Source of the DNA: Paucibacter sp. TC2R-5
GTDB lineage: Bacteria; Pseudomonadota; Gammaproteobacteria; Burkholderiales; Burkholderiaceae_C
Length of the DNA: 64,000 nt
NCBI RefSeq assembly: GCF_025717605.1
Contig: NZ_JAJIRQ010000006.1
Coordinates: forward strand, 6,015-70,014
Direction: 5' to 3'
A program made the translations under genes and the position numbers. Of the stretch, positions 1-64,000 are shown piece by piece. Position 1 is the first letter of the stretch. Every line of letters starts with the position of its first letter. Below the pieces are notes generated by a model, which worked only from the letters and a program-made list of their open reading frames with translations, was not told the DNA's origin and searched no databases.

Positions 1-21
1 AATAAAGGTCGAATATTAAAA

Positions 22-930
22 TTAATAGTCGTTCAAAACAGCACCCAGAACGCGAACAGATCCACCTGCCACACTAGCAACAAGCTCTTGCAATGCGTCA
101 TACTTGTTACTATTCTTGCGAGCCAAAACAATTACCGCACCACATTTAGAAGCAACCATACTTGCGTCCGCCCCTACACACGCTGCGGCTGTATCGACGA
201 TGACATGGTCAAACTTATTACAGAGTTCACGCATCAAAAGGCCGAACGCTGGTCGCTCGATCATTTCTAGCGGATTAGGGGGGATTGAACCTCCCGGTAG
301 TACAAATAAGCCAGGAACACCTTCAACAGTTTGTATTACCTGCGCCTCTGACCGCCCGGATAAAATATTAGACAAGCCCGCTGTATTCGATACGCAAAAA
401 ACCTCATGCTGGCGAGGACTTCGCAAGTCAGCATCTACCAGCAATGTGCGCCCACCAAGTTGCGCCAAGGACACCGCCAGGTTCGCCGCGAAATACGTCT
501 TTCCGTCCCCATGTTCCGGACTAATCACAGCCAATGCGGTACGTGCTTCACCTGCACCATGCAAGCGCATGGTGACTTGGCTACGAGCCGCACGAATAGC
601 TTCTGCCTGCACTGAGAATGGCTGATTCAATGTCACCAACTCAGGGCTTGAAACCCTCCGTTCAGCATTTGCAAGCGGGTAATGAAACTGCTGCGCAAGT
701 GCATTCAGCACATCATCTTCACTGGCCAAACCTAAAGCGACCGCAGCTTCGCCAAAACGAACACCTTTTTCGCGCTGATAGGCTAAAACTTTCTCGACTT
801 CTTCCGCGCTAAGGCTTCGCGCATCTCGGATGATGTCGCCGATAGATCGATCTTTAAGGCTTTGGGTACCTGCTTGTTTAGACTGTTCTGCGCTCACGTT
901 TGCGGCATCCTCAGATTGATAATCACTCAT
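22..930 (-). CDS. epsG: EpsG-type chain-length-determinant ATPase (BY-kinase-like), 302 aa
   Basis: Cytoplasmic ATPase partner of the polysaccharide co-polymerase, predicted to control exopolysaccharide chain length and export. Residues about 28-86 resemble the small N-terminal domain of GspE/MshE ATPases. The P-loop is GDGKT (141-145), followed by the Walker A' strand LLVDADLR (163-170) and a Walker B-like HVIVDTAA near 243. No C-terminal tyrosine cluster is visible, so classic autophosphorylation as in Wzc is doubtful. It starts 2 bases after the epsF stop and is the last gene of the operon visible here; the transcript probably continues left of base 1. Its GC content is clearly lower than that of epsD/epsE. 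The family call is firm and the kinase activity is inferred. Confidence 0.88.
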   Translation of the reverse strand: MSDYQSEDAANVSAEQSKQAGTQSLKDRSIGDIIRDARSLSAEEVEKVLAYQREKGVRFGEAAVALGLASEDDVLNALAQQFHYPLANAERRVSSPELVTLNQPFSVQAEAIRAARSQVTMRLHGAGEARTALAVISPEHGDGKTYFAANLAVSLAQLGGRTLLVDADLRSPRQHEVFCVSNTAGLSNILSGRSEAQVIQTVEGVPGLFVLPGGSIPPNPLEMIERPAFGLLMRELCNKFDHVIVDTAAACVGADASMVASKCGAVIVLARKNSNKYDALQELVASVAGGSVRVLGAVLNDY

Positions 931-932
931 AT

Positions 933-2360
933 TCAGGCGCTCTTGCTCGCGCTCTGCCCGAGCAGACCGCGATGCACGAGACTCGCGTTTGCAGCTCGGC
1001 CAAAAAGGCGTTTGGCAGTCGGACGTGGTACGACTCCAATAACGGGCAAGCCGACAGCCAATACAACATCTTCCACGCTGCGAATGCGCCGATCGGCCAG
1101 TTCAATGGCCATGGCGAGTCCAACTGCGAGCAGGGTTCCAGCGAATACTGCGACCAACATATTTAGAATAAGTCTGGGCGAGGTCGGTTCTGAAGGAGGG
1201 CTTGCTGGCGTCAACACGGACACATTGCTCTGAGTCACTTGGCTTTCCAGACTTGACTGATTCAAACGCTGCAAAATCAGGTCGTATGTCCGCTGCGCAC
1301 TTTCCACGTCACGCAACATGACAGAACCTTCGTCTCGCACGGCCTTCATTTGAAGAACTTTGGTGCGCTGAGCGTCCAAAGAGGCGCGAAGCTCAGCGAC
1401 CTTTTGTTGATTAATCGAGTTTGACACGCCAAGGCTGCTAGTAACCTTAGCTGTCTCTTGATCAATACGCTTGCGCAATTCGGCTGCGTTTGCCTTTGCT
1501 TCTTGCATTTGTGGATGGTTTACACCGTACTTCGAGTTCAGCTCTTCCATCCGAGCCTCAAGTCGAGCCTGATCCGCCTTCAAACCCGCAATCAAAGGGT
1601 TGTTCAAGACTTCCTGCATGCGATCACTCGAACCACCTTTTGCCGCAGACTGTCGGCTGCCTGAATCACTGGCTAGCGCCTGAAGACCGACCAACTGACT
1701 CGACAACTCATTCAGCCTCGCATTCTCAACATCTAAGCGCTCGTCAGACGCAATGATGCCTTTTTCTTTCTGAAATTCAGATAATTTGGCCTGGGCTTTC
1801 TCAACAGTCTCTCGCGCTTCCTTGGCACGAGTTTCAAAAAAGCTGGAATACTGCTTGGCTGGATCTACGCGCAGCTCAATGTTCGTTTCAAGATAGGCCT
1901 GAACAAATGCATTTGCCAAACCTGCTGCAAAACGCGGATCAGGGGCCTTGTACGCAACACTTATCACATTCGATTCCCGCGAAGGCTTTACGTCCAGATT
2001 TTTTTGAAACGAGTCGCCCAGCCACTGCTCGATTGAACCCTGTCCGCCGGTTTCTTGCTTCCATTGTTCCCGGACAGTAGGGTTCTCGGCTAGTTTCAAG
2101 TTCCGAACAACTTTGTATGCAACTCGGTCACTTGTGATCACATCAATTTGAGTTGCGATCAGACTAGGATTGATACCACTGCCGTACATAGCAGCGCTCA
2201 AAGGATCGGGTTTTGCATCCAAAACCACAGAGGCCACCGCAGTGTAATTTTTGGGAAGAAGCAAGCTGATGATAAGTGTCAAGCTTATCAAGGCAACGAA
2301 TGCAGCGACAGCAATCTTCCAGCGCGCAACGAAAATGGCAATAAATTGTCCGAATGTCAT
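933..2360 (-). CDS. epsF: EpsF-type chain length determinant (Wzz/PCP family), 475 aa
   Basis: Inner-membrane polysaccharide co-polymerase. A first membrane helix lies at about residues 15-37 and a second near 400-422, and between them is a long periplasmic section rich in Glu, Gln, Lys and Ala that should form coiled coil (about 180-360). A Pro/Ser segment (PASPPSEPTSPR) precedes the second helix, as is usual for Wzz proteins. It follows epsE after 9 bases and precedes epsG by 2, which indicates one transcript. EpsF and EpsG together probably do the work of a bipartite Wzc. GC content is lower than in epsE and epsD, which suggests a different recent history. Confidence 0.9.
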   Translation of the reverse strand: MTFGQFIAIFVARWKIAVAAFVALISLTLIISLLLPKNYTAVASVVLDAKPDPLSAAMYGSGINPSLIATQIDVITSDRVAYKVVRNLKLAENPTVREQWKQETGGQGSIEQWLGDSFQKNLDVKPSRESNVISVAYKAPDPRFAAGLANAFVQAYLETNIELRVDPAKQYSSFFETRAKEARETVEKAQAKLSEFQKEKGIIASDERLDVENARLNELSSQLVGLQALASDSGSRQSAAKGGSSDRMQEVLNNPLIAGLKADQARLEARMEELNSKYGVNHPQMQEAKANAAELRKRIDQETAKVTSSLGVSNSINQQKVAELRASLDAQRTKVLQMKAVRDEGSVMLRDVESAQRTYDLILQRLNQSSLESQVTQSNVSVLTPASPPSEPTSPRLILNMLVAVFAGTLLAVGLAMAIELADRRIRSVEDVVLAVGLPVIGVVPRPTAKRLFGRAANASLVHRGLLGQSASKSA

Positions 2361-2369
2361 ACCGAATCC

Positions 2370-3263
2370 TTAGAACAAACTCTCTTTGACATACACAACG
2401 TCGCCATCTTTCAAACTCTCATCCATCGGGAGTTGAATGATTTCGACCTTGCCTTCGGCGTTCTTGCGGTGCACGCGGATGCCTTTTTCGGTGCCGCGCT
2501 GGGTGATACCGCCGCCGGTTGCCAGGCTCTGCATCAAAGTCATGCCGCGCTCAAGACGCATAGGGCCGGGGCGCTGCACTTCGCCGTAGATATAGACCAT
2601 CGGTGCGCGGTCAACCCAGACCACGTCGCCATGCTGGATGAACACGTCTTGCGCGCCGCCGCCAGCGGCGAAGATGCCAGGTAAATCAATTTCCAAGCGG
2701 TAGGGCTGGCCATTTCGCTTGCCGGTGAGGATCAGCGTCTCGGAACCGGCTCCGCTGACTACGCCACCAGCATTGGCAACCAAGTCTGTCAGGCGCATGT
2801 CGGCGGTTTCGATCGGGTAACGGCCCGGGCGATTCACTTGGCCAAGCACGCTGGCTTGGTTACCCTTGACCTGCAAGACCACGATGGTGACTTGCGGGTT
2901 TTTGATGAAATTACCCTTTTTGAGCCCGTCAGTGATCAGCTGCTCGGCCTGCGTGACACTCAGGCCGCCGACCTTGATGCTACCCAGCAAAGGGAAGGAT
3001 ACGACGTTGTTCTCGGAGACGCGGGTTTCGAGCGTCAAGTCCGGGTTTTGGTAGACCGAGATCCGCATGACGTCGCCGGCACCGAGTCGGTACTCGGCTG
3101 AAGCGACCGGGCTTGTTGCTGTAGCGGGGCCTTGTGCAAAGGCTGCAGGTGCCAGAGCCAGCGCTTGCGCGCCAAACAAGGCGCAGGCCAGCAAACTCTG
3201 CTTAGATTGCTTCGCCATTGTTTTGATCATGGTGGGTTTCTTCATCTTCATCTTTGCGTTCAT
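2370..3263 (-). CDS. epsE: EpsE polysaccharide export protein (Wza-like, SLBB), 297 aa
   Basis: Predicted outer-membrane or periplasmic export channel component for exopolysaccharide. The N-terminus is basic and hydrophobic with a likely signal peptidase I site after AFA (residue 43). An earlier LLAC at 24-27 could be read as a weak lipobox, so lipoprotein status is uncertain. The poly-export domain (YRLGAGDVMRISVYQNPDL) is followed by SLBB-type repeats, for example GQVNRPGRYPIE and GEVQRPGPMRLE. The start codon overlaps the epsD stop in an ATGA at 3260-3263. Several in-frame Met codons (1, 5, 7, 12, 16) leave the exact start open. Confidence 0.92.
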   Translation of the reverse strand: MNAKMKMKKPTMIKTMAKQSKQSLLACALFGAQALALAPAAFAQGPATATSPVASAEYRLGAGDVMRISVYQNPDLTLETRVSENNVVSFPLLGSIKVGGLSVTQAEQLITDGLKKGNFIKNPQVTIVVLQVKGNQASVLGQVNRPGRYPIETADMRLTDLVANAGGVVSGAGSETLILTGKRNGQPYRLEIDLPGIFAAGGGAQDVFIQHGDVVWVDRAPMVYIYGEVQRPGPMRLERGMTLMQSLATGGGITQRGTEKGIRVHRKNAEGKVEIIQLPMDESLKDGDVVYVKESLF

Positions 3264-4318
3264 TTCAGACCCATGCCTTTGGAGATGGCGCTGGCGTCTA
3301 GGCCGCTTGCGGCTGGAGCCGCAGGCGTGGCGGCGGCTGGTGCTTCGCTTGGCGCAGGTGCAGGTGATGGGGCCGGGGTGGCAGTTGCTGCCGCAGCCGA
3401 TGCGGCGCCATCCTTACCCGGTGCGCCTTCGGCGAACTTGCCAACGTACTCGATCTTGGCTGCGTCGCGCAGGGCCTTGATGTCTTTTTGAACCTGTTCA
3501 GACTTGCGCTGGTTGCTCAGGAAGGCTTCGATCGCCGGCTTGGCGCGGGCTTCGTCAACCGGCTGGCTGCGCGAGCCGACCAGGAACAAGACGGTCAGGC
3601 CGTTCGGGGTTTGGGTGACCGCGGAGTCGCCGTCTTTCATGCGGGAAATGGCGTCCAGACCGGCCAGTGGCAGTTGCTCGGCGGCGCGCACGGCTTGGTT
3701 GCCGTTGAAGCGAATCTCGTTGCTCTTCAAATACTCGGCAAACTCAGCCATGCTCTTGGACGACTGCAGCTTCTCGCGAATGGCCGGGATTTGCTCGGGC
3801 GTGGCCTCGATAGCCAGCTCTTGCAGGCTGAAAATACGGCGGTCTTTGAATAGCGCCGGCTTCTCGTTGTAATACTTGCTGATTTCTTCGTTGCTAGGCT
3901 TGGAGATGGACTCGCCGATGCGTTCCACATAGGCACGGGCAATGATTTCGCGCTTGGCAGCCTCGATTTGCTGGACCACCTTGGGGTCGCGGTCGATCTT
4001 CAGTTCCTGGCCTTTTTGCACGGCCAACTCTTGCTCGATCAGGCGCTCCAGCACTTGCTTGGATGCGGCTTCGGCTTGCTCGGGCTTGAGGCCTTGCTGG
4101 CGCTGCAACACAAAATTGATCTGGTGAACGGTGATTTCTTCCTTATTCACCTTGGCCGCCGTTTGCGAGGCCTTGTCGGACTTGGCGCCGCCGCCGCAAG
4201 CTGCCAGCAAAAGGGTCACCGACACGGCCGCAACGAGGGCCGATAGGCGCAGGGGGCTGCGCAAAGCCGTGCTCGCGCCCAGGGATTCTTTTTGTTGTTG
4301 AGTCGTCTTCAGCTTCAT
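3260..4318 (-). CDS. epsD: EpsD-family peptidyl-prolyl cis-trans isomerase lipoprotein, 352 aa
   Basis: Periplasmic SurA/PpiC-type foldase associated with Eps/exosortase clusters. From the chosen start (4318) the protein has a basic N-terminus, a hydrophobic stretch and the lipobox LLAAC (Cys41), so it is a predicted lipoprotein. A SurA-N-like helical region with many Lys/Glu residues follows, then a rotamase-like domain, and the tail (about residues 305-340) is a low-complexity Ala/Pro/Ser stretch. The longer reading to 4393 adds residues without signal-peptide character, so I rejected it. This is the first gene of the run, and its upstream region should carry the operon promoter. Confidence 0.88.
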   Translation of the reverse strand: MKLKTTQQQKESLGASTALRSPLRLSALVAAVSVTLLLAACGGGAKSDKASQTAAKVNKEEITVHQINFVLQRQQGLKPEQAEAASKQVLERLIEQELAVQKGQELKIDRDPKVVQQIEAAKREIIARAYVERIGESISKPSNEEISKYYNEKPALFKDRRIFSLQELAIEATPEQIPAIREKLQSSKSMAEFAEYLKSNEIRFNGNQAVRAAEQLPLAGLDAISRMKDGDSAVTQTPNGLTVLFLVGSRSQPVDEARAKPAIEAFLSNQRKSEQVQKDIKALRDAAKIEYVGKFAEGAPGKDGAASAAAATATPAPSPAPAPSEAPAAATPAAPAASGLDASAISKGMGLK

Positions 4319-4604
4319 AACTTGTCTACCCTTTTTCCTAGCGTTGCTAAATGCCGGCCCCGGCATCTCTGAACTTTTGCCGCAGTGCAACACGCGGCCA
4401 CCCCTGAGGGACGTGCGAGTGTAACTTTGGAAAATGACAATTCATCTCAAACTATGTGGCAAAACCCGGTGATATTACCTACGGTTTACCCGATGTTTTG
4501 AGCGATCACTGGCTTGATTGCCGAGCGGCCATTTACCCAAAATCGCCTGGACTGCGAATCTCGGACTGAGCCAAGTCAAGCCCAAGGCCGAAGCGCTCAA
4601 GGCC
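4319..4604 (-). promoter_or_regulatory. Upstream region of the eps operon
   Basis: This 286-base stretch between ubiE and epsD contains no recognisable gene and is more AT-rich than its flanks around 4420-4510. The promoter of the epsDEFG transcript is expected here by position. A sigma-54-like GG/GC pair on the minus strand near 4384-4397 has one base too few between the two elements. No hairpin terminator for ubiE is visible. Confidence 0.4.
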
Positions 4605-5336
4605 TCAACACTTGATCCCTGCATGCAGCGCCACCACGCCAGCGCTGAGGTTGTGCACATCGACATGGCCAAAACCGGCCGTCTTCATCATGGCCTTGAG
4701 CTCTTGCTGGCCTGGGTGCATGCGGATGGACTCGGCCAGGTAGCGGTAGCTGTCAGCGTCGCCGGCAATCATCTGACCCAGGCGCGGCAGAATTTTGAAT
4801 GAATACCAGTCGTAGGGCTTTTGCAGCGGTGCGGCGACCTTGGAAAACTCCAGCACAAGCAGGCGGCCGCCGGGCTTGAGCACCCGGCACATTTCGGCCA
4901 GCGCCTGGTCTTTGTGCGTCATATTGCGCAAGCCAAAGGCGACGCTGACGAGATCGAAGCTGGCCGACTTGAAGGGCAACTTTTCGGCATCACACAGGCT
5001 GGTGGGCAGCACCAGGCCTTCATCAAGCAAGCGGTTGCGGCCTTGGCGCAGCATCGCTTCGTTGATGTCGGTGTGCACAACCATGCCGCTGTCGCCGACC
5101 TTGCGGGCAAAGGCGCGCGACAAATCACCGGTGCCGCCGGCGATGTCAAGCACGCGTTCACCGGCCTTGAGGTTGGCGACCGCCACGGTGTAGGCCTTCC
5201 AGGCGCGGTGCATGCCCATGGACATCAGGTCGTTCATCACGTCATAGCGCGAGGCGACAGAGTCGAACACGCCGCGCACGCGGCTGGCTTTTTCGCCTTC
5301 GTCAACGGTTTTGTAGCCGAAATGGGTGCTGGTCAT
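4605..5336 (-). CDS. ubiE: Ubiquinone/menaquinone C-methyltransferase UbiE, 243 aa
   Basis: SAM-dependent C-methyltransferase of ubiquinone (and menaquinone) biosynthesis. The N-terminus shows the family signature around [18 protein letters not shown]. The SAM-binding glycine motif is [11 protein letters not shown], followed by acidic HTDINEAML. The length is normal for the family (about 245-250 residues). It lies 45 bases downstream of the DUF971 gene on the same strand, an arrangement common in Burkholderiales, and the two are probably co-transcribed. The bc1 complex genes further right are consistent with a ubiquinone-based respiratory chain. Confidence 0.95.
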
Positions 5337-5381
5337 GGAGTGGGCGCTTTCGAATTCGGATAGATAGAGAAGATTTTGGCC

Positions 5382-5798
5382 TCAGTGGCTGGCGCAGGCA
5401 CTGCCGCCGCCCTTGGCCACCATCGGCTGATCACGGCTGAGGCCTGCTGCGCTCAGGCGGTCTTCATAGTCTTGCCACATGCGGGCCTCATGGGCGCCCA
5501 GCTCGTACAAATAGTCCCAGGAGAACAGGCCGCTGTCATGGCCATCCGAGAACTGGGGCTGCACGGCGTAATGGCCGACCGGCGCCAAGGCGGTGATCAG
5601 CACCTCGCGCTTGCCAGTTTGCAGCGTTTCTTGGCCGGGGCCATGACCCTTGACCTCGGCCGAAGGGCTATAGACACGCATCAACTCGAAGGGGATCCGA
5701 AAGCGCGCACCGTCAGAGAACGCAATTTCCAGCACGCGCGACTGTTGGTGAACGGTGATTTCGGTGGGCGTGGGGGTGGTGGTGCTAAGGCCGGCCAT
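5382..5798 (-). CDS. DUF971 family protein, 138 aa
   Basis: Small cytoplasmic protein of the DUF971 family, which matches the N-terminal domain of gamma-butyrobetaine hydroxylases. The recognisable parts are the strand pairs LEIAFSDGARFRIPFELMR and the later HYAVQPQFSDGHDSGLFSW and YLYELG. The cysteine near the C-terminus stands in a Gly/Ala tail. It probably forms an operon with ubiE, and similar pairings elsewhere suggest an accessory role near quinone or iron-sulfur metabolism, but that is a guess. A strong terminator hairpin ends only 17 bases upstream of the start, leaving very little room for a separate promoter. Confidence 0.85.
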   Translation of the reverse strand: MAGLSTTTPTPTEITVHQQSRVLEIAFSDGARFRIPFELMRVYSPSAEVKGHGPGQETLQTGKREVLITALAPVGHYAVQPQFSDGHDSGLFSWDYLYELGAHEARMWQDYEDRLSAAGLSRDQPMVAKGGGSACASH

Positions 5799-5814
5799 GA
5801 GGGTTGTTCCCGCT

Positions 5815-5845
5815 AAAAAAAACTGCTGCGCAAGGGCAGCAGTTT
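5815..5845 (-). terminator. Rho-independent terminator reading leftward
   Basis: A perfect 9-bp stem pairs 5821-5829 with 5836-5844 around a 6-base loop. On the minus strand it is followed by a run of U (complement of 5815-5820). It should end the transcript of the small gene at 5914-6054. It sits immediately before the DUF971-ubiE operon. Confidence 0.8.
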
Positions 5846-5913
5846 ATCTGGCTGAATAGGCCGGCAAGCTCATAGGACCGCAGGCCGGCGTCAGGCCCTG
5901 GGCGGCAAAGCCC

Positions 5914-6054
5914 TTACTTCGCCTTCTTACTGCGATCGGGCACGACGGTCACTCGGGTGGGCGTGACCGCGTCAGGCGAAATCGGCTTTGGAGGAGAAGT
6001 GTCCTTCTTGGGCTTCTTCGCTTCCTTATTGGTTTTTTGCTGACCTTTTGCCAT
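5914..6054 (-). CDS. Small Lys-rich conserved hypothetical protein, 46 aa
   Basis: This 46-codon frame begins MAKGQQKTNKEAKKPKKD, is very basic at both ends, has a Pro/Ser/Thr centre, and ends in SKKAK. An excellent Shine-Dalgarno (AAGGAGAT) lies about 5 bases before the ATG, and a strong terminator follows 70 bases downstream, so it has the full outline of a small monocistronic gene. I recall similar MAKGQ-starting Lys-rich small proteins in many proteobacteria, with unknown function. The charge suggests RNA, ribosome or DNA binding, but the sequence alone does not show this. Confidence 0.8.
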   Translation of the reverse strand: MAKGQQKTNKEAKKPKKDTSPPKPISPDAVTPTRVTVVPDRSKKAK

Positions 6055-6163
6055 TGCGATCTCCTTGGGTGGCGCTCATCACATCGATATCGCGCCAATG
6101 TTGTTAAAGCTGTTTACTGCGGCCCCGAGTTTGCCATGAACTGCAAGGGGGCCGGACGCATGC

Positions 6164-6673
6164 TCAATAGGCGCCCATATAGTCCTTCTTGCCCACTTCC
6201 ACGCCGTTATGCCGCAACAAAGCATAGGCGGTGGTGACGTGGAAGAAGAACTGCGGCAGACCGTAATGCAGCAGATAGTCTTGGCCCGTGAAGCGGCGCT
6301 CTTTGGGGGTGCCGGGACGGGTGACGATGGCACGGTCGGCGGCGCCATCGAACTTGTCAGCGGGCAAACCTTCGATGAAGGCCAGCGTCGATTGGATGCG
6401 AGCCTGCAGATCGGCAAAGCTCTGCTCCTTGTCCTCGGCGCTGGGCACCTCGACACCGGCCAGACGGGCACAGACGCCCTTGGCGAAATCGCAAGCCACC
6501 TGCACCTGCTTGGTCAGCGCAAACATATCGGGGAACAGCCGCGCCTGTAGCAAGGCGTTGGCGTCGATATTGCGCGCGCCGGCATGGGCCTCGGCCTTGG
6601 CCAGCACGTCGGACAGGCCGCCCAACATCTGCTTGAACACGGGTACGGAGGCTTGAAAAATAGGGTTGCTCAT
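6164..6673 (-). CDS. DUF1993 domain-containing protein, 169 aa
   Basis: Predicted four-helix DinB-like cytoplasmic protein of the DUF1993 family. The typical opening is ASVPVFKQMLGGLSDVLAKAEAHA, here given only in outline from residue 6 on, followed by LFPDMFALTKQVQVACDFAKG and a C-terminal LHYGLPQFFFHVTTAYALLRH segment in split form. The start at 6673 is chosen because the longer reading to 6787 adds a non-conserved segment that would overlap the divergent ybiB start. No catalytic function is known for the family. It is divergent from ybiB with about 108 bases between starts. Confidence 0.85.
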   Translation of the reverse strand: MSNPIFQASVPVFKQMLGGLSDVLAKAEAHAGARNIDANALLQARLFPDMFALTKQVQVACDFAKGVCARLAGVEVPSAEDKEQSFADLQARIQSTLAFIEGLPADKFDGAADRAIVTRPGTPKERRFTGQDYLLHYGLPQFFFHVTTAYALLRHNGVEVGKKDYMGAY

Positions 6674-6781
6674 GAATGATCCCGCAGTGGATTGGTTTGG
6701 AAAGGCGCCATTCTGGCAGGCCAAGCGAGCTTTGGTTTTGGCAAGTTCAGGGCGGCTTGATCCAGCCACTAAACTGCCGCC

Positions 6782-7702
6782 ATGCAATTTGCCCCCCTCA
6801 TCAAAGAAATTGGCCGCGGCAGCAAAGGTGCTCGCGATATGGACGCGGCCACGGCCGAGGCGCTGTTTGGCGCCATCCTGGACGGCGCGGTACCCGATAT
6901 GGAGTTAGGCGCAATTCTGCTGTCGCTGCGCATCAAGGGCGAGTGCGAGGCCGAGTTGGCTGGATTTGAGCGTGCGATGCAGGCGCGCACTGCGCATGTG
7001 AACGTGCCCGAAGGCCCGCGCTGCGTGTTGCTCCCCACCTTCAACGGTGCGCGCAAGCAGGCCAATCTGCTGCCATTGGTGGCGCTGCTGCTGGCACGCG
7101 AAGGGGTGCCGGTCTTGATCCACGGCCGGCATGATTTCGATAGCCGCGAAAGCCCGTTCGAATTGCTGGCCGCGCTGGGTCTGCCATTGGCCGATTCGGT
7201 AGCCGAAGCTTCCGAGCAATTGTTGAGCACCCATCTGGCTTGCCTGCCGCTGGCCGCGCTGAACCCCGGACTGGACGCCTTGATGGCCTTACGCCCTCGG
7301 CTGGGCGTACGCAATAGCGGCCACAGCGTGGCCAAGTTGCTGGACGCCGCACCGGGGCACAGCGTGCGAGTGGTCGCCGTCACGCATCCTGAGTACCTGA
7401 TCAGCATGGGCGAGGCGCTGACGGGGCTGACGGCTGGCGGCGGGCGCGCGCTCTTGATGCGCGCCAGCGAGGGCGAGGCCTACGCGCACCTGCGCCGCAA
7501 GGCGCAGCTCTACGGCTATGCCGACGGCCAGCGTTCGGACCTTCATCCAGCCGATACAGACGACATTGATTGGCCGCTCTCAGACGCCTGCGAGGCCCAG
7601 GCCAACGCGGCGCTGATCCGCGCGATGCTGGACGGCAGCGAGGCCGTTCCGCCGCGCATCACGGAGCAGGTGCGGGCCTTGGTGCAGTTGGCCAAGACTT
7701 AA
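6782..7702 (+). CDS. ybiB: YbiB-type nucleic-acid-binding protein (TrpD2 family), 306 aa
   Basis: Member of the anthranilate phosphoribosyltransferase-like fold that binds DNA/RNA instead of acting in tryptophan synthesis. The N-terminal helical part contains GKGSKGARDM-like sequence (IGRGSKGARDMD), then a LGAILLSLRIKGE helix. The glycine-rich PRPP loop of true TrpD is replaced by sequence such as LPTFNGARKQANLLPLVA. Its length and absence from any trp operon support YbiB over TrpD. The stop overlaps that of the convergent NYN gene by 4 bases at 7699-7702, and no terminator is visible between them. Confidence 0.85.
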   Translation: MQFAPLIKEIGRGSKGARDMDAATAEALFGAILDGAVPDMELGAILLSLRIKGECEAELAGFERAMQARTAHVNVPEGPRCVLLPTFNGARKQANLLPLVALLLAREGVPVLIHGRHDFDSRESPFELLAALGLPLADSVAEASEQLLSTHLACLPLAALNPGLDALMALRPRLGVRNSGHSVAKLLDAAPGHSVRVVAVTHPEYLISMGEALTGLTAGGGRALLMRASEGEAYAHLRRKAQLYGYADGQRSDLHPADTDDIDWPLSDACEAQANAALIRAMLDGSEAVPPRITEQVRALVQLAKT

Positions 7703-8610
7703 GGCGCTGGCTCTTCCGGCGCTGCCTGCCCAACTGGCTGGTTGGCGAAAGCCACATGGCCACCGCTGATCGCATCGACCTCGACCACCAAGTCAGGGAA
7801 GCGGTGCAAGAACTCCGAGAAGTTGCTACAGCCCAGCGCCTGCTCGTCGAACGAAGGCAGCAGGCGCTTGATGAAGACCTTGAGCGCGCTGCGCGACACA
7901 TAGTTTTCGCCGTTGCGGTCAACCAGCTGCTTGAGCGCGCGCAGCAAGGCTTGTTTGGCATCCTCCAACGACGGTGAGCCGACGGCCTCCACCGACTCCA
8001 CCTCGTCAACCGCAGGCGGCACGACGCCTGCCCCCGCTTCCAGCTCCAGCGGCGCGCCTTCAACCGCACTTGGCGCCGACGCGGCCAGCAGGTTTTGATA
8101 GAACTTGAACTCGTTGCAGCTGACCGTCCAGAAGCGGTTGCTGTAACCGGCCACGCCGACGCCGGCGATGAAACGGCCGGCTTGCTTGACCTTTTGCGCC
8201 AGGCTGATGAAGTCGCTGTCGCTGGAGATCACCACCACATGGGTCAGATGCGGATGGTTATGCACATCGCTGAGCGCATCCAGCGCCATGCGGATGTCGG
8301 CGCTGTTCTTCATATTCGAGCCGCGCGGGAACATCTGGATCAAATCGACCCCGGCCTCATTCAAGGCATGGCGGTAGTTGGCAAAAAACTGCCAGTTGCC
8401 ATAGGCGCGGTTGATGATGATGTCGCCCAAGGACGCGGCATATTCAAGAATGGGCTTGAGGTCGACAAAGACCGGCTGCAGCTTGAGGCGGTTGTCGCGG
8501 TAAGCGCTGTCGCCATGGGCGGCATTGGCCAGCACGGCATGGAGATTTTCAAAATCCCAGTAGATCGCCACTTTGGTGGCTTCGGCGCGGGAGCTGGGGA
8601 ATTGGGACAT
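7699..8610 (-). CDS. NYN-domain nuclease-like protein with C-terminal LOTUS/OST-HTH domain, 303 aa
   Basis: The NYN (LabA/DUF88, PIN-like) domain occupies about residues 10-170, with acidic motifs YWDFENLH, NSADIRMALDAL and SSDSDFISLAQKV that match metal-binding positions of NYN ribonucleases. After a variable Ala/Glu-rich linker, about residues 225-295 form an OST-HTH/LOTUS-like domain (LVDRNGENYVSRSALKVFIK), which usually binds RNA. The start at 8610 is chosen because residues before MSQFP are not conserved in character. A role in RNA cleavage or turnover is inferred from the domains. It is convergent with ybiB and divergent from the sulfur operon. Confidence 0.85.
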   Translation of the reverse strand: MSQFPSSRAEATKVAIYWDFENLHAVLANAAHGDSAYRDNRLKLQPVFVDLKPILEYAASLGDIIINRAYGNWQFFANYRHALNEAGVDLIQMFPRGSNMKNSADIRMALDALSDVHNHPHLTHVVVISSDSDFISLAQKVKQAGRFIAGVGVAGYSNRFWTVSCNEFKFYQNLLAASAPSAVEGAPLELEAGAGVVPPAVDEVESVEAVGSPSLEDAKQALLRALKQLVDRNGENYVSRSALKVFIKRLLPSFDEQALGCSNFSEFLHRFPDLVVEVDAISGGHVAFANQPVGQAAPEEPAP

Positions 8611-8800
8611 GTGGGCGATGGAATTCAGGGAAGGCGGGGACGCAGAGCTTACCGCGAGCGGGCCGGGCGAGCGAAGCGGCAGCGCTCTATATACGAAATT
8701 TCGAATAAGCAATTTACGAACAAATGGTTTGTATATCTATGAGCGGACTTTAAAGTCCGCCCCCTAGGGTTGCCACCATGGCCGCTCAACAAGGAGATTC
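8611..8800 (+). promoter_or_regulatory. Regulatory region of the sulfur assimilation operon, with palindromes
   Basis: This 190-base divergent region is AT-rich between 8686 and 8742. It holds a perfect 10-bp palindrome at 8694-8703, an ACAAA-N3-TTTGT inverted repeat at 8720-8732, and a perfect 18-bp palindrome at 8743-8760 about 40 bases before the TauE start. A good Shine-Dalgarno (AAGGAG) precedes 8801. The sites are candidate operators, for CysB or another sulfur-responsive regulator. No regulator gene is adjacent, so the assignment is open. Confidence 0.5.
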
Positions 8801-9568
8801 ATGGACTGGATTGCAGTATTGAGCGGCTTGGGTGTCGGCATCATCGTCGGGATCACCGGCGTGGGCGGCGGCTCCCTGATGACGCCGCTGCTGCTGTCGG
8901 TCTTCAAGCTCAGCCCGGCCGTCGCCATCGGCACCGACCTGTGGTTTGCCGCGCTGACCAAGGTATCGGGCTCGGTGGCCCACGCACGCCACGGCCATGT
9001 GAAGTGGAAGTTGACCGGCCTCTTGTTGGCCGGCAGCATCCCGGCTTCGATCGCCACCGTCGCCGTCATGCACATGACCGAGATCACCAAGGGCTGGGCC
9101 AGCACCCTGACCTTTTCGCTAGGCATCGCCCTGCTGCTGACCGCCGTGGTGGTGGCCTTCAAAAAGTCTTGGCAATTGGTGGGGCTGCGCCTTGAGCGCT
9201 ACATCCCCGAGTCGCGCAAACCGGCCTTGACGGTGGCTTGCGGCGTGATTTTGGGCGTGTTGGTGTCGCTGTCATCGATCGGTGCCGGTGCCATTGGCGC
9301 GACGTTGATCCTGCTGCTCTACCCGCGCCTGGAAGCCCGCTACATCGTCGGCAGCGATATTGCGCACGCCGTTCCCCTGACACTCGTCGCGGGCATTGGC
9401 CATGCGACGCTGGGCAATGTAAATTGGGCGCTGTTAGTGCCGCTGCTGCTCGGCTCGATGCCCGGCATCTGGCTGGGCGCGCAGCTGACGCGCCGCCTGC
9501 CTGACAACGTCGTGCGCGGCCTGCTTTGCGGCTCGCTGGTTCTTGCTGGCTGGAAAGTCATTCACTGA
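8801..9568 (+). CDS. TauE/SafE-family sulfur-compound permease, 255 aa
   Basis: Inner-membrane transporter with about eight hydrophobic segments in two similar halves. The first half opens LGVGIIVGITGVGGGSLMT and the second holds VSLSSIGAGAIGATLI, the paired glycine-rich motifs of TauE/SafE proteins. The family moves sulfite, sulfoacetate or related anions. Because it leads the cys operon (cysI starts 100 bases later), it may export excess sulfite or import a sulfur source; the window has no CysTWA sulfate importer. The start has an AAGGAG site 5-6 bases upstream. The substrate is inferred from context only. Confidence 0.88.
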   Translation: MDWIAVLSGLGVGIIVGITGVGGGSLMTPLLLSVFKLSPAVAIGTDLWFAALTKVSGSVAHARHGHVKWKLTGLLLAGSIPASIATVAVMHMTEITKGWASTLTFSLGIALLLTAVVVAFKKSWQLVGLRLERYIPESRKPALTVACGVILGVLVSLSSIGAGAIGATLILLLYPRLEARYIVGSDIAHAVPLTLVAGIGHATLGNVNWALLVPLLLGSMPGIWLGAQLTRRLPDNVVRGLLCGSLVLAGWKVIH

Positions 9569-9571
9569 AAC

Positions 9572-9652
9572 AATGCTCCCACGCTCACTCCGTTCGCTGC
9601 CCTCCGAGAGGGCGCAGGCCGCTCTTGGGGCGGCCCGGCGAGCGACCTAACT
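9572..9652. repeat. Possible interspersed intergenic repeat
   Basis: This short spacer between the TauE gene and cysI is extremely GC-rich with short inverted repeats (CCCTC/GAGGG around 9599-9613, and GCCGC-type blocks). From memory it resembles a motif that recurs between genes in Burkholderiales genomes. Only one copy is visible here, so repeat status cannot be shown from the window. Confidence 0.3.
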
Positions 9653-9667
9653 CCTCTTCGAAGAACT

Positions 9668-11374
9668 ATGTACGCCTACACCGACTTTGACCGCCAATTC
9701 GTCCACGCCCGCGCGGCGCAGTACCGTGACCAGCTGGAGCGCCATCTGGCCGGCAACTTGCCGGACGAGGACTTCCGCCCGCTGCGCTTGCAAAACGGCT
9801 GGTATGTGCAGCGCCACGCGCCAATGCTGCGCGTGGCCGTGCCTTATGGTGCCTTGAGCAGCGCGCAGCTGCGTCAGCTGGGTGCCATCGCGCGTGAATT
9901 CGACCGTGGCTATGGCCACTTCACCACCCGCCAGAATCTGCAATACAACTGGATCCCGCTGGACAAATCGGCCGACGTGATGGACCGCTTGGCCGCAGTC
10001 GACATGCACGGCATCCAGACCAGCGGCAACTGCATCCGCAACATCACCAGCGACTGCTTTGCCGGCGTTGCACATGACGAGCTGGTCGACCCGCGCCCTT
10101 ATGCCGAAGTGTTGCGCCAGTGGAGCACGCTGCACCCCGAGTTCGCCTTCCTGCCGCGCAAGTTCAAGATCGCGATTTCGGGCACGACGGAAGACCGCGC
10201 CGCGATTGCCTGGCATGACATCGGCCTGCAATTGCTGAAGAACGCGGCCGGCGAGGTCGGTTTCAAGGTCTTGGTTGGCGGCGGCATGGGCCGCACGCCT
10301 ATCGTCGGCCAGGTCATCAGCGAATTCCTGCCTTGGCAGCAGATCCTCGTTTTCATCGAGGCCATCGTGCGTGTTTACAACCGCTACGGTCGGCGCGACA
10401 ACGCCTACAAGGCGCGCATCAAGATCTTGGTCAAGGCCGAGGGCCAGGCCTTCTTCGACGACGTGAACGCCGAGTTCAAGCAGATTCTGGAGCTGGACGC
10501 CGGGGGCCAAGAGCACCTGATTCCGCAGGCCGAGCTGGACCGCGTGGCGGCCTGCTTCGTCACGCCGGCCGGTGTGCAGGCAAGTGCCACGACGGACATC
10601 TTTGCCGGCGTGGGGGCTGGGACTTACAAACGCTGGCTGGAGCGCAATGTGGCGCGCCACAAGCTGAAAGGCTACCGGGCGGTGACGCTGTCGCTGAAGC
10701 GCGCCGGCATCGCCCCCGGCGACGCCACCGACGCGCAGATGGAAGCGGCGGCCGAGCTGGCCGACCGTTACAGCGCGGCCGAGCTGCGCGTCAGCCATGA
10801 CCAGAACCTGGTGCTGCCCTGGGTGCGCGAGACCGATCTGCCCGCCGTCTTCGAAGCCGCCCGCGCACTGGGCCTGGCAACACCGAATATCGGCCTGCTG
10901 ACCGACATGATCGCCTGCCCCGGCGGCGACTTCTGCGCCCTGGCCAATGCCCGCTCCATCCCCGTGGCGGCCGCCATCACCGAGCGCTTCGAGGACCTCG
11001 ACGAGCAGTACGACATCGGCGACATCGACCTGCACATCAGCGGCTGCATCAACAGCTGCGGCCACCACCACAGCGGCCACATCGGCGTGCTCGGCGTCGA
11101 CAAGGACGGCAAGGAGTGGTACCAGATTTCGCTGGGTGGCTCGGACGGCTCAACGCTGTCGGGCCAATCCGTGCCAGGCCGCGTGATCGGCCCCTCCTTT
11201 GCCGCCGACGAAGTAGCCGATGTGATCGAGTCCGTCATCGATACCTACCGCGCCCAGCGCAGCAGCCAAGCCGAGCGCTTTATCGACACCGTGCGCCGCA
11301 TCGGCCTGGAGCCCTTCAAGGCGCCCGCTAACGCCGTGCGAACCGTGACTGGCGTGCCCAGCTCAGCTCACTGA
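9668..11374 (+). CDS. cysI: Assimilatory sulfite reductase hemoprotein (nitrite/sulfite reductase family), 568 aa
   Basis: Six-electron reduction of sulfite to sulfide using siroheme and a [4Fe-4S] cluster. The ferredoxin-like half domains are visible as DRGYGHFTTRQNLQYNW and SGNCIRNITSDCFAG. The cluster ligands are the two cysteines of ACPGGDFC and the two of ISGCINSCGHHH near residues 410-460. The length (568) matches the single-subunit form. No cysJ flavoprotein is adjacent, so electrons may come from a ferredoxin, and fdxA and a ferredoxin-NADP reductase lie a few kb downstream. DUF934 follows after 14 bases, as in many beta- and gammaproteobacteria. Confidence 0.93.
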   Translation: MYAYTDFDRQFVHARAAQYRDQLERHLAGNLPDEDFRPLRLQNGWYVQRHAPMLRVAVPYGALSSAQLRQLGAIAREFDRGYGHFTTRQNLQYNWIPLDKSADVMDRLAAVDMHGIQTSGNCIRNITSDCFAGVAHDELVDPRPYAEVLRQWSTLHPEFAFLPRKFKIAISGTTEDRAAIAWHDIGLQLLKNAAGEVGFKVLVGGGMGRTPIVGQVISEFLPWQQILVFIEAIVRVYNRYGRRDNAYKARIKILVKAEGQAFFDDVNAEFKQILELDAGGQEHLIPQAELDRVAACFVTPAGVQASATTDIFAGVGAGTYKRWLERNVARHKLKGYRAVTLSLKRAGIAPGDATDAQMEAAAELADRYSAAELRVSHDQNLVLPWVRETDLPAVFEAARALGLATPNIGLLTDMIACPGGDFCALANARSIPVAAAITERFEDLDEQYDIGDIDLHISGCINSCGHHHSGHIGVLGVDKDGKEWYQISLGGSDGSTLSGQSVPGRVIGPSFAADEVADVIESVIDTYRAQRSSQAERFIDTVRRIGLEPFKAPANAVRTVTGVPSSAH

Positions 11375-11388
11375 AAGACCAGAACATC

Positions 11389-11877
11389 ATGAAGTTTATT
11401 GATAACCACAATCAGCAGTGGCACCACGTGGTCGGCGAAGACGGCCCTATGCCGCACCCCGATCCAGCGCCAAACATCCTCCTGAGCCTGGAGCAATGGC
11501 ATGCGGTGCGCGACCATTGGCCGGCCGGTTTGGTGACAGCGGTCGAGTTGAACAACGACTTTGATATCGAAGGCTTGGTCGCCGATCTGCCTCGCCTGAC
11601 GATGATCGCGCTGAAGTTCCCGAAATGGGTGGACGGCCGCGCCTACAGCCAGGCTAAGCTCTTGCGTTCGCGTTACCGCTTCGCCGGCGAGATCCGCGCC
11701 ACCGGCGAAGTCTTGGTCGACATGCTGCCGCTGCTGGCCCGCACCGGCTTTGATGCGGTGCACATGCGCGCCGACCAGTCGAAGGCCGCGGCCGAGCGCG
11801 CGCTGGGCTTCTTCAAAGGTCATTACCAGGGCGATGTGGACGCCAAGCAGCCCTTGTTTGCACGGGGTGAGGCATGA
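11389..11877 (+). CDS. DUF934 domain-containing protein, 162 aa
   Basis: Small protein constantly found between cysI and cysH in betaproteobacteria. Recognisable blocks are LLSLEQWHAVRDHW, LELNNDF-like VELNNDFDIEGLV, and the conserved FPKWVDGRAYSQAKLLRSR followed by GEIRATGEVLVDML and FDAVHMRADQ. It ends in an ATGA overlap with cysH, so translation is coupled. It is probably an accessory factor for sulfite or APS reduction; no catalytic residues can be assigned from sequence. Confidence 0.88.
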   Translation: MKFIDNHNQQWHHVVGEDGPMPHPDPAPNILLSLEQWHAVRDHWPAGLVTAVELNNDFDIEGLVADLPRLTMIALKFPKWVDGRAYSQAKLLRSRYRFAGEIRATGEVLVDMLPLLARTGFDAVHMRADQSKAAAERALGFFKGHYQGDVDAKQPLFARGEA

Positions 11878-12665
11878 GCGGCGAGGTCTTTTCGCTACCG
11901 GGCGCAGCGACCAGCGCCCCGGCCATCAAGCTCTACGCTCGAGAAACTGCCGGCTTTGCCGAACGCCTGGCCAAGACTGTCGAGCTTTTGCAAGAGGCTT
12001 CACTTGATCATGGCAATGGCCTGCTGCAGTCCAGCAGCCTGGGCGCCGAAGACATGGTCATCACCGACCTGATCGCCCGCCACAAACTGCCGATCAGCAT
12101 CGCCACGCTAGACACCGGCCGCTTGCATGCCGAAACGCTGGCGCTGCTGCCGCAGATCGAGGCGCGCTATGGCCTCAAGATCGCTGTCTACAGCCCGGTC
12201 AATGATGCGGTCGTCACTTTCGTGCGTGTGCGCGGCGCCGACGCCATGTATGAGAGCCTGGCGCTGCGCAAGGAATGCTGTGCGATTCGCAAGCTGGAAC
12301 CGCTAAGCCGCATGCTGGAAGGCCACACCGCCTGGATCACTGGCCTGCGCCGCGAACAGTCCAGCAACCGCGCTGTCGTGCCCTTCAGCGAAACCGACAA
12401 CAACGGCCGGACCAAGATCAACGCGCTGGCCGACTGGAGCTGGGCCGATGTCTGGCATTACATCGCCACGTTTGACGTGCCCTTCAACGCGCTGCACGAC
12501 CAGTTCATGCCCAGCATCGGCTGCGCGCCCTGCACGCGGGCGATCTCCGTCGGAGAAGATTTCCGCTCGGGGCGCTGGTGGTGGGAGGACAGTTCGGCCA
12601 AAGAGTGCGGACTGCACGCCACTCGCCAAATTTCAGAAGCAGAAAAGACTGGAGCCTCGGCATGA
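11874..12665 (+). CDS. cysH: Adenylylsulfate (APS) reductase, iron-sulfur type, 263 aa
   Basis: Thioredoxin-dependent reductase producing sulfite from activated sulfate. It carries both halves of the [4Fe-4S] signature of APS-type enzymes, the CC of KECCAIRK and the C-x2-C of IGCAPCTR, plus the C-terminal catalytic cysteine in KECGLH. The nucleotide-binding start is SSLGAEDMVITDLI, and RREQSS is the substrate-binding region. PAPS-type CysH lacks the extra cysteines, so direct APS reduction is expected. This fits the absence of an APS kinase gene in the operon. It overlaps DUF934 and cysD by ATGA junctions on both sides. Confidence 0.93.
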   Translation: MSGEVFSLPGAATSAPAIKLYARETAGFAERLAKTVELLQEASLDHGNGLLQSSSLGAEDMVITDLIARHKLPISIATLDTGRLHAETLALLPQIEARYGLKIAVYSPVNDAVVTFVRVRGADAMYESLALRKECCAIRKLEPLSRMLEGHTAWITGLRREQSSNRAVVPFSETDNNGRTKINALADWSWADVWHYIATFDVPFNALHDQFMPSIGCAPCTRAISVGEDFRSGRWWWEDSSAKECGLHATRQISEAEKTGASA

Positions 12666-13621
12666 ACGCCCCCGTGAACCTGAACCAATTGCTGCCGAAT
12701 ATCGACCACCGCCACCTCGACCACCTGGAAGAAGAAGCCATCTTCATCCTGCGTGAAGTGGCCGCCGCCTTCGAACGCCCGGGTCTGCTGTTCTCCAGCG
12801 GCAAGGACTCCTGCGTGGTCTTGCGTCTGGCCGAAAAAGCCTTCAAGACACGACAAGCCGATGGCAGCTACAAAGGCAAGCTGCCCTTCCCGCTGGTGCA
12901 TGTAGACACCGGCCACAACTTCCCCGAAGTGATCGCCTTCCGCGACCAGTTGGTGGCCGAATCGGGTGACCGCCTGATCGTCGCGCACATGGACGAGTCG
13001 ATCAAAAAAGGCACGGTACGCCTGGCCTATCCACTGGAGTCGCGCAACGGCCACCAGACCGTCACGCTGCTGGAGGCAATCGAAGAGAACCGCTTTGACG
13101 TGCTGATCGGCGGCGCCCGCCGCGACGAAGAAAAGGCGCGCGCCAAGGAGCGTATCTTCAGCCACCGCGACAGCTTCGGCCAATGGCAGCCCAAGGAGCA
13201 GCGGCCCGAGCTGTGGAGCTTGTTCAACACGCGGATTCGGCCGGGCGAGCATTTCCGCGCCTTCCCGATCAGCAACTGGACCGAGCTGGATGTGTGGCTC
13301 TATCTGGCGCGCGAGAACATCCCGCTGCCCAGCCTGTACTACAAGCATGAGCGCCAGGTGATTCGCCGCAAAGGCTTGCTGGTGCCGCTGACCGAGGTGA
13401 CGCCGCCGGAAGCCGGCGAAGTGGTCGAGACGGCCACCGTGCGCTTTCGCACCGTCGGCGACATGACCTGCACCTGCCCGGTCGAAAGCAATGCCGCAAC
13501 CGCCACCGACATCGTCGCCGAGACGCTGACCGTGACCGTCAGCGAGCGCGGCGCCACCCGCATGGACGACAGAACTTCGGAGGCCTCGATGGAGCGCCGC
13601 AAGAAGGAAGGATATTTCTGA
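12662..13621 (+). CDS. cysD: Sulfate adenylyltransferase subunit 2, 319 aa
   Basis: Catalytic subunit of heterodimeric ATP sulfurylase, forming APS from sulfate and ATP. The PP-loop is LLFSSGKDSCVVLRLAEKAF, and later conserved parts are VDTGHNFPEVI, GGARRDEEKARAKERIFS and the C-terminal SEASMERRKKEGYF. The start at 12662 forms an ATGA overlap with cysH; a longer in-frame reading from 12578 would intrude into cysH and lacks conservation. The stop and the cysN start share one base (TGATG at 13619-13623), again implying coupled translation. Confidence 0.95.
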   Translation: MNAPVNLNQLLPNIDHRHLDHLEEEAIFILREVAAAFERPGLLFSSGKDSCVVLRLAEKAFKTRQADGSYKGKLPFPLVHVDTGHNFPEVIAFRDQLVAESGDRLIVAHMDESIKKGTVRLAYPLESRNGHQTVTLLEAIEENRFDVLIGGARRDEEKARAKERIFSHRDSFGQWQPKEQRPELWSLFNTRIRPGEHFRAFPISNWTELDVWLYLARENIPLPSLYYKHERQVIRRKGLLVPLTEVTPPEAGEVVETATVRFRTVGDMTCTCPVESNAATATDIVAETLTVTVSERGATRMDDRTSEASMERRKKEGYF

Positions 13622-14949
13622 TGACAACCGTGACTGAAAAAATCGTCCACGACAGCGAAGTCGACACCCACCACCGCGCCTTGCGCTTCCTGACCGCCGG
13701 TAGCGTTGACGACGGCAAGAGCACGCTGATCGGCCGCCTGCTGTTCGACGGCCAAGCGATCCTGGCCGACCAGCTCGATATGCTGGAAAAGCGCGCCGCC
13801 GGACAGCCCCTGGACCTGAGCCTGCTGACCGACGGCCTGGAGGCCGAGCGCGAGCAAGGCATCACCATCGACGTGGCCTACCGCTATTTCGCCACCAAGT
13901 CGCGCAAATTCATCATCGCCGACGCGCCCGGCCATGAGCAGTACACGCGCAATATGGTGACCGCCGCCGCCGGATCGGACGCCGCCGTGGTGCTGGTGGA
14001 CATCACAAAGCTGGACACCAGCGTGGACGCGGTCACACTGCTGCCGCAGACCCGCCGGCATAGCCTGTTAGCGCATCTGCTGCGCGTGCCCAGCATCGTC
14101 TTTGCCGTCAACAAGCTCGACGCGCTGGAGCAACCCGGCCCAGCTTTCGCGGCGGTCAGCAAAGCCTTGCGCGCTTTTGCCGAGCAAGCCGGCATTGAAG
14201 TCACCGCCATCGTGCCAGTGTCGGCGCTGCGCGGCGACAACGTGACCCAGCCGCTGGACGGCGAATGGGCGACTTGGTACCAAGGCCCCTCGCTGCTGCA
14301 AGTGCTGGAAAGCCTGCCCGGTGTGCAGGAAAAAGTCGAAGGTGGGCTGTCGATCCCGGTGCAATATGTGGCGCGTGAACCTGGCGATGCCGGTGATGGC
14401 GTTGGCCATCAGCCGCGCACGCTGTGGGGCCGCATCGCCCATGGCCAGGTCAAGGCGGGCGACCAGATCCAGATTTTGCCCAGCGGCCAAACGGCCATCG
14501 TCGCCGAAGTGCGGCGCGCCGGCGAGACGGTCGCGCATTGCGTCGCCGGCGAGTCGGCCGGTGTGCTGCTGGACCGCCAACTCGACGTCTCGCGCGGCGA
14601 CTGGATCGTCACGCCCGGCTCGGCCACGCCGACGCAAAGCTTTGAGGCGACGCTGGCCTGGCTGGACACCGAGCCGGCAGTCGCTGGGCGCAAGTATTGG
14701 CTGCGCCATGGCAACCGCTGGGTGCAGGCGCGTATCAGTGCGATTGAGCACCGCCTGGACATCCATACCCTGGCCGAGCAGGAAGCCGCCGAAATCAAGG
14801 TCAACGAGATCGGCCATGTGCGCATCGAAACGCAAAGCGCCCTGCCGGTTGAGCCTTATGCCAACAACCGCATCGGCGGCGCGCTGATCGTTGTCGACCC
14901 GACCAGCAACCGCACCAGCGGCGCCCTGCTGGTGCGCGCAGCGAGCTGA
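13621..14949 (+). CDS. cysN: Sulfate adenylyltransferase subunit 1 (GTPase), 442 aa
   Basis: Regulatory GTPase subunit of ATP sulfurylase, related to EF-Tu. G1 is GSVDDGKST, the switch II/G3 motif is DAPGHEQYTRNM, and G4 is VNKLD. Beta-barrel domains follow, ending with LPVEPYANNRIGGALIVVD. At 442 residues it has no fused CysC kinase domain, unlike CysNC proteins. Together with the iron-sulfur CysH this suggests the pathway goes directly from APS to sulfite. Confidence 0.95.
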   Translation: MTTVTEKIVHDSEVDTHHRALRFLTAGSVDDGKSTLIGRLLFDGQAILADQLDMLEKRAAGQPLDLSLLTDGLEAEREQGITIDVAYRYFATKSRKFIIADAPGHEQYTRNMVTAAAGSDAAVVLVDITKLDTSVDAVTLLPQTRRHSLLAHLLRVPSIVFAVNKLDALEQPGPAFAAVSKALRAFAEQAGIEVTAIVPVSALRGDNVTQPLDGEWATWYQGPSLLQVLESLPGVQEKVEGGLSIPVQYVAREPGDAGDGVGHQPRTLWGRIAHGQVKAGDQIQILPSGQTAIVAEVRRAGETVAHCVAGESAGVLLDRQLDVSRGDWIVTPGSATPTQSFEATLAWLDTEPAVAGRKYWLRHGNRWVQARISAIEHRLDIHTLAEQEAAEIKVNEIGHVRIETQSALPVEPYANNRIGGALIVVDPTSNRTSGALLVRAAS

Positions 14950-14953
14950 AGCG

Positions 14954-15754
14954 ATGAGCAAGACCAAAGGCCGAGTCATCTTCGTCAGCGCCGGCCCGGG
15001 CGCGGCCGACTTGATCACCGTGCGCGGTGCGCGAGCTTTGGGCGCGGCCGAGGTCGTCTTGTTCGACGCCTTGACCGACCCGGCCCTGCGCGAGCTGGCG
15101 CCGAACGCGGTCTGGATCGACGTCGGCAAGCGTGGCTTTTGCCATTCCACCAAGCAAACCGCCATCAACGCGACCCTGGTCAAGCAGGCCTTGAGCCACA
15201 GCCTGGTGGTGCGCTTGAAGGGCGGCGACGCCAGCGTGTTTGGCCGCTTGGAAGAAGAGTTATTGGCCTTGGCCGAGGCCGGCATCGCCAGCGAAGTGGT
15301 GCCCGGCGTGACCGCCGCGATTGCCGCTGCCGCGCAAACGCAGCGCCCTTTGACACGGCGCGGCACGGGCCGCAGCGTCAGCCTGACGACGGCGATGACA
15401 CAGTTGGGCGAGTTGCAAGCCGCACGCTCGGCCGACACCGAAGTCTTCTATATGGCCGGACGCCAGCTCGGCCCCTTGGGCCGCAAACTGATTGAGGCCG
15501 GTTGGCCGGCAGATACGGCGGTCAGCGTGGTCTCCAAGGCGGGCTGTGTCGATGCCTTGGCCAGTGATCACCGGGTGGATTCGCTCGCAGCGGCCTCGCT
15601 GCTGCACAAGGGCCGGCCGACCGTGGTGACCGTTGGCGCTGGCGCCAAAGCGCTGGCTTTGCCACCACCGCAAGCACAGTCCGCGCCAACAAATTCCAGC
15701 ATCACGCCGGGTCTTGCGACGCATCAAGCCGGCATGAGCACCCCAAGCGATTAA
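14954..15754 (+). CDS. cobA: Uroporphyrinogen-III C-methyltransferase (siroheme pathway), 266 aa
   Basis: Transfers two methyl groups from SAM to uroporphyrinogen III, giving precorrin-2 for the siroheme of CysI. The motifs are VSAGPGAADLITVRGARAL (SUMT signature), VVRLKGGDASVFGR and VVPGVTAAIAAAA. It starts 4 bases after the cysN stop. It lacks the N-terminal dehydrogenase/chelatase domain of full CysG, so a separate Met8/CysG-N function must exist elsewhere. The Ala/Thr/Ser-rich C-terminal tail beyond about residue 235 is not conserved in character. It could also be labelled cysG after its pathway. Confidence 0.92.
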   Translation: MSKTKGRVIFVSAGPGAADLITVRGARALGAAEVVLFDALTDPALRELAPNAVWIDVGKRGFCHSTKQTAINATLVKQALSHSLVVRLKGGDASVFGRLEEELLALAEAGIASEVVPGVTAAIAAAAQTQRPLTRRGTGRSVSLTTAMTQLGELQAARSADTEVFYMAGRQLGPLGRKLIEAGWPADTAVSVVSKAGCVDALASDHRVDSLAAASLLHKGRPTVVTVGAGAKALALPPPQAQSAPTNSSITPGLATHQAGMSTPSD

Positions 15755-15840
15755 AATCCGCGTTTTGCCGCCGTTCAGCCTCAGAGTGAAATGGCATTGC
15801 GCGGCAATTCAGACCAAACAACAACACGAGCTGCACCATC

Positions 15841-16164
15841 ATGACCCACGTCGTCCTCGAATCATGCATCCGCTGCAAGTACACCGACTGCGTCGATGTC
15901 TGCCCGGTCGATTGCTTCCGCGAAGGCCAGAACTTTCTGACCATTGATCCCGATGAGTGCATCGACTGCGCCGTCTGCATCCCTGAGTGCCCGGTCAATG
16001 CGATCGTGCCGGAGGAAGATGTGCCCGGCAATATGCAGCACATGATCAAGCTGAATGCCGATCTGGCCAAGAAATGGCCCAGCATCACCAAGCGCCACGC
16101 CCCGCTGCCGGACGCTGATGACTGGAAGGATCGCACGGGCAAGCTGCCCGAGCTGCTCCGCTAA
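15841..16164 (+). CDS. fdxA: Ferredoxin, seven-iron type (FdxA), 107 aa
   Basis: Electron carrier with one [3Fe-4S] and one [4Fe-4S] cluster. The cysteine pattern is C-x7-C-x3-C in the first motif ([19 protein letters not shown]) and C-x2-C-x2-C-x3-CP in the second ([16 protein letters not shown]). The C-terminal extension with [14 protein letters not shown] is typical of Azotobacter-type FdxA. It is followed after 44 bases by a ferredoxin-NADP reductase on the same strand. The pair may supply reductant to CysI, though that is inference from neighbourhood. Confidence 0.95.
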
Positions 16165-16208
16165 TTTGTAGAACGCCGCCTGGCTCCAAGCTCAGGCCCC
16201 AAGAAAAA

Positions 16209-17333
16209 ATGGATGCTCAATTGAACGCAGAGATTGCCACGACGGCCGACACCCACCCAGTGCCCGGACCCGACGCGATTCAGACCGATGCCGTCATCGT
16301 CGGCGCCGGTCCGGTCGGACTGTTCCAGGTTTTCGAGCTCGGATTGCTCGAAGTCAAAGCCCACATCATTGACTCGCTCGCCTACCCCGGCGGCCAATGC
16401 ATCGAGCTGTACCCGGACAAGCCGATCTATGACATCCCGGCCGTGCCCATCTGCACCGGCAAAGAGCTGACTGACAACCTGCTCAAGCAGATCGAGCCCT
16501 TTGGCGCGACCTTCCACCTGGGCCAGGAAGTCACCACCGTCTTGAAGCAAGAAGATGGCCGCTTCTTCGTCGAGACCTCCAAGGGCACGCAGTTCCTGAC
16601 CAAGACCATCTTCATCGCTGGCGGTGTGGGCTCGTTCCAGCCACGCACGCTGAAGGTCGACGGCATTGACAAGTACGAGGGCAACCAGCTCCATTACCGC
16701 GTTCGCAACCCGGCGCAGTTCGCCGGCAAGAACCTGGTGATCGTCGGCGGCGGTGACTCGGCACTCGACTGGGCGCTGAACTTCTGCGCCGGCAATGCCG
16801 ACGGCAGCGCCAACAAGGCCGAGAGCGTGATCCTCTTGCACCGCCGCGACGGCTTCAAGGCCGCGCCCGCCTCGGTCGCCAAGATGCGCGAACTCTGCGA
16901 CGCCTACGAGATGCAATTCGTGGTCGGCCAGGTGACGGACATCGTCGAGGCTGACGGCGTTCTCACCGACATCAAGGTCACCGGCGGCGACGGCGTCACC
17001 CGCGTGATGCCTTGCGAACAGTTGCTGGTGTTCTTCGGCCTTTCTCCGAAGCTGGGCCCGATCGCCGAGTGGGGCCTGGCACTGGAGCGCAAGCAGATCG
17101 TGGTCGACACCGAAAAGTTCCAGACCAGCGTGCCGGGCATCTTTGCCGTGGGCGACGTGAATACCTATCCAGGCAAGAAGAAGCTGATTCTGTCGGGCTT
17201 CCATGAATGCGCGTTGGCTGCCTTCGGCGCCATGCCTTACATCAGCCCGGACAAGCGGATTCATCTGCAGTACACGACCACCAGCCCGAAGTTGCACAAG
17301 GTGCTGGGCGTCGAGTCACCCGTCTTCGACTAA
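16209..17333 (+). CDS. Ferredoxin--NADP(+) reductase, thioredoxin-reductase-like type, 374 aa
   Basis: Flavoprotein moving electrons between NADPH and ferredoxin. The FAD-binding motif is [17 protein letters not shown] and the NADP-binding motif is [17 protein letters not shown]; the C-terminal FAD contact is [16 protein letters not shown]. It lacks the CxxC redox pair of thioredoxin reductase, which supports the FNR2 class (Bacillus YumC, Chlorobium type). It has an N-terminal extension of about 25 residues. It lies directly downstream of fdxA, and a terminator hairpin follows at 17464. Confidence 0.92.
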
Positions 17334-17463
17334 GGGGGAGGCTCGCGAGAAGCCGCCCCAGCGTCGTTGCATCGCCTTGCCGTAGCGCTGCTACTGTCTT
17401 CGGCGATGCGCCTAGCTGGAACGGCTTTGAGCAAGCCCTGCGGCCATGTCGCTTCTCTAGATT

Positions 17464-17487
17464 GGCCCGCGAAATGCGGGCCTTTTT
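17464..17487 (+). terminator. Rho-independent terminator after the ferredoxin reductase gene
   Basis: A 7-bp GC stem (GGCCCGC/GCGGGCC) with a 5-base loop is followed by TTTTT. It separates the fdxA-reductase transcript from the riboswitch-controlled receptor gene. The 130 bases between the reductase stop and this hairpin hold nothing else recognisable. Confidence 0.85.
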
Positions 17488-17532
17488 CATGGGCCGATAC
17501 AATGCGGCCCAAGCAGCGATTGAGGTCGCTGC

Positions 17533-17624
17533 CTTCGCTAGGGGTGCTGATTCATTGCAATTTGAATCGGCTGAGAAAGTCCCTTTGAACCTGATTGAGG
17601 TAATCCTCGCGCAGGGAAGCAAGC
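17533..17624 (+). ncRNA. TPP riboswitch (THI element)
   Basis: The conserved blocks of the thiamin pyrophosphate aptamer are present in order: GGGGTGCT at 17541-17548, a P3 stem pairing GATTCA with TGAATC, CTGAGA at 17571-17576, CCTGAT at 17590-17595, a short GAGG/CCTC stem around TAAT, and the closing GCAGGGAAGCA near 17611-17621. A weak promoter (TACAAT at 17498-17503) lies between the preceding terminator and the aptamer. No intrinsic terminator with a U-tract follows it, so control is more likely at translation. It stands about 80 bases before the TonB-dependent receptor start. Confidence 0.9.
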
Positions 17625-17705
17625 ATCACGGTCCACGTCCTTCTCTCCTTTTCTCATGACGTGAGAGTCCCGTCGTTTGCCGCCCTGTCATCGCTTGCTG
17701 TTCCG

Positions 17706-19859
17706 ATGACAACAACAACTCCAATTTCCAAGAAGTCCTTGCTGGCCGCTGCGGCCGGCCTGATCTGCGGCACTGCCGCGCTGGCGCAAAGCCTGCCCAC
17801 AGTATCTGTTGCCGGTCGCGCTGCCGACACACCCTCGCAAGTCGGGGGTTTCGGTGAAATTCCGGTCGCCAAGCTGCCCCTGCAGCTCAGCCTGATCAGC
17901 AGCGAGCGCCTGCTCGACGCTGGCATTAACGCGCTGTCTGGACTGACCGCGCTGGACGCCAGTGTCGGCGACGCCTATAACGCGGCAGGCTATGTGTCCT
18001 ACCTGAAGATTCGCGGCTTCGACCTCGACAACCGTTTTAACTACCGCCGCGACGGCTTGCCCATCAATGCGGAAACCGCCTTGGCGCTGGGCAACAAGGC
18101 AAGCGTCGAGATTCTCAAGGGCAGCAGCGGCATCCAAGCCGGCACCAGCTCACCCGGCGGCCTGGTCAATATGATCGTCAAACGGCCGACAGCTCAGCCC
18201 ATGACGGTGCTGGGTTTGTCACTCAGCGAGCGCGGCACGACCGAGGCGAGCTTGGACTGGAGCCAACGCTTCGGCGAGGGCCAAGCCTTCGGCCTGCGAG
18301 TCAACGCAGCCGCCGCCGAGCTCAAGCCTCAATTGCGCGACGCCGAGGGCCGCAGCCATTTGCTGGCCATGGCAGGCGACTGGCGCTTGTCGTCTGACAC
18401 CCTGATCGAGGCCGAGTTCGAGCTGAACAAGCAGAGCCAGCCCAGCCAGCCCGGCATGAGCATGCTGGGCGACAAGCTGCCCAGCGCCAAAGACTTCGAT
18501 CCGCGCATCAATCTGAACAATCAAAGCTGGACGCAGCCGGTGGTGTTTGACAACAGCCATGCATCGGTGCGCGTCACGCAAAAGCTCAGCGCCGATTGGC
18601 GCGCGCAGGCGCACTTGGGCGTGCAGCGCCTGAAGACCGATGACAGGCTGGCCTATGCCTATGGCTGCACCGCAGCGGACGGCAACTATTACGCTGATCG
18701 CTACTGCCCCGACGGCAGCTTCGACATGTACGACTTCCGCAGCGAGAACGAGCGCCGCAATAGCGAGGCTCTGGATCTGTCTTTGGCAGGCAAGTTGGCG
18801 ACGGGCAGCATCACTCACCAAATCAGCACCGGCGTCTTGCTCAGCCGCTTCAACAGCCGCTTTCAAAAGCAGGCCTATAACTGGGCCGGCACCGGCACCA
18901 TAGACGGCAAGGCCATCACCATCGCCGACCCCAGCCTCACGGACGAGAACACCAACCGCGACGAGCGCAGCACGGAGTTCTATCTGCGCGACGCCCTCCA
19001 GCTCAGCGCCGACTGGCAAGCCTGGGCCGGCCTGCGCCATACGCGACTGGAGCGCGACAGCGTGCGCACCGATGGATCGCGCGCCACCGGCTACACGCAG
19101 AACATCACCACGCCCTGGCTGGGCCTGAGCTACGCGATCAACAGCCAACTGATGGCCTATACCAGCTGGGGCGAAGGGGTAGAGAGCGAAGTCACACCGA
19201 ACCGCGAACGTTATGGTGACGCTGCCGGCCGTGCCCTGCCCGCCTTGACCAGCCGCCAGGTAGAAATCGGCCTGAAGGCCGGCAGCAACACCGTCGATTG
19301 GTCGCTCAACTGGTTCAACACCAGCCGCCCCAAATGGGCCGATCTGGGCGAATGCTCGGACAGCAAGCCGGGCAGCTGCGTGCGCCGCGCCGATGGCATC
19401 GCTCGCCATCAAGGCCTGGAAGCGCAGGCCGACCTGAAATGGGCCGGCGGTGGCCTGCTGGCCAGCGCGATGCAGCTCAAGGCACGCCGCGAAGACAGCG
19501 CCGAAGCAAGCCTCAACGGCCTGCGGCCCGAGAACGTGGCCGAGCGTAGCCTGCGCCTGCAAGCACGCCAAGATGTCGCCGCCTTGAGTGGCCTGCAACT
19601 GCAAGCCGGACTCGTCTATGAAGGCCCACGCGCGGTGCTTGCAGACAACAGCGTCAGCATCCCTGGCTGGACCCGCCTGGACGCCGGCGCCCGCTTCGAG
19701 CAGGCATTGATGGGCCGGCAGTTGCTGGTGTGGCGAGTCGGTGTCGACAATTTGACCGACAAGCGGGCCTGGAAAGAGTCGCCGTTCCAGTTCGGCCATG
19801 TCTACCTCTACCCGCTGGCGCCAAGAACTTTCCGCGCCAGTTTGGAATACCACTTGTAA
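17706..19859 (+). CDS. TonB-dependent outer-membrane receptor under a TPP riboswitch, 717 aa
   Basis: Outer-membrane, TonB-energised transporter. From ATG 17706 it has a signal peptide ending ALA-Q near residue 28. A plug domain follows with YLKIRGFDLDNRFNYRRDG and ILKGSSGIQAGTSSPGG, then a beta-barrel ending YPLAPRTFRASLEYHL. The overall style is that of siderophore receptors, but the thiamin riboswitch in its leader points to thiamin or a precursor as substrate. A GTG at 17661 in frame is an alternative start that would place 15 residues before the signal peptide, and neither start has a clear Shine-Dalgarno. There is no TonB/ExbBD gene nearby. Confidence 0.88.
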   Translation: MTTTTPISKKSLLAAAAGLICGTAALAQSLPTVSVAGRAADTPSQVGGFGEIPVAKLPLQLSLISSERLLDAGINALSGLTALDASVGDAYNAAGYVSYLKIRGFDLDNRFNYRRDGLPINAETALALGNKASVEILKGSSGIQAGTSSPGGLVNMIVKRPTAQPMTVLGLSLSERGTTEASLDWSQRFGEGQAFGLRVNAAAAELKPQLRDAEGRSHLLAMAGDWRLSSDTLIEAEFELNKQSQPSQPGMSMLGDKLPSAKDFDPRINLNNQSWTQPVVFDNSHASVRVTQKLSADWRAQAHLGVQRLKTDDRLAYAYGCTAADGNYYADRYCPDGSFDMYDFRSENERRNSEALDLSLAGKLATGSITHQISTGVLLSRFNSRFQKQAYNWAGTGTIDGKAITIADPSLTDENTNRDERSTEFYLRDALQLSADWQAWAGLRHTRLERDSVRTDGSRATGYTQNITTPWLGLSYAINSQLMAYTSWGEGVESEVTPNRERYGDAAGRALPALTSRQVEIGLKAGSNTVDWSLNWFNTSRPKWADLGECSDSKPGSCVRRADGIARHQGLEAQADLKWAGGGLLASAMQLKARREDSAEASLNGLRPENVAERSLRLQARQDVAALSGLQLQAGLVYEGPRAVLADNSVSIPGWTRLDAGARFEQALMGRQLLVWRVGVDNLTDKRAWKESPFQFGHVYLYPLAPRTFRASLEYHL

Positions 19860-19883
19860 AGCCTAGGAAAACTGGTCTATAAT
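19854..19883 (+). promoter_or_regulatory. Promoter of the first tRNA-Asn gene
   Basis: A perfect -10 hexamer TATAAT at 19878-19883 lies 12 bases before the mature tRNA 5' end. A -35-like TTGTAA at 19854-19859, spaced 18 bases away, overlaps the receptor's stop codon. The -10 match and position are convincing; the -35 is moderate. Confidence 0.7.
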
Positions 19884-19895
19884 CTGAGGCTCTGT

Positions 19896-19971
19896 TCCTC
19901 GATAGCTCAGTCGGTAGAGCGCCGGACTGTTAATCCGTAGGTCCCTGGTTCGAGCCCAGGTCGAGGAGCCA
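19896..19971 (+). tRNA. tRNA-Asn (anticodon GTT)
   Basis: This 76-nt cloverleaf has a 7-bp acceptor stem (TCCTCGA with TCGAGGA), D-loop sequence AGCTCAGTCGGTAGAGC, anticodon loop CTGTTAA, the T-loop GGTTCGAGCC and an encoded CCA end. Anticodon GTT reads Asn codons AAC and AAT. It is followed by a hairpin terminator. Confidence 0.98.
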
Positions 19972-19981
19972 CAGAAAACGA

Positions 19982-20015
19982 AAAAGCCGCTTGATCGCAA
20001 GGTCAAGCGGCTTTT
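19982..20015 (+). terminator. Terminator between the two tRNA-Asn genes
   Basis: A 13-bp perfect stem (19982-19994 with 20003-20015) with an 8-base loop begins with four A and ends with four T, so it can work in both directions. It lies 10 bases after the first tRNA. Confidence 0.8.
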
Positions 20016-20067
20016 CCCATTTATGTAGGCCTACTCTTTTGAGTCAAGCCTGCTGACACCGAATAAT

Positions 20068-20143
20068 TCCTCGATAGCTCAGTCGGTAGAGCGCCGGACT
20101 GTTAATCCGTAGGTCCCTGGTTCGAGCCCAGGTCGAGGAGCCA
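20068..20143 (+). tRNA. Second, identical tRNA-Asn (anticodon GTT)
   Basis: All 76 bases are identical to the copy at 19896-19971, including the encoded CCA. Flanking sequence is not shared beyond one base on the 5' side, so the duplication is confined to the gene, or the flanks have diverged. A terminator separates the two copies, yet no good promoter is visible directly upstream of this one. Confidence 0.98.
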
Positions 20144-20150
20144 AACTAAA

Positions 20151-20184
20151 CCCCCAGCATCTTCCAAGGTGTTGGGGGTTTTTT
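20151..20184 (+). terminator. Terminator after the second tRNA-Asn
   Basis: CCCCCAGCA at 20151-20159 pairs with TGTTGGGGG at 20170-20178 (one G-T pair) around a 10-base loop, followed by six T. Confidence 0.88.
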
Positions 20185-20220
20185 CATAGCCGCTCGCTTT
20201 TCCTATTACGGCCCACCTTC

Positions 20221-20610
20221 ATGAAACCACTGATCCGACTCTTCTTCAGAACCTTGCGCATCGTGCTCGGCCCCGTCATGCTGCTGAAAGAGCGCTTGGC
20301 CCGCCCGGCACCCATGAAGCGCAGCGCCGAGGCCCAAGCCAAGGTCGATCAGCAATGCGCCAGCCTGGCCTTGTATCAATTCAAGACCTGCCCCTTCTGC
20401 ATCAAGGTTCGGCAAGAAATCCACGCGCTGGCTTTGCCTATCGCTCAATTGGACGCTCAGCACGACGAAGGCAATAAAGCCACGCTGATGCAGGGTTCGG
20501 GTGCCAGCAAGGTGCCCTGCTTGAAGATCACCGAAGCCGATGGCTCGGTGCAATGGCTGGGCGAATCCGGCGCCATCATTGCTTACTTGCGGGGACGCTT
20601 CGCGGGCTAA
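20221..20610 (+). CDS. Glutaredoxin-like protein with N-terminal hydrophobic anchor, 129 aa
   Basis: Thioredoxin-fold protein of the glutaredoxin/GST N-terminal class. The redox motif is CPFC in LYQFKTCPFCIKVRQEI, and the cis-proline region is SKVPCLKI, followed by GESGAIIAYLRGRF. About 45 residues precede the fold and contain a hydrophobic, arginine-rich stretch (LIRLFFRTLRIVLGPVMLL) that could attach it to the membrane. Target proteins are unknown. It stands alone between the tRNA terminator and murQ. Confidence 0.88.
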   Translation: MKPLIRLFFRTLRIVLGPVMLLKERLARPAPMKRSAEAQAKVDQQCASLALYQFKTCPFCIKVRQEIHALALPIAQLDAQHDEGNKATLMQGSGASKVPCLKITEADGSVQWLGESGAIIAYLRGRFAG

Positions 20611-20717
20611 AGCCCGCTCAGCGACACAATTACCTGCCGTTATGGCCAACACGCCGCTCGTGATTGGCACAAATGCAGCTTGGCCCTTAGAGTGTCACGA
20701 GACTCCGGGGCCACCTC

Positions 20718-21620
20718 ATGCTCAAGACCGAATCTCCCAGCAGCTCGCATCCAGAGTTGGATCAGTACGCGCTGCCTGAGCTGATTTCCTGCTTCATCGA
20801 GGATCAGACCGACGCCGTCAATGCGGTGCGGCTGGCCGCACCTCAACTGGCGCGCGCCGTCGCCGAGGCCTTGCCGCGCATACAGGCCGGCGGCCGCTTG
20901 ATTTATGTCGGCGCCGGCACATCCGGGCGCCTGGGCGTGCTGGACAGCGTCGAGTTGCACCCGACTTTTTCCTGGCCCCATGAGCGCGCACTGGCTTTAC
21001 TGGCGGGCGGCCCCTCGGCCATGTTTGTGGCGGTCGAGGGCGCCGAAGATGATGAGCCCCAAGGCGCGCTAGACCTGCGCGCACTTCAACCCAGGGCCAA
21101 CGACGTGGTTTTGCTGCTGGCAGCCTCGGGCGCCACGCCCTATGTGCTGGGCGCGCTGCGCGAGGCCCGCCACGCCGGCGCCTTGACCCTGGGTTTTGCC
21201 AACAATCCGAATGCGCCAGTGGCCGAGTTGGCCGACATCGGCATCACCCTGGACACCGGCCCGGAAGTCATTTCGGGCAGCACGCGGCTGAAAGCCGGCA
21301 GCGCGCAAAAGATGGCGCTGAACACCTTTTCCAGCGCCTTGATGGTCAAACTGAACAAGGTCTACGGCAATCTGATGGTGGACCTCAAGGCCAGTAACGC
21401 CAAACTTGTGCGGCGTGCGCTGGCCATGACGATGCAGGCCGGCGCGGCCGATGAGGCGAGCGCGCGGGCCATGCTTGAGGCCTGCGGCAATCACGTGAAG
21501 CTGGCCGTCGTCGCGCTGCGGCTGCAGCTGCCTGTCGAGCAAGCGCGAATCGCGCTGGAACAGGCCGACAGCAACGTCAGGCAGGCGCTCGCAGGGGGCA
21601 AGGCCAGCACGCTGGCTTGA
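20718..21620 (+). CDS. murQ: N-acetylmuramic acid 6-phosphate etherase, 300 aa
   Basis: Cytoplasmic etherase that converts MurNAc-6-phosphate to GlcNAc-6-phosphate and D-lactate. SIS-domain motifs are clear: VGAGTSGRLGVLDSVELHP, the block around GAEDDEPQGA, and STRLKAGSAQKMALNTFSS followed by GNLMVDLKASNAKL, close to E. coli MurQ. The C-terminal helices carry a HVKLAVVALRLQLPVEQAR segment. It is the first gene of a same-strand run with a DUF5009 membrane protein and an amino-sugar kinase, which fits MurNAc recovery from peptidoglycan. A TTGA tetranucleotide occurs four times at the stop (21617-21632). No AnmK is present in the window. Confidence 0.96.
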   Translation: MLKTESPSSSHPELDQYALPELISCFIEDQTDAVNAVRLAAPQLARAVAEALPRIQAGGRLIYVGAGTSGRLGVLDSVELHPTFSWPHERALALLAGGPSAMFVAVEGAEDDEPQGALDLRALQPRANDVVLLLAASGATPYVLGALREARHAGALTLGFANNPNAPVAELADIGITLDTGPEVISGSTRLKAGSAQKMALNTFSSALMVKLNKVYGNLMVDLKASNAKLVRRALAMTMQAGAADEASARAMLEACGNHVKLAVVALRLQLPVEQARIALEQADSNVRQALAGGKASTLA

Positions 21621-21669
21621 TTGATTGATTGAATATGCAAGAACCCCGGCGTGAGCAAGCAGGGCCGCC

Positions 21670-22803
21670 ATGAAGCAACGCCTGCTCTCGCTGGACGCCT
21701 TCAGAGGCTTCACCATCGCCGCCATGCTGCTGGTCAACAACCCCGGTGACTGGGCGCATCTCTACCCCTCTTTGGCCCACGCCAAATGGCACGGCTGGAC
21801 CTTCACCGACTGGGTCTTCCCTTTTTTCGTGTTCATCTGCGGTAACTCGATGAGCATCAGCCTGACTCGACGCATCGAGCTCGGCGACGAGAAACTGCTC
21901 TTGCTGCGGCAAACCGCGCGTCGCGCGCTGCTCATCATCGCCCTGGGCCTGCTGCTCAACTTCATCCCGAGCTTCAGTTTGAGTGAACTGCGCATTCCCG
22001 GCGTCTTGCAGCGTTTGGGCTTGTGCACCTTGCTGGCGGCTCCGATCGTCTTGTGGTGTGGCTGGCGGGCCCAGCTGTGGTGGGCCGTCGGCCTGCTGGT
22101 CGGCTATAGCCTGATACAGCTTTACGTGCCGGTGCCGGACGCACAGGGCATCTGGCACCGCGGCTCGCTACTGCCGGGCGAAGACGTCGGCGCCTGGCTT
22201 GACCGCGCGCTGCTGGACGGGCACTTGTGGCAGCACAGCAAGACCTGGGACCCCGAGGGCTTGCTATCGACGCTGCCCGCGCTGGCAGGATTGTTGGCCG
22301 GCGCCTTGACCGGCCAATGGCTATTGAGCAAGCGCGAGCCGAGTGAAAAGCCGCAAGGCTTGATGGTGGCGGGCCTTGCCTGCCTTGGCTTGGGCGAATT
22401 GCTGAACGTCTGGCTGATGCCGATCAACAAGAGCCTTTGGACGCCGTCTTACGCAGTCGCGATGACGGGATGGGCCTTGCTCATCTTCGTGGTTTTCTAC
22501 TGGCTGCTGGACGCCATGCCCAGCGCTCGTTGGCGCAGTTGCTTGAGTCGAGGCGCCCGCCCGCTGCTGATGTTGGGCATGAATGCCTTGTTCATCTTTA
22601 CCCTGTCGGGCCTGCTGGCCAAGCTGCTGGGACACTGGCAGCTCAGCAAGGCTCAGACGCTGAAGGCTTGGCTCTACGGCCCTATATTGGCGCTCGAAAT
22701 GCGCCCCGAGAACGCCTCGCTGCTCTATGCGCTAGCCTTCACGGCAGTGCTCTGGCTGATGGCTTGGGCGCTCTGGGCGCGGCGCTGCTTTATCAAGATC
22801 TAG
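21670..22803 (+). CDS. DUF5009/NagX-like multi-pass membrane protein, possible amino-sugar transporter, 377 aa
   Basis: Inner-membrane protein with about ten hydrophobic helices, related to heparan-alpha-glucosaminide N-acetyltransferase and bacterial NagX/DUF5009 proteins. The N-terminal family signature is SLDAFRGFTIAAMLLVNNPG, followed by WTFTDWVFPFFVFICGNSM. It lies between murQ and a MurNAc/GlcNAc-type kinase. From memory, Tannerella forsythia has a murT-murK-murQ set whose MurT imports MurNAc through the inner membrane, and this protein may fill the same place. Acetyl transfer and transport cannot be separated from sequence alone. Confidence 0.82.
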   Translation: MKQRLLSLDAFRGFTIAAMLLVNNPGDWAHLYPSLAHAKWHGWTFTDWVFPFFVFICGNSMSISLTRRIELGDEKLLLLRQTARRALLIIALGLLLNFIPSFSLSELRIPGVLQRLGLCTLLAAPIVLWCGWRAQLWWAVGLLVGYSLIQLYVPVPDAQGIWHRGSLLPGEDVGAWLDRALLDGHLWQHSKTWDPEGLLSTLPALAGLLAGALTGQWLLSKREPSEKPQGLMVAGLACLGLGELLNVWLMPINKSLWTPSYAVAMTGWALLIFVVFYWLLDAMPSARWRSCLSRGARPLLMLGMNALFIFTLSGLLAKLLGHWQLSKAQTLKAWLYGPILALEMRPENASLLYALAFTAVLWLMAWALWARRCFIKI

Positions 22804-22925
22804 CTGTAGTGCTGCACCTGGCCCCACCCGGCAAGGCACTGAAACTCCGGCCCATTCTGAAAAGTTATGCCTTGCGCCCGCATTGACATTTGCTTGCTCA
22901 GCACGCCAGCCCTAGGCTGACGGCC

Positions 22926-23891
22926 ATGAATGTCGCCCCTGCCCAGTTGTCAAAAACAGCCCCGCCAACAAGTTTGGGGCTGGGCATTGATGCTGGCGGC
23001 ACGCAGACCCGCTGGGCGCTGGCCCGTGCCGGCAAGGTGTTGGCGCAAGGCGAGGTAGCCGGCCTGAGCGGCTTGCAAATGGCGGACGAGGGCGGCCGTG
23101 CCGAGTTGCGCTGCACCTTGGCTGCGCTGGCGGCTGCACTTCAACCCTACGGCCCAATAGGCGCCATCCACGCCGGCATCACCGGTTTGCCGGACAGCGA
23201 TCTGCAAGGCATCGCCGAGATGAAATGCTTGTTGGCCCAGAGCTTGGCGATGACACCGCAAGCGATCCATTGCCGCAGCGACATCCGACTAGCTTGGCAC
23301 GCCGCCTTCAGCAACAAGGCTGGCGGCTATTTGATTTATGCCGGCACTGGTTCGGTGGCCGCCTTTGTCGACTCGGAAGATCGGCTGCACCGGGCCGGTG
23401 GACGCGGCCTGCTGCTCGGGGACGAAGGCAGCGGCGGCTGGATAGCCGCCCAAGCCCTTGCCCAGGTCTGGCGCATGGAAGACGCCGCACCGGGCAGCGC
23501 CATGGCCGAGTCGGCGATGGCGCGTGCCTTGTTTGCGGCCATGGGCAGCAGCGACTGGACCAGCACCCGTGCCTATGTCTACAAAGGCTCACGCGGCCAG
23601 CTTGGTCAACTGGCCCTGGCCGTTGCCGCCAGCGCGCAGGAGGACCCGCGTGCAGCTGCGCTGCTGCGCCGCGCCGGCCAAGAGTTGGCTCGCTTGGCTG
23701 AGGCGATGGTGCAACGCTTCGGCCCGCGCCCTATCGTGCTGGCAGGGCGCGCGCTGACGCTTAGCCCGCTGATCGAACACAGTCTGCGCCAGCATCTGAA
23801 TAAGGCGCTGGGCCCGGCGGCCGACATTCAGCTGCAACAATTACAGCCGCAAAGACAGGCGGCGCTGGCCGCCGCCCTTGCGGCCCCTTGA
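22926..23891 (+). CDS. BadF/BadG-family amino-sugar kinase (GlcNAc/MurNAc kinase-like), 321 aa
   Basis: ASKHA-fold kinase. The phosphate-1 motif is LGIDAGGTQTRWALA, the phosphate-2 region is YAGTGSVAAF, and GDEGSGGWIAAQAL is typical of the BadF/NagK branch. MurK of Clostridium acetobutylicum, a MurNAc/GlcNAc kinase, is in this family. With murQ two genes upstream the likely reaction is MurNAc to MurNAc-6-phosphate, the substrate of MurQ. The start at 22926 is chosen because the upstream in-frame part (from 22890) lacks family character. The stop almost touches the next gene. Confidence 0.86.
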   Translation: MNVAPAQLSKTAPPTSLGLGIDAGGTQTRWALARAGKVLAQGEVAGLSGLQMADEGGRAELRCTLAALAAALQPYGPIGAIHAGITGLPDSDLQGIAEMKCLLAQSLAMTPQAIHCRSDIRLAWHAAFSNKAGGYLIYAGTGSVAAFVDSEDRLHRAGGRGLLLGDEGSGGWIAAQALAQVWRMEDAAPGSAMAESAMARALFAAMGSSDWTSTRAYVYKGSRGQLGQLALAVAASAQEDPRAAALLRRAGQELARLAEAMVQRFGPRPIVLAGRALTLSPLIEHSLRQHLNKALGPAADIQLQQLQPQRQAALAAALAAP

Positions 23892-23908
23892 AACTCTGCC
23901 TCCAAGCC

Positions 23909-24769
23909 ATGCCAAAAACCCTGCACTCAAAGTCCCTGCTGGCCCTCACATTGGCGCTGCTGCTCAGCGCCTGTGCCACCACGCCCGGCGGCCCCCACAT
24001 CGACCGCAGCTACAGCTCGGACAACCAAGACAGCCGGGCACTCTTTCTGGTCCTGCACTACACCGTGCTGGACTGGGAGAAATCACTGCGCGTGCTGACG
24101 AAAGGCGGCCAGGTCAGCAGCCATTACCTGGTGCGCGATGAGCCCGCGCGCAGCTATTTGCTGGTCGACGAGAACCGCCGCGCCTGGCACGCAGGCCCCA
24201 GCTTCTGGGCCGGCCACACCCAGCTGAATTCCTCCTCCATCGGTATCGAAATCGTCAACGCCGGCTATGTGGACACACCCGCCGGTCGGGTTTATGCAGA
24301 CTTCCCCGAGCAGCAGGTGCAGGAAGTGATTCGGCTGGTCAGGGACATCGTGGCTCGCCACCAGATCCGCCCCGAGCGCATCATCGGCCACGCCGATATC
24401 GCCCCTGGCCGCAAGCAAGACCCCGGCCCTAAGTTCCCCTGGAAGCGCCTGGCCGACGAAGGCATCATCCCGTGGCCGGATCTGGCGCAGGTGAAAGACA
24501 AGATCGCGCTGTTCGAAAGCCTGCCGCCGGGCGCGGCTTGGTTCCAAGACAAGCTCGCCCGGGTTGGCTACAAGCTGGCGCTCACCGGCGAATTTGATCA
24601 AGCGACCAAGGATGTGATCTCGACTTTTCAGATGAAATACCGCGCTAGCGATTACAGCGGCACGCCCGACGCCGAAACCGCCGCGCTGCTGGAGGTGATG
24701 CTGAGCCCGAACGGCATGTTGCTGAACACGCCGACTCAAGGCGCCAAGCCCTACACCCCGCGCTGGTAG
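23909..24769 (+). CDS. amiD: N-acetylmuramoyl-L-alanine amidase, AmiD-like lipoprotein, 286 aa
   Basis: Zinc amidase that cuts the MurNAc-L-Ala bond. A lipoprotein signal ends LLLSAC (Cys22; next residue Ala, which favours the outer membrane). Zinc ligands are His50 (LVLHYT), His161 (IIGHADIAPGRK) and Asp171 (KQDPGPKFPW), and the catalytic-region block IGIEIVNAG is present. A peptidoglycan-binding domain lies at about residues 205-260. A TTG at 23888 in frame is a possible earlier start overlapping the kinase stop, but ATG 23909 gives a normal lipoprotein signal. It should release sugars or peptides from exogenous or own peptidoglycan fragments in the periplasm. Confidence 0.92.
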   Translation: MPKTLHSKSLLALTLALLLSACATTPGGPHIDRSYSSDNQDSRALFLVLHYTVLDWEKSLRVLTKGGQVSSHYLVRDEPARSYLLVDENRRAWHAGPSFWAGHTQLNSSSIGIEIVNAGYVDTPAGRVYADFPEQQVQEVIRLVRDIVARHQIRPERIIGHADIAPGRKQDPGPKFPWKRLADEGIIPWPDLAQVKDKIALFESLPPGAAWFQDKLARVGYKLALTGEFDQATKDVISTFQMKYRASDYSGTPDAETAALLEVMLSPNGMLLNTPTQGAKPYTPRW

Positions 24770-24782
24770 ACGCTTAAGCACC

Positions 24783-25793
24783 ATGTTCGCCTTCATACTC
24801 AAACGACTAGCCGCTCTGCTGCCTACGCTGCTCGGCATCACGCTGGTTTCTTTCGGCTTGATCCGGCTGATCCCAGGCGACCCGATCGAGGTGATGATGG
24901 GCGAACGCAGCCTTGAGCCCGAGGCCCACGCCGCGCTGGTCAAGCAAATGGGGCTGGACCAATCTTTGCCCGCTCAGTATTGGGATTACGTCAGCAAGCT
25001 GGCGCAGGGCGATCTGGGGCAATCGCTGGTCAGCCGCGAATCGGTGGCGAGCGAGTTCGCCACGCTGTTCCCGGCCACCGTGGAGTTGGCGGTGGCCGCG
25101 CTGCTGATGGCCGTGACACTGGGTCTGCTGCTGGGCGTGCTGGCCGGGCTCAAACGGGGCTCCTGGCTGGACCAAGGCGTGATGGGCGTGGCGACGGTGG
25201 GCTACTCGATGCCAGTGTTCTGGTGGGGGCTGATTCTGATCATGTTCTTCTCGGTGCAAATGAGCTGGACGCCGATCTCCGGGCGCATCGGCATCGAGTT
25301 CGAGGTAGTGCCCATCAGCGGCTTCATGTTGTTCGACGCCTGGGTCTCGGAGGAAGCCGGCGCCTTTCGTTCGGCCTGCTTGCATCTGCTGCTGCCGGCG
25401 CTGGTGCTGGGCACCAGCACCATGGCAGTGGTGGCGCGCATGACGCGCTCGTCGATGCTGGAGGTGCTGCGCGAGGACTACATCCGCGCTGCCCGCGCCA
25501 AGGGCCTGTCACCGGCGCGCGTCATCTTCGTCCACGCGCTGCGCAATGCCTTGATCCCGGTGCTGACCGTGATCGGCATGCAGGCCGGCAGCCTGCTGGC
25601 CGGTGCGGTGCTGACCGAGACGATCTTTTCCTGGCCCGGCATAGGCAAATGGCTGATCGATTCGATTGCCAGGCGCGACTATCCCGTCGTGCAAGCCGGC
25701 ATCTTGATTTCTGCGCTGAGCTTCATCCTCGTCAACCTAGGCGTCGATCTGCTCTACGGCGTACTCAACCCGCGCATCCGCGCCTCGCATTGA
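24783..25793 (+). CDS. dppB: Dipeptide/oligopeptide ABC transporter permease, DppB type, 336 aa
   Basis: Inner-membrane subunit with six expected helices. The N-terminus ILKRLAALLPTLLGITLVSF and GDPIEVMMGE are typical of DppB/GsiC. The EAA loop that contacts the ATPases is around DYIRAARAKGLSPARVIFVH, followed by IGKWLIDSIARRDYPVVQAG. It starts 13 bases after amiD and overlaps the next permease by one base (TGATG), so it belongs to the same transcript as the amidase. That link suggests peptides from peptidoglycan as cargo. Confidence 0.94.
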   Translation: MFAFILKRLAALLPTLLGITLVSFGLIRLIPGDPIEVMMGERSLEPEAHAALVKQMGLDQSLPAQYWDYVSKLAQGDLGQSLVSRESVASEFATLFPATVELAVAALLMAVTLGLLLGVLAGLKRGSWLDQGVMGVATVGYSMPVFWWGLILIMFFSVQMSWTPISGRIGIEFEVVPISGFMLFDAWVSEEAGAFRSACLHLLLPALVLGTSTMAVVARMTRSSMLEVLREDYIRAARAKGLSPARVIFVHALRNALIPVLTVIGMQAGSLLAGAVLTETIFSWPGIGKWLIDSIARRDYPVVQAGILISALSFILVNLGVDLLYGVLNPRIRASH

Positions 25794-26722
25794 TGACCCA
25801 GGCCCTCCTCAAGCAGCAACAGGCGCAGGAGCAACTACAAGCGCCCGCATTGCCTATGCCCACTCCCTGGCGCGAGTTCTGCAGCGGCTTTGCCGCCAAT
25901 CGCGGCGCCTTGTTCGCTTTGGTGGTGTTCGCGCTGATCGCTACGGCCGCCGTGCTGGCGCCTTGGCTGGCTCCGTACAGCCCGACCGAGCAGTTCCGCG
26001 ACCATATGCTGACCCCGCCGGTGTGGGCCTCATCCGGCAGCACGCGCTTTTTGCTCGGCACCGATGAGCTGGGCCGCGACATGCTCTCGCGCCTGCTGCA
26101 TGGCGGGCGCATTTCGCTGGGGATCGCACTGGCCTCGGTGCTGCTGTCTATGCTGCCCGGCGTCAGCCTGGGGCTGCTGGCCGCCTTTCAGCCGCGCTGG
26201 CTGTCGCCCCTCATCATGCGCGTGATGGACATCATGATGGCCCTGCCGGGCCTGCTGCTGGCGATCTGTGTGATCACGGTGCTGGGGCCGGGCCTGATCA
26301 ACACGGTGATCGCGATTGCCATCGGCGCGCTGCCCGGCTATACCCGCCTGACCCGCGCCAGCGCTCTGGCCGAGATTGGCCGCGACTATGTCACCGCCAG
26401 CCGCATGGCCGGTGCCAGCTTGCTGCGCCTGATGTTCATCACCGTACTGCCTAACTGCATGGCGCCACTGATCGTGAACGCGACGCTGAGCTTTTCTTCG
26501 GCCATTCTGGAGACCGCCGGCCTGGGCTTCTTGGGCCTGGGCGTGCAGGCGCCGCTGCCCGAGTGGGGCGGCATGCTGTCGGCGGCGCGCGACTATATGC
26601 TGCGCGCGCCCTGGGTGGTGACTCTGCCGGGTTTGAGCATTCTGACCACCGTACTGGCCATCAATCTGATGGGCGACGGCCTGCGCGACGCGCTTGACCC
26701 CAAGCTGAAGGTCTTGCACTGA
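25793..26722 (+). CDS. dppC: Dipeptide/oligopeptide ABC transporter permease, DppC type, 309 aa
   Basis: Second inner-membrane subunit. The conserved blocks are [21 protein letters not shown] near the first periplasmic loop, the EAA motif [20 protein letters not shown], and [20 protein letters not shown]. An N-terminal Gln-rich segment of about 25 residues precedes the first helix. The start at 25793 shares a base with the dppB stop; the much longer in-frame reading back to 24980 runs through dppB in another frame and is an artefact. Confidence 0.94.
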
Positions 26723-27708
26723 TGGCCGCGCTGCTGACAATCAAAAACCTGCGCGTGCAGTTCGGCGCTTTCCCGGCCGTCGACGGCCTTGACCTGAGCC
26801 TGGACGCCGGCGATTTGCTGGCCATTGTGGGCGAATCCGGTTCGGGCAAGTCGGTCACCATGCTGGCCTTGATGGGCTTGATCGATGCGCCCGGCCGGGT
26901 GGCGGCGGATACGCTTGAATTCCAAGGCAGGGACATGCTGCGGATGAGCGCGGCCGAGCGCCGCAAAATCATCGGGCGCGAGATCGCCTGTGTGTTTCAA
27001 GATGCCTTGAGCAGCTTGAACCCGAGCTATAGCGTCGGTTTCCAGATCGGCGAAGTCTTGCGCGTGCATCTGGGCTTGCGCGGCGCGGCCCTCAAGCGCC
27101 GAGTGATCGAGTTGCTGGAGCTGGTGGAGATCCCTGATGCCGCGCGGCGCTCCGAGGCTTACCCGCATCAGCTCTCGGGCGGCATGAATCAGCGCGTGAT
27201 GATCGCAATGGCGATCGCCTGTGGGCCCAAGCTCTTGATTGCCGACGAGCCCACCACCGCGCTGGACGTCACCATTCAAGCTCAGATCATGGCGCTGCTC
27301 TTGCGCTTGCAGGCCGAGCAGGGCATGGGCCTGCTCTTGATCACGCATGATCTGGCCGTGGTGGCCGAGATGGCAGAAGCGGCCGAAAGTGCCCGCGCCG
27401 GCAGCAACCAGGTCGCGGTGATGTATGCCGGTCAGGTGATTGAAACCGGCGCGGCACCGGCGATCTTCGAGGCGCCCAAACACCCTTACACGGCCGCATT
27501 GCTGGCCGCGATTCCGGAACATAACCGCGGCGCCCAGCGGCTGGCGGCGCTACCGGGCATCGTGCCGGGCGCGCTGGACCGGCCCCTCGGCTGCTTGCTT
27601 GCTCCGCGCTGCGGCCAGGTGCAGCCGCGCTGCCAGAGCGAGCGCCCTGCGCTGCTGACCGGAGTGCGCTGCTTTTTCCCGCTGACAAGGAACTCAGAGC
27701 ATGTCTGA
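26722..27708 (+). CDS. dppD: Peptide ABC transporter ATP-binding protein, DppD type, 328 aa
   Basis: Nucleotide-binding subunit. Walker A is [10 protein letters not shown], the signature is LSGGMNQRV, and Walker B is [12 protein letters not shown], followed by [13 protein letters not shown]. The C-terminal oligopeptide domain has the cysteine motif typical of DppD/OppD (CLLAPRC, CFFP), which may hold an iron-sulfur cluster in some homologues. An insertion after the switch His ([13 protein letters not shown]) is slightly longer than usual. It overlaps dppC by one base and dppF by 8. Confidence 0.94.
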
Positions 27709-28675
27709 TGCCACGCCTTTGGTCCATGCGCAAGCCTTGAGCCGGCATTACAAGGTCGTGCAGGGCTGGCTGAAACCGAAAACAACGGTGAAGGCGCTCG
27801 ACGGTGTCTCCTTCCAGCTCTGGCCGCAGCGCACGCTGGCGGTGGTGGGCGAGTCAGGCTGCGGCAAATCAACGCTGGCGCGCCAGCTGACGCTGATCGA
27901 AGCCCCCAGCTCGGGCAGTTTGCAACTGAGCGGCGTGGATGTGGCTGGCGCCGACAAGCCAGCCTTGAAGGCGCTGCGCCAGCAGGTGCAGATGGTGTTT
28001 CAAAACCCTTTTGCTTCGCTCAATCCGCGCGCCAGCATTGGCGCCACGCTGGATGAGCCACTCAGCCTCAACACCTTGCTAAGCCCGGCCGAGCGGCGTG
28101 AACGCATCGAGGCGCTGGTCGCCAAGGTGGGCCTGCGAGCCGAGCATTTACAGCGTTATCCGCATATGTTCTCCGGCGGCCAGCGCCAGCGCATTGCCAT
28201 CGCCCGGGCGATGATGCTGAACCCCAAGGTGGTGGTCGCGGACGAACCGGTGTCTGCCCTCGATGTGTCGATACAGGCGCAAATCCTCAACCTCTTTCTG
28301 GATCTGCAGGCCGAGTTCAAGACCGCTTATGTCTTCATCTCCCACAACCTCAGCGTGGTCGAGCATGTGGCCGACGATGTGATGGTGATGTACCTCGGCC
28401 GCGCGGTCGAGGTCGGCCCCAAAAAGACCCTGTTCGCGCGGCCCTTGCACCCCTATACGCAAGCACTGATGAGCGCCACGCCGGCCCTGCGCGCGGCCGA
28501 CCGGCGCGTGCGAATTCAGCTCCAAGGCGAGCTGCCCAGCCCGCTCAAGCCGCCGCCCGGCTGCGCCTTCCACCAGCGCTGCCCCTTGGCGCAAGCGCGG
28601 TGCCAACAAGAGGCGCCGCAATTGCGCCCGCTTGACGGCCGGCAAGTGGCCTGCCACGTCGTCGGCAGCGCCTGA
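27701..28675 (+). CDS. dppF: Peptide ABC transporter ATP-binding protein, DppF type, 324 aa
   Basis: Second nucleotide-binding subunit. Walker A is GESGCGKST, the Q-loop [11 protein letters not shown], the signature [15 protein letters not shown], Walker [12 protein letters not shown], and switch [14 protein letters not shown]. The C-terminal OppF-type extension contains [18 protein letters not shown]. It starts within the end of dppD. With dppB, dppC and dppD it makes a complete import machine; the binding protein follows after a 119-base gap. Confidence 0.94.
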
Positions 28676-28794
28676 GCCCCTGCCCCATAATCAAAACTTA
28701 TAGACACCGGCCTTCTATTCACTTGTGGTGATGGCCTTGCGCTTTCAACAATGCGTTGGATTGCCCTCTTCCTTGCCTGCTTGGCTTGCCCCCT

Positions 28795-30387
28795 ATGAAT
28801 CTTCAGCGCTTCACCGTCTTGCGAGTCCTGCTTGGCTTCGCTGCGGCCTTGATGATCGGCCTGCCGGCTTTGGCCAAACCGCTGGTGTATTGCGCCGACG
28901 CCAGCCCCGAGGGTTTTGACCCCGGCATGTGGGACAGCGCCAGCACCAACACCGCCACCGGCCAGATGTTCCAAGGCCTGCTAGGCTTCAAGCGCGGCGG
29001 CACCGAGCTGCAGCCGCAGCTGGCCAGCGCCTGGACCATCTCGCCCGACGCCAAGAGCGTCACCTTCACCCTCAGGCAAGGCGTGAAGTTCCACCAAACA
29101 CCCTACTTCACGCCCACACGCGAATTCAATGCCGATGATGTGATGTTCACTTTTGAGCGTTTCATCGACCCGCAACACCCCTTCAACAAAGCCTTCCCTG
29201 CCACCTTTGTCTACGCGCAGAACCTCGGCCTGGCCAAGCTGCTGGAGGGCATAGACCGCATCGACGATCACACGGTGCGCTTTCGCTTGAAGGCACCCAA
29301 TGTCACTTTTGCTGCCAACTTCGCGATGGCCTGGGCCGGCATTCACTCGGCCGAATATGCCGCCCAACTGCTCAGCCAGGGCCGGGCCAGCCAGATCAAC
29401 ACCCAACCGATAGGGACCGGCCCCTACCGCTTCAAGTCCTATGCCAAAGACCATGTGCTGCGCATGCAAGCCAACCCGGACACCTGGGGCCCCCAGCAGC
29501 AGACCGAAAAGCTCATCTTCAGCATCAGCCGAGAACCCAATGTGCGGGTGCAAAAGCTGCTGGCCGGTGAATGCCACATCACTGCGGCGGTGCGCGACCT
29601 TGACCTGAGCGCGATGGACGGCCGCAAGGACATCACGGTGATGAAAACGCAGGCGCTGAACATCTCCTACCTGGCTTTCAATTTGCGCAAGGCACCGACC
29701 GACAGGCGCGAGGTGCGCGAGGCGCTGGACATCGCCATCGACAGGGATTCGATCTTCAAAGCGCTGTTCCCGCGCGGCGATGCCTTGCAGGCGGTCAGCG
29801 CTTTTCCGCCCGCGATTGCCGGCTTCAACAAGGCCTTGAAGAACGAATACAACCCCGCCCGCGCCAAGGCCTTGCTGGCCAAGGCGGGCTTTGCCGACGG
29901 CCTGGAGCTGGACCTCTGGGCGCTGCCGGTGGCCAGGCCCACCAACCCGAATGGGCAGTTGATGGCGCAGCTGATCCAGCAAGACTGGGCCAAGATCGGC
30001 GTCAAGGCCCATATCAAGACCTTTGAGTGGGGCGAGTACCTGAAGCGGGCCAACAACGGCGAACACAGCGTCTATATGAGCGGCTGGGCCGGCGAGACCG
30101 GTGACGCGGATGAATTCTTAACGCCCAATTTGAGCTGCGCGGCCAACAAGACCGGCATCAAGTTCTGTAACCCTGAGTTCGAGCGCCTGATCGACGCGGC
30201 CCGCGCAAGCACCGACCCACAAAAGCGCGTCGCCCTGTACGAGCAAGCACAAGAGATATTCAAACGCGAGCGGCCCTGGATCACGATGGCGCACTCGACC
30301 GTCTACATCCCGATGCGCAAGGATGTGCAGGGCTTCGTGATGGCGCCCAATGGCAGCGTTGACTTCGAGCATGTGTACAGAAAATAG
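28795..30387 (+). CDS. dppA: Periplasmic peptide-binding protein, DppA type (SBP family 5), 530 aa
   Basis: Substrate-capturing subunit of the peptide transporter. From ATG 28795 it has a signal peptide cut after ALA near residue 27, then YCADASPEGFDPGMWDSAST and the SBP-5 core GTGPYRFKSYAKDHVLRMQ. A region GETGDADEFLTPNLSC close to the C-terminus matches DppA/MppA-like proteins. In this context, murein tripeptide or D-Ala-containing dipeptides are plausible ligands, as for E. coli MppA/DppA, but the ligand cannot be read from sequence. A TTG at 28756 in frame is less likely as the start. Confidence 0.92.
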   Translation: MNLQRFTVLRVLLGFAAALMIGLPALAKPLVYCADASPEGFDPGMWDSASTNTATGQMFQGLLGFKRGGTELQPQLASAWTISPDAKSVTFTLRQGVKFHQTPYFTPTREFNADDVMFTFERFIDPQHPFNKAFPATFVYAQNLGLAKLLEGIDRIDDHTVRFRLKAPNVTFAANFAMAWAGIHSAEYAAQLLSQGRASQINTQPIGTGPYRFKSYAKDHVLRMQANPDTWGPQQQTEKLIFSISREPNVRVQKLLAGECHITAAVRDLDLSAMDGRKDITVMKTQALNISYLAFNLRKAPTDRREVREALDIAIDRDSIFKALFPRGDALQAVSAFPPAIAGFNKALKNEYNPARAKALLAKAGFADGLELDLWALPVARPTNPNGQLMAQLIQQDWAKIGVKAHIKTFEWGEYLKRANNGEHSVYMSGWAGETGDADEFLTPNLSCAANKTGIKFCNPEFERLIDAARASTDPQKRVALYEQAQEIFKRERPWITMAHSTVYIPMRKDVQGFVMAPNGSVDFEHVYRK

Positions 30388-30390
30388 CCT

Positions 30391-31296
30391 ATGAGATTAC
30401 GCCATATCGAGGTCTTCCACGCCATCATGCAGGCCGGCACCATCAGCGGTGCCGCGCAATTGCTGCACATTTCGCAGCCGGCGGTGACCAAGGTCTTGCA
30501 GCATTGCGAGTTGCAGCTGCGCATGAATTTGTTTGACCGCGTGCGCGGCAAGCTCTACCCAACGCCGGAAGCACACCGGCTGTTCATCGAGGTGGACAAG
30601 CTCAACCGTGATCTGGTCGGTATCCGGCGCCTGGCGGCGAATCTGCGCAGCGGGGAGTCGGAACTGGTGCGGCTGGTGGCCACGCCGACCTTGGGCGCGG
30701 CGGTGATTCCGATGGCCATGACGCAGTGGTGCAAGGCCTTCCCGCAAAGCCATTGCTCGCTGGCCACCAACCACACGCGCGAGATCGTCTCCGCCCTGCT
30801 CTTGGGCGAGGCCGACCTGGCCTTGTCGCTGCAGGACCCGCATCACCCCGGCATCAAGGCCGAGGTGCTGGCCAGCGGCTTGATGACGGCGTTATGCCCC
30901 TTGGGCAGCCCGGAGGCCGCCGAAAGCGGGCCGCTGTCGCTGGAGCAGATTCGCACGCCCTTGGTCGGGCTGGCTGGCGATGATCCGCTCGCCGCCCTGG
31001 TGCATAGCAATGCCGAGGCGCTGGACACTCCCTTGCAAAGCCGCATCACCGTGCAGACTTATCAGCTGGCTCGGGCCTTGGTGGAAGCCGGCGTTGGCAT
31101 GACCTTGGTCGACCCATTCACCGCCGCGTCGGCCGACCGCAGCCGCGTCTGCCTCAGGCCGCTCAGCCCTGCCGTGCCGGTGCAGCTGTATCTGCTGACC
31201 ACCGCCAGCGCGCCGCTGGCCCAGACCGCGCGGCGGCTGGTGAAGTATCTGGGCGAAGCCGCCCGTAAGAGCCTGGAAGGATTGAACACCGCATGA
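30391..31296 (+). CDS. LysR-family transcriptional regulator, 301 aa
   Basis: The DNA-binding helix-turn-helix is at about residues 3-60 (HIEVFHAIMQAGTISGAAQL, then ISQPAVTKVLQHCE), followed by a periplasmic-binding-like effector domain to about residue 295. It begins 3 bases after the dppA stop and overlaps ddpX by 4 bases, so it is embedded in the operon it most likely controls. Its effector may be a muropeptide or D-amino acid, by analogy with AmpR, which is also a LysR protein that senses peptidoglycan fragments. That effector assignment is inference. Confidence 0.92.
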   Translation: MRLRHIEVFHAIMQAGTISGAAQLLHISQPAVTKVLQHCELQLRMNLFDRVRGKLYPTPEAHRLFIEVDKLNRDLVGIRRLAANLRSGESELVRLVATPTLGAAVIPMAMTQWCKAFPQSHCSLATNHTREIVSALLLGEADLALSLQDPHHPGIKAEVLASGLMTALCPLGSPEAAESGPLSLEQIRTPLVGLAGDDPLAALVHSNAEALDTPLQSRITVQTYQLARALVEAGVGMTLVDPFTAASADRSRVCLRPLSPAVPVQLYLLTTASAPLAQTARRLVKYLGEAARKSLEGLNTA

Positions 31297-31901
31297 TGAT
31301 GATTGCCTGCGAAGACGTCCCCGCGCACGCCGACTTCTGCTCGTTGCTGAGCCTGAGCGAGATTGATCTCGATTTGCGCTACGCCACGCCGGACAACTTT
31401 GTCCAGCGCGCCGTCTACGGCGGACTCGACTGTGCCTGGCTGCGCCGCGAGGCCGCCGCCGCCTTGGTCAACGCCGCCCAATGGCTGGCGACACAGCGCC
31501 CCGGCTACCGTTTGCGGGTGCTGGACGCGCTGCGCCCGCAACGCGTGCAAGAAGTCTTGTGGGCCGAGCTGCAGGGCACGCCGCTGCTGCAGTACCTGGC
31601 CGAGCCGCAGCGGGGCTCTATCCATTCCTTCGGCATGGCGCTAGACCTCACCATGCTGGACCCGCAGGGCCGCGAGGTCGATATGGGTTCGGGTTTTGAC
31701 GAGATGAACCTGCTCTCGCACCCCGATCACGAGGCCGAACACATGGCCTTGGGTCTGCTGAAGCCCGCACAAATCGCCGAGCGTGGCTGGCTGCGTGCGG
31801 CGATGCGGCAAGCCGGCTTTCAAGGCATCCACAGCGAGTGGTGGCACTTCGATTTCGGCGACCGGGAGGCGGTGCGGCGCGATTTGCCGCGCGTGCTCTA
31901 G
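31293..31901 (+). CDS. ddpX: D-Ala-D-Ala dipeptidase, VanX/DdpX family, 202 aa
   Basis: Zinc peptidase (M15) that splits D-Ala-D-Ala. The zinc motif is SIHSFGMALDLTM (the SxHxxGxAxD signature) and the second ligand region is EWWHFDFGD. RPQRVQE matches the arginine-containing active-site segment. There is no signal peptide, so it acts in the cytoplasm on imported dipeptide, as E. coli DdpX does after uptake through its Ddp transporter. It overlaps the LysR gene (ATGA). The stop codon lies in a 10-bp tandem repeat. A vancomycin-resistance role is unlikely here because no vanH/vanA is present and the cell is Gram-negative. Confidence 0.93.
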   Translation: MMMIACEDVPAHADFCSLLSLSEIDLDLRYATPDNFVQRAVYGGLDCAWLRREAAAALVNAAQWLATQRPGYRLRVLDALRPQRVQEVLWAELQGTPLLQYLAEPQRGSIHSFGMALDLTMLDPQGREVDMGSGFDEMNLLSHPDHEAEHMALGLLKPAQIAERGWLRAAMRQAGFQGIHSEWWHFDFGDREAVRRDLPRVL

Positions 31902-31932
31902 GGTGCTCTAGGGTGCTCTAGGGCGCTCTAAG
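31893..31932 (+). repeat. Tandem repeat of a 10-bp unit at the ddpX stop codon
   Basis: The unit GTGCTCTAGG occurs three times in direct succession (31893-31902, 31903-31912, 31913-31922) and a fourth, altered copy follows (31923-31932). The first copy includes the last two codons and the TAG stop of ddpX, so the array seems to have grown from the gene end. Confidence 0.9.
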
Positions 31933-31951
31933 GCCCACTAGAGCGGCTCGC

Positions 31952-32860
31952 TCAGCGCGCCTCCAGCACCTGCTGACAATCAGCCGGCAGATCCGCCATG
32001 GTCAGCGGCGCAGGCTTCACTGCAGGTGGCTTCGGGTGCAGCGCTTCATCGGTGAACCACCAATCCAGGGAGGCATCACAGCCGTCGCCCTCGGGGGTCG
32101 GGTCTTGCGCCTTGCATTGCGCGTCGCCCTCGGGGCAGAACAGGCGCACATGGAAGTGATAGTCATGGCCATGCTCGGGGCGAATTTTGCGCAGCCAACT
32201 GGCGCCCTTGGCGCTGCGGCACAACGCGCGCTTGATGGCGGCATTGATGAAAATGCGCTGAACTTTAGGGTCTTCGGCGGCAGCGCGCAGCACGGCCTGA
32301 TGGCCGGGCGTCCAACTCGCCCGGTCCACGTCCAAACGATCTGCCCGCACCACCGTGATGGACGAGACTTGCTCGCGCTGCGCGCTCGTCATGCGCTGGG
32401 CCGGCATCGGCTTGAGCCAGATGTCCACATCCAGGCCCAGCTGGTGCGAGGCATGGCCGGTCAACATAGGGCCGCCGCGCGGCTGCGCGATATCGCCGAC
32501 CAGAATGCCCGGCCAGCCGCTGGCCTGCGCCGCGAGCGGCGCAAAACGCTCGACAAAACGAATCAAGTCCGGATGCCCCCACATGCGCTGGCGCGAGGGC
32601 CGCATCGCCTGCCAATGCGGCCCATCCAGCGGCAGCGCTTGCGCTCCTGCCACACAGCCCCGGGAGTAAAAGCCTATGGTCTGCGGCGGCAAGGCGGCCG
32701 CGCTGCGCACCTTGCCAAACAAAGTCTTGGCGGCCGGCAGCTCGGCCGCAGTCTCCTGGCCTTGCGCCATAGCAGGCCCCCATCCAAGGAAGATCCCGAG
32801 GAAAAACCCGAGGAACAGACCTTGACTCAAGGCGCGAGCGATGTGCGTTCCAATTTGCAT
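31952..32860 (-). CDS. mepA: Penicillin-insensitive murein endopeptidase MepA, 302 aa
   Basis: Periplasmic M74 metallopeptidase that cuts the D-Ala-meso-DAP cross-links of peptidoglycan. The zinc motif GHASHQLGLDVDIWL is complete and the second region is YHFHVRLFCPEGD. A signal peptide with a long hydrophobic core ends AMA-Q near residue 33. The start at 32860 gives a normal signal; an in-frame ATG at 32899 would overlap dacB by 8 bases and cannot be excluded. It lies 31 bases after dacB on the same strand, giving a dacB-mepA pair of peptidoglycan hydrolases. Confidence 0.93.
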   Translation of the reverse strand: MQIGTHIARALSQGLFLGFFLGIFLGWGPAMAQGQETAAELPAAKTLFGKVRSAAALPPQTIGFYSRGCVAGAQALPLDGPHWQAMRPSRQRMWGHPDLIRFVERFAPLAAQASGWPGILVGDIAQPRGGPMLTGHASHQLGLDVDIWLKPMPAQRMTSAQREQVSSITVVRADRLDVDRASWTPGHQAVLRAAAEDPKVQRIFINAAIKRALCRSAKGASWLRKIRPEHGHDYHFHVRLFCPEGDAQCKAQDPTPEGDGCDASLDWWFTDEALHPKPPAVKPAPLTMADLPADCQQVLEAR

Positions 32861-32891
32861 AGGTTTGAAGTCGAAAAGCCAAAGGCGCTGT

Positions 32892-34370
32892 TCAATCATT
32901 TTGGCGTGCCACCCAATTCACCAAGGCATCCAGCACCGGCCGCCCCTTGGCGCCGGTGTCAGGGCCATTGAGCATGACGACGACGACCCAAGGGCGCTCT
33001 TGCGCGTCCCGCACATAACCGGCCAAGGCAACGGCTTCATTTAGCGTGCCGGTCTTCATGCGGGCGCGGCCCTCGGCGGGCGCGCCTTTAAAGCGCCGGC
33101 TCAGCGTGCCGTCCACACCTGCCACCGGCAGCGTCGTCAGCAGCTCGGGCGCATGAGGCGAGTCCCAAGCCTGCGCCAACACGGCCGCCAGCTGTGCCGG
33201 CTTGATGCGCTCGCTGCGCGACAAGCCCGAGCCGTTGTCCAGCACCAGGCCGGCACTGTCCAAGCCCTTGGCAGCGAACCAGTCACGCACGGCCCGCTCG
33301 GCCGCCACTCGCGTGACTTCGCCCGGCTGGGCCGCCGCCGCGCCCAGGCGCAGATAGGTCAGGCGCGTCAGCAAATTGTCCGAGCGCTTCATCATGCCGC
33401 GCAGCACCTCGGCCAAGGGCCGACCCTGATGGCTAGCCAATAGACGCGCGTCGCTCGGGGTGACTGCTTCACGGTCCAATTCGACAGCGCCGCCCATCAC
33501 TCCGCCCAGTTCTCGCCACATCTGCCGCAGCGCCTGCGCCGTCAGCCATTGGCGATCAAGCAGATTCAGCTCGGTAGTCTGGCGGCAATTGCGCGGGAAG
33601 GCCCCACCCAACTGGATGCGTTGGCCTTGCGATGTGCTGCTGACTTGCGGCGTCAGCCAGTCCTCATCCCAGTCCTTGCAGGGCTTGTCGTTCAGCGTCA
33701 TGGCCGAGGTATCCAGCTCGATGCCGGGCCAGGCCGGCGAGACGCGGGCTCGCAGGGTCGCCGCATCCGCGCTGAGCCGAAAGCTCAAGACAGCGCCGCC
33801 CAGATTCAGCGCATCGGGCACGGCGTTATAGGCAAATTCCGGCGCTTCGTCGAAGGGCGCCAGGCCAATGTCCAAACGCGCCGGGCGAAACAGGCTGCGG
33901 TCCACCACCAGGCCGCCTTGGATCTCGCGCACGCCCTGCTCGCGCAGTTCACGCAGCAGCATTTGCAGCGCGCCCCAGTCGAGGTCGGTATCGGCTCCGC
34001 CGCGCAGATACAGCGGCCCCTGCAACACATCGCCCACCAAGGGCGCGGCAGCGAGCAGGTCGGTGCGGCCGCGCGCGTTCGGTCCCAAACGGTCCAGAGC
34101 CACCAGCGTGGTCACGATCTTCATGGTGGACGCCGGCTGCATGGCCAGCTCGGCATTGAGCTGCAAGGCGCGTGTGCGGTGATGCAGCGGATAGGCAACC
34201 ACGCCCAGCGTTGCCTGCGCCACGCCGGCCTCGGCCATCGCCTGCGTCACCTCGGCCGGCAGCGTCGGCGCGGCGCGCATGCCGGCGCAGCCCCCCAGCG
34301 CCAAGGACAAGACGGCAAGACTGAGGACTTGGGCCATGCGGCGGAATTCGGCTTTGTTGTTCAATGGCAT
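32892..34370 (-). CDS. dacB: D-Ala-D-Ala carboxypeptidase/endopeptidase, PBP4 (DacB) class, probable lipoprotein, 492 aa
   Basis: Serine peptidase of family S13 acting on peptide stems of peptidoglycan. The catalytic motifs are SxxK (PASTMKIV), SxN (KRSDNLLTRL) and KTG (RMKTGTLNEA). The N-terminus from 34370 has a hydrophobic stretch ending LALGGCAG, a probable lipobox, whereas E. coli DacB is a soluble periplasmic protein. The reading beyond 34370 has no signal character and was rejected. It is divergent from the large TonB-dependent receptor, with a 318-base shared upstream region. Confidence 0.92.
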   Translation of the reverse strand: MPLNNKAEFRRMAQVLSLAVLSLALGGCAGMRAAPTLPAEVTQAMAEAGVAQATLGVVAYPLHHRTRALQLNAELAMQPASTMKIVTTLVALDRLGPNARGRTDLLAAAPLVGDVLQGPLYLRGGADTDLDWGALQMLLRELREQGVREIQGGLVVDRSLFRPARLDIGLAPFDEAPEFAYNAVPDALNLGGAVLSFRLSADAATLRARVSPAWPGIELDTSAMTLNDKPCKDWDEDWLTPQVSSTSQGQRIQLGGAFPRNCRQTTELNLLDRQWLTAQALRQMWRELGGVMGGAVELDREAVTPSDARLLASHQGRPLAEVLRGMMKRSDNLLTRLTYLRLGAAAAQPGEVTRVAAERAVRDWFAAKGLDSAGLVLDNGSGLSRSERIKPAQLAAVLAQAWDSPHAPELLTTLPVAGVDGTLSRRFKGAPAEGRARMKTGTLNEAVALAGYVRDAQERPWVVVVMLNGPDTGAKGRPVLDALVNWVARQND

Positions 34371-34688
34371 GTGGTGTCGCGGCAAGCTCTGAAGACAAAG
34401 CCCAGGTCGGATATCCACACGCCTGGGCCTAACAAGCGCCAATGTAGCCTTAGGTCGAGGCGGCGACCGACTTTGGCCTATGAATTCTTGTGCGCCCTGC
34501 GTCTGTTGCAGGCATAGCCCCACGCCGGCGCATTCCAACAGGTTATGTGTGCACCTCAAGCATTCATTGCGATCTAAGCAACAAATGCGGTCAACCCCTC
34601 TGGCCGGCGCCGCAGTCCTAACGGATCATGGATTGGACATTGCAACACCCCACCCTCCCCATCCTTCCTCTAGTCCCGGAGCTTCCCG
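34371..34688. promoter_or_regulatory. Divergent regulatory region between dacB and the TonB-dependent receptor
   Basis: I see no gene in these 318 bases. A 7-bp perfect stem (34400-34406 with 34422-34428) lies in the dacB leader. Promoters for both directions are expected, but I find no confident -10/-35 pair. A GGAG-containing Shine-Dalgarno candidate precedes the receptor ATG by about 9 bases. Confidence 0.4.
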
Positions 34689-37535
34689 ATGAAATTGAAC
34701 ACCTTGACACGCAAACTCGCGCTGATCGGCCTCGGCGGCCACCTCAGCTTGATCGGCGGCATGGCCTTGGCTCAAAGCAGCGAGGCGGTGCAGAAGATTG
34801 AACGCGTTGAAGTGCTCGGCTCGCGCATCAAGCGCCTGCAAGACGAAGGCGCTTTGCCGGTACAAGTGATCACAGCGGCGCAGTTGGCGCGTGACGGCAT
34901 CGTCTCGGCCGAGCAGCTGATGGGCCGCATCACCTCCAACGGCAATGGCCTGGACAATATGGCCAGCCAGTCCGACGTGGTCGGCGGCGATGCGCGGGGC
35001 AATAACGGGGCGAGCTTCGCCAACCTGCGCGGCCAGGGTTCGCGCAATACCTTGGTGCTGCTGAATGGCCGGCGCATCGCTGCCCACGGCCTCAATGGCA
35101 CGGCCGTCAACCTCAACACCATTCCGATGGCCGCGATCGAGCGGGTTGAAATTCTCAAGGACGGCGCCTCCGCGCTCTACGGCACCGACGCCATCGGCGG
35201 CGTCATCAACTTCATCTTGAAGAAGGACTTGAGCGGCCTCAATGTCCAAGCCTTCACCGACATGGCCCAAGAAAGCGGCGGCAATATCACCCGCTTGTCG
35301 GCCTCCGGCGGCATCGGCAATCTGGCCACCGATGGCTATAACGCGATGTTCGCGCTGGCCCGCACCGAGAACAAAATCCTCAAGGGCACGCAGCGCGACT
35401 TCGTCAATACCTTCCAGCCCGACCGCGGCTTGTCGGTCGATACGCGCGGCACCCCGGTCGCCACGGTGTTTGCCCGCGCAGGGCTGACCACCATCCTGAG
35501 CCCCAGCAGCTCGGGCGTGCTGCTGCCCGGCGGCACGCAGCGCTATAACGGCATCAATATGCTGGGCTTGCCCGGCGCTGCGGGCTGCCAGACCATGCCT
35601 AACTCGCAAGCCTACGACGCCAAGCTCTGGGCCTCGCCGGGCACCGAATATGGCTGCGCCTGGGACACGGGCGTGTCGGCCACGCTGCAGCAGCCGGTCA
35701 CCAACACCAGCTTTGTCGGCCGCCTCAGCAAGAGCTTTGGCGAGCATCTGCTAACGGCCGAATTCGTCGGCGCCAAAATTGACTCGGCCAAGGAGTTCTC
35801 CGAGGTCCAGCTGATCTCCAGCAGCACCAACAAATACCTCTACCCCAGCACCGGGGCTTCATACAACGCCGTGTTTGATTCGATCGTCAAGGTCTTCCCC
35901 AGCATCGCGGCCAACAAGGGCAACCCGATTGCATTCCGCTGGCGTTGCATGGATTGCGGCCCGCGCGAAATTGCCACCGAGACCGAATCGGCACGCTTCT
36001 TCGTTGGTCTGGACGGCCCGCTGCCCTGGGCCGGCTGGGACTATAAAACCGGCGTCTCCTCGGCCTATAGCGATGACAAGTCCAAGCTCGGCAGTGGCTA
36101 CTACTTCCGCGACGGCATGGTCGCCGCCATCGGGTCCGGCAATCTCGACCCATTTTTGCTGCCCGGCAAGGCGCAAAGTGCGGCCGGCCTGAGCGCGCTG
36201 GAGGCCGCCTCGGCCCGCGGCGTGACCCTGTATGGCGGCAAATTCGAGGTCCTGCAGGGCGACTTCTCGGCCAGCGGGCCGGTCGCCAAGCTGCCGGCCG
36301 GCATGATGATGGCGGCCGTCGGCCTTGACCTGCGGCGCGAGAAGTTCAACTTCAAGGGCGCCGACGGTGCGCCCAATGGCGCGGTGGTGATCGCCGCACC
36401 ATTTGACTCCAGCAATGCGGTGGACGGCGTCACCCGCGATGTCAAGGCTGCCTATGGCGAGTTGATGATCCCGGTGCTGAAGAATCTGGAAGTCACCGCC
36501 GCCGTGCGCACCGATGACTACACCGGCTTTGGCCGCACCACCAATCCAAAGGTCTCGGCGCGCTTCGCCCCGGTGGAATCGCTCGCCTTGCGCGGCTCCT
36601 ATTCCACCGGCTTTCGGGTCCCCACCTTCAACCAAGCCTTGAACGGCGCCACGCGCTCACCCTTTGACGGCAAAGACCTGGTCGACCCGGCCGCTTGCCC
36701 AAGCTTGGTGGTCAACCCGAACAATCCGAAATGCGTGGCGGTGTTCCCGGACATCGTCAACGGCGGCAATATGAAGCTGGGCCCCGAGACCTCCAAGCAA
36801 GCGGCCTTTGGCCTGGTCCTGGCGCCCTTCCAGCAGACCTTGCTGTCGCTTGATTGGTGGCAGATCGAGCGCAGCGACGCGATTCGCACGCCCTCGCTGG
36901 ACGAGTTGAAGAACAACTACAGCCGCTTCCAGGATCGCTTCTTGCGTGATCCGAGCGGCAACCTAGTCGGCGTTGACCAGCGCTGGTTCAATGCCGGCGG
37001 AGCCAAGTCCTCAGGCCTGGAGCTGAGCGCCTCCACCAGCGGAAAAGCGCTGGCGGGCACGTGGTCGGCCAGCCTGGAGGGCTCTTACCTGCTGAACAAG
37101 AAGTCGCGCATCTCGGATACTGACCCTTGGGGCCCGAGCGAGTTGGGACAGTTCAACCGCTATGACGACCCCGGCATCCGCTGGAAGCATGTGGCCAACC
37201 TCACTTATGCCCAAGACAGCTGGAGCAGCACCTTCACGCAGCGCTATACCGGCGGCTATACCGACGCGGTGTTGCCCGGCGTGGCCAACGGCACGGTCAA
37301 GCCGGCCAATTGGCAGGCCGACGTCAAGTCCTATATCGTCTATGAACTCTCGGCCACCTATCGCGGCTTCAAGAACCTGAGCGTGACCGGCGGCATCAAG
37401 AACTTGTTCAACACCAAGCCACCGTTCAGCGCTTACTACGACGCCGATCTCGGCTCGGGCAGCTCCTGGGACCCTCGTGTGGCCGATCCGCGTGGCCGCG
37501 CCTTCACCTTGCTGGTGGACTACAGCTTCAAGTAA
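34689..37535 (+). CDS. Large TonB-dependent outer-membrane receptor, 948 aa
   Basis: Outer-membrane active transporter. The signal peptide ends ALA-Q at about residue 28. The plug shows VEVLGSRIKRLQDEGALPV near the start, NLRGQGSRNTLVLLNGRRI, and ILKDGASALYGTDAIGGVIN; the barrel ends in TLLVDYSFK with a C-terminal aromatic-type signature. The size and plug are those of receptors for large or complex substrates (peptides, glycans) rather than simple siderophores. It is surrounded on both sides by peptidoglycan hydrolases and peptide uptake genes, so peptidoglycan fragments are the most economical guess for its cargo. A terminator follows at 37590. Confidence 0.93.
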   Translation: MKLNTLTRKLALIGLGGHLSLIGGMALAQSSEAVQKIERVEVLGSRIKRLQDEGALPVQVITAAQLARDGIVSAEQLMGRITSNGNGLDNMASQSDVVGGDARGNNGASFANLRGQGSRNTLVLLNGRRIAAHGLNGTAVNLNTIPMAAIERVEILKDGASALYGTDAIGGVINFILKKDLSGLNVQAFTDMAQESGGNITRLSASGGIGNLATDGYNAMFALARTENKILKGTQRDFVNTFQPDRGLSVDTRGTPVATVFARAGLTTILSPSSSGVLLPGGTQRYNGINMLGLPGAAGCQTMPNSQAYDAKLWASPGTEYGCAWDTGVSATLQQPVTNTSFVGRLSKSFGEHLLTAEFVGAKIDSAKEFSEVQLISSSTNKYLYPSTGASYNAVFDSIVKVFPSIAANKGNPIAFRWRCMDCGPREIATETESARFFVGLDGPLPWAGWDYKTGVSSAYSDDKSKLGSGYYFRDGMVAAIGSGNLDPFLLPGKAQSAAGLSALEAASARGVTLYGGKFEVLQGDFSASGPVAKLPAGMMMAAVGLDLRREKFNFKGADGAPNGAVVIAAPFDSSNAVDGVTRDVKAAYGELMIPVLKNLEVTAAVRTDDYTGFGRTTNPKVSARFAPVESLALRGSYSTGFRVPTFNQALNGATRSPFDGKDLVDPAACPSLVVNPNNPKCVAVFPDIVNGGNMKLGPETSKQAAFGLVLAPFQQTLLSLDWWQIERSDAIRTPSLDELKNNYSRFQDRFLRDPSGNLVGVDQRWFNAGGAKSSGLELSASTSGKALAGTWSASLEGSYLLNKKSRISDTDPWGPSELGQFNRYDDPGIRWKHVANLTYAQDSWSSTFTQRYTGGYTDAVLPGVANGTVKPANWQADVKSYIVYELSATYRGFKNLSVTGGIKNLFNTKPPFSAYYDADLGSGSSWDPRVADPRGRAFTLLVDYSFK

Positions 37536-37589
37536 TACAGCTTCAAGCGAAACTCAGGGCCGCTGCGGCGGCCCAAGTGCTGTGAACAA

Positions 37590-37623
37590 AGCCCCGCCAG
37601 CTTGCGCCGCGGGGCTTCTTTTA
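37590..37623 (+). terminator. Bidirectional terminator between the receptor gene and ldcA
   Basis: A 9-bp stem (AAGCCCCGC at 37590-37598 with GCGGGGCTT at 37610-37618) and 11-base loop, followed by CTTTT. It lies between convergent genes and can serve both. Confidence 0.8.
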
Positions 37624-37642
37624 TGTCAGCTCGATGTGCGCT

Positions 37643-38557
37643 TCAAAGCATGCGCAAGCTGCGTGCGCGCACATCCATCATGACGGGCAAACCCAGCGGC
37701 AAGGGCAGATGCGGCCGGCAATGCCCGGCAGGCCAGCCGGCCAGGATGGGCTTGTTCAAGACAGGCAGGTAGTCGGCCAGCACCGCTTCGGCCGATTCAG
37801 CCTCACTGAAGCTGCCGATCAAGAAGCCCGCCGCAGCGTCCAGCACACCGGCCTGGCGCAGCTGACACAGCATGCGATCGACCCGGTAAGGCTCTTCGCC
37901 CACCTCCTCCAAAAACACGATGGCGCCCTCGGCTCGGGGCGCCCAGCGCGTGCCGAGCAGCGCGGTAAAGACCGCCAGATTGCCACCGATCAAGCGGCCC
38001 GCCACGGCCTCGCCTTGGTTGAGTTCATGCGCGGGCAAGGCCGGCGCCAGCAGATCACCGACCCGCAGGCCCCGGTGCAGCAAGCCGAACAAGGCCTGCG
38101 CATCATCGCCGGCATCATCGTCGAGCAAATTCGAGGCCGGCATCGGCGCATGCAGGCCAGGCAGACCCAAACCGTCGCGCAAAGCGTGCAAGGCGGTGAT
38201 GTCGCTGAAGCCAATCAATAACTTTGGATGACGACGCATCAGCTGCGTGTCGATCGCTGCCAGCAAACGCGCCGAGCCGTAGCCGCCGCGCAGGCACAGC
38301 ACGGCATCCACTTCGGGGTCGGCAAAGGCGGCGTGCAAATCGGCCAGGCGCTGCTCATCACTGGCAGCCAGATGGCCCAGCAACGCCGGGCCTGCGCAGC
38401 CCGGCAAGACCTTGGCCCTGAAACCATGCGCAGCCAACAGGTCCGGCACCTGCGCCAATTGCCCCGGCTTGGGCGGGCCGGCCGGCGCGATCACGGCCAG
38501 GCAAGCGCCCTGAGGCAAGGGGGAGAACAACGGCAGATCGTTCAAATCAGTCTCCAA
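37643..38557 (-). CDS. ldcA: L,D-carboxypeptidase LdcA (muramoyltetrapeptide carboxypeptidase, S66), 304 aa
   Basis: Cytoplasmic serine peptidase that removes the terminal D-Ala from tetrapeptides during peptidoglycan recycling. The catalytic triad can be placed at Ser95 (RGGYGSARLL), Glu217 (IVFLEEVGEEPYRVDRML) and His279 (GWPAGHCRPH). SDITALH and KPILAGWPAGH are family blocks. There is no signal peptide. It begins 1 base after the stop of the upstream serine hydrolase, so the two are co-transcribed together with dadA further upstream; the three may form one catabolic unit. Confidence 0.94.
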   Translation of the reverse strand: METDLNDLPLFSPLPQGACLAVIAPAGPPKPGQLAQVPDLLAAHGFRAKVLPGCAGPALLGHLAASDEQRLADLHAAFADPEVDAVLCLRGGYGSARLLAAIDTQLMRRHPKLLIGFSDITALHALRDGLGLPGLHAPMPASNLLDDDAGDDAQALFGLLHRGLRVGDLLAPALPAHELNQGEAVAGRLIGGNLAVFTALLGTRWAPRAEGAIVFLEEVGEEPYRVDRMLCQLRQAGVLDAAAGFLIGSFSEAESAEAVLADYLPVLNKPILAGWPAGHCRPHLPLPLGLPVMMDVRARSLRML

Positions 38558-38558
38558 A

Positions 38559-39743
38559 TCAGCTGCCCAAATAGGCCCGCAAGCCGCTGTCTATGGCCGC
38601 GCCCAATGCCGGCAGCTTCCAGGTCGTGGCGGCGCGTGGATCGGGTGCGTAGCGACTGCCCAGATTGCTGGTCAGCGCAATCAGGTAATGGCGCTTGGCA
38701 GGGGCCAGGCCGCGCACGATGCCGGCGTCGGCTGTGTAGTTTTCGGTATTGCCGGTCTTGTGCGCAAACAGCACTTCGGCCGCCGGCATCGATTCTGACT
38801 CTGATGCAGCCTTACTTTGCCAACGCTGCGGCAGCTGCGCCGGCAGCCCAGGCACCCAACCGGGCAAGCCGAGCAAGGACGCGCTGGACAAAACCTCATG
38901 AAGCGACTGCTGCTCCAGGCAGAACATCACATGGGCATGGCTGGCGCCGAGCAGTGGCGCATGGCCAGCCGGCAACCAGGGGGCGGGCGGCGCCTGCGCG
39001 TCCAGCAACCAGAGCAGGCGCAAGCTGTCCCACGCGGTCATCTGCAAATGCCCAACGCCGGCACCGGCAGCATTGCCCCAGCCGCCGTCGGCGCGGGTAT
39101 TGGCCAGCCGCAAGCTGCTCAGGCCAAGCTCAGCAAACAGCAGATGTAACTCGTTATGCACCTCGACCGAACCCTCGCGCCGAATCGCGCCGCAGGCGTG
39201 CAAATGCATGATGAGCGCCGAGGTCGAGCGATTGCAGCTGATCGCCGTCATATCAAAAGCCCAATCGCTTAAGGGGCGAGCGCTGCCGTCGAAACTCAAA
39301 ACCGCCGCCCAGTCACTGCGTCCTTGATCAACCAGCCTCGCCACGCCGACCAACACCATCAGCTTGAGCAAGGAGGCCGGGTAAGGCGCCACAAAGCGCT
39401 GCGGGCCGCTGCCCGTCAGCGGCGTCCACGGCAGGCCGGACCAATCACTGCCCGGCAACCACGCGATGGAGCGGCCCTGCTCGTCTTGCAGATCGGCCAC
39501 AAAACGGATGTTTGACACCGACGCCGCTGGCCCCAGATCGGCAATCAGTCCCTCGGGCTGCTCGCGCGAGAACAGCACATTGGCAAACACCGGCGCTGCG
39601 CCGGGCGCAAACGCGGCCACCGCCAGGTCTATGCTGGGGAACTGCGCCAGCGGCGCGCCGCCCTGCATCGCATCGGGCGTGGCCTCAAAATGCTGCGCGC
39701 GCACGGCTGCGAGCAGCAGCTGCGCCAAGTCTTCATGCCTCAT
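38559..39743 (-). CDS. Class A beta-lactamase-like serine hydrolase without signal peptide, 394 aa
   Basis: Penicillin-recognising fold of unclear substrate. The motifs are SxxK (Ser124-Lys127 in PASLLKLMV), an SxN equivalent (Ser169-Asn171 in ISCNRST) and KTG (329-331 in FAHKTGNTENY). About 100 residues precede the catalytic domain and contain no secretion signal, so the protein seems cytoplasmic, unlike true beta-lactamases and PBPs. It sits between dadA (15 bases upstream) and ldcA (1 base downstream). A role in cutting D-amino-acid-containing peptides after import, for example as a D-aminopeptidase or D,D-peptidase, is a reasonable guess; antibiotic resistance is not supported. Confidence 0.82.
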   Translation of the reverse strand: MRHEDLAQLLLAAVRAQHFEATPDAMQGGAPLAQFPSIDLAVAAFAPGAAPVFANVLFSREQPEGLIADLGPAASVSNIRFVADLQDEQGRSIAWLPGSDWSGLPWTPLTGSGPQRFVAPYPASLLKLMVLVGVARLVDQGRSDWAAVLSFDGSARPLSDWAFDMTAISCNRSTSALIMHLHACGAIRREGSVEVHNELHLLFAELGLSSLRLANTRADGGWGNAAGAGVGHLQMTAWDSLRLLWLLDAQAPPAPWLPAGHAPLLGASHAHVMFCLEQQSLHEVLSSASLLGLPGWVPGLPAQLPQRWQSKAASESESMPAAEVLFAHKTGNTENYTADAGIVRGLAPAKRHYLIALTSNLGSRYAPDPRAATTWKLPALGAAIDSGLRAYLGS

Positions 39744-39758
39744 TGCGGCTCCGCTGGT

Positions 39759-41018
39759 TCAGGGATATTGCAGACCTTGCAGGTCGATCGGGCTGGCGCG
39801 CCCCGCGACCAGTTCGGCCACGATATTGGCCGTGCCAAACGAGAAGGTAAAGCCCAATGCACCATGGCCGACATTGAGCCACAAATTGCGCACGCCCGAA
39901 GCGCCCAAGATCGGCGCGCCACTGGGCGTCGCCGGGCGCAGCCCGGCCCATTCGGTGGCCAGCGCATAGTCGGCGGCCTGGGGAAAGGTGGCCAACACGG
40001 TGCGACGCAGCGAGGCGATGCGAGCCGGGTCAATGCGCTCGTCATCGCCCACCAGGTCGACCATGGCCGCTACCCGCAAGCTTTCGCCAATGCGGGCGTA
40101 AACGACTTTTTTCTCAAAGTCGGTCACGCTGACCAGGGGCGGGCGATGTTGCGCAGCGATCGGCGCCGTCAGGCTATAGCCTTTCAAAGGGTAGATGGGC
40201 AGCTTGATGCCGGCGCTCAAACCCAAGCCCCGACTCTGCAGGCCGGCGGCAAGCACAAAGTGCTCGGCGGCGATTTCTCCTGCACTGCTGCGCAGCGCCA
40301 CGGCACTGCCGGCGCGCAGCACGAAGCCCTCGGCATTGGCACGCAGCAGACCGCGAAAGTTGGTGTGCTTTTGCAGTCGCTGCAGCAGCAAGTCGCAAAC
40401 CCGGCGGCAATCGGCCACCGCCTCACCGGCGGTGAAGATGCCACCGGCCAAATGGGCATCGCTGAAGCCCAGCGCCGGCTCCAACGCCACGCACTCATCA
40501 TGCGACAAGGCCTGCTCCGGCCCGACCTTGCCGGCATTTGCCTGCGCGGCGATGCGAGCCGCCACGCGCGCGAACTCCTGCGGCTTGCGGTAGACCACCA
40601 GCTTGCCTGGCTCGCGCAAGGCGATCTCATCCAGACCGGCCTCACTTCGCAAGGCGTCAAAAGCGGCATGGCTGTAGGCGCCCAGCGCCAGCAAGCGGTC
40701 CGTCATACGACGGTTGACCGGGCCTCGGCAGGCACGCAGGAAGTCAAACATCCACGACCATTGCTGCCAGCGCAACTCGGGCTTGAAACGCAAGGGGCCG
40801 TCGGCATCCAGCAGCCAGCGCAGCGCCTTCAGCGGCACGCCCTCGTCGGCCAAGGGCGAGACATAGCGATAACTCAACTGCCCTCCATTGGCTTGGCTGG
40901 CACCCGCAGCAACCTGGCTCGCACGCTCGACCAGGGTCACCGCCAAGCCCCGCTCGGCCAGGGCCCAGGCTGTCGTCAAGCCGACGATGCCGCCGCCAAT
41001 CACCACACAATGCTGCAT
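39759..41018 (-). CDS. dadA: D-amino acid dehydrogenase (DadA-like, FAD-dependent), 419 aa
   Basis: Flavoenzyme that deaminates D-amino acids, typically D-Ala to pyruvate, feeding electrons to the respiratory chain. The FAD motif is VVIGGGIVGLTTAWALAERG, followed by QANGGQLSYRYVSPLADEG-type sequence in two parts (GASQANGGQLSY, VSPLADEGVP), which is characteristic of DadA. The C-terminus has GLRPATPSGAPILG and NLWLNVGHGALGFT. The start at 41018 places the motif at the N-terminus; longer readings upstream are not conserved. It leads an operon with the serine hydrolase and ldcA, which fits recovery of D-Ala released from peptidoglycan. Confidence 0.92.
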   Translation of the reverse strand: MQHCVVIGGGIVGLTTAWALAERGLAVTLVERASQVAAGASQANGGQLSYRYVSPLADEGVPLKALRWLLDADGPLRFKPELRWQQWSWMFDFLRACRGPVNRRMTDRLLALGAYSHAAFDALRSEAGLDEIALREPGKLVVYRKPQEFARVAARIAAQANAGKVGPEQALSHDECVALEPALGFSDAHLAGGIFTAGEAVADCRRVCDLLLQRLQKHTNFRGLLRANAEGFVLRAGSAVALRSSAGEIAAEHFVLAAGLQSRGLGLSAGIKLPIYPLKGYSLTAPIAAQHRPPLVSVTDFEKKVVYARIGESLRVAAMVDLVGDDERIDPARIASLRRTVLATFPQAADYALATEWAGLRPATPSGAPILGASGVRNLWLNVGHGALGFTFSFGTANIVAELVAGRASPIDLQGLQYP

Positions 41019-41196
41019 CGGGATTCTTCTAGGTTTGATTGATGCGTCAGCGTAAGCACAAACATGCACCGGAGCCAATGAAAGCAGCGGCGGCAACCAT
41101 AACTTCGCCATATGGCCGCTGGCCGATTAGCTCATCGACGCAAGGCCGCAGCGGGCCCAAAATACACTCACCCGATACCTATACAGAGAAGGCCGC

Positions 41197-42192
41197 ATGA
41201 GCTTCGACAATCACCCCACCCATCTGCGCATCCACCAATATGCGGGCCTCAAATCCGGCCCCAAATTGCTGGTGACCGCGGCTGTGCATGGCAACGAGAC
41301 CTGCGGCGTCAGCGGTATCGAGCAGGTGATGGCCGCCCTGGACAGCGGTGCCTTGCAGTTGCTGCGCGGGACGCTGACCTTTGTGCCCATCGCCAACCCG
41401 CTGGCCCACCAACTGGGCCGCCGCGAAGGCGAGCGCAATTTGAACCGCAACCTGCACCCGGCCGTGATTGCGCAAGATTTCGAGGACCGCGTCGCCGCGC
41501 GGCTGTGCCCGCTATTGGCCAGCCATGATGTCTTGCTGGATCTGCATTCCTTCCAGAGCCAAGGCCAAGCATTTGTGATGTTAGGTCCGCAGGACAACGC
41601 GGGCGATCTTGAGCCCTTTGCGCATGCCAGCGCCGAAGCGGCACTGGCCAAATGCCTGGGGCCCGCGCGTATTGTCGAAGGCTGGCTATCCACCTATGAA
41701 TTGGGTCTGCGCCGGCGTGCGGCAAACAAGCACGAAGCATTCGCCCCAAGGCAAGACTTGACCCTGGACCCGCATTACGGCGTCGGCACGACCGAATACA
41801 TGCGCAGCCAAGGTGGCTACGGTGTCACCTTGGAATGTGGTCAGCATCTCGACCCGCAGGCGCCCGAGGTGGCACGTTTGGCCATCCTGCGCAGCATGGC
41901 CCTGCTCGGTTTGATATCGCCCGAGTCTGCTCCGGCGCAGCAGCCGAGCCGGCCCGCCGAAGTGCTGCAGCTGTATGAGGTGATCGACAGGCAGCACTCG
42001 GACGACCGCTTCGAGCAAGCCTGGACCAGCTTTGACGCGATCTCGAAAGGCCAGAAAATTGGCACGCGTCACGACGGTAGCGCGGTGCTGGCGGCTGCGG
42101 ATGGCCGCATCGTGTTCCCCAATAGCAAGGCTTTGCCGGGCCAGGAGTGGTTTTATTTGGCGCGGCCTAGCCCGCGCGATTTGAGCGCCTAG
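41197..42192 (+). CDS. Succinylglutamate desuccinylase/aspartoacylase-family zinc hydrolase, 331 aa
   Basis: Predicted metal-dependent amidohydrolase related to M14 carboxypeptidases. Zinc ligands are His and Glu of AAVHGNETCG and a downstream His in VLLDLHSFQSQG; REGERNLNRNLHP supplies the substrate-binding arginines of the family, and GVTLECGQHLDP carries the likely catalytic Glu. It is divergent from dadA with 178 bases between starts and has a GAGAAGG site before the ATG. Its substrate is unknown; the neighbourhood suggests an amide bond in a peptidoglycan-derived peptide or amino acid conjugate. It is not part of an astABCDE operon, so simple AstE is unlikely. Confidence 0.84.
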   Translation: MSFDNHPTHLRIHQYAGLKSGPKLLVTAAVHGNETCGVSGIEQVMAALDSGALQLLRGTLTFVPIANPLAHQLGRREGERNLNRNLHPAVIAQDFEDRVAARLCPLLASHDVLLDLHSFQSQGQAFVMLGPQDNAGDLEPFAHASAEAALAKCLGPARIVEGWLSTYELGLRRRAANKHEAFAPRQDLTLDPHYGVGTTEYMRSQGGYGVTLECGQHLDPQAPEVARLAILRSMALLGLISPESAPAQQPSRPAEVLQLYEVIDRQHSDDRFEQAWTSFDAISKGQKIGTRHDGSAVLAAADGRIVFPNSKALPGQEWFYLARPSPRDLSA

Positions 42193-42216
42193 TTGAGCGA
42201 TTAAGCCTCTAGCGAC

Positions 42217-42444
42217 TCAGCGCAGGCTGACCACGGCCCAGGCCGCCCGCTCGCTACGGCAGGCGCCGGCACAGCCACTCTTGGCCAGTGCCGCATCAAA
42301 AATCTCGCGTGCGCAGTCCCCGCAGCAACCGCAGGCACTGGCCACGCCTGTTTCATCCTGCAAGAGCTCGAAATTGCTGACGCCGGACGCCACTTGGGCA
42401 TGGATGTCGCGATCGGAGACTCGGCGGCACAGACAAACAATCAT
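42217..42444 (-). CDS. bfd: Bacterioferritin-associated ferredoxin (Bfd), 75 aa
   Basis: [2Fe-2S] protein that reduces bacterioferritin to release stored iron. Cluster ligands are the CxC of IVCLCRRVSD and the CxxC of CGCCGDCARE. Length and arrangement match Bfd, with a somewhat longer tail (CAGACRSERAAW) holding two more cysteines. A Fur-box-like site lies 52-70 bases upstream, consistent with expression under iron starvation. bfr is upstream on the same strand with a 125-base gap, so bfd probably has its own promoter. Confidence 0.93.
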   Translation of the reverse strand: MIVCLCRRVSDRDIHAQVASGVSNFELLQDETGVASACGCCGDCAREIFDAALAKSGCAGACRSERAAWAVVSLR

Positions 42445-42495
42445 GGGCTAAGCGAAAGAAAGGCAACTCGTATTGAGTTGCCTGGACTTTAACGC

Positions 42496-42514
42496 AAATG
42501 CGAATGTTTCTCAA
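42496..42514 (-). promoter_or_regulatory. Fur-box-like site upstream of bfd
   Basis: On the minus strand the site reads TTGAGAAACATTCGCATTT, very close to the usual Fur-box core GAGAAnCATTCGCATT. It lies 52-70 bases before the bfd start, a normal position for repression by Fe-Fur. Confidence 0.7.
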
Positions 42515-42569
42515 TGTCATTCAAAAAGCCATCCCATTCATCGGAGATTGAACGGCGGCTTTCTGAAGC

Positions 42570-43049
42570 TCAGGACCCGGCCCCGCCCATTTGCGACTGC
42601 AGCCAGTTCTGCTCGCCCAGCTGCGCGACCAGGCCGATCTGGGTTTCTAAATGGTCGATATGGTCTTCGGTGTCTTTGAGGATGCTGCACAGCACTTCGC
42701 GCGAAACATAGTCACGCACCGACTCGCAATAGGCAATGGCTTCTTTCAGCCCGGGCTGTGAGCCCGCTTCCAATTTCAAATCGCAGTGCAAGACTTCGAC
42801 GGCGTTTTCGCCGATATAGAGCTTGCCCAAGTCCTGCAAATTCGGCAGGCCGTCCAGCATCAGGATGCGATCCATCAGCTTGTCGGCATGCTTCATTTCT
42901 TCGATCGACTCGTCATGCTCATGCTTGGCCAAACGCTCAAAGCCCCAATTTTTGAGCATCCGGTAGTGCAAAAAGTACTGATTGATCGCAGTCAACTCGA
43001 TCTTGAGCTGTGCATTCAGATAGTCCAAAACCTTTGCGTCGCCTTGCAT
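42570..43049 (-). CDS. bfr: Bacterioferritin, 159 aa
   Basis: Heme-containing 24-mer iron store. The family start is [20 protein letters not shown]. Ferroxidase ligands Glu18, Glu51, His54, Glu94 and His130 are present, as is the heme ligand Met52 ([10 protein letters not shown]). The position of E. coli Glu127 is Thr here (KDTEDH), so one bridging carboxylate may be missing or supplied by a neighbour. The start at 43049 has a strong GAGGAG site 6 bases upstream; the longer reading to 43163 is not conserved. It is divergent from hemP and shares the iron-regulated spacer. Confidence 0.95.
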
Positions 43050-43198
43050 GGAAGTCTCCTCAATGAATCTGCAACTATTGTGCGCGGTGTGCGGAAGTTC
43101 ACCAACGCAAAACCATGAATTTTTAGGGTGAAGAAGAAGCGTTTGCAAGGCAAGGGCGCGCAAGCATCAAGCCAAATTTGCAGAAATTCATTGCCAGT

Positions 43199-43216
43199 GC
43201 GAATCATTCGCATTTA
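43199..43216 (+). promoter_or_regulatory. Fur-box-like palindrome between bfr and hemP
   Basis: GCGAATCATTCGC at 43199-43211 is a perfect 13-bp palindrome that continues into ATTTA, and a further half-site GATGCGAA follows at 43218-43225. This is the typical betaproteobacterial Fur-box appearance. It ends about 10 bases before the hemP ATG and could control both divergent genes. Confidence 0.75.
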
Positions 43217-43226
43217 AGATGCGAAC

Positions 43227-43451
43227 ATGCAGACCTCTACCTCCACCGACAAAGCAGCAGGCGCCCCTGCGGCTGCCAATGATTGCGACCCAAGGGCAAG
43301 GCCCACGCCTGGGCTGACGCTGATGGATTCACGCAAGAGAATCAGCAGCCAGAGCCTTTTGGGCAATGAGACAGAGATTGAAATCGAGCATGGCCAGCAA
43401 CTCTACCGCCTGCGCTTGACGGCCTTGGGCAAACTGATCCTGACCAAATAG
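43227..43451 (+). CDS. hemP: Hemin uptake protein HemP, 74 aa
   Basis: Small conserved protein linked to heme/iron uptake regulation. The conserved C-terminal core is visible as RISSQSLLGNETEIEIEHGQ followed by LYRLRLTALGKLILTK. The first 32 residues are variable, Ala/Thr/Pro-rich. ATG 43227 lies only about 10 bases after the Fur box with no clear Shine-Dalgarno; an internal ATG at 43323 would give just the 42-residue core. No heme receptor gene follows, unlike in many hemP operons. Confidence 0.9.
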   Translation: MQTSTSTDKAAGAPAAANDCDPRARPTPGLTLMDSRKRISSQSLLGNETEIEIEHGQQLYRLRLTALGKLILTK

Positions 43452-43750
43452 GCCGTCATTTGTGAACCCTTGAGCACCCCGCCGGGCCGCGGCTTGGGCG
43501 GCTGATTCAGGGAGCCATTCAGCAGCCAAGAGCCTTTACTCCGTCCGCTGGACCTGAACAAGCAGGCCAAGACCTGGCAGTTCATCCATTCAAGTTCGCG
43601 TTTTCGTGCAAAGCGCACAAACCAAAGCAATACCACTTCCGCTCGACCGCACTTTTCATCGGTGCTTTCCCTAGAATTCTGAGCATGGCGGGGCATCCTC
43701 CGCTGTGATCGAAAACTCATCTAATCGAGGTGTTTCAGGTGAAAAGCAAA
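43452..43750 (+). other. Intergenic region before the PEP-CTERM gene
   Basis: These 299 bases show no recognisable gene. They should contain the hemP terminator and the promoter of the next gene, but I find neither a clean hairpin with a U-tract nor a convincing promoter. A Shine-Dalgarno AGGTGA at 43737-43742 precedes the ATG at 43751. Confidence 0.5.
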
Positions 43751-44713
43751 ATGTTGAATCGTGCAAGTGGTCTGAAGTTGGTTTCTATCGCAGCGATGGC
43801 CTTGCTGGCCGGTGCGGCACAGGCGCTGCCGGTGATGGATCTGGGTGTTGCCAAGAACTACAGCGGGTTCTTCTTTGGCAATGCCACCAAAGTCATGGAC
43901 GTTGAAGGCAAGTTTGCTGTCGGCGGAAATTTAGATACAACCGGATTTTCCTTCGGCTACCGCACATCGGCTGATGTTGACGGACCAAGCTTGGTCGTTG
44001 GCGGCAACGTAAAACTTGGCTCAGGCCAGATCAACAAGGGTCCGGGGAACAACATCGACACCAATGCTACCGTTGGGCCTATTACTAGTTGGCAGAAGCC
44101 AATTGGCTATGGTGTCTACGGCGGTACCAATACTTCCTCCTCACCACATGATTTGCGTCAAGGCAATGTGATCGACTTTGGCGCCGCCAAGACTCAACTT
44201 ACGACACTGTCTTCAACGCTAGCGGCCGAAGCTTCAAATGGCTTGGTCGAGCGCAAATGGGGTGGCCTCTACCTGACGGGCGACAACAAAGCCGATGTGC
44301 AAGTATTTAACGTGTCAAGTGGCCCGCTAGGCAACCTCGTCTTGGCGAATGTCAAAGAAGGCGCCCATGTATTGGTGAATGTGTGGGGGCAGGAGGCGCT
44401 GACGTTTTCGGGTGGTCAAGACGGCCAGTTGAATGCCCTGCGCAGCAGCGTTCTATTCAACTTGGTTGACGCAACCAGCGTCGACATTCGGACCTTTACG
44501 TACGGCACTATCTTGGCGACCAAAGCCAACGTCATAGGCACAGGTCATATCGAAGGTTCAATCATCGCCAATTCCATTTCCGCGCAAGTAGAAATCGGCC
44601 ATGAGCCCTTCCGAAATGTTTCCGCCGTCCCCGAGCCAGAAACCTACGCCATGCTGCTGGCCGGCTTGGGCGTGATTGGCTTTATGGCACGCCGCCGCAA
44701 GATTGGCGCTTAA
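43751..44713 (+). CDS. Choice-of-anchor A family secreted protein with PEP-CTERM sorting signal, 320 aa
   Basis: Secreted protein with a signal peptide ending AQA near residue 30, a choice-of-anchor A-like domain (GVAKNYSGFFFGN, VEGKFAVGGNLDTTGF, IEGSIIANS), and a C-terminal PEP-CTERM signal: VPEPETY at 44627-44647, a hydrophobic helix MLLAGLGVIGF and the basic end ARRRK. Exosortase would remove this tail during transfer to the cell surface or matrix. This matches the EpsD/E/F/G cluster at the left edge, which usually travels with an exosortase. ATG 43751 has a good Shine-Dalgarno; a GTG at 43730 is less likely. Composition is less GC-rich than the flanks. Confidence 0.9.
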   Translation: MLNRASGLKLVSIAAMALLAGAAQALPVMDLGVAKNYSGFFFGNATKVMDVEGKFAVGGNLDTTGFSFGYRTSADVDGPSLVVGGNVKLGSGQINKGPGNNIDTNATVGPITSWQKPIGYGVYGGTNTSSSPHDLRQGNVIDFGAAKTQLTTLSSTLAAEASNGLVERKWGGLYLTGDNKADVQVFNVSSGPLGNLVLANVKEGAHVLVNVWGQEALTFSGGQDGQLNALRSSVLFNLVDATSVDIRTFTYGTILATKANVIGTGHIEGSIIANSISAQVEIGHEPFRNVSAVPEPETYAMLLAGLGVIGFMARRRKIGA

Positions 44714-44740
44714 ATAGCAGGCAGATTTCGCCCGCAAAAC

Positions 44741-44764
44741 AAAGGCTCCTACGGGAGCCTTTTT
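44741..44764 (+). terminator. Terminator after the PEP-CTERM gene
   Basis: AAAGGCTCC pairs with GGAGCCTTT over a 4-base loop, followed by further T. Confidence 0.88.
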
Positions 44765-44786
44765 CATGTGCAGCCGCGCCAAGAAG

Positions 44787-44828
44787 CAAAAAGGGCCGCA
44801 TCCTTGCCGGACGCGGCCCTTTCTTTTT
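44787..44828 (-). terminator. Bidirectional terminator, secA side
   Basis: A perfect 10-bp stem (44790-44799 with 44813-44822) has A-rich sequence on the left and CTTTTT on the right, so it can end transcription from both directions. It lies 30 bases past the secA stop. Confidence 0.85.
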
Positions 44829-44858
44829 AGATGCTCAGCTGAGCTGAAGACCTAGCGA

Positions 44859-47603
44859 TCAGGCCAGCTTGCCGTGGCAAAGCTTGAACTTCTTGCCGCT
44901 GCCGCAAGGGCAGGGGTCGTTGCGCCCCACATGGCCGTACTTGCCGGCATCGAAGTCGGGGGCCGCGTCTTGCGACACCGAGCCGTCCTCGTTGGGGTGC
45001 GTATAGGTGACGTTGCTGACCCGCTCGGCGCGGGCTTCGATGGCTTCGGCCGCCCGGTTGGCTTCTTCTTGCGACTGGATGCGCACATTCATCAGCGTGC
45101 GGGTGACTTCCATCTTCACCACATCCAACAACTGCGAGAACAACTCGAATGCTTCGCGCTTGTACTCCTGCTTGGGGTTCTTCTGCGCATAGCCGCGCAA
45201 GTGAATGCCCTGGCGCAGATAGTCCAGCGAAGCCAGATGTTCGCGCCAATGCTGGTCAATGCTTTGCAACAAGACCATGCGCATGAACGGCGTCAGTTGA
45301 TCGATGCCAACACGCTCCACCTTGTCGGCAAACACCGTGTCGCCGGTCTTCACAACCAGATCCAGCACATCCTCATCGGTGATGGAGTCGCTCTTGTCGA
45401 CCATGGCCGTCAAAGCCACCTCGAGCTGCCATTCATCTCGCAAGACGCGTTCCAGACCGGGCAGGTCCCACTGCTCTTCGACGCTTTGGGAAGGCACAAA
45501 GCTGCGCACCACATCACCCAGCGTGCTGGCGCGCAGATTGTTGATTTGCTCAACCAAGCTTTGCGCTTCGAGGATGTCATTGCGCTGTTGGTAAATCACC
45601 TTGCGCTGATCGTTCGACACATCGTCGTACTCGAGCAACTGCTTGCGTACGTCAAAGTTGCGCGCCTCGACCTTGCGCTGCGCGCTTTCGATCGAGCGGC
45701 TGACGATGCCTGCCTCGATCGCCTCGCCTTCGGGCATCTTCAGGCGGTCCATGATGGCGCGCACACGGTCACCCGCGAAGATACGCATCAGCTGATCGTC
45801 CAGCGACAAATAGAAACGCGAGGCACCAGGGTCACCCTGGCGGCCCGAACGGCCACGTAACTGGTTATCGATGCGGCGGCTTTCATGTCGCTCGGTGGCG
45901 ATGATGCGCAGGCCGCCGGCGGCCTTGACTTGCTCGTGCAGGCCGGCCCACTCATCCTTCAACGTCTGAATCTGTAGGGCCTTGTCGGCCTCGGCAACGC
46001 TGGCGTCGGCTTCAATCAGCTTGATCTGATTCTCGACATTGCCGCCCAACACAATGTCGGTGCCTCGACCGGCCATATTGGTCGCAATCGTGATCATGCC
46101 GGGCCGCCCTGCCTGTGCCACGATCAGCGCCTCTTGGGCATGCTGCTTGGCGTTGAGCACCTTGTGCGGCAATTTCTCTGCCGTCAGCAGCTTGGAGATG
46201 TACTCGGAGTTCTCGATCGAGGTGGTGCCGACCAAGGTCGGCTGACCGCGTTCATGGCTGTCCTTGATGTCGGCGACGACGGCGTGGAACTTTTCAAACG
46301 TGGTCTTGTAAACCAAGTCCTGTTCGTCCTTGCGCTTGGTTGGACGGTTAGGCGGAATCACCACCGTTTCCAGGCCGTAAATCTCCTGGAACTCGTAGGC
46401 CTCGGTATCGGCTGTGCCGGTCATGCCCGAGAGCTTGCCGTACATGCGGAAGAAGTTCTGGAAGGTGATCGAGGCCAGCGTCTGGTTCTCGCTCTGGATC
46501 GCCACGCCCTCTTTGGCTTCCACGGCTTGGTGCAGGCCGTCACTCCAGCGTCGACCTGTCATCAAGCGGCCGGTGAATTCGTCAACGATGATGACCTCAC
46601 CGTTTTGCACCACGTAATGTTGGTCGCGGTGATAGATATGGGTGGCACGCAGCGCGGCATACAGATGATGCATCAGCGTGATGTTGCCGGCGTCGTAGAG
46701 GCTCGCACCTTCCACCAACAAACCCGCTTCGCTCAACAGGCGTTCGGCGTTTTCATGGCCGTCTTCGGTCAGATAGACCTGATGCGACTTCTCATCGACG
46801 GTGAAGTCGCCCGGCTCGATCACGCCTTCGCCGGTGCGAATATCCAACTCGCCGATTTGCTTCTTCAGGCCCGGCGCGACCTTGTTGATGGCCAGATACA
46901 CATCGGTTTGGTCATCGGCTTGGCCGGAGATGATCAAAGGCGTGCGCGCCTCGTCGATCAGAATCGAGTCAACCTCGTCAACGATGGCGAACGCCAGCGG
47001 CCGCTGCACGCGGTCCGACACCTCGTGGACCATGTTGTCACGCAGGTAGTCAAAGCCGTATTCGTTATTGGTGCCATAGGTCACGTCAGCGGCGTAAGCG
47101 GCCTGCTTCTCTTCACGCGACATCTGCGCCAAATTGACGCCAACCGTCAGACCCAGGAAGTTGTAGAGCCGCGCCATCCATTCGGCGTCGCGCTTGGCCA
47201 GGTAATCATTGACGGTCACCAGGTGCACACCCTTGCCGGTCAAGGCATTCAGGTAGACCGCCAAGGTTCCCATCAAGGTTTTGCCTTCGCCGGTCCCCAT
47301 CTCGGCGACCTTGCCGGCGTTGAGCACCATGCCGCCAATCAACTGCACGTCGAAGTGGCGCATCTTCAGCGCACGTTTGCCGCCTTCGCGAACAACCGCA
47401 AACGCTTCAGGCAGCAAAGAGTCCAAGGTTTCGCCCTTGGCCAAACGCTGCTTGAACTCTTCGGTCTTGGCCTTCAGAGCGGCATCATCGAGTTCCTCGA
47501 ATTGCGGCTCCAGCGCATTGATCTGCTGGACGGTGCGGCGGTAGCCTTTAAGCAAGCGCTCATTACGGCTACCGAAAATCTGGGTGAGAAGCTTGGGCAA
47601 CAT
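44859..47603 (-). CDS. secA: Preprotein translocase ATPase SecA, 914 aa
   Basis: Motor of the Sec secretion pathway. Motif I is [14 protein letters not shown], the DEAD-type motif is [19 protein letters not shown], and the second nucleotide domain has [12 protein letters not shown] and [17 protein letters not shown]. The C-terminal SEC-C zinc motif [14 protein letters not shown] binds SecB. The start at 47603 gives the normal [19 protein letters not shown]; the reading frame stays open upstream to 47747, but that part lacks SecA homology and contains a hairpin. It is divergent from a DUF721 gene. Confidence 0.97.
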
Positions 47604-47672
47604 GCAGCGTGATGATTGAATCGTAAGTTCTGGGAGCGGCATGGCCGCCCCCTGGGGTTGGCGGTCGCTATA

Positions 47673-47696
47673 GGCAAACAAACTCTCTTGTTTGCC
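47673..47696 (-). promoter_or_regulatory. Perfect hairpin in the secA leader
   Basis: GGCAAACAA at 47673-47681 and TTGTTTGCC at 47688-47696 form a perfect 9-bp stem with a 6-base loop about 70 bases upstream of the secA start. There is no U-tract suited to termination. It could be a regulatory structure or a copy of an interspersed repeat. Confidence 0.6.
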
Positions 47697-47870
47697 CCGA
47701 GCTAGGCCCCTGAATTCTTCTTGATGCTTGGCCCATATGAGGCGCATTCAGCGCACTGCAATAGGACCACCCCCATCTCGCTCACTAGCAGCCAGCGCCA
47801 AGGGTCCGGCAGTTTAGCATCTGAGTGAAGGCAGTCCCGTGGCAGCAGCCCTCGGGCATACACTGCAGGG

Positions 47871-48209
47871 ATGCGTGCCCCCTACAGTCCCCGGCCGAAG
47901 AATCGAAGTGCTCAGCAAGTGCCTGAACCGCTGGCAATTGCGCGCGCCATACAGCAGCACGAGGGCTTGGCGCGTTTGAGTCTCTTGATGCGCGAATCGA
48001 ACCGACGCATGGAATTGATCAAACCTTGCCTGCCGGGCGCCTTGACGCGATTTGTTCGCCCAGGCCCGGTTGACGAGGACGGCTGGACCTTGCTGGCCGC
48101 CAATGCCGCAGTCGCCGCAAAACTACGCCACTTGCAGCCTCGGTTGCAAGAACTGATTGAAGAAGCAGGATTGCAGCCTGCCAAGGTTCGGGTGAAGGTG
48201 CAGCAGTAG
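47871..48209 (+). CDS. DUF721 (DciA-like) protein, 112 aa
   Basis: Small basic protein of the DUF721 family, which includes the helicase-operator DciA. Recognisable are LSLLMRESNRRMELIKPCLPG at split positions and the KH-like part WTLLAANAAVAAKLRHLQPR, then AGLQPAKVRVKVQ. It stands divergent from secA, as in other betaproteobacteria. If it is DciA, it would help load DnaB in a genome lacking DnaC, but the short length makes this uncertain. A strong terminator follows. Confidence 0.8.
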   Translation: MRAPYSPRPKNRSAQQVPEPLAIARAIQQHEGLARLSLLMRESNRRMELIKPCLPGALTRFVRPGPVDEDGWTLLAANAAVAAKLRHLQPRLQELIEEAGLQPAKVRVKVQQ

Positions 48210-48266
48210 TTCGGTGCGGCTGATGGGCTGACCGAGCGATAGCCACTCAGCCAATTTCTTGCGGGC

Positions 48267-48298
48267 AAAAAAATACCGCCTGTGAAGGCGGTATTTTT
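48267..48298. terminator. Bidirectional terminator between the DUF721 gene and tRNA-Thr
   Basis: AAATACCGCCT (48271-48281) pairs with AGGCGGTATTT (48286-48296) over a 4-base loop, with A-tract left and T-tract right. It serves the DUF721 gene in one direction and tRNA-Thr in the other. Confidence 0.9.
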
Positions 48299-48303
48299 AA
48301 CTT

Positions 48304-48379
48304 TGGTGCCGGCTATCGGATTCGAACTGATGACCTACCGCTTACAAGGCGGTTGCTCTACCAACTGAGCTAAGCCGGC
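48304..48379 (-). tRNA. tRNA-Thr (anticodon TGT)
   Basis: The minus-strand 76-nt cloverleaf starts GCCGGCTTAGCTCAGTTGG, has anticodon loop CTTGTAA (anticodon TGT, reading ACA and wobble), the T-loop GTTCGAATCC and an encoded CCA end. It lies 39 bases downstream of sspB on the same strand and is followed by a terminator, so it may be processed from the ssp transcript. Confidence 0.98.
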
Positions 48380-48418
48380 GAAGACCAAGAGTATAGCCTT
48401 GAATTTCGAGGCTGTCTA

Positions 48419-49033
48419 CTACTTAATGCGTTTTAATGAAGGCCTGCCGGAACTCGGTGGCGGTGCATCGGGTTCGTCGCCGTCCTGCACTGCAGCAACA
48501 CTCGCCTCGCCCTGCTCTTGCTTGGTTTCGACCGAATTCGATTCCGAACTCGGGGTCAGCTTTACCGAACGCAAGGGAGTAGCAGCAGGACGTCCTGCCG
48601 CTGGGCCGCTTTGCTCAATCGACTCCGCAGACGCGGAAGAAGAAGAAACAGAAGGAGCAGCCGAGCTTGCAACCGGCCCTAGTGCAGTTTGCACATCAGG
48701 CGCCGGGAAAGCCATGCCCTGCCCGTTTTCACGCGCATAGATGGCCACCACATGGTCGATGGGAACAATGATTTCCCGCGCAGTGCCGCCAAAACGGGCC
48801 TTGAACTGGATGAATTCATTGCCCAGTTCTAGGCTGCTAGTGGCATCGAAACCGACATTGAGGACGATCTCGTTGTTGCTGACATACTCCATCGGCACCT
48901 GCACAAACCTGTCGACATGGACCGCAATATAGGGCGTGAAGCCGTTATCGGTGCACCAGTCGTGCAAGGCCCGTATCAGGTATGGCCGGGTCGATGCACT
49001 GCCCGACCCGCCGTTCTCACTGCTTTGTTCCAT
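48419..49033 (-). CDS. sspB: ClpXP protease specificity-enhancing factor SspB, 204 aa
   Basis: Adaptor that delivers ssrA-tagged proteins to ClpXP. The substrate-binding domain is clear: RPYLIRALHDWCTDNGFTPY, VPMEYV, EIVLNVGFDATSSLELGNE and ARFGGTAREIIVPIDHVVAIYARENGQGM in successive blocks. A long flexible Ser/Ala/Glu/Pro-rich linker follows, and the C-terminal end RPSLKRIK would be the ClpX-binding tail. It starts 11 bases after sspA. The ssp genes follow the bc1 operon in the standard betaproteobacterial order. Confidence 0.95.
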   Translation of the reverse strand: MEQSSENGGSGSASTRPYLIRALHDWCTDNGFTPYIAVHVDRFVQVPMEYVSNNEIVLNVGFDATSSLELGNEFIQFKARFGGTAREIIVPIDHVVAIYARENGQGMAFPAPDVQTALGPVASSAAPSVSSSSASAESIEQSGPAAGRPAATPLRSVKLTPSSESNSVETKQEQGEASVAAVQDGDEPDAPPPSSGRPSLKRIK

Positions 49034-49044
49034 ATGCCAACCGC

Positions 49045-49662
49045 TTACTTGCGCATGACCTTTTCGGATGGCGTCAGCGCTTCGATATAGGCTGGGCGCG
49101 AGAAAATCCGCTCAGCATATTTCAGCAGCGGCAGCGCGTTCTTCGACATGTCGATACCGTAGTAATCCAAGCGCCAGAGCAGCGGCGCAATGGCCACGTC
49201 CAGCATCGAGAAATCGTCGCCGAGCATGTACTTGTTCTTCAAGAAGATCGGCGCCAACTGGGTCAGGCGATCGCGGATCTGCGAGCGCGCCTTTTCCAAC
49301 TGCTTGTCGGCCGCTTTAGCGGTCTGACTACGGCCCTCTAACACGTTGACGTGAGCAAACAATTCCTTCTCAAAATTGAGCAAGAACAGACGCACGCGAG
49401 CACGCGCGACAGGATCGCCGGGCATCAGTTGCGGATGCGGGAAGCGCTCATCGATGTACTCATTGATGATGTGCGACTCGTACAGAATCAAGTCGCGCTC
49501 AACCAGAATCGGCACTTCGTTGTACGGATTCATCAAGGCGATGTCTTCGGGCTTGGCGAACAAGTCCACATCGCGGATTTCAAAGTCCATACCCTTTTCG
49601 AACAGCACGAAGCGGCAGCGATGCGAGTAAGGGCAGGTGGTTCCAGAATAAAGCACCATCAT
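49045..49662 (-). CDS. sspA: Stringent starvation protein A, 205 aa
   Basis: GST-fold protein that binds RNA polymerase and modulates transcription during starvation. The opening is MMVLYSGTTCPYSHRCRFVL, and VPILVERDLILYESHIINEYIDERFPHP appears in two conserved blocks (NEVPILVERD, ESHIINEYIDERFP). The C-terminal helical domain ends SRPAYIEALTPSEKVMRK. Two adjacent ATG codons (49662 and 49659) are possible starts; upstream residues are not conserved. It is co-directional with petC, 136 bases away. Confidence 0.94.
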   Translation of the reverse strand: MMVLYSGTTCPYSHRCRFVLFEKGMDFEIRDVDLFAKPEDIALMNPYNEVPILVERDLILYESHIINEYIDERFPHPQLMPGDPVARARVRLFLLNFEKELFAHVNVLEGRSQTAKAADKQLEKARSQIRDRLTQLAPIFLKNKYMLGDDFSMLDVAIAPLLWRLDYYGIDMSKNALPLLKYAERIFSRPAYIEALTPSEKVMRK

Positions 49663-49798
49663 GGCGGCAGGCTCCCAAAGAGTGAGGTGAAAAGGGTGGC
49701 GGACTTCAAGAACAAATCCACACAAAACGCAAACGCAGTGGGAGCTTTCTCAAGCATCCCACTGCGCTTTCGGCCGGGCAAAGCCCAGGCCTGATCGA

Positions 49799-50569
49799 TT
49801 ACTTCACGTCTTTCCAGTAAGACGCATTCAGGCGCCATGCAAAGACGGTAAACACCAGCAAGAACAACAGCACCATCACGCCAAGACGGAAGCGCTGACC
49901 CTGCGCCGGCTCACCCATCCACTGCAGGTAAGCCACCAGGTCGCCCACGGCATTGTCGTATTGAGCGTTTGTCATGGTGCCGGGTGTCAGCTGCTCGTAG
50001 CCCTTGAAGATATGGATCTTCTTGGCGTGGTCATGGGGATCGGTCTCCTCGGCGAAAGTGGCGCCGCGAACACCTTGCAATTCCCACAACACATGCGGCA
50101 TGGCCACACTTGGGAAGGCCAGGTTATTCCAACCCGTGGCCTTCGTGTCGTCAGCGTAATAGCTGCGCAGATAGGTGTAGAGATAGTCAGCGCCCGAACC
50201 CTTGGAGCCGTCGGCACGCGAGCGTGCGATAACGGTCAAATCAGGCGGGGCCGCGCCGAACCAATCCTTGGCCTGACGTGGATCCATGGCAATCTTCATG
50301 GTGTCACCGACCTTGTCGGTGGCAAACATCAGATTGTTCTTGATCTGCAGTTCGGTCAAACCGATGTCTCGCATGCGGTTGTAACGCATGAAAGCAGCAG
50401 AGTGGCAGTTCAGGCAGTAGTTGACGAACAGCTTGGCGCCATTCTGCAGCGCCGCCATATCCTGCATCTTTTCTCTAGGGAACTTGTCCCATTCGATGCC
50501 GCCCGCAGCAGCGAACGCGCCGGACACCAAGCCAAAGCAAGTCAGCAAAGTCGCGATGAGTTTTTTCAT
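49799..50569 (-). CDS. petC: Cytochrome c1 of the bc1 complex, 256 aa
   Basis: Heme-c subunit of ubiquinol-cytochrome c reductase. The signal peptide ends AFA near residue 20, the heme site is CLNCHS (about residues 52-57), and a C-terminal helix (LGVMVLLFLLVFTVFAWRL) anchors it in the membrane. DMAALQNGAKLFVNYC and AMPHVLWELQG are typical c1 blocks. It begins 17 bases after petB in the petABC operon. Confidence 0.95.
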   Translation of the reverse strand: MKKLIATLLTCFGLVSGAFAAAGGIEWDKFPREKMQDMAALQNGAKLFVNYCLNCHSAAFMRYNRMRDIGLTELQIKNNLMFATDKVGDTMKIAMDPRQAKDWFGAAPPDLTVIARSRADGSKGSGADYLYTYLRSYYADDTKATGWNNLAFPSVAMPHVLWELQGVRGATFAEETDPHDHAKKIHIFKGYEQLTPGTMTNAQYDNAVGDLVAYLQWMGEPAQGQRFRLGVMVLLFLLVFTVFAWRLNASYWKDVK

Positions 50570-50586
50570 TCTTTGTACTCCGTGGC

Positions 50587-51996
50587 TCAGTGGGCGTGGA
50601 AGGTCACACGGTCAGGTACAGCCTTTGGCGTACCCAGCTTGCTCCACCAAGGCATCAAGAGGAAGAAGCCGAAGTAGTACAGCGTGCCAATCTGGGACAC
50701 CAGCGTACCCATATCGGTAGGCGGCTGAATGCCCAGATAACCCAGGATCAAGAAGAGCACCACGAACACGGCGTAAACATACTTGTGCCAGTCAGGGCGA
50801 TAGCGGATCGATTTGACCGGGCTGTGATCCAGCCAAGGCAGCACGAACAAAATCACGACCGCGCCGCCCATCACGACCACGCCCCAGAACTTGGCGTCGA
50901 ACGTCTTCAGCAGCGCGGCTGCCACCAAGGCAGCAACCAAGACCACCACTTTGGCCTTGCCAGAGAAACTACCCTTCAAGACCGCCAAGATCGCCGACAG
51001 GCCAATGATGCCGACCAGCACGTTGATCAGCGTGTCATTGGTGGCACGCAGCATCGAGTAGAACGGCGTGAAATACCAGACCGGCGCAATGTGAGCCGGA
51101 GTCTTCAGCGGATCGGCTGGGATGAAGTTGTTGTACTCGAGGAAGTAGCCACCCATCTCAGGCGCGAAGAACACGATGGACGTGAATACGATCAAGAACA
51201 GGCTAAGGGCATAGATGTCATGCACGCTGTAGTACGGATGGAAAGGAATGCCATCCAGCGGGTGTCCATTGGCATCCTTGGGCGCCTTGGGGCCCTTGAT
51301 TTCAACGCCGTCAGGGTTGTTCGAACCCACTTCGTGCAGCGCAATGATGTGCGCGACCACCAAGCCCAGCAGCACCAGCGGCACCGCAATCACGTGGAAG
51401 GCAAAGAAGCGATTCAGCGTCGCGTCACCCACCACAAAGTCACCGCGAATCAGCAAAGCCAGATCGGGGCCAATAAAGGGCACGGCAGCGAACAAGTTCA
51501 CGATCACCTGCGCGCCCCAGTAGGACATCTGGCCCCACGGCAGCAGATAACCCATGAAGGCTTCGGCCATCAGGCACAAGAAGATGCCGCAACCGAAGAT
51601 CCACACCAACTCGCGCGGCTTGCGGTAGGAGCCATAAATCAGGCCCCGGTACATATGCAAGTAGACGATGATGAAAAACGCCGAGGCACCGGTCGAGTGC
51701 ATATAGCGGATCAACCAACCCCAAGGCACATCACGCATGATGTACTCGACCGAGGCGAACGCCAGCGCCGCGTCGGGCTTGTAATGCATCACCAGGAAAA
51801 TACCTGAGACGATTTGAATCACCAGCACCACCAAGGCCAGCGAGCCGAAGATGTACCACCAGTTGAAGTTTTTCGGAGCGTAGTACTCCGACAAATGCTC
51901 TTTGTACAGCTTGCTCGCAGGGAAGCGGTTATCCACCCAAGTCAGGAGTTGCTCACCCATTGGTGCGCCTGCGGGAGCTTCTTTGAATTCAGCCAT
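50587..51996 (-). CDS. petB: Cytochrome b of the bc1 complex, 469 aa
   Basis: Membrane core of the complex, binding two b hemes and both quinol sites. Eight or more hydrophobic helices are visible, with heme His in HSTGASAFFIIVYLHMYRG and RFFAFHVIAVPLVLLGLVVAH-type segments; the Qo motif PEW is represented near KTPAHIAPVWYFTPFYSMLR, where the order differs slightly from PEWY. The C-terminus is longer than in mitochondrial cytochrome b, with extra helices. It lies between petA and petC. Confidence 0.95.
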   Translation of the reverse strand: MAEFKEAPAGAPMGEQLLTWVDNRFPASKLYKEHLSEYYAPKNFNWWYIFGSLALVVLVIQIVSGIFLVMHYKPDAALAFASVEYIMRDVPWGWLIRYMHSTGASAFFIIVYLHMYRGLIYGSYRKPRELVWIFGCGIFLCLMAEAFMGYLLPWGQMSYWGAQVIVNLFAAVPFIGPDLALLIRGDFVVGDATLNRFFAFHVIAVPLVLLGLVVAHIIALHEVGSNNPDGVEIKGPKAPKDANGHPLDGIPFHPYYSVHDIYALSLFLIVFTSIVFFAPEMGGYFLEYNNFIPADPLKTPAHIAPVWYFTPFYSMLRATNDTLINVLVGIIGLSAILAVLKGSFSGKAKVVVLVAALVAAALLKTFDAKFWGVVVMGGAVVILFVLPWLDHSPVKSIRYRPDWHKYVYAVFVVLFLILGYLGIQPPTDMGTLVSQIGTLYYFGFFLLMPWWSKLGTPKAVPDRVTFHAH

Positions 51997-52028
51997 GTTG
52001 ACCTCTGTCCTTTAGCCTAATGCGGCGA

Positions 52029-52625
52029 TTACGCCGGCTTGTCTTCACCAATGATGATCTTGGTGTCGGACAGGTACATATGCGGAGGCACTTCGAGGTT
52101 ATCGGGCGCCGGCTTGTTCTTGAACACGCGACCTGCCAAGTCAAAGGTCGAACCGTGGCATGGGCACAAAAAGCCACCGCGCCAGTCGTCCGGCAGCGAA
52201 GGCTGAGGGCCGGCCGTGAACTTCTCGCTGGGCGAGCAACCCAGGTGCGAGCAAATACCAACCGCCACCATGAACTCGGGCTTGATCGAACGAGCCTCGT
52301 TCCTGGCGTATTCCGGCGTCGGGAACGCAGTCCGTTTGGACATGGGATCGGCCAATTCGCCGTCATGCCCGCTCAGGGCGGCCACTTGCTCGGGCGTGCG
52401 GCGCACGATCCAAACAGGCTTGCCACGCCATTCGACGGTCAATTTCTCGCCCGGCTTGATGGCACTGATATCGACTTCCACCGCGGCTCCGGCGGCCTTA
52501 GCGCGCTCGGACGGGGCGAAAGAACTGACGAAAGGTACTGCGACGGCTACACCGCCAACGGCGCCGGCGCAACTTGTGGCTATTAGCCATGTACGCTTAC
52601 CGTGGTCCACTTGCTGGTCACTCAT
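52029..52625 (-). CDS. petA: Rieske iron-sulfur subunit of the bc1 complex, 198 aa
   Basis: [2Fe-2S] protein that takes the first electron from ubiquinol. Cluster motifs are CSHLGCSPSE and CPCHGSTFD. An N-terminal helix (TWLIATSCAGAVGGVAVAV) anchors it; the preceding GKRTW is an atypical twin-arginine-like site (Lys-Arg), and Rieske proteins usually need the Tat system, whose genes are at 59.0-60.6 kb. The start at 52625 is chosen; ATG at 52631 two codons earlier is possible. It leads petABC. Confidence 0.95.
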   Translation of the reverse strand: MSDQQVDHGKRTWLIATSCAGAVGGVAVAVPFVSSFAPSERAKAAGAAVEVDISAIKPGEKLTVEWRGKPVWIVRRTPEQVAALSGHDGELADPMSKRTAFPTPEYARNEARSIKPEFMVAVGICSHLGCSPSEKFTAGPQPSLPDDWRGGFLCPCHGSTFDLAGRVFKNKPAPDNLEVPPHMYLSDTKIIIGEDKPA

Positions 52626-52848
52626 GGGCATCCTCAAACGAGACTTCACTTCTGATCGGGGTCAACCCGAGATTCTAACGGACGGCATCGCCTATTCGCG
52701 GCGCCATCGTTACACCGATGTATTTTCACACGACAATGTCGGCGCTTTACGCAATCTAGGGCGGCCAATCATCATGCATACGACAAGCTGCTGAAGGAAT
52801 GTCCGTCCAATTACTCATCGGCCCCAGGGGCCTTCATCGGAGCGATTT

Positions 52849-53283
52849 ATGGGAATGTTGTCAGAATTCAGGGAATTTGCCGTCAAGGGCAATGTGGTTG
52901 ATCTGGCTGTGGGCGTGATCATCGGTGGCGCGTTTGGCAAGATTGTCGACTCCATCGTCAAGGACTTGATCATGCCGGTCATTGGCCGCATCGTCGGCGG
53001 TTTGGATTTCTCGAACTACTTCATCACCCTGGGCAGTATTCCGGCCGATTACAAGGGCCCCGCCACCTACGAAGCCCTCAGCAAGGCCGGCGTACCCCTT
53101 TTCGCCTACGGCAGCTTCATCACCGTGCTGCTGAACTTCATCATTCTGGCCTTCATCATTTTCATGATGATTCGGCAAATCAATCGCCTCAAACGAGCCG
53201 AGCCAGCAGCGCCCGAAGCTGCTGCCGTCACACCCGAAGACATCGTCTTGCTGCGCGAAATTCGGGATTCCTTGAAGCGCTAA
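52849..53283 (+). CDS. mscL: Large-conductance mechanosensitive channel MscL, 144 aa
   Basis: Pentameric inner-membrane channel that opens under osmotic down-shock. The first helix block is [20 protein letters not shown], then [20 protein letters not shown], and the second helix is [20 protein letters not shown]. The C-terminal bundle ends [11 protein letters not shown]. Length is normal. A GGAG site precedes the ATG. It is divergent from petA with 223 bases between; no terminator is evident downstream. Confidence 0.97.
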
Positions 53284-53461
53284 GCAGGGGTCACCATTGG
53301 CGGCCACATGTGTAAGTGAAAGTTTCAGCGCAATAAGGCGTTAGCTAATTGACACGTGGGGCCTGCCAACGCGCTGAACCAAGCCCCGGCGGGCGATATA
53401 AGCTCGATAATTGCTGCTATAGACTGTGGCAATCAAGCTACAAAGATCGCCCACCGACCCC

Positions 53462-55975
53462 ATGAATGCGCCCGAACTCAGCCGACTGAACCCTCATCTG
53501 GAAGCCGCCGTCCAGCGCGTTCGCACGGCAGGTGACCAAGCGGCCGAACGCTGCGCGGAAGGTTTGGGACTGTCAGCTCTCTCTGCCGGGCAAGTGAAAC
53601 GCCGCGAAGCACTGTTGGCGGCGCAGTATTTGTTCCGTAAACAGCAGGCCTTGTTTGGTCAGCAGTTCTACTTGTCGCTGCGCACGCAGTTGGACCAGGA
53701 GCAAACCGTCAAAGCGGGCGCTCGGCCTACTGGCAAGAAGGACTGGGGTGAGCTGTCCTTGATGGATGACGAGCAGGTCGACGCTCTGGTAGTGGGCGAC
53801 CGCATCGGCCTGGCCATCGGGCATCAAAGCGAGTGGGAGTTGCGCGAGGTCGAGTCCTATATGGGAGGCCTGAGCATCGGAGAGCGCAATCCACTGCGCC
53901 CCGAATTGATCGGCCAGGCCTTGCTGACCGCCGTTCAGGCGGTCACCGACGAGGCCGACACCCGGCAAATCCTGATCGATGAATTGACCCGCGCCTTGGC
54001 ACAGGAAATGCGCGTTTGCTACGCCGATATTGCCGAGTTGTTCCGCAACCGAGGCCTGCGCCCGCAAGACTTACGCGTTAGAGGCTCCGAGGCCAGCCCA
54101 TCCAGCCGCGCGCATGGACTATCGGCGCACAGCCAAGCAGGCGCGCTGGACGAAGGGGTCAGCACCGGCGGCGGCAGATTTGGCAGCTCGGGACATGGCG
54201 GCGGGACTTTCGGTGGACATGGTGACGGTCACAGCAGAGGTCACAGCAGCGGCTACAACAGTGGTCATGGCAGCGGACATAGCACCGGCTTTGGCGGTGG
54301 CGGTGGCGGTGGCGGTGGCGGTCAGTTTGGCGGCGGGCCGCAAGGCTACACAGCCCAAGGCTCGGGCGGCCTGGGCGCCGTCGATGCTCAGCTGATGGAC
54401 TTGTTGCGCCGCTTGGCCCAAGTGCCAGCCGGGCCAGCCGGCCCAGGTGGTGCAGGACCGGCCGGCTGGGCCACCACCGGCGACAACCCAGCGGGCGACG
54501 GCTACGCTCAGCCAGTCGATCTGGCCAACAGCGCTCGCTGGAGCGAAGACTTCAGCGCCTCCAGCTGGCAAGGCGCGGCACCACCCAATTTGATCCATCT
54601 GCACCGAGAGGAGCTGCGCGAAGCAGCCACCGGCCGCCTTGATCACATGGTGATCGACGTCGTCAGCAGTCTGTTTGATCAAGTGCTGTCCGACCCCAAA
54701 GTGCCGCCACAGATGGCGCGGCTGCTGGCCAGCCTGCAACTGCCGGTCTTGCGGGCAGCACTGGGTGATCAGACCTTCTTCTCGTCCCGCCGCCATCCGG
54801 TACGCCGCTTCATCAACCGCATGGCATCGCTCGCCTGTGCCTTCGACGACTTTAGCGAAGACCCCGGGCTGGCCTTCTTGGCCCATGTGCGGGAACTGGT
54901 GCAGGAAGTTGCTAACGGCGACTTCGACCGCATGGATGTTTACGAGAGCAAGCTCGATGCGCTCGAACAGTTCATTGCAGAGCAGGTCGGCAAGGCGCTT
55001 AGCTCACAAGGGGATGCCGCCGCCCTGCTGGCTCGTAAAGAAGTTGATCTGCGCCTGCAGCAGATGTATGCGAAGCAGCTGCAATCCGCCTTGACGCCAG
55101 TCGCCATGCCGGACTTCATCCGCGACTTTTTGTCGCAGGCCTGGAGTCAGGTCATTGTGCTGGTCAGCCGCGACAGCGCCAGCGCGCCGGAGCGCACGCA
55201 ACGCATCAGGCAATTTGGCCGCGACTTGGTCATGAGTGTGCAGCCCAAGGCCGGCACGGCGCAAAGACAGCTCTTTTTAGGCGCCCTACCCAAGCTGATG
55301 CAAACCCTCAACGAAGGCCTGGATTTGATCGCCTGGCCCGAGCCTGCTCGCAACGCCTTTTTCGGTCAGTTGCTGCCCGCCCATGCCGAATCACTGAAGG
55401 GCCAGGCCCTCAGCGCGCTCGAAGCCAATTTGCTTTCCAAGCAACTCGACGGCGTTTTCGGCAGCGCGCCACCGGCCGAACAAGATTTAGGTGCCGATAG
55501 CGTGGGCGCAATGCCTCAAGATGCCGACCTGTCGGCGCGCTTGAGTGCCGCCGAGGCCACGTCGCTGGGCCTGATCAAAGAGTCCGGCGTTGATTGGTCG
55601 GGTGAAATCGACATCGATCTGAGCGCCGACGCGCCCTTGCAAGCCGTGGACATCAGCATCGAGGGCCTGCCAGCCTCTACTGATGCCCCCGAACCCAGCG
55701 AAGGCGAGTTGCTGATCGAACATCTGCAACTGGGCTTTGCCTATCAAATGCATACCGGCGACCGCTGGCACAAGGTAAGACTGGCCCATATCAGCGCCGG
55801 CCGCAGCTTCTTCATCTTCACACAAGGCGCCAAGCATCAGGAAACAGTCACCATGACGGCGCGCATGCTCAAACGTTTGTGCGAGGCTAAGCGCATGCGC
55901 GCGTTTGAAAACGCCTACCTGATGGAGCGGGCCATCTCCCGTGCGCGTAAACAGTTAGCAGCCATCAAGGTCTGA
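53462..55975 (+). CDS. DUF1631 family protein with Gly/His-rich repeat, 837 aa
   Basis: Large cytoplasmic protein of the DUF1631 family, of unknown function and mostly betaproteobacterial. The N-terminal part (1-210) is helical with ALLAAQYLFRKQQALFGQQF and the family-typical LSLMDDEQVDALVVGDRI. Residues about 236-295 form a low-complexity Gly/Ser/His stretch, and another Gly/Pro/Ala-rich part runs to 345. The main helical body follows (DHMVIDVVSSLFDQVL, PVRRFINRMASLACAFDD). The last about 100 residues resemble a PilZ-like beta domain. The start at 53462 is chosen over upstream GTG/TTG codons. No partner gene is obvious. Confidence 0.82.
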   Translation: MNAPELSRLNPHLEAAVQRVRTAGDQAAERCAEGLGLSALSAGQVKRREALLAAQYLFRKQQALFGQQFYLSLRTQLDQEQTVKAGARPTGKKDWGELSLMDDEQVDALVVGDRIGLAIGHQSEWELREVESYMGGLSIGERNPLRPELIGQALLTAVQAVTDEADTRQILIDELTRALAQEMRVCYADIAELFRNRGLRPQDLRVRGSEASPSSRAHGLSAHSQAGALDEGVSTGGGRFGSSGHGGGTFGGHGDGHSRGHSSGYNSGHGSGHSTGFGGGGGGGGGGQFGGGPQGYTAQGSGGLGAVDAQLMDLLRRLAQVPAGPAGPGGAGPAGWATTGDNPAGDGYAQPVDLANSARWSEDFSASSWQGAAPPNLIHLHREELREAATGRLDHMVIDVVSSLFDQVLSDPKVPPQMARLLASLQLPVLRAALGDQTFFSSRRHPVRRFINRMASLACAFDDFSEDPGLAFLAHVRELVQEVANGDFDRMDVYESKLDALEQFIAEQVGKALSSQGDAAALLARKEVDLRLQQMYAKQLQSALTPVAMPDFIRDFLSQAWSQVIVLVSRDSASAPERTQRIRQFGRDLVMSVQPKAGTAQRQLFLGALPKLMQTLNEGLDLIAWPEPARNAFFGQLLPAHAESLKGQALSALEANLLSKQLDGVFGSAPPAEQDLGADSVGAMPQDADLSARLSAAEATSLGLIKESGVDWSGEIDIDLSADAPLQAVDISIEGLPASTDAPEPSEGELLIEHLQLGFAYQMHTGDRWHKVRLAHISAGRSFFIFTQGAKHQETVTMTARMLKRLCEAKRMRAFENAYLMERAISRARKQLAAIKV
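54214..54322 (+). repeat. Imperfect Gly/His/Ser-coding repeat ending in a GGCGGT hexamer array
   Basis: A series of GGTCAC/GGACAT-AGC-type units codes for GHS-like tripeptides (54214-54290), followed by five exact GGCGGT copies (54293-54322) that code for ten glycines. All units are multiples of three, so slippage would change length without breaking the frame. Confidence 0.85.
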
Positions 55976-56002
55976 ACCCGCGCCGGTCAGCGCGCAGCCC
56001 GT

Positions 56003-57037
56003 TCAGGGCAATAACTGGCAAGCCATGCGCAGCGCCGCCTTGAAGCTGGCGGGGTCGGCACGGCCGCTGCCGGCCAAATCAAAGGCGGTGCCATGATCCG
56101 GGCTGGTGCGCACAAAAGGCAGGCCCAAGGTCACATTGACGCCTTGCTCAACGCCCAGGTACTTGACCGGGATCAGCCCGTGGTCATGGGTCATGGCCAC
56201 CACCACATCGAACTCGCCCGGGTGCGCGGCGCTGTGGCGTGCGCGCATGAACACGGTGTCGGGCGCGAACGGGCCAGTGGCGTCTAGACCCTCTGCACGC
56301 GCCCGCGCAATGGCCGGCGCAATATGCAGAATTTCTTCATCTCCGAACAAGCCCCCCTCACCCGCGTGAGGATTCAATCCGGCCACCGCAATGCGCGGCG
56401 CGGCGATGCCGAAACGCAGCAACGCCGCCTGCGCGATCCGCAAGGTTTCCAGCACGCGGTCGGCATTGATCAAGTCGATGGCGCGCCGCAGCGCGCAGTG
56501 AATCGTCACCAACACCACCCGCAACTCATCATTGGCCAACATCATGCGCACGGGCAGCGCTGCGCCGCCGCCGGCAGCCAGCGCCTGCAGCATCTCCGTG
56601 TGGCCCGGATAGCCTATGCCTGCCGCATGCAAGGCCTCCTTGTGGATGGGCGCCGTCACCAAGGCATCGGCCGAGCCCGCTTGTATGGCACCCACAGCCG
56701 CCTCGATGCACAGGGCAGCTGCCGCGCCCGCCTTCGCATCAATCTGCCCGATGGCGCAATCCAGCAGCCCCTGGGGCAAGCCCTCGGGCTGCCATACCGC
56801 CACACAGTTCGGCGGCAGATCGCCCAACTCTTGCAGTGAAGTCAGGCGCAGCAAAGGCCGCTGCACGCCCGCCCAAGTCATCGCGCGGCGCATCACTGCA
56901 ACATCGCCGACCACACAGAGCTGCGCGACCATGCCCGGCTCCGGACGGCCCAGCGCCATGGCGACAATCTCCGGTCCAATGCCGCACAGATCACCCATGG
57001 TGACCAAGACCCGCTTATTCGCCTGTACCTTGCTCAT
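56003..57037 (-). CDS. pdxA: 4-hydroxythreonine-4-phosphate dehydrogenase, 344 aa
   Basis: NAD-dependent enzyme of pyridoxal phosphate synthesis. Family motifs are MGDLCGIGPEIVAMAL at the N-terminus, DALVTAPIHKEALHAAGIGYPGHTEML in consecutive blocks with the metal-binding His, GLNPHAGEGGLFGDEE, and FDVVVAMTHDHGLIPVKYLG. A C-terminal HGTAFDLAGSGRADPAS completes the signature. Its start overlaps the nif3 stop by ATGA, so the two are coupled. It is convergent with DUF1631. Confidence 0.96.
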   Translation of the reverse strand: MSKVQANKRVLVTMGDLCGIGPEIVAMALGRPEPGMVAQLCVVGDVAVMRRAMTWAGVQRPLLRLTSLQELGDLPPNCVAVWQPEGLPQGLLDCAIGQIDAKAGAAAALCIEAAVGAIQAGSADALVTAPIHKEALHAAGIGYPGHTEMLQALAAGGGAALPVRMMLANDELRVVLVTIHCALRRAIDLINADRVLETLRIAQAALLRFGIAAPRIAVAGLNPHAGEGGLFGDEEILHIAPAIARARAEGLDATGPFAPDTVFMRARHSAAHPGEFDVVVAMTHDHGLIPVKYLGVEQGVNVTLGLPFVRTSPDHGTAFDLAGSGRADPASFKAALRMACQLLP

Positions 57038-57783
57038 GCCGGGTTCGCAATATCGATAAATTGCTGAGTCACGCCCAACTCGCTCGCCAGGTGAGCGGCC
57101 AGGGCCTGCACGCCATAGCGCTCGGTCGCATGATGACCGGCGGCTACAAAAGCCACCCCGGTCTCGGCCGCCAAATGGGCTTGCGGCTCGGAGATTTCAC
57201 CGGTCACAAACACATCAACGCCGGCCGCGATGGCCGCCTCGAAATAGCTCTGCGCGCCACCCGAGCACCAGCCAAGCCGCCGCAAGGGGCGACCATCACC
57301 GGGAGCAGCCAGCACCGTCCGCCCCAACTGGCGCTCCAGATGCGAGCTCAATTCGAGCAGGCTTTGGGGTGCAGCGAGACTGCCCGCAAAACCCAAGTCT
57401 TGCTCGCCAAAACGCGCATCCGCTTGCCAATCCATCAGCCGTCCGAGTTGCGCGTTATTGCCGTATTCGGCGTGCGCATCCAGCGGCAAATGATAGGCAA
57501 ACAAATTGACATCGGCTGCCAACAAGCGCGCCAGGCGCTGCTTCATCCAGCCGGTGACGCGACCATCCTGGCCGCGCCAGAACAAGCCATGGTGGACCAA
57601 AATCGCATCGGCGCCGGCGGCGATCGCGGCCTCGATCAGGCCCAGGCTGGCGGTGACCCCGCAGACGATGTGCCGAATCTCAGACCGGCCCTCGACCTGC
57701 AAGCCATTCGGCCCATAATCCTTGAACCGGTCGACCTCCAGCAGGCGTTTCAGATGGAGATCGATGACGTGGCGTTGAGGCAT
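57034..57783 (-). CDS. Nif3-like dinuclear metal centre protein (YbgI family), 249 aa
   Basis: Hexameric ring protein that binds two metal ions; GTP cyclohydrolase I type 2-like fold, function not settled. Metal ligands are found in ILVHHGLFWRG (HxxH-type), LFAYHLPLDAH and the C-terminal VAAGHHATERYGV. FKDYGPNGLQVEGR opens the family signature. The start at 57783 is chosen; upstream sequence in frame overlaps the divergent protease and lacks family character. It is coupled to pdxA by a 4-base overlap, and its start lies only 15 bases from the opposite start of the protease. Confidence 0.9.
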   Translation of the reverse strand: MPQRHVIDLHLKRLLEVDRFKDYGPNGLQVEGRSEIRHIVCGVTASLGLIEAAIAAGADAILVHHGLFWRGQDGRVTGWMKQRLARLLAADVNLFAYHLPLDAHAEYGNNAQLGRLMDWQADARFGEQDLGFAGSLAAPQSLLELSSHLERQLGRTVLAAPGDGRPLRRLGWCSGGAQSYFEAAIAAGVDVFVTGEISEPQAHLAAETGVAFVAAGHHATERYGVQALAAHLASELGVTQQFIDIANPA

Positions 57784-57798
57784 AGGGAGACTTTGAGA

Positions 57799-59001
57799 GT
57801 GCGTAAGCTTTGGTTGATTTTCGCTCAGACCACGACCGTGGCGATGGCCATTCTTTTTGTGCTGAGCACACTCAAGCCCGAATGGCTGCGCCCGGCCGCG
57901 AGCGCCAACTTGCCCGCCTTCAATCAAGCAGCCCTGTCCGCCGCCTACCCGCCCGCCACCGCAGCCAGCAGCGGCCAGCGCGCCGGCTACAGCATGGCCT
58001 CCCGGCGCGCCGCGCCCGCAGTCGTCAGCATCACGGCCAGCAAGGCGCCGCCGCGCAATAGCGAAGCCCAAGACCCCTGGTTCAGGTTCCACTTCGGTCA
58101 ACGCGGTCGAGGCAAAGAGGCGATGCGCCCGCAAACTGGCCTGGGCTCGGGCGTGATCGTCTCGGCCGACGGTTATTTACTGACCAACAACCATGTAGTC
58201 GAGGGCGCGTCCGACATCGAGGTGATGTTGACCGATGGCCGCCAAGCGCGCGCCGCGCTGGTCGGCACCGACCCTGAAAGCGATCTGGCGGTGCTGAAGA
58301 TCGAGCTCGAGCGCCTGCCCGTGATCCACCTTGGCACGGCCGACAGCCTTCAGGTCGGCGATGTGGTGCTGGCCATTGGCAACCCCTTCAATGTCGGGCA
58401 GACGGTGACTTCGGGCATCGTCAGCGCCCTTGGGCGCAGTCAGCTGGGCATCAACACCTTCGAGAATTTCATTCAAACCGATGCGGCCATCAACCCCGGC
58501 AACTCGGGTGGTGCGCTGGTCGATGTGGACGGCAATTTGGTCGGCATCAACACCGCCATCTACTCGCGCAACGGCGGCAGCCTCGGCATCGGTTTCGCCA
58601 TTCCCATCAGCTCGGCGCGCCTGGTGATGGACGCCTTGCTGCGTGACGGTCAGGTCGCTCGGGGCTGGATAGGCGTGCAAACCCGTGAGCTCACGCCCGA
58701 GTTCGCCGAAGCCTTCAAGCTGCCGCTGGTGTCGGGCGTGCTGATCAGCGGCGTGCTGGCCAATGCACCGGCCGCCAAGGCCGGCGTCAAGCCAGGCGAT
58801 GTGTTGACCAAGGTTGGAGGCACCGCCGTGCAAAGCCCGGCTCAATTGCTGGCGGCTGTGGCCGCGCTACCGCCCTTGAAGCCGGCGACGCTGGCGGTTC
58901 AGCGCGGCGAGCGGCAGATGGAGATCGAAGTGATGATCGGGCAGCGGCCCAAGCCACCGACGCAGGTTCAGCAGCTAGAGGGTCCGGGCGGCGAGCGCTG
59001 A
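57799..59001 (+). CDS. DegS/HhoB-like periplasmic trypsin-type serine protease with one PDZ domain, 400 aa
   Basis: Envelope quality-control protease. One N-terminal helix (LWLIFAQTTTVAMAILFVL) anchors it in the inner membrane. The catalytic triad is His in LTNNHVVEGASD, Asp in DPESDLAVLKI and Ser in INPGNSGGALVD. A single PDZ domain occupies about residues 285-385 (GWIGVQTRELTPEFAEAF, AKAGVKPGDVLTKVGG). One PDZ and a membrane anchor favour DegS/AlgW over DegP. The start is most likely GTG 57799; TTG 57793 is an alternative and both have a GGGAG-like site. The gene lies tail-to-tail with tatC. Confidence 0.9.
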   Translation: MRKLWLIFAQTTTVAMAILFVLSTLKPEWLRPAASANLPAFNQAALSAAYPPATAASSGQRAGYSMASRRAAPAVVSITASKAPPRNSEAQDPWFRFHFGQRGRGKEAMRPQTGLGSGVIVSADGYLLTNNHVVEGASDIEVMLTDGRQARAALVGTDPESDLAVLKIELERLPVIHLGTADSLQVGDVVLAIGNPFNVGQTVTSGIVSALGRSQLGINTFENFIQTDAAINPGNSGGALVDVDGNLVGINTAIYSRNGGSLGIGFAIPISSARLVMDALLRDGQVARGWIGVQTRELTPEFAEAFKLPLVSGVLISGVLANAPAAKAGVKPGDVLTKVGGTAVQSPAQLLAAVAALPPLKPATLAVQRGERQMEIEVMIGQRPKPPTQVQQLEGPGGER

Positions 59002-59011
59002 GCGCAAGGAC

Positions 59012-59788
59012 TCAGGTGCCTTCGTCCGGCGCCTTGGAGTATTGATTGAAATAGCCGGCCGCGAAGACGCCAAGCTCATACAAGATGCACATCGGTATCG
59101 CCAGCGCCAGCTGCGACACCACATCGGGCGGCGTGATGATGGCGGCAATCACGAAGGCCAGGACGATGAAGTAGCCGCGAAACTCGCGCAACTTCTCGAC
59201 CGTCACCAAACCCATGCGGACCAGCAAGACCACCACCACCGGCACCTCGAATGCCGCGCCGAAGGCGATGAACATCGACATCACAAAGCTCAGATAGGCC
59301 TCGATATCGGGCGCTGCGGTGATGCTTTTGGGCGCAAAGCTCTGGATGAATTTGAAAACCTGCCCGAACACGAAGAAGTAGCAAAACGCCACGCCTATGA
59401 AGAACAGCACGGTGCTGGAAAACACCAAGGGCAGCACCAGACGTTTTTCATGCGAGTACAGGCCAGGCGCCACAAAAGCCCAGATTTGGTACAGCACGAT
59501 AGGCAAGGCGATCAAAAAGGCCGCCATCAAGGTGATCTTCAAAGGCACCAAAAAAGGCGAAATCACATTCGTGGCGATCAGCGTCGAGCCGGCCGGCAAC
59601 TGCGCGACCAGCGGCGCGGCCAGCATGTCGTACAGGGCCGAGGGACCGGGGAAAAAGGCCAAGACACCAAAGGCAATCGCCACGGCAATCGACGCCCGCA
59701 CCAAGCGGTCACGCAGTTCGATCAGGTGGGAGACAAAGGGTTGTTCCGTGCCGGCGAGTTCATCGTCCGGTTTGCTGTCATTGCTCAT
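59012..59788 (-). CDS. tatC: Sec-independent protein translocase TatC, 258 aa
   Basis: Integral subunit with six helices that recognises twin-arginine signal peptides. The start FVSHLIELRDRLVRASIAVA is diagnostic, followed by FIALPIVLYQIWAFVAPGLY and RLVLPLVFSSTVLFFIGVAF. FGAAFEVPVVVVLLVRMG and AFVIAAIITPPDVVSQ complete the pattern. It is the last gene of the tat operon, 29 bases after tatB. Confidence 0.97.
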   Translation of the reverse strand: MSNDSKPDDELAGTEQPFVSHLIELRDRLVRASIAVAIAFGVLAFFPGPSALYDMLAAPLVAQLPAGSTLIATNVISPFLVPLKITLMAAFLIALPIVLYQIWAFVAPGLYSHEKRLVLPLVFSSTVLFFIGVAFCYFFVFGQVFKFIQSFAPKSITAAPDIEAYLSFVMSMFIAFGAAFEVPVVVVLLVRMGLVTVEKLREFRGYFIVLAFVIAAIITPPDVVSQLALAIPMCILYELGVFAAGYFNQYSKAPDEGT

Positions 59789-59817
59789 GCGATGGGGTCG
59801 TCGTTATCTGGCTTGAT

Positions 59818-60330
59818 TCAAGGTGGGGTCGAACGACGTAACGCGGCGCCTGCAGGGCGATAACGAGCAACCCGCGCGGCACCGGACTGCGCATGCCTGC
59901 GCACGCCGAGCTGCTGCTTGTACCACTGCGGCGTAGCTCCTCGCTTCAAGCGCCAGTTCTTCTTGGGCCGCTTGTAAGCCGTGGCGCCAAAGGAGTTACC
60001 CTCGTAAGCATGGCTGCCAAGGTCGCCTCCAATGCTGTTGTCGCCGAGATCGGACCAGGTCTGCGCGAACGCTTGATTGGCACCGTCCACCTCTTGCTGA
60101 ACGGCCTGCCCCACATCGCGAGCGGCCGTTTCCATCTCGGTCTTCATTTTTTTGAGCTCTTCGAGCTCGATCGAGCGGCTCACCTCGGCCTTGACGTCAG
60201 ACACATAGCGCTGTGCCTTCCCGATCAAATGCCCGACGGTACGCGCCACCCTTGGCAGGCGCTCGGGACCGATGACGATCAGAGCCACTGCGCCAATCAG
60301 CGCCAGCTTGTCAAATCCGAAGTCAATCAT
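59818..60330 (-). CDS. tatB: Sec-independent protein translocase TatB, 170 aa
   Basis: Single-helix Tat subunit that works with TatC in signal recognition. The N-terminus [20 protein letters not shown] with [13 protein letters not shown] is typical of TatB. An amphipathic helix follows ([20 protein letters not shown]). The tail is long and basic ([20 protein letters not shown]), with a betaproteobacterial style. It lies 22 bases after tatA. Confidence 0.95.
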
Positions 60331-60352
60331 GCAGCGTCAGACCGGCAGTCCA

Positions 60353-60595
60353 TCAAGACTTGGTCTTGGCCTCGACGTCAACCGTGTTGCTGTCGGCCGT
60401 CTTGTTGCTGGTGACTTGTTGCGCAGGGGCAGTCGACGTCGGGGCCGCGTCTGCGCCACCGTCCTTCATGCCATCTTTAAAGCCCTTGACGGCACCGCCC
60501 AGATCGCTGCCGATGTTCTTGAGCTTTTTGGTGCCAAACACCAACACCACAATCACCAGCACGATCAGCCAGTGCCAAATACTAAACGAACCCAT
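60353..60595 (-). CDS. tatA: Sec-independent protein translocase TatA, 80 aa
   Basis: Pore-forming Tat subunit with one N-terminal helix ([17 protein letters not shown]) and the [20 protein letters not shown] amphipathic helix. The acidic/Thr-rich tail is normal. It is the first tat gene, 106 bases after hinT. Confidence 0.96.
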
Positions 60596-60701
60596 TATTC
60601 AACTCCTACAGACAATCTTGGCATTCTAGTTGGGCCACATGACAAATCGCCCCAGGGTGACATATGACGATGTCACAGATCAAAGCTTGCTAAATGCTTG
60701 G

Positions 60702-61049
60702 TCAGCCTTTCAACCAAGGGCGCGGCCCACCCATCACATGCATATGCAGGTGGTAGACCTCTTGGCCGCCATCGGGGCCGGTGTTGATGACGGTGCGAAA
60801 GCCATTCGTCACGCCCAGTTCCCGCATCAGCTTGGGCGCCAGCACCGCCATATGGCCCAGCAATAGCTGATGCTCAGGCCCCAAATCGCTCATCATCGCG
60901 ATGTGCTGCTTGGGCACGATCAGCACATGCACCGGCGCCCAAGGGTGGATGTCATGAAAGGCCAGCACCAACTCATCCTCGTAAGCCTTGCGGCTGGGGA
61001 TCTGGCCGGCGATGATTTTGCAGAACAGGCAATTGGGGTCGTGTGGCAT
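60702..61049 (-). CDS. hinT: HIT-family protein (HinT-type purine nucleoside phosphoramidase), 115 aa
   Basis: Hydrolyses AMP-N-linked substrates. The histidine triad motif is HLHMHVMGG, and the N-terminal CLFCKIIAGQIPSRKAYED and FHDIHPWAPVHVLIVPKQHI are typical. ATG 61049 fits the family start; the open frame upstream to 61079 begins with TTG. It lies between the DUF4870 membrane protein and tatA, a common arrangement in Burkholderiales. Confidence 0.95.
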   Translation of the reverse strand: MPHDPNCLFCKIIAGQIPSRKAYEDELVLAFHDIHPWAPVHVLIVPKQHIAMMSDLGPEHQLLLGHMAVLAPKLMRELGVTNGFRTVINTGPDGGQEVYHLHMHVMGGPRPWLKG

Positions 61050-61093
61050 GGCAGGAGACTCGTTTTGGGGGTCAAACAATCACAGTGCTCAGA

Positions 61094-61495
61094 TCAAGTC
61101 GGCATCGCCCGGCCGCCATTCATCGCTGTCCAGCCGCGCACGATGCGATACAGAAACCAGATCGACACCAGGGCCCAAGCTATCCAGCCCGGCACAAAAA
61201 GAAGCAAGAACAAGGGGCTGGTCAACGCATAGAGCACGCCCGCCCACCGCACACTGCGTAGGCGCCAGCTGAAATGCGAGGCCTGCCAACTGCCCTTTGC
61301 TTCATCGCGTTTGATCAGATCGATCAGCACAGCCACCAGCAACAAAAAGACGCTGGCCTGCACGCCGGGCAGCACCGCCCCCACCGCCACCACGGCATGC
61401 AGCAAGTAGCTCAGCACCCCCACGGTGTGCAGGCTGCGCTCGCGCGCGCCGTCCAAAACGACCGCGTTCTCCACCGACTCCTTGGCTTCAGTCAT
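61094..61495 (-). CDS. DUF4870-like small membrane protein, 133 aa
   Basis: Inner-membrane protein with three to four hydrophobic helices (residues about 25-48, 50-62, 80-115). The family pattern is [19 protein letters not shown], then [17 protein letters not shown], as in DUF4870 (Tic20-like). Function is unknown. It overlaps the hisE stop by 8 bases, so it is translated in the same operon between hisE and hinT. Confidence 0.85.
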
Positions 61496-61862
61496 TCGGC
61501 TCTTCCTCTTGCGCCTTTGAGCGCTGGGCGAACTCTTGCAAGCCCGACAAACTCTCGCGACGGGCCAGTTCGGCCAGCACTTGCTCGGGCTTCAAACCAA
61601 AATGGCTCAGCGCGATGATGGAGTGAAACCACAAATCGGCCACTTCATAGAGCAGCTTTTGGGGGTCACCGTCCTTGGCCGCCATCACCGTTTCGGTCGC
61701 CTCCTCGCCGATTTTTTTCAAAATCGAATCCAAGCCCTTGTCGAACAGCTTGGCCACATAGCTGCTGGCGGGGTCGCCGCCATTGCCGGGCTTGCGTGAT
61801 TCGATCACGGCGGCGATGCGGGCCAAGGTGTTGTCACTGCCGACGCGCTGAATATCATTCAT
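61488..61862 (-). CDS. hisE: Phosphoribosyl-ATP diphosphatase, 124 aa
   Basis: Second step of histidine biosynthesis, forming phosphoribosyl-AMP. The MazG-like fold shows [33 protein letters not shown] and [19 protein letters not shown]. It is a separate gene from hisI (not fused as in enterobacteria) and overlaps it by ATGA. The C-terminus runs into the DUF4870 gene by 8 bases. Confidence 0.96.
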
Positions 61863-62260
61863 TTGTAAATTTGCTCAGGGTTCTTCAGCACCGGCTCGAC
61901 AGCCTGCCAGTTCGGCGCCGCGCCGCCCTGCTCCAGGCGTTGATAAAAACAGGAATGCCGTCCGGTGTGACAGGCAATGCCAGGTTGGTGGCCGTTCTGG
62001 GTGATTTTCAACAGCAGCACGTCGTTGTCGCAGTCGAGCCGCATCTCATGCACCGTCTGCGTGTGGCCGGACTCTTCGCCCTTGTGCCAGAGTTTGGCGC
62101 GCGAGCGGCTCCAATACACGGCCTCCCCGAGTTCCTGGGTGCGCGCCAGCGCGGCGCGGTTCATCCAGGCGAACATGACCACGTCCCCGCTCGCCCGCTC
62201 CTGCGCGATCACCGGCACTAGGCCGTCCGCATCCCACTTGATTTGATCCAACCAGTTCAT
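61859..62260 (-). CDS. hisI: Phosphoribosyl-AMP cyclohydrolase, 133 aa
   Basis: Third step of histidine biosynthesis. Metal-binding motifs are [14 protein letters not shown] and [32 protein letters not shown] and [20 protein letters not shown] are equally diagnostic in consecutive blocks. hisF, usually directly upstream, is not here; mutT lies 22 bases upstream instead, so the rest of the his operon is elsewhere. Confidence 0.97.
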
Positions 62261-62282
62261 GAGCTTCAGTGTAGTTGAGGGG

Positions 62283-62738
62283 TCAGCTCAGATGGGTCGC
62301 CCCCTCAAAGCCCCGCTCGCCGGCAAACCAATCCAGCACCGGAATCGTGCCCGGCAAGACCGGCTGCACCTGCACCGGCAGGCTTTGCCAAGCCATGGCC
62401 TGCTGCTCACGCATCTCGAACTCGCCTGTCCACTCGAACACCTTGCAAAAGTGCAACCGTACGCGCGCATGCGGGTAGTCCATCACCAGCTCTTGCCAGG
62501 GGTGGGCCGCACCGATCTCGATGCCGAGCTCCTCATGCAGCTCGCGGCGCAGCGCCTGCTCGACGGTTTCACCCGCTTCCAGCTTGCCACCGGGGAATTC
62601 CCAGAAACCGGCATAGACCTTGCCCACCGGCCGACTGGTCAACAAGAAGCGCCCTTCGCGGCCCTCAGCATCACGCTCGACCAGCACACCTACCGCCACC
62701 TCGACCGGCACACGCTCTGCAGCACTCGACTCAGCCAT
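62283..62738 (-). CDS. mutT: MutT-type NUDIX hydrolase (8-oxo-dGTP diphosphatase), 151 aa
   Basis: Removes oxidised nucleotides. The NUDIX box is G(K)[18 protein letters not shown] followed by LGI, complete for catalytic Glu residues, preceded by [20 protein letters not shown] opens the fold. The start at 62738 overlaps the end of the DUF815 gene by 8 bases; the longer frame to 62912 is inside that gene and was rejected. The two genes are coupled. Confidence 0.9.
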
Positions 62739-63624
62739 GATGATCCAAGCCTTCGCGCCCCGCCAAATCGCGGGCGAATTGGTAGGCCACCCGGCCCGAG
62801 CGCGAGCCGCGCTCCAGCGCCCAAACCAGCGCGGGCTGACGGGACGCTGCAATCGCCGGCTCGGGCACGCTGAAGTAACGCAACCATTGAGCGGCAATGG
62901 CCAGATATTCATCCTGGCTAAAGGAATAAAAGCTCAGCCACAGGCCGAAGCGCTCGGACAGCGAGATCTTCTCTTCGATCGCCTCGCCCGGATGCACCTC
63001 GCCGTCGAGCTGGTGGGTGTAGCTCAGGTTGTCCTTGATTTGCTCGGGCAAAAGGTGGCGGCGATTGCTGGTGGCGTAGATCAAGACGTTGTCGCTGGCT
63101 GCCGCCACCGACCCGTCCAACATCGACTTCAAGGCCTTGTAGCCGAGTTCGCCCTCGTCGAAGCTCAAGTCGTCACAGAAGATCACAAAGCGCTCGGGGC
63201 GCTCGGCCACCAAGTCCACCAGATCGGGCAGGTCCACCAAATCGGCCTTGTCGACCTCGATCAGACGCAGGCCCCGCGGCGCGAATTCATTCAGGCAAGC
63301 CTTGATCAACGAGCTTTTGCCGGTGCCGCGAGCGCCGGTCAACAACACATTATTGGCCAAGCGGCCGGACACAAACTGCTCGGTGTTTTGCAGCAAGCGC
63401 TGCTTTTGCGTGTCCACTTCCAAGAGCTCGCTCAGCCGGATGCTGGCCGCATGCCGCACCGGCTCCAGCACCGGCACACCGCGCCGGCGCCGGTAACGAA
63501 ACGCCGCCGCTGCCTGCCAGTCGGGCGCGGTCAACGCAGGCGGCAGCAGGGTCTCAACGCGAGCCAGCAATGACTCGGCTCGTTGCAGAAAACCCTGCAG
63601 GGAAACTTGTATTGATTCGTCCAT
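62731..63624 (-). CDS. DUF815 AAA-type ATP-binding protein, 297 aa
   Basis: P-loop ATPase of the DUF815 family. Walker A is LTGARGTGKSSLIKACL, Walker B FVIFCDDLSFDEGE, and sensor I IYATSNRRHL. HPGEAIEEKISLSERFGLWL is a family hallmark. Function is unknown, possibly chaperone-like. It sits next to mutT in many betaproteobacteria. The start at 63624 avoids an unconserved upstream segment. Confidence 0.9.
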   Translation of the reverse strand: MDESIQVSLQGFLQRAESLLARVETLLPPALTAPDWQAAAAFRYRRRRGVPVLEPVRHAASIRLSELLEVDTQKQRLLQNTEQFVSGRLANNVLLTGARGTGKSSLIKACLNEFAPRGLRLIEVDKADLVDLPDLVDLVAERPERFVIFCDDLSFDEGELGYKALKSMLDGSVAAASDNVLIYATSNRRHLLPEQIKDNLSYTHQLDGEVHPGEAIEEKISLSERFGLWLSFYSFSQDEYLAIAAQWLRYFSVPEPAIAASRQPALVWALERGSRSGRVAYQFARDLAGREGLDHHG

Positions 63625-63682
63625 GGTCAGCGCGCTTTCAAGGGCTGGCCAGTGTAGCGGCGAGCCCCAGCGGGCCCGAGTT

Positions 63683-64000
63683 TCAGCTGAGCAGCATGCG
63701 CAGCGCCGAGTCCAACTGCTCGATCGGGCTGCGCTTGAAGCCACTGCGCGCATAGCGCTGCAGTCGTCCGATGATGAAGCTGACGAGTACCGAGGCTTGC
63801 GCGTTGGCGTCTACCGTCGGCGTGCTGGATCCCTTCGCTTCGGCCGCGTTGCGCAGCACTTGGCGCAGCGTTGACTCCACACGATCGAAAAACTGATTCA
63901 TGCGCAGCACCAGGCGTTCGTTCTCATACACCAGGGCGTCGCCCACCATCACCCTGGTCATGCCGGGGTTGCGTTCGCCAAACTGCAAGAGCATGGAGAC
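63683..64000 (-). CDS. slmA: Nucleoid occlusion factor SlmA, C-terminal part (cut by window edge)
   Basis: TetR-family DNA-binding protein that blocks FtsZ assembly over the nucleoid. Only the C-terminal about 105 residues are inside the window; the DNA-binding N-terminus is beyond base 64000. LLQFGERNPGMTRVMVGDAL and NQFFDRVESTLRQVLRNAAE correspond to the E. coli SlmA dimer/FtsZ-binding region, and SGFKRSPIEQLDSALRMLL ends the protein. It is followed by the DUF815 gene after a 58-base gap on the same strand. Confidence 0.88.
   Translation of the reverse strand, partial: VSMLLQFGERNPGMTRVMVGDALVYENERLVLRMNQFFDRVESTLRQVLRNAAEAKGSSTPTVDANAQASVLVSFIIGRLQRYARSGFKRSPIEQLDSALRMLLS

Follow-up and report, generated by a model that had tools for sequence, protein, structure and literature searches.

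Eighteen neighbouring genes at positions 20718-42192 of the window (the whole 64-kb stretch of DNA analysed here) probably form an accessory regulon, under LysR control, for the catabolism of peptidoglycan (PG) fragments. What the sequence itself shows is which gene families are present, that relatives keep them clustered, and that several blocks have a predicted operator in common. Pfam and NCBIfam profile searches assigned most of the 18 genes to PG enzyme families, and the LysR, TonB receptor, Dpp and NagX-like genes to generic families compatible with a PG theme. An earlier note on this DNA had read the region as a complete route for feeding on external PG; the clustering, its conservation and a common predicted operator support part of that interpretation, whereas the completeness of the route was not borne out, since the cluster contained neither a glycan-cleaving enzyme nor a muropeptide permease.

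Gene content of the locus

Every family named in the earlier note was recovered by Pfam and NCBIfam where it had been placed, and the family profiles of the 18 genes confirmed that PG enzyme genes are densely clustered. Its count of fifteen genes in four strand blocks has to be corrected: its own list holds 18 genes in this interval, and we counted five blocks (+, murQ to vanX; -, mepA and dacB; +, the TonB-dependent receptor, TBDR; -, ldcA, bla and dadA; +, asp). The supposed DUF5009 protein is likewise reassigned, because DUF5009 reached 20 bits against a cut-off of 25 whereas HGSNAT_cat passed (39.8 against 22). Frames opened at the first start codon began too far upstream for dacB, dadA, murK and dppA, and starts were refined by codon score.

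19896..20143, +, two tandem tRNA-Asn genes (left border; landing site, outside the regulon)
20718..21620, +, murQ, N-acetylmuramic acid 6-phosphate etherase (NF003915 355.9 bits, cut-off 168)
21670..22803, +, HGSNAT_cat/NagX-like membrane protein, "murT" by position only (PF07786 39.8 bits)
22926..23891, +, BadF-type sugar kinase (murK), probable MurNAc 6-kinase (PF01869 59.8 bits; codon-score start)
23909..24769, +, AmpD/AmiD-type N-acetylmuramoyl-L-alanine amidase (ami) with PG-binding domain (PF01510 103.6, PF01471 31.4 bits)
24783..25793, +, dppB permease (Pfam, NCBIfam)
25793..26722, +, dppC permease (Pfam, NCBIfam; codon-score start)
26722..27708, +, dppD ATPase (Pfam, NCBIfam)
27701..28675, +, dppF ATPase (Pfam, NCBIfam)
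28795..30387, +, dppA-type peptide-binding protein, SBP_bac_5 (DppA model 522.8 bits, cut-off 1005)
30391..31296, +, LysR-type regulator, candidate operator reader (PF03466, PF00126)
31293..31901, +, VanX/DdpX-type D-Ala-D-Ala dipeptidase, M15 (PF01427 93.7 bits)
31952..32899, -, MepA, M74 murein endopeptidase (PF03411 337, PRK09429 358.8 bits)
32892..34370, -, DacB/PBP4-type (S13) DD-carboxypeptidase/endopeptidase (PF02113 278.5, TIGR00666 209.9 bits)
34689..37535, +, TonB-dependent outer-membrane receptor (PF00593 131.8, PF07715 67.6 bits)
37643..38557, -, LdcA, S66 LD-carboxypeptidase (PF17676 119.2, PF02016 107.8 bits)
38559..39743, -, "bla", PBP-A-like active-site-serine enzyme (Beta-lactamase2-like; family profile)
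39759..41018, -, DadA-type D-amino acid dehydrogenase (PRK00711 402.5 bits, cut-off 383)
41197..42192, +, asp, AstE/AspA-type zinc hydrolase (family profile)

The MurQ etherase (296.1 bits against TIGR00274, slightly below the cut-off of 302) and the BadF kinase share one operon, 20718-23891, with a single gene between them. In sequence, solved MurNAc kinases (8zo3, 30.9 bits; 8ow9, 23.8 bits) match the kinase less well than a NagK does (1zc6, 47.8 bits). The protein encoded between them scored 182.4 of 480 bits against the NagX model, and the histidine of HAxW[HD]G was conserved in all 12 sequences, the window's among them; by family it is acetyltransferase-like and no known transporter. Exported LdcA2 was also absent from the window's cluster, and the genes scanned yielded no L-Ala-D-Glu epimerase/dipeptidase. 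Elsewhere in the genome, an AmpG-like gene (192.6 of 350 bits, below the AmpG model cut-off) adjoins a GHL10 gene on contig C12, and a separate nag locus carries NagA (TIGR00221 262.9 bits, above cut-off) and a NagB-II-like gene (274.3 of 430 bits).

On the peptide side, the amidase (Amidase_2 plus PG_binding_1) has a lipobox, LSAC, and DacB is a probable lipoprotein by its LGGC lipobox, both read from the sequence. The solved chains nearest to the DppA-type protein are dipeptide-binding proteins. The VanX/DdpX-type protein fell under the NCBIfam equivalog cut-off (PRK10178, 144.3 of 176 bits) and contains, as read in the sequence, the VanX/DdpX motifs SxHxxGxAxD and EWWH; neither it nor LdcA has an evident signal peptide. 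The asp product is a candidate gamma-D-Glu-mDAP amidase, MpaA/Csd4-like. The TBDR, whose cargo would be PG fragments, occupies a slot that is variable among relatives (about 36-78% identity to the window's receptor) and scored 28.2 of 368 bits against the SusC model, far under its cut-off.

The bla product has a class A fold, with PBP-A (PDB 2j7v), described as a DD-peptidase, as the top-ranked fold match. In an alignment of 28 sequences, S124 and K127 of SxxK were invariant, as were S169 of SxN (N171 at least 90%) and K329 and G331 of KTG (T330 at least 90%), whereas for the deacylating omega-loop glutamate no Glu column was invariant or conserved in at least 90%. A hydrophobic N-terminus was not apparent by eye in the aligned sequences. 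Because bla and its aligned homologues have no evident signal peptide, a difference from PBP-A, they probably act in the cytosol, and bla is probably a cytosolic PBP-A-like serine enzyme.

A predicted LysR-type operator

The regulator scored best against the NCBIfam model PRK11013 (129.6 of 288 bits). A palindromic motif, CATnACCnnnGGTnATG, was learned unsupervised from 22 promoters of five relatives, with the window excluded; it is a LysR-type palindrome, CATAACC-N3-GGTTATG (T-N11-A), and a predicted operator. Its sites in the window are as follows (no strand assigned).

34531..34547, predicted LysR-type operator, dacB/TBDR intergenic (CATTCCAACAGGTTATG; 19.3 bits)
20628..20644, predicted LysR-type operator upstream of murQ (AATTACCTGCCGTTATG; 11.9 bits, or 11.1 under an alternative background)
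22853..22869, possible operator upstream of the kinase (CATTCTGAAAAGTTATG; exact to a degenerate pattern, PWM 6.2 bits)
28686..28702, possible operator upstream of dppA (CATAATCAAAACTTATA; one mismatch to the degenerate pattern, 7.4 bits)
41098..41114, weak possible operator, dadA/asp intergenic (one mismatch to the degenerate pattern; outside the top 25 PWM hits, at most 5.5 bits)

The dacB/TBDR and murQ sites are the best and second-best PWM matches in the 64 kb, and the predicted operators are strong at two promoters and weak by PWM at three (dppA, murK, dadA/asp). Among 24 held-out loci, which are phylogenetically non-independent, the best match of the motif lay in a cluster promoter in 16, against 0.57 expected by area; none of 300 permuted motifs reached 16 (mean 1.14, maximum 5). 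It lay elsewhere in the other eight; locus G068, despite carrying lysR, counted as a miss, since its best site, between GHL10 and dadA, sits in a short stretch not masked as promoter. The best match fell in a cluster promoter in 14 of 15 loci with lysR in the stretch versus 2 of 9 without (p = 7e-4), although seven of these nine span no more than about 21 kb, so that lysR may lie beyond them, and two loci counted as lacking it (L039 and L018) apparently end short of its expected position. The five genomes used for training, the loci C12 and C6 of the window's own genome, G396 (vanX alone) and G473 (vanX and asp alone) were kept out of this test.

When 5-bp palindromes were simply enumerated, the excess was weak (4 genomes versus maxima of 2-3 in base-composition shuffles). 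With at most one mismatch, the degenerate pattern occurred in 36 of 82 promoters of relatives (shuffle mean 2.4, maximum 6) versus 4 of 181 control intergenic stretches, and 5 of its 12 hits in the window fell inside the 1,099 cluster intergenic bases, but these counts are partly circular because the pattern was shaped after viewing the window and its relatives; the clean test is that of the PWM, trained without the window, on held-out loci. The locus thus combines, as a LysR-type regulon does, a regulator gene with a T-N11-A palindrome predicted at several transcription units, and in silico the co-regulation of the blocks is supported. The AmpG/GHL10 pair on C12 had no good operator upstream and was therefore rejected as a member of the same regulon.

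Conservation and genomic position

Clustering is kept in Roseateles, Mitsuaria, Pelomonas, Paucibacter, Ideonella, Rubrivivax and some Oxalobacteraceae, as seen in 33 named loci with a bla relative, in gene maps and in 12 clusters from long stretches. The ami, lysR, vanX, exported ldcA2, dacB, TBDR, bla and dadA genes were present in 12/12 of these clusters, for bla by construction because the clusters were reached through it. murQ, AmpG, NagX-like and GHL10 genes were found in 11, the kinase in 10, the dpp genes and ldcA in 9, asp in 2 and MepA in none. Beyond the window's gene set, the relatives' clusters hold an exported LdcA, an AmpG-like permease and a glycosidase of the GHL10 family (DigH-type). 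In G301, murQ-ampG-nagX-GHL10-murK-ami-dppB abut or overlap, start to stop; dpp genes are missing from the fetched cluster in G257, G268 and G274, as is the murQ-murK block in G294. The earlier note had staked its reading on co-regulation of the blocks and on clustering in relatives, and given the conserved clustering and the common predicted operator both held in silico.

The bla marker occurred in 19 of 200 sampled family genomes, our own included. Among the 199 others, a vanX match accompanied bla in 18/18 carriers, versus 27 of 181 bla-less genomes (Fisher p = 1e-13); for 17 of these carriers a single contig held both, 5.4-39.9 kb apart. The same-genus genome G420 had no bla or vanX match, so the locus appears accessory.

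Compared with a same-genus species, the locus occupies another genomic site, and in G294, a genome of the same genus, the tRNA-Asn pair flanks a site that is empty. An integrative element at the tandem tRNA-Asn is unsupported, because no exact repeat of at least 12 bases joins the tRNA region (19890-20300) to the right border (41901-42720) on either strand and no integrase was found among the window genes scanned (a subset of frames). In a concatenated tree of five cluster proteins from 15 genomes the window grouped with G294 (support 65) and then G314 (93), and SecA likewise paired it with G294 (100). Since both trees place it with a same-genus genome, recent transfer from a distant lineage finds no support; relocation or exchange among close relatives may have occurred.

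Proposed function and alternatives

In the probable PG-fragment regulon, the TonB receptor would let PG fragments in across the outer membrane; MepA and the PBP4-type DacB would act in the periplasm, cutting cross-links and removing terminal D-Ala, with the lipoprotein amidase releasing stem peptides from MurNAc. Once taken into the cytosol by the Dpp-type importer, the peptides would be trimmed by LdcA, VanX and, probably, the PBP-A-like bla enzyme, freeing D-Ala or D-Ala-D-Ala; DadA would oxidise the released product and the AstE/AspA-type enzyme would split the remaining iso-peptide. The BadF kinase would phosphorylate MurNAc and MurQ would turn the product into GlcNAc-6-P, to be passed by the nag locus (NagA, NagB-II-like) to central metabolism. 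LysR, whose ligand may be a fragment with DAP or D-Ala, would switch the blocks jointly. Our more specific model, which we put forward tentatively and with some doubt, is a dedicated Burkholderiales PG-utilization regulon with TonB import of PG fragments, a LysR that senses a PG-derived peptide and acts on CATAACC-N3-GGTTATG, and a cytosolic PBP-A-type serine DD-peptidase that, alongside LdcA and VanX, removes D-Ala from imported stems and would have to stay off while the cell makes its own pentapeptide precursors.

We infer external PG feeding rather than salvage of the cell's own turnover from the catabolic genes, the TonB receptor and the accessory distribution. That the locus recycles its own fragments, like enterobacterial AmpG/AmpD/LdcA, with incidental clustering, seems unlikely: LdcA and the amidase do belong to recycling families and an AmpG-like permease lies inside 11 of 12 relatives' clusters, but the 18 genes include no Mpl- or MurU-type re-use gene, AnmK lies elsewhere in the genome, away from the cluster, and MurQ, DadA and VanX destroy building blocks, D-Ala-D-Ala and D-Ala among them, rather than re-use them. 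A TonB receptor in 12/12 clusters and the patchy bla marker, missing from a same-genus genome, also weigh against recycling. A general regulon for scavenging D-amino acids and peptides, with PG as one source of several, is comparably improbable. Dpp, DadA, VanX and LysR would suit D-dipeptides at large, and dpp or murQ-murK is missing from the fetched cluster of the relatives named above; the amidase, PBP4-type, MepA, LdcA and murQ families are PG-related, however, and the strongest predicted operators stand at dacB/TBDR and murQ. Least credible, indeed very improbable, is a cell-wall stress or beta-lactam response in which LysR would play the part of AmpR and the bla product would be a beta-lactamase. 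The T-N11-A palindrome with its LysR regulator and the class A fold would fit, but the lack of an export signal by eye and of a near-invariant Glu column and the PBP-A top match speak against a beta-lactamase, and the remaining genes serve transport and catabolism.

Parts of the proposed PG-fragment regulon have counterparts elsewhere. Bacteroidetes PULs unite outer-membrane import, periplasmic cutting and a regulator in one locus, a logic that the present locus shares, as the earlier note proposed; it differs in its ABC importer, in having a TonB receptor but no SusC/SusD pair (Pfam found no SusD family member in the 18 genes) and in the dominance of peptides over glycan. E. coli ddpXABCDF is a D-Ala-D-Ala permease plus dipeptidase; VanX/DdpX adjoins a peptide ABC importer here too, though this importer is DppABCDF-like and the module sits within a PG-degrading cluster. 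GHL10, the family to which DigH belongs, adjoins murQ/murK in relatives and AmpG in this genome; here it lies outside the window and its role would be catabolic. DigH is a denuded-glycan hydrolase of E. coli (PMC12288456). Agrobacterium YejBEF-YepA is, likewise, a Gram-negative ABC importer of muropeptides (PMC9790009), although a different transporter, with which the cited passages describe no PG-catabolic cluster. In Tannerella forsythia the ampG-murTKQ operon (Tanf_08345-08385), with MurT described as a sodium symporter superfamily member and a GppX hybrid two-component regulator, scavenges environmental muropeptides (PMC5388701, PMC5790795). There, as here, MurQ stands beside a BadF-family kinase, and the window's relatives also have AmpG in the operon; the MurT place is taken here by the HGSNAT_cat/NagX-like protein, LysR replaces GppX, the window's genome has its AmpG-like gene on C12, outside the murQ operon, and the cited passages on the T. 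forsythia operon mention no Dpp importer, VanX, DadA or DacB.

Among the literature matches listed, the T. forsythia locus was the only dedicated, regulated PG-scavenging one, and none of the matches, drawn from open literature, described a comparable locus or operator in Burkholderiales. PG is a component of dead bacterial matter. If the model is true, Burkholderiales would possess a defined system with one regulator, one operator, one candidate outer-membrane PG-fragment receptor and one unstudied cytosolic family of penicillin-binding-type enzymes, that of bla.

Content of the cluster and its conservation in relatives

The window comes from contig C42 of a genome that comprises 5.13 Mb in 45 contigs. 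Close matches to its proteins bear the names Paucibacter or Roseateles, and a betaproteobacterium of the Paucibacter/Roseateles type is the most likely source. The cluster and two features near it lie in the window as follows:

17661-19859: another TonB receptor, after sulfate-assimilation genes and a tetrapyrrole methylase
20718-42192: the cluster of 18 genes, namely murQ, HGSNAT/NagX-like membrane protein, BadF kinase (murK), amidase with a peptidoglycan-binding domain (ami), dppBCDF, dppA, lysR, vanX/ddpX, mepA, dacB, TonB receptor, ldcA, bla (Beta-lactamase2-like), dadA and asp (AstE/AspA-type)
43730-44713: adjoining SecA, an ice-binding-like adhesive domain protein with a PEP-CTERM motif, sharing only 41-47% identity with its counterparts in two genomes of the genus

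A tRNA-Asn gene pair and a small glutaredoxin/GST-like frame border the cluster on the left, and ferritin, a PEP-CTERM protein and SecA follow on the right.

Using bla, a PBP-A-like active-site-serine gene, as bait in a named genome collection, we obtained 33 loci, all betaproteobacterial by title. Their gene maps revealed the same neighbours in differing order and strand arrangement, indicating that the clustering described in the earlier note is conserved across relatives. Two Ideonella loci (L036 and L042) are packed as asp-dppFDCB-ami / dadA-bla-ldcA-dppA-lysR-vanX-ldcA2, where ldcA2 encodes an exported LdcA. In the relative G301, the genes murQ-ampG-nagX-GHL10-murK-ami-dppB, GHL10 being a DigH-type glycosidase, touch or overlap start to stop, suggesting that they form one transcript.

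Among 12 relatives' clusters for which long stretches were fetched, ami, lysR, vanX, ldcA2, dacB, the TonB receptor, bla and dadA were present in every one, the 12/12 for bla being true by construction because the clusters were chosen via this gene; G357, picked by vanX, has the cluster but no bla in it. The murQ, AmpG, NagX-like and GHL10 genes occurred in 11 of the 12, and MepA, which is peculiar to the window, in none. The asp gene was found in two (G301 and G274) and further in L036, L038, L041, L042, L045, L046 and G068; in G473 it adjoins vanX. Identity in the main TonB receptor slot ranged from about 36 to 78% across clusters. By eye, a second, Oar-like TonB receptor stands between GHL10 and the kinase in 4/12 clusters; that at L085:5347-8778 gave no match to NCBIfam profiles. 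From these two observations, the outer-membrane part seems to be swapped.

Distribution and position of the locus

In a sample of the family, bla was detected in 19 of 200 genomes (15 of 141 genera) and a vanX match in 46 of 200, our own genome counted in both. All 18 other bla genomes carried vanX, 17 of them on the same contig at a distance of 5.4-39.9 kb. A sample of the order gave matches in 3 of 250 genomes (our own, another with 53% identity and a third with just a weak, stop-containing piece), and the same-genus genome G420 had neither bla nor vanX. We conclude that the locus is accessory.

In G294, also of the same genus, one continuous stretch holds the window's left neighbours, the two tRNA-Asn genes, ferritin and SecA but not the cluster; a frame read from its sequence as leucine-rich-repeat/kinase-like lies in between (C1, L154/L155). 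The tandem tRNA-Asn (window 19896-20143) borders a variable site, with the 21-kb locus here and the LRR/kinase-like frame in G294, at which no integrase or flanking repeat was visible. G420 likewise has ferritin with SecA, and the tRNA-Asn pair and the window's left neighbours were not found in the 40 kb fetched. G294's own cluster adjoins the neighbour genes n14-n0-n21-n22, of which n21 resembles queA, and 30 kb at the matching place in the window's genome contained no cluster gene. An overlapping pair encoding an AmpG-like permease and GHL10 lies outside our cluster on contig C12 (163565-166395; L104:13566-16396), between n4 and n35, two genes found bordering the cluster in other genera. Since the G294 site is empty of the cluster, G294's cluster site is empty here, and the C12 pair stands between cluster-flanking neighbours, we conclude that the locus changed place. 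Perhaps it split while moving; in G294 too, no murQ-murK block accompanies the remaining cluster genes over the 80 kb fetched. No sign of a distant donor emerged from trees built on the cluster proteins or on SecA.

A predicted operator shared by the blocks

Unsupervised learning of a palindromic motif from 22 promoters of five relatives, the window excluded, yielded CATnACCnnnGGTnATG (log-likelihood 129.5, versus 66.5 for the next distinct solution). Its single best match fell in a cluster promoter in 16 of 24 held-out loci, the window among them, where area alone predicts 0.57; when the motif's columns were permuted 300 times, the mean on these loci was 1.14 and the maximum 5. Over the window's 64,000 positions, the best match was at the dacB/TonB receptor promoter (34531, 19.3 bits), followed by that of murQ (20628, 11.9 bits), with weak predicted sites before dppA (7.4) and murK (6.2) and a still weaker one at dadA-asp. 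Co-regulation of the blocks, the main test still missing from the earlier note, is thus favoured by a shared predicted operator, strong at two promoters of the window and weak elsewhere.

LysR boxes usually have T-N11-A spacing, as does the learned motif. It was present in 14 of 15 loci whose fetched stretch includes the cluster lysR versus 2 of 9 without (p = 7e-4), although lysR may lie outside the stretch in 7 of these 9, because those stretches span at most about 21 kb. In G308 and G450 (35-40 kb fetched), no cluster-type lysR was found and the motif was missing too. The cluster LysR is therefore the likely reader of the predicted operator. Among named proteins it comes closest to PRK11013 (129.6 of 288 bits), the diaminopimelate-responsive E. 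coli regulator of lysA, and on this basis our guess is a ligand containing diaminopimelate.

Known systems and product fate

Among the published accounts consulted, the Tannerella forsythia ampG-murTKQ operon is the nearest described system, sharing its logic with the present locus but differing in parts and regulator (PMC5388701, PMC5790795). Muropeptide import by an ABC transporter has been described in Agrobacterium (PMC9790009), and Caulobacter has TonB receptors inside nag clusters, one shown to carry GlcNAc (PMC13046382).

A second S66 peptidase is encoded on contig C1. AnmK is on contig C34, and this self-recycling kinase is therefore no part of the locus. A further locus is relevant to product fate:

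C6:5000-24999 (L106): nag locus with BadF kinase, GntR regulator, NagA (over cut-off), NagB-II-like gene, GH3, AmpG-fold permease and NagX-like gene

Its AmpG-fold permease, NagX-like gene and BadF kinase make it a counterpart of the cluster's first genes. Given the nag locus, GlcNAc-6-P produced by MurQ could pass through it and would thereby enter central metabolism.
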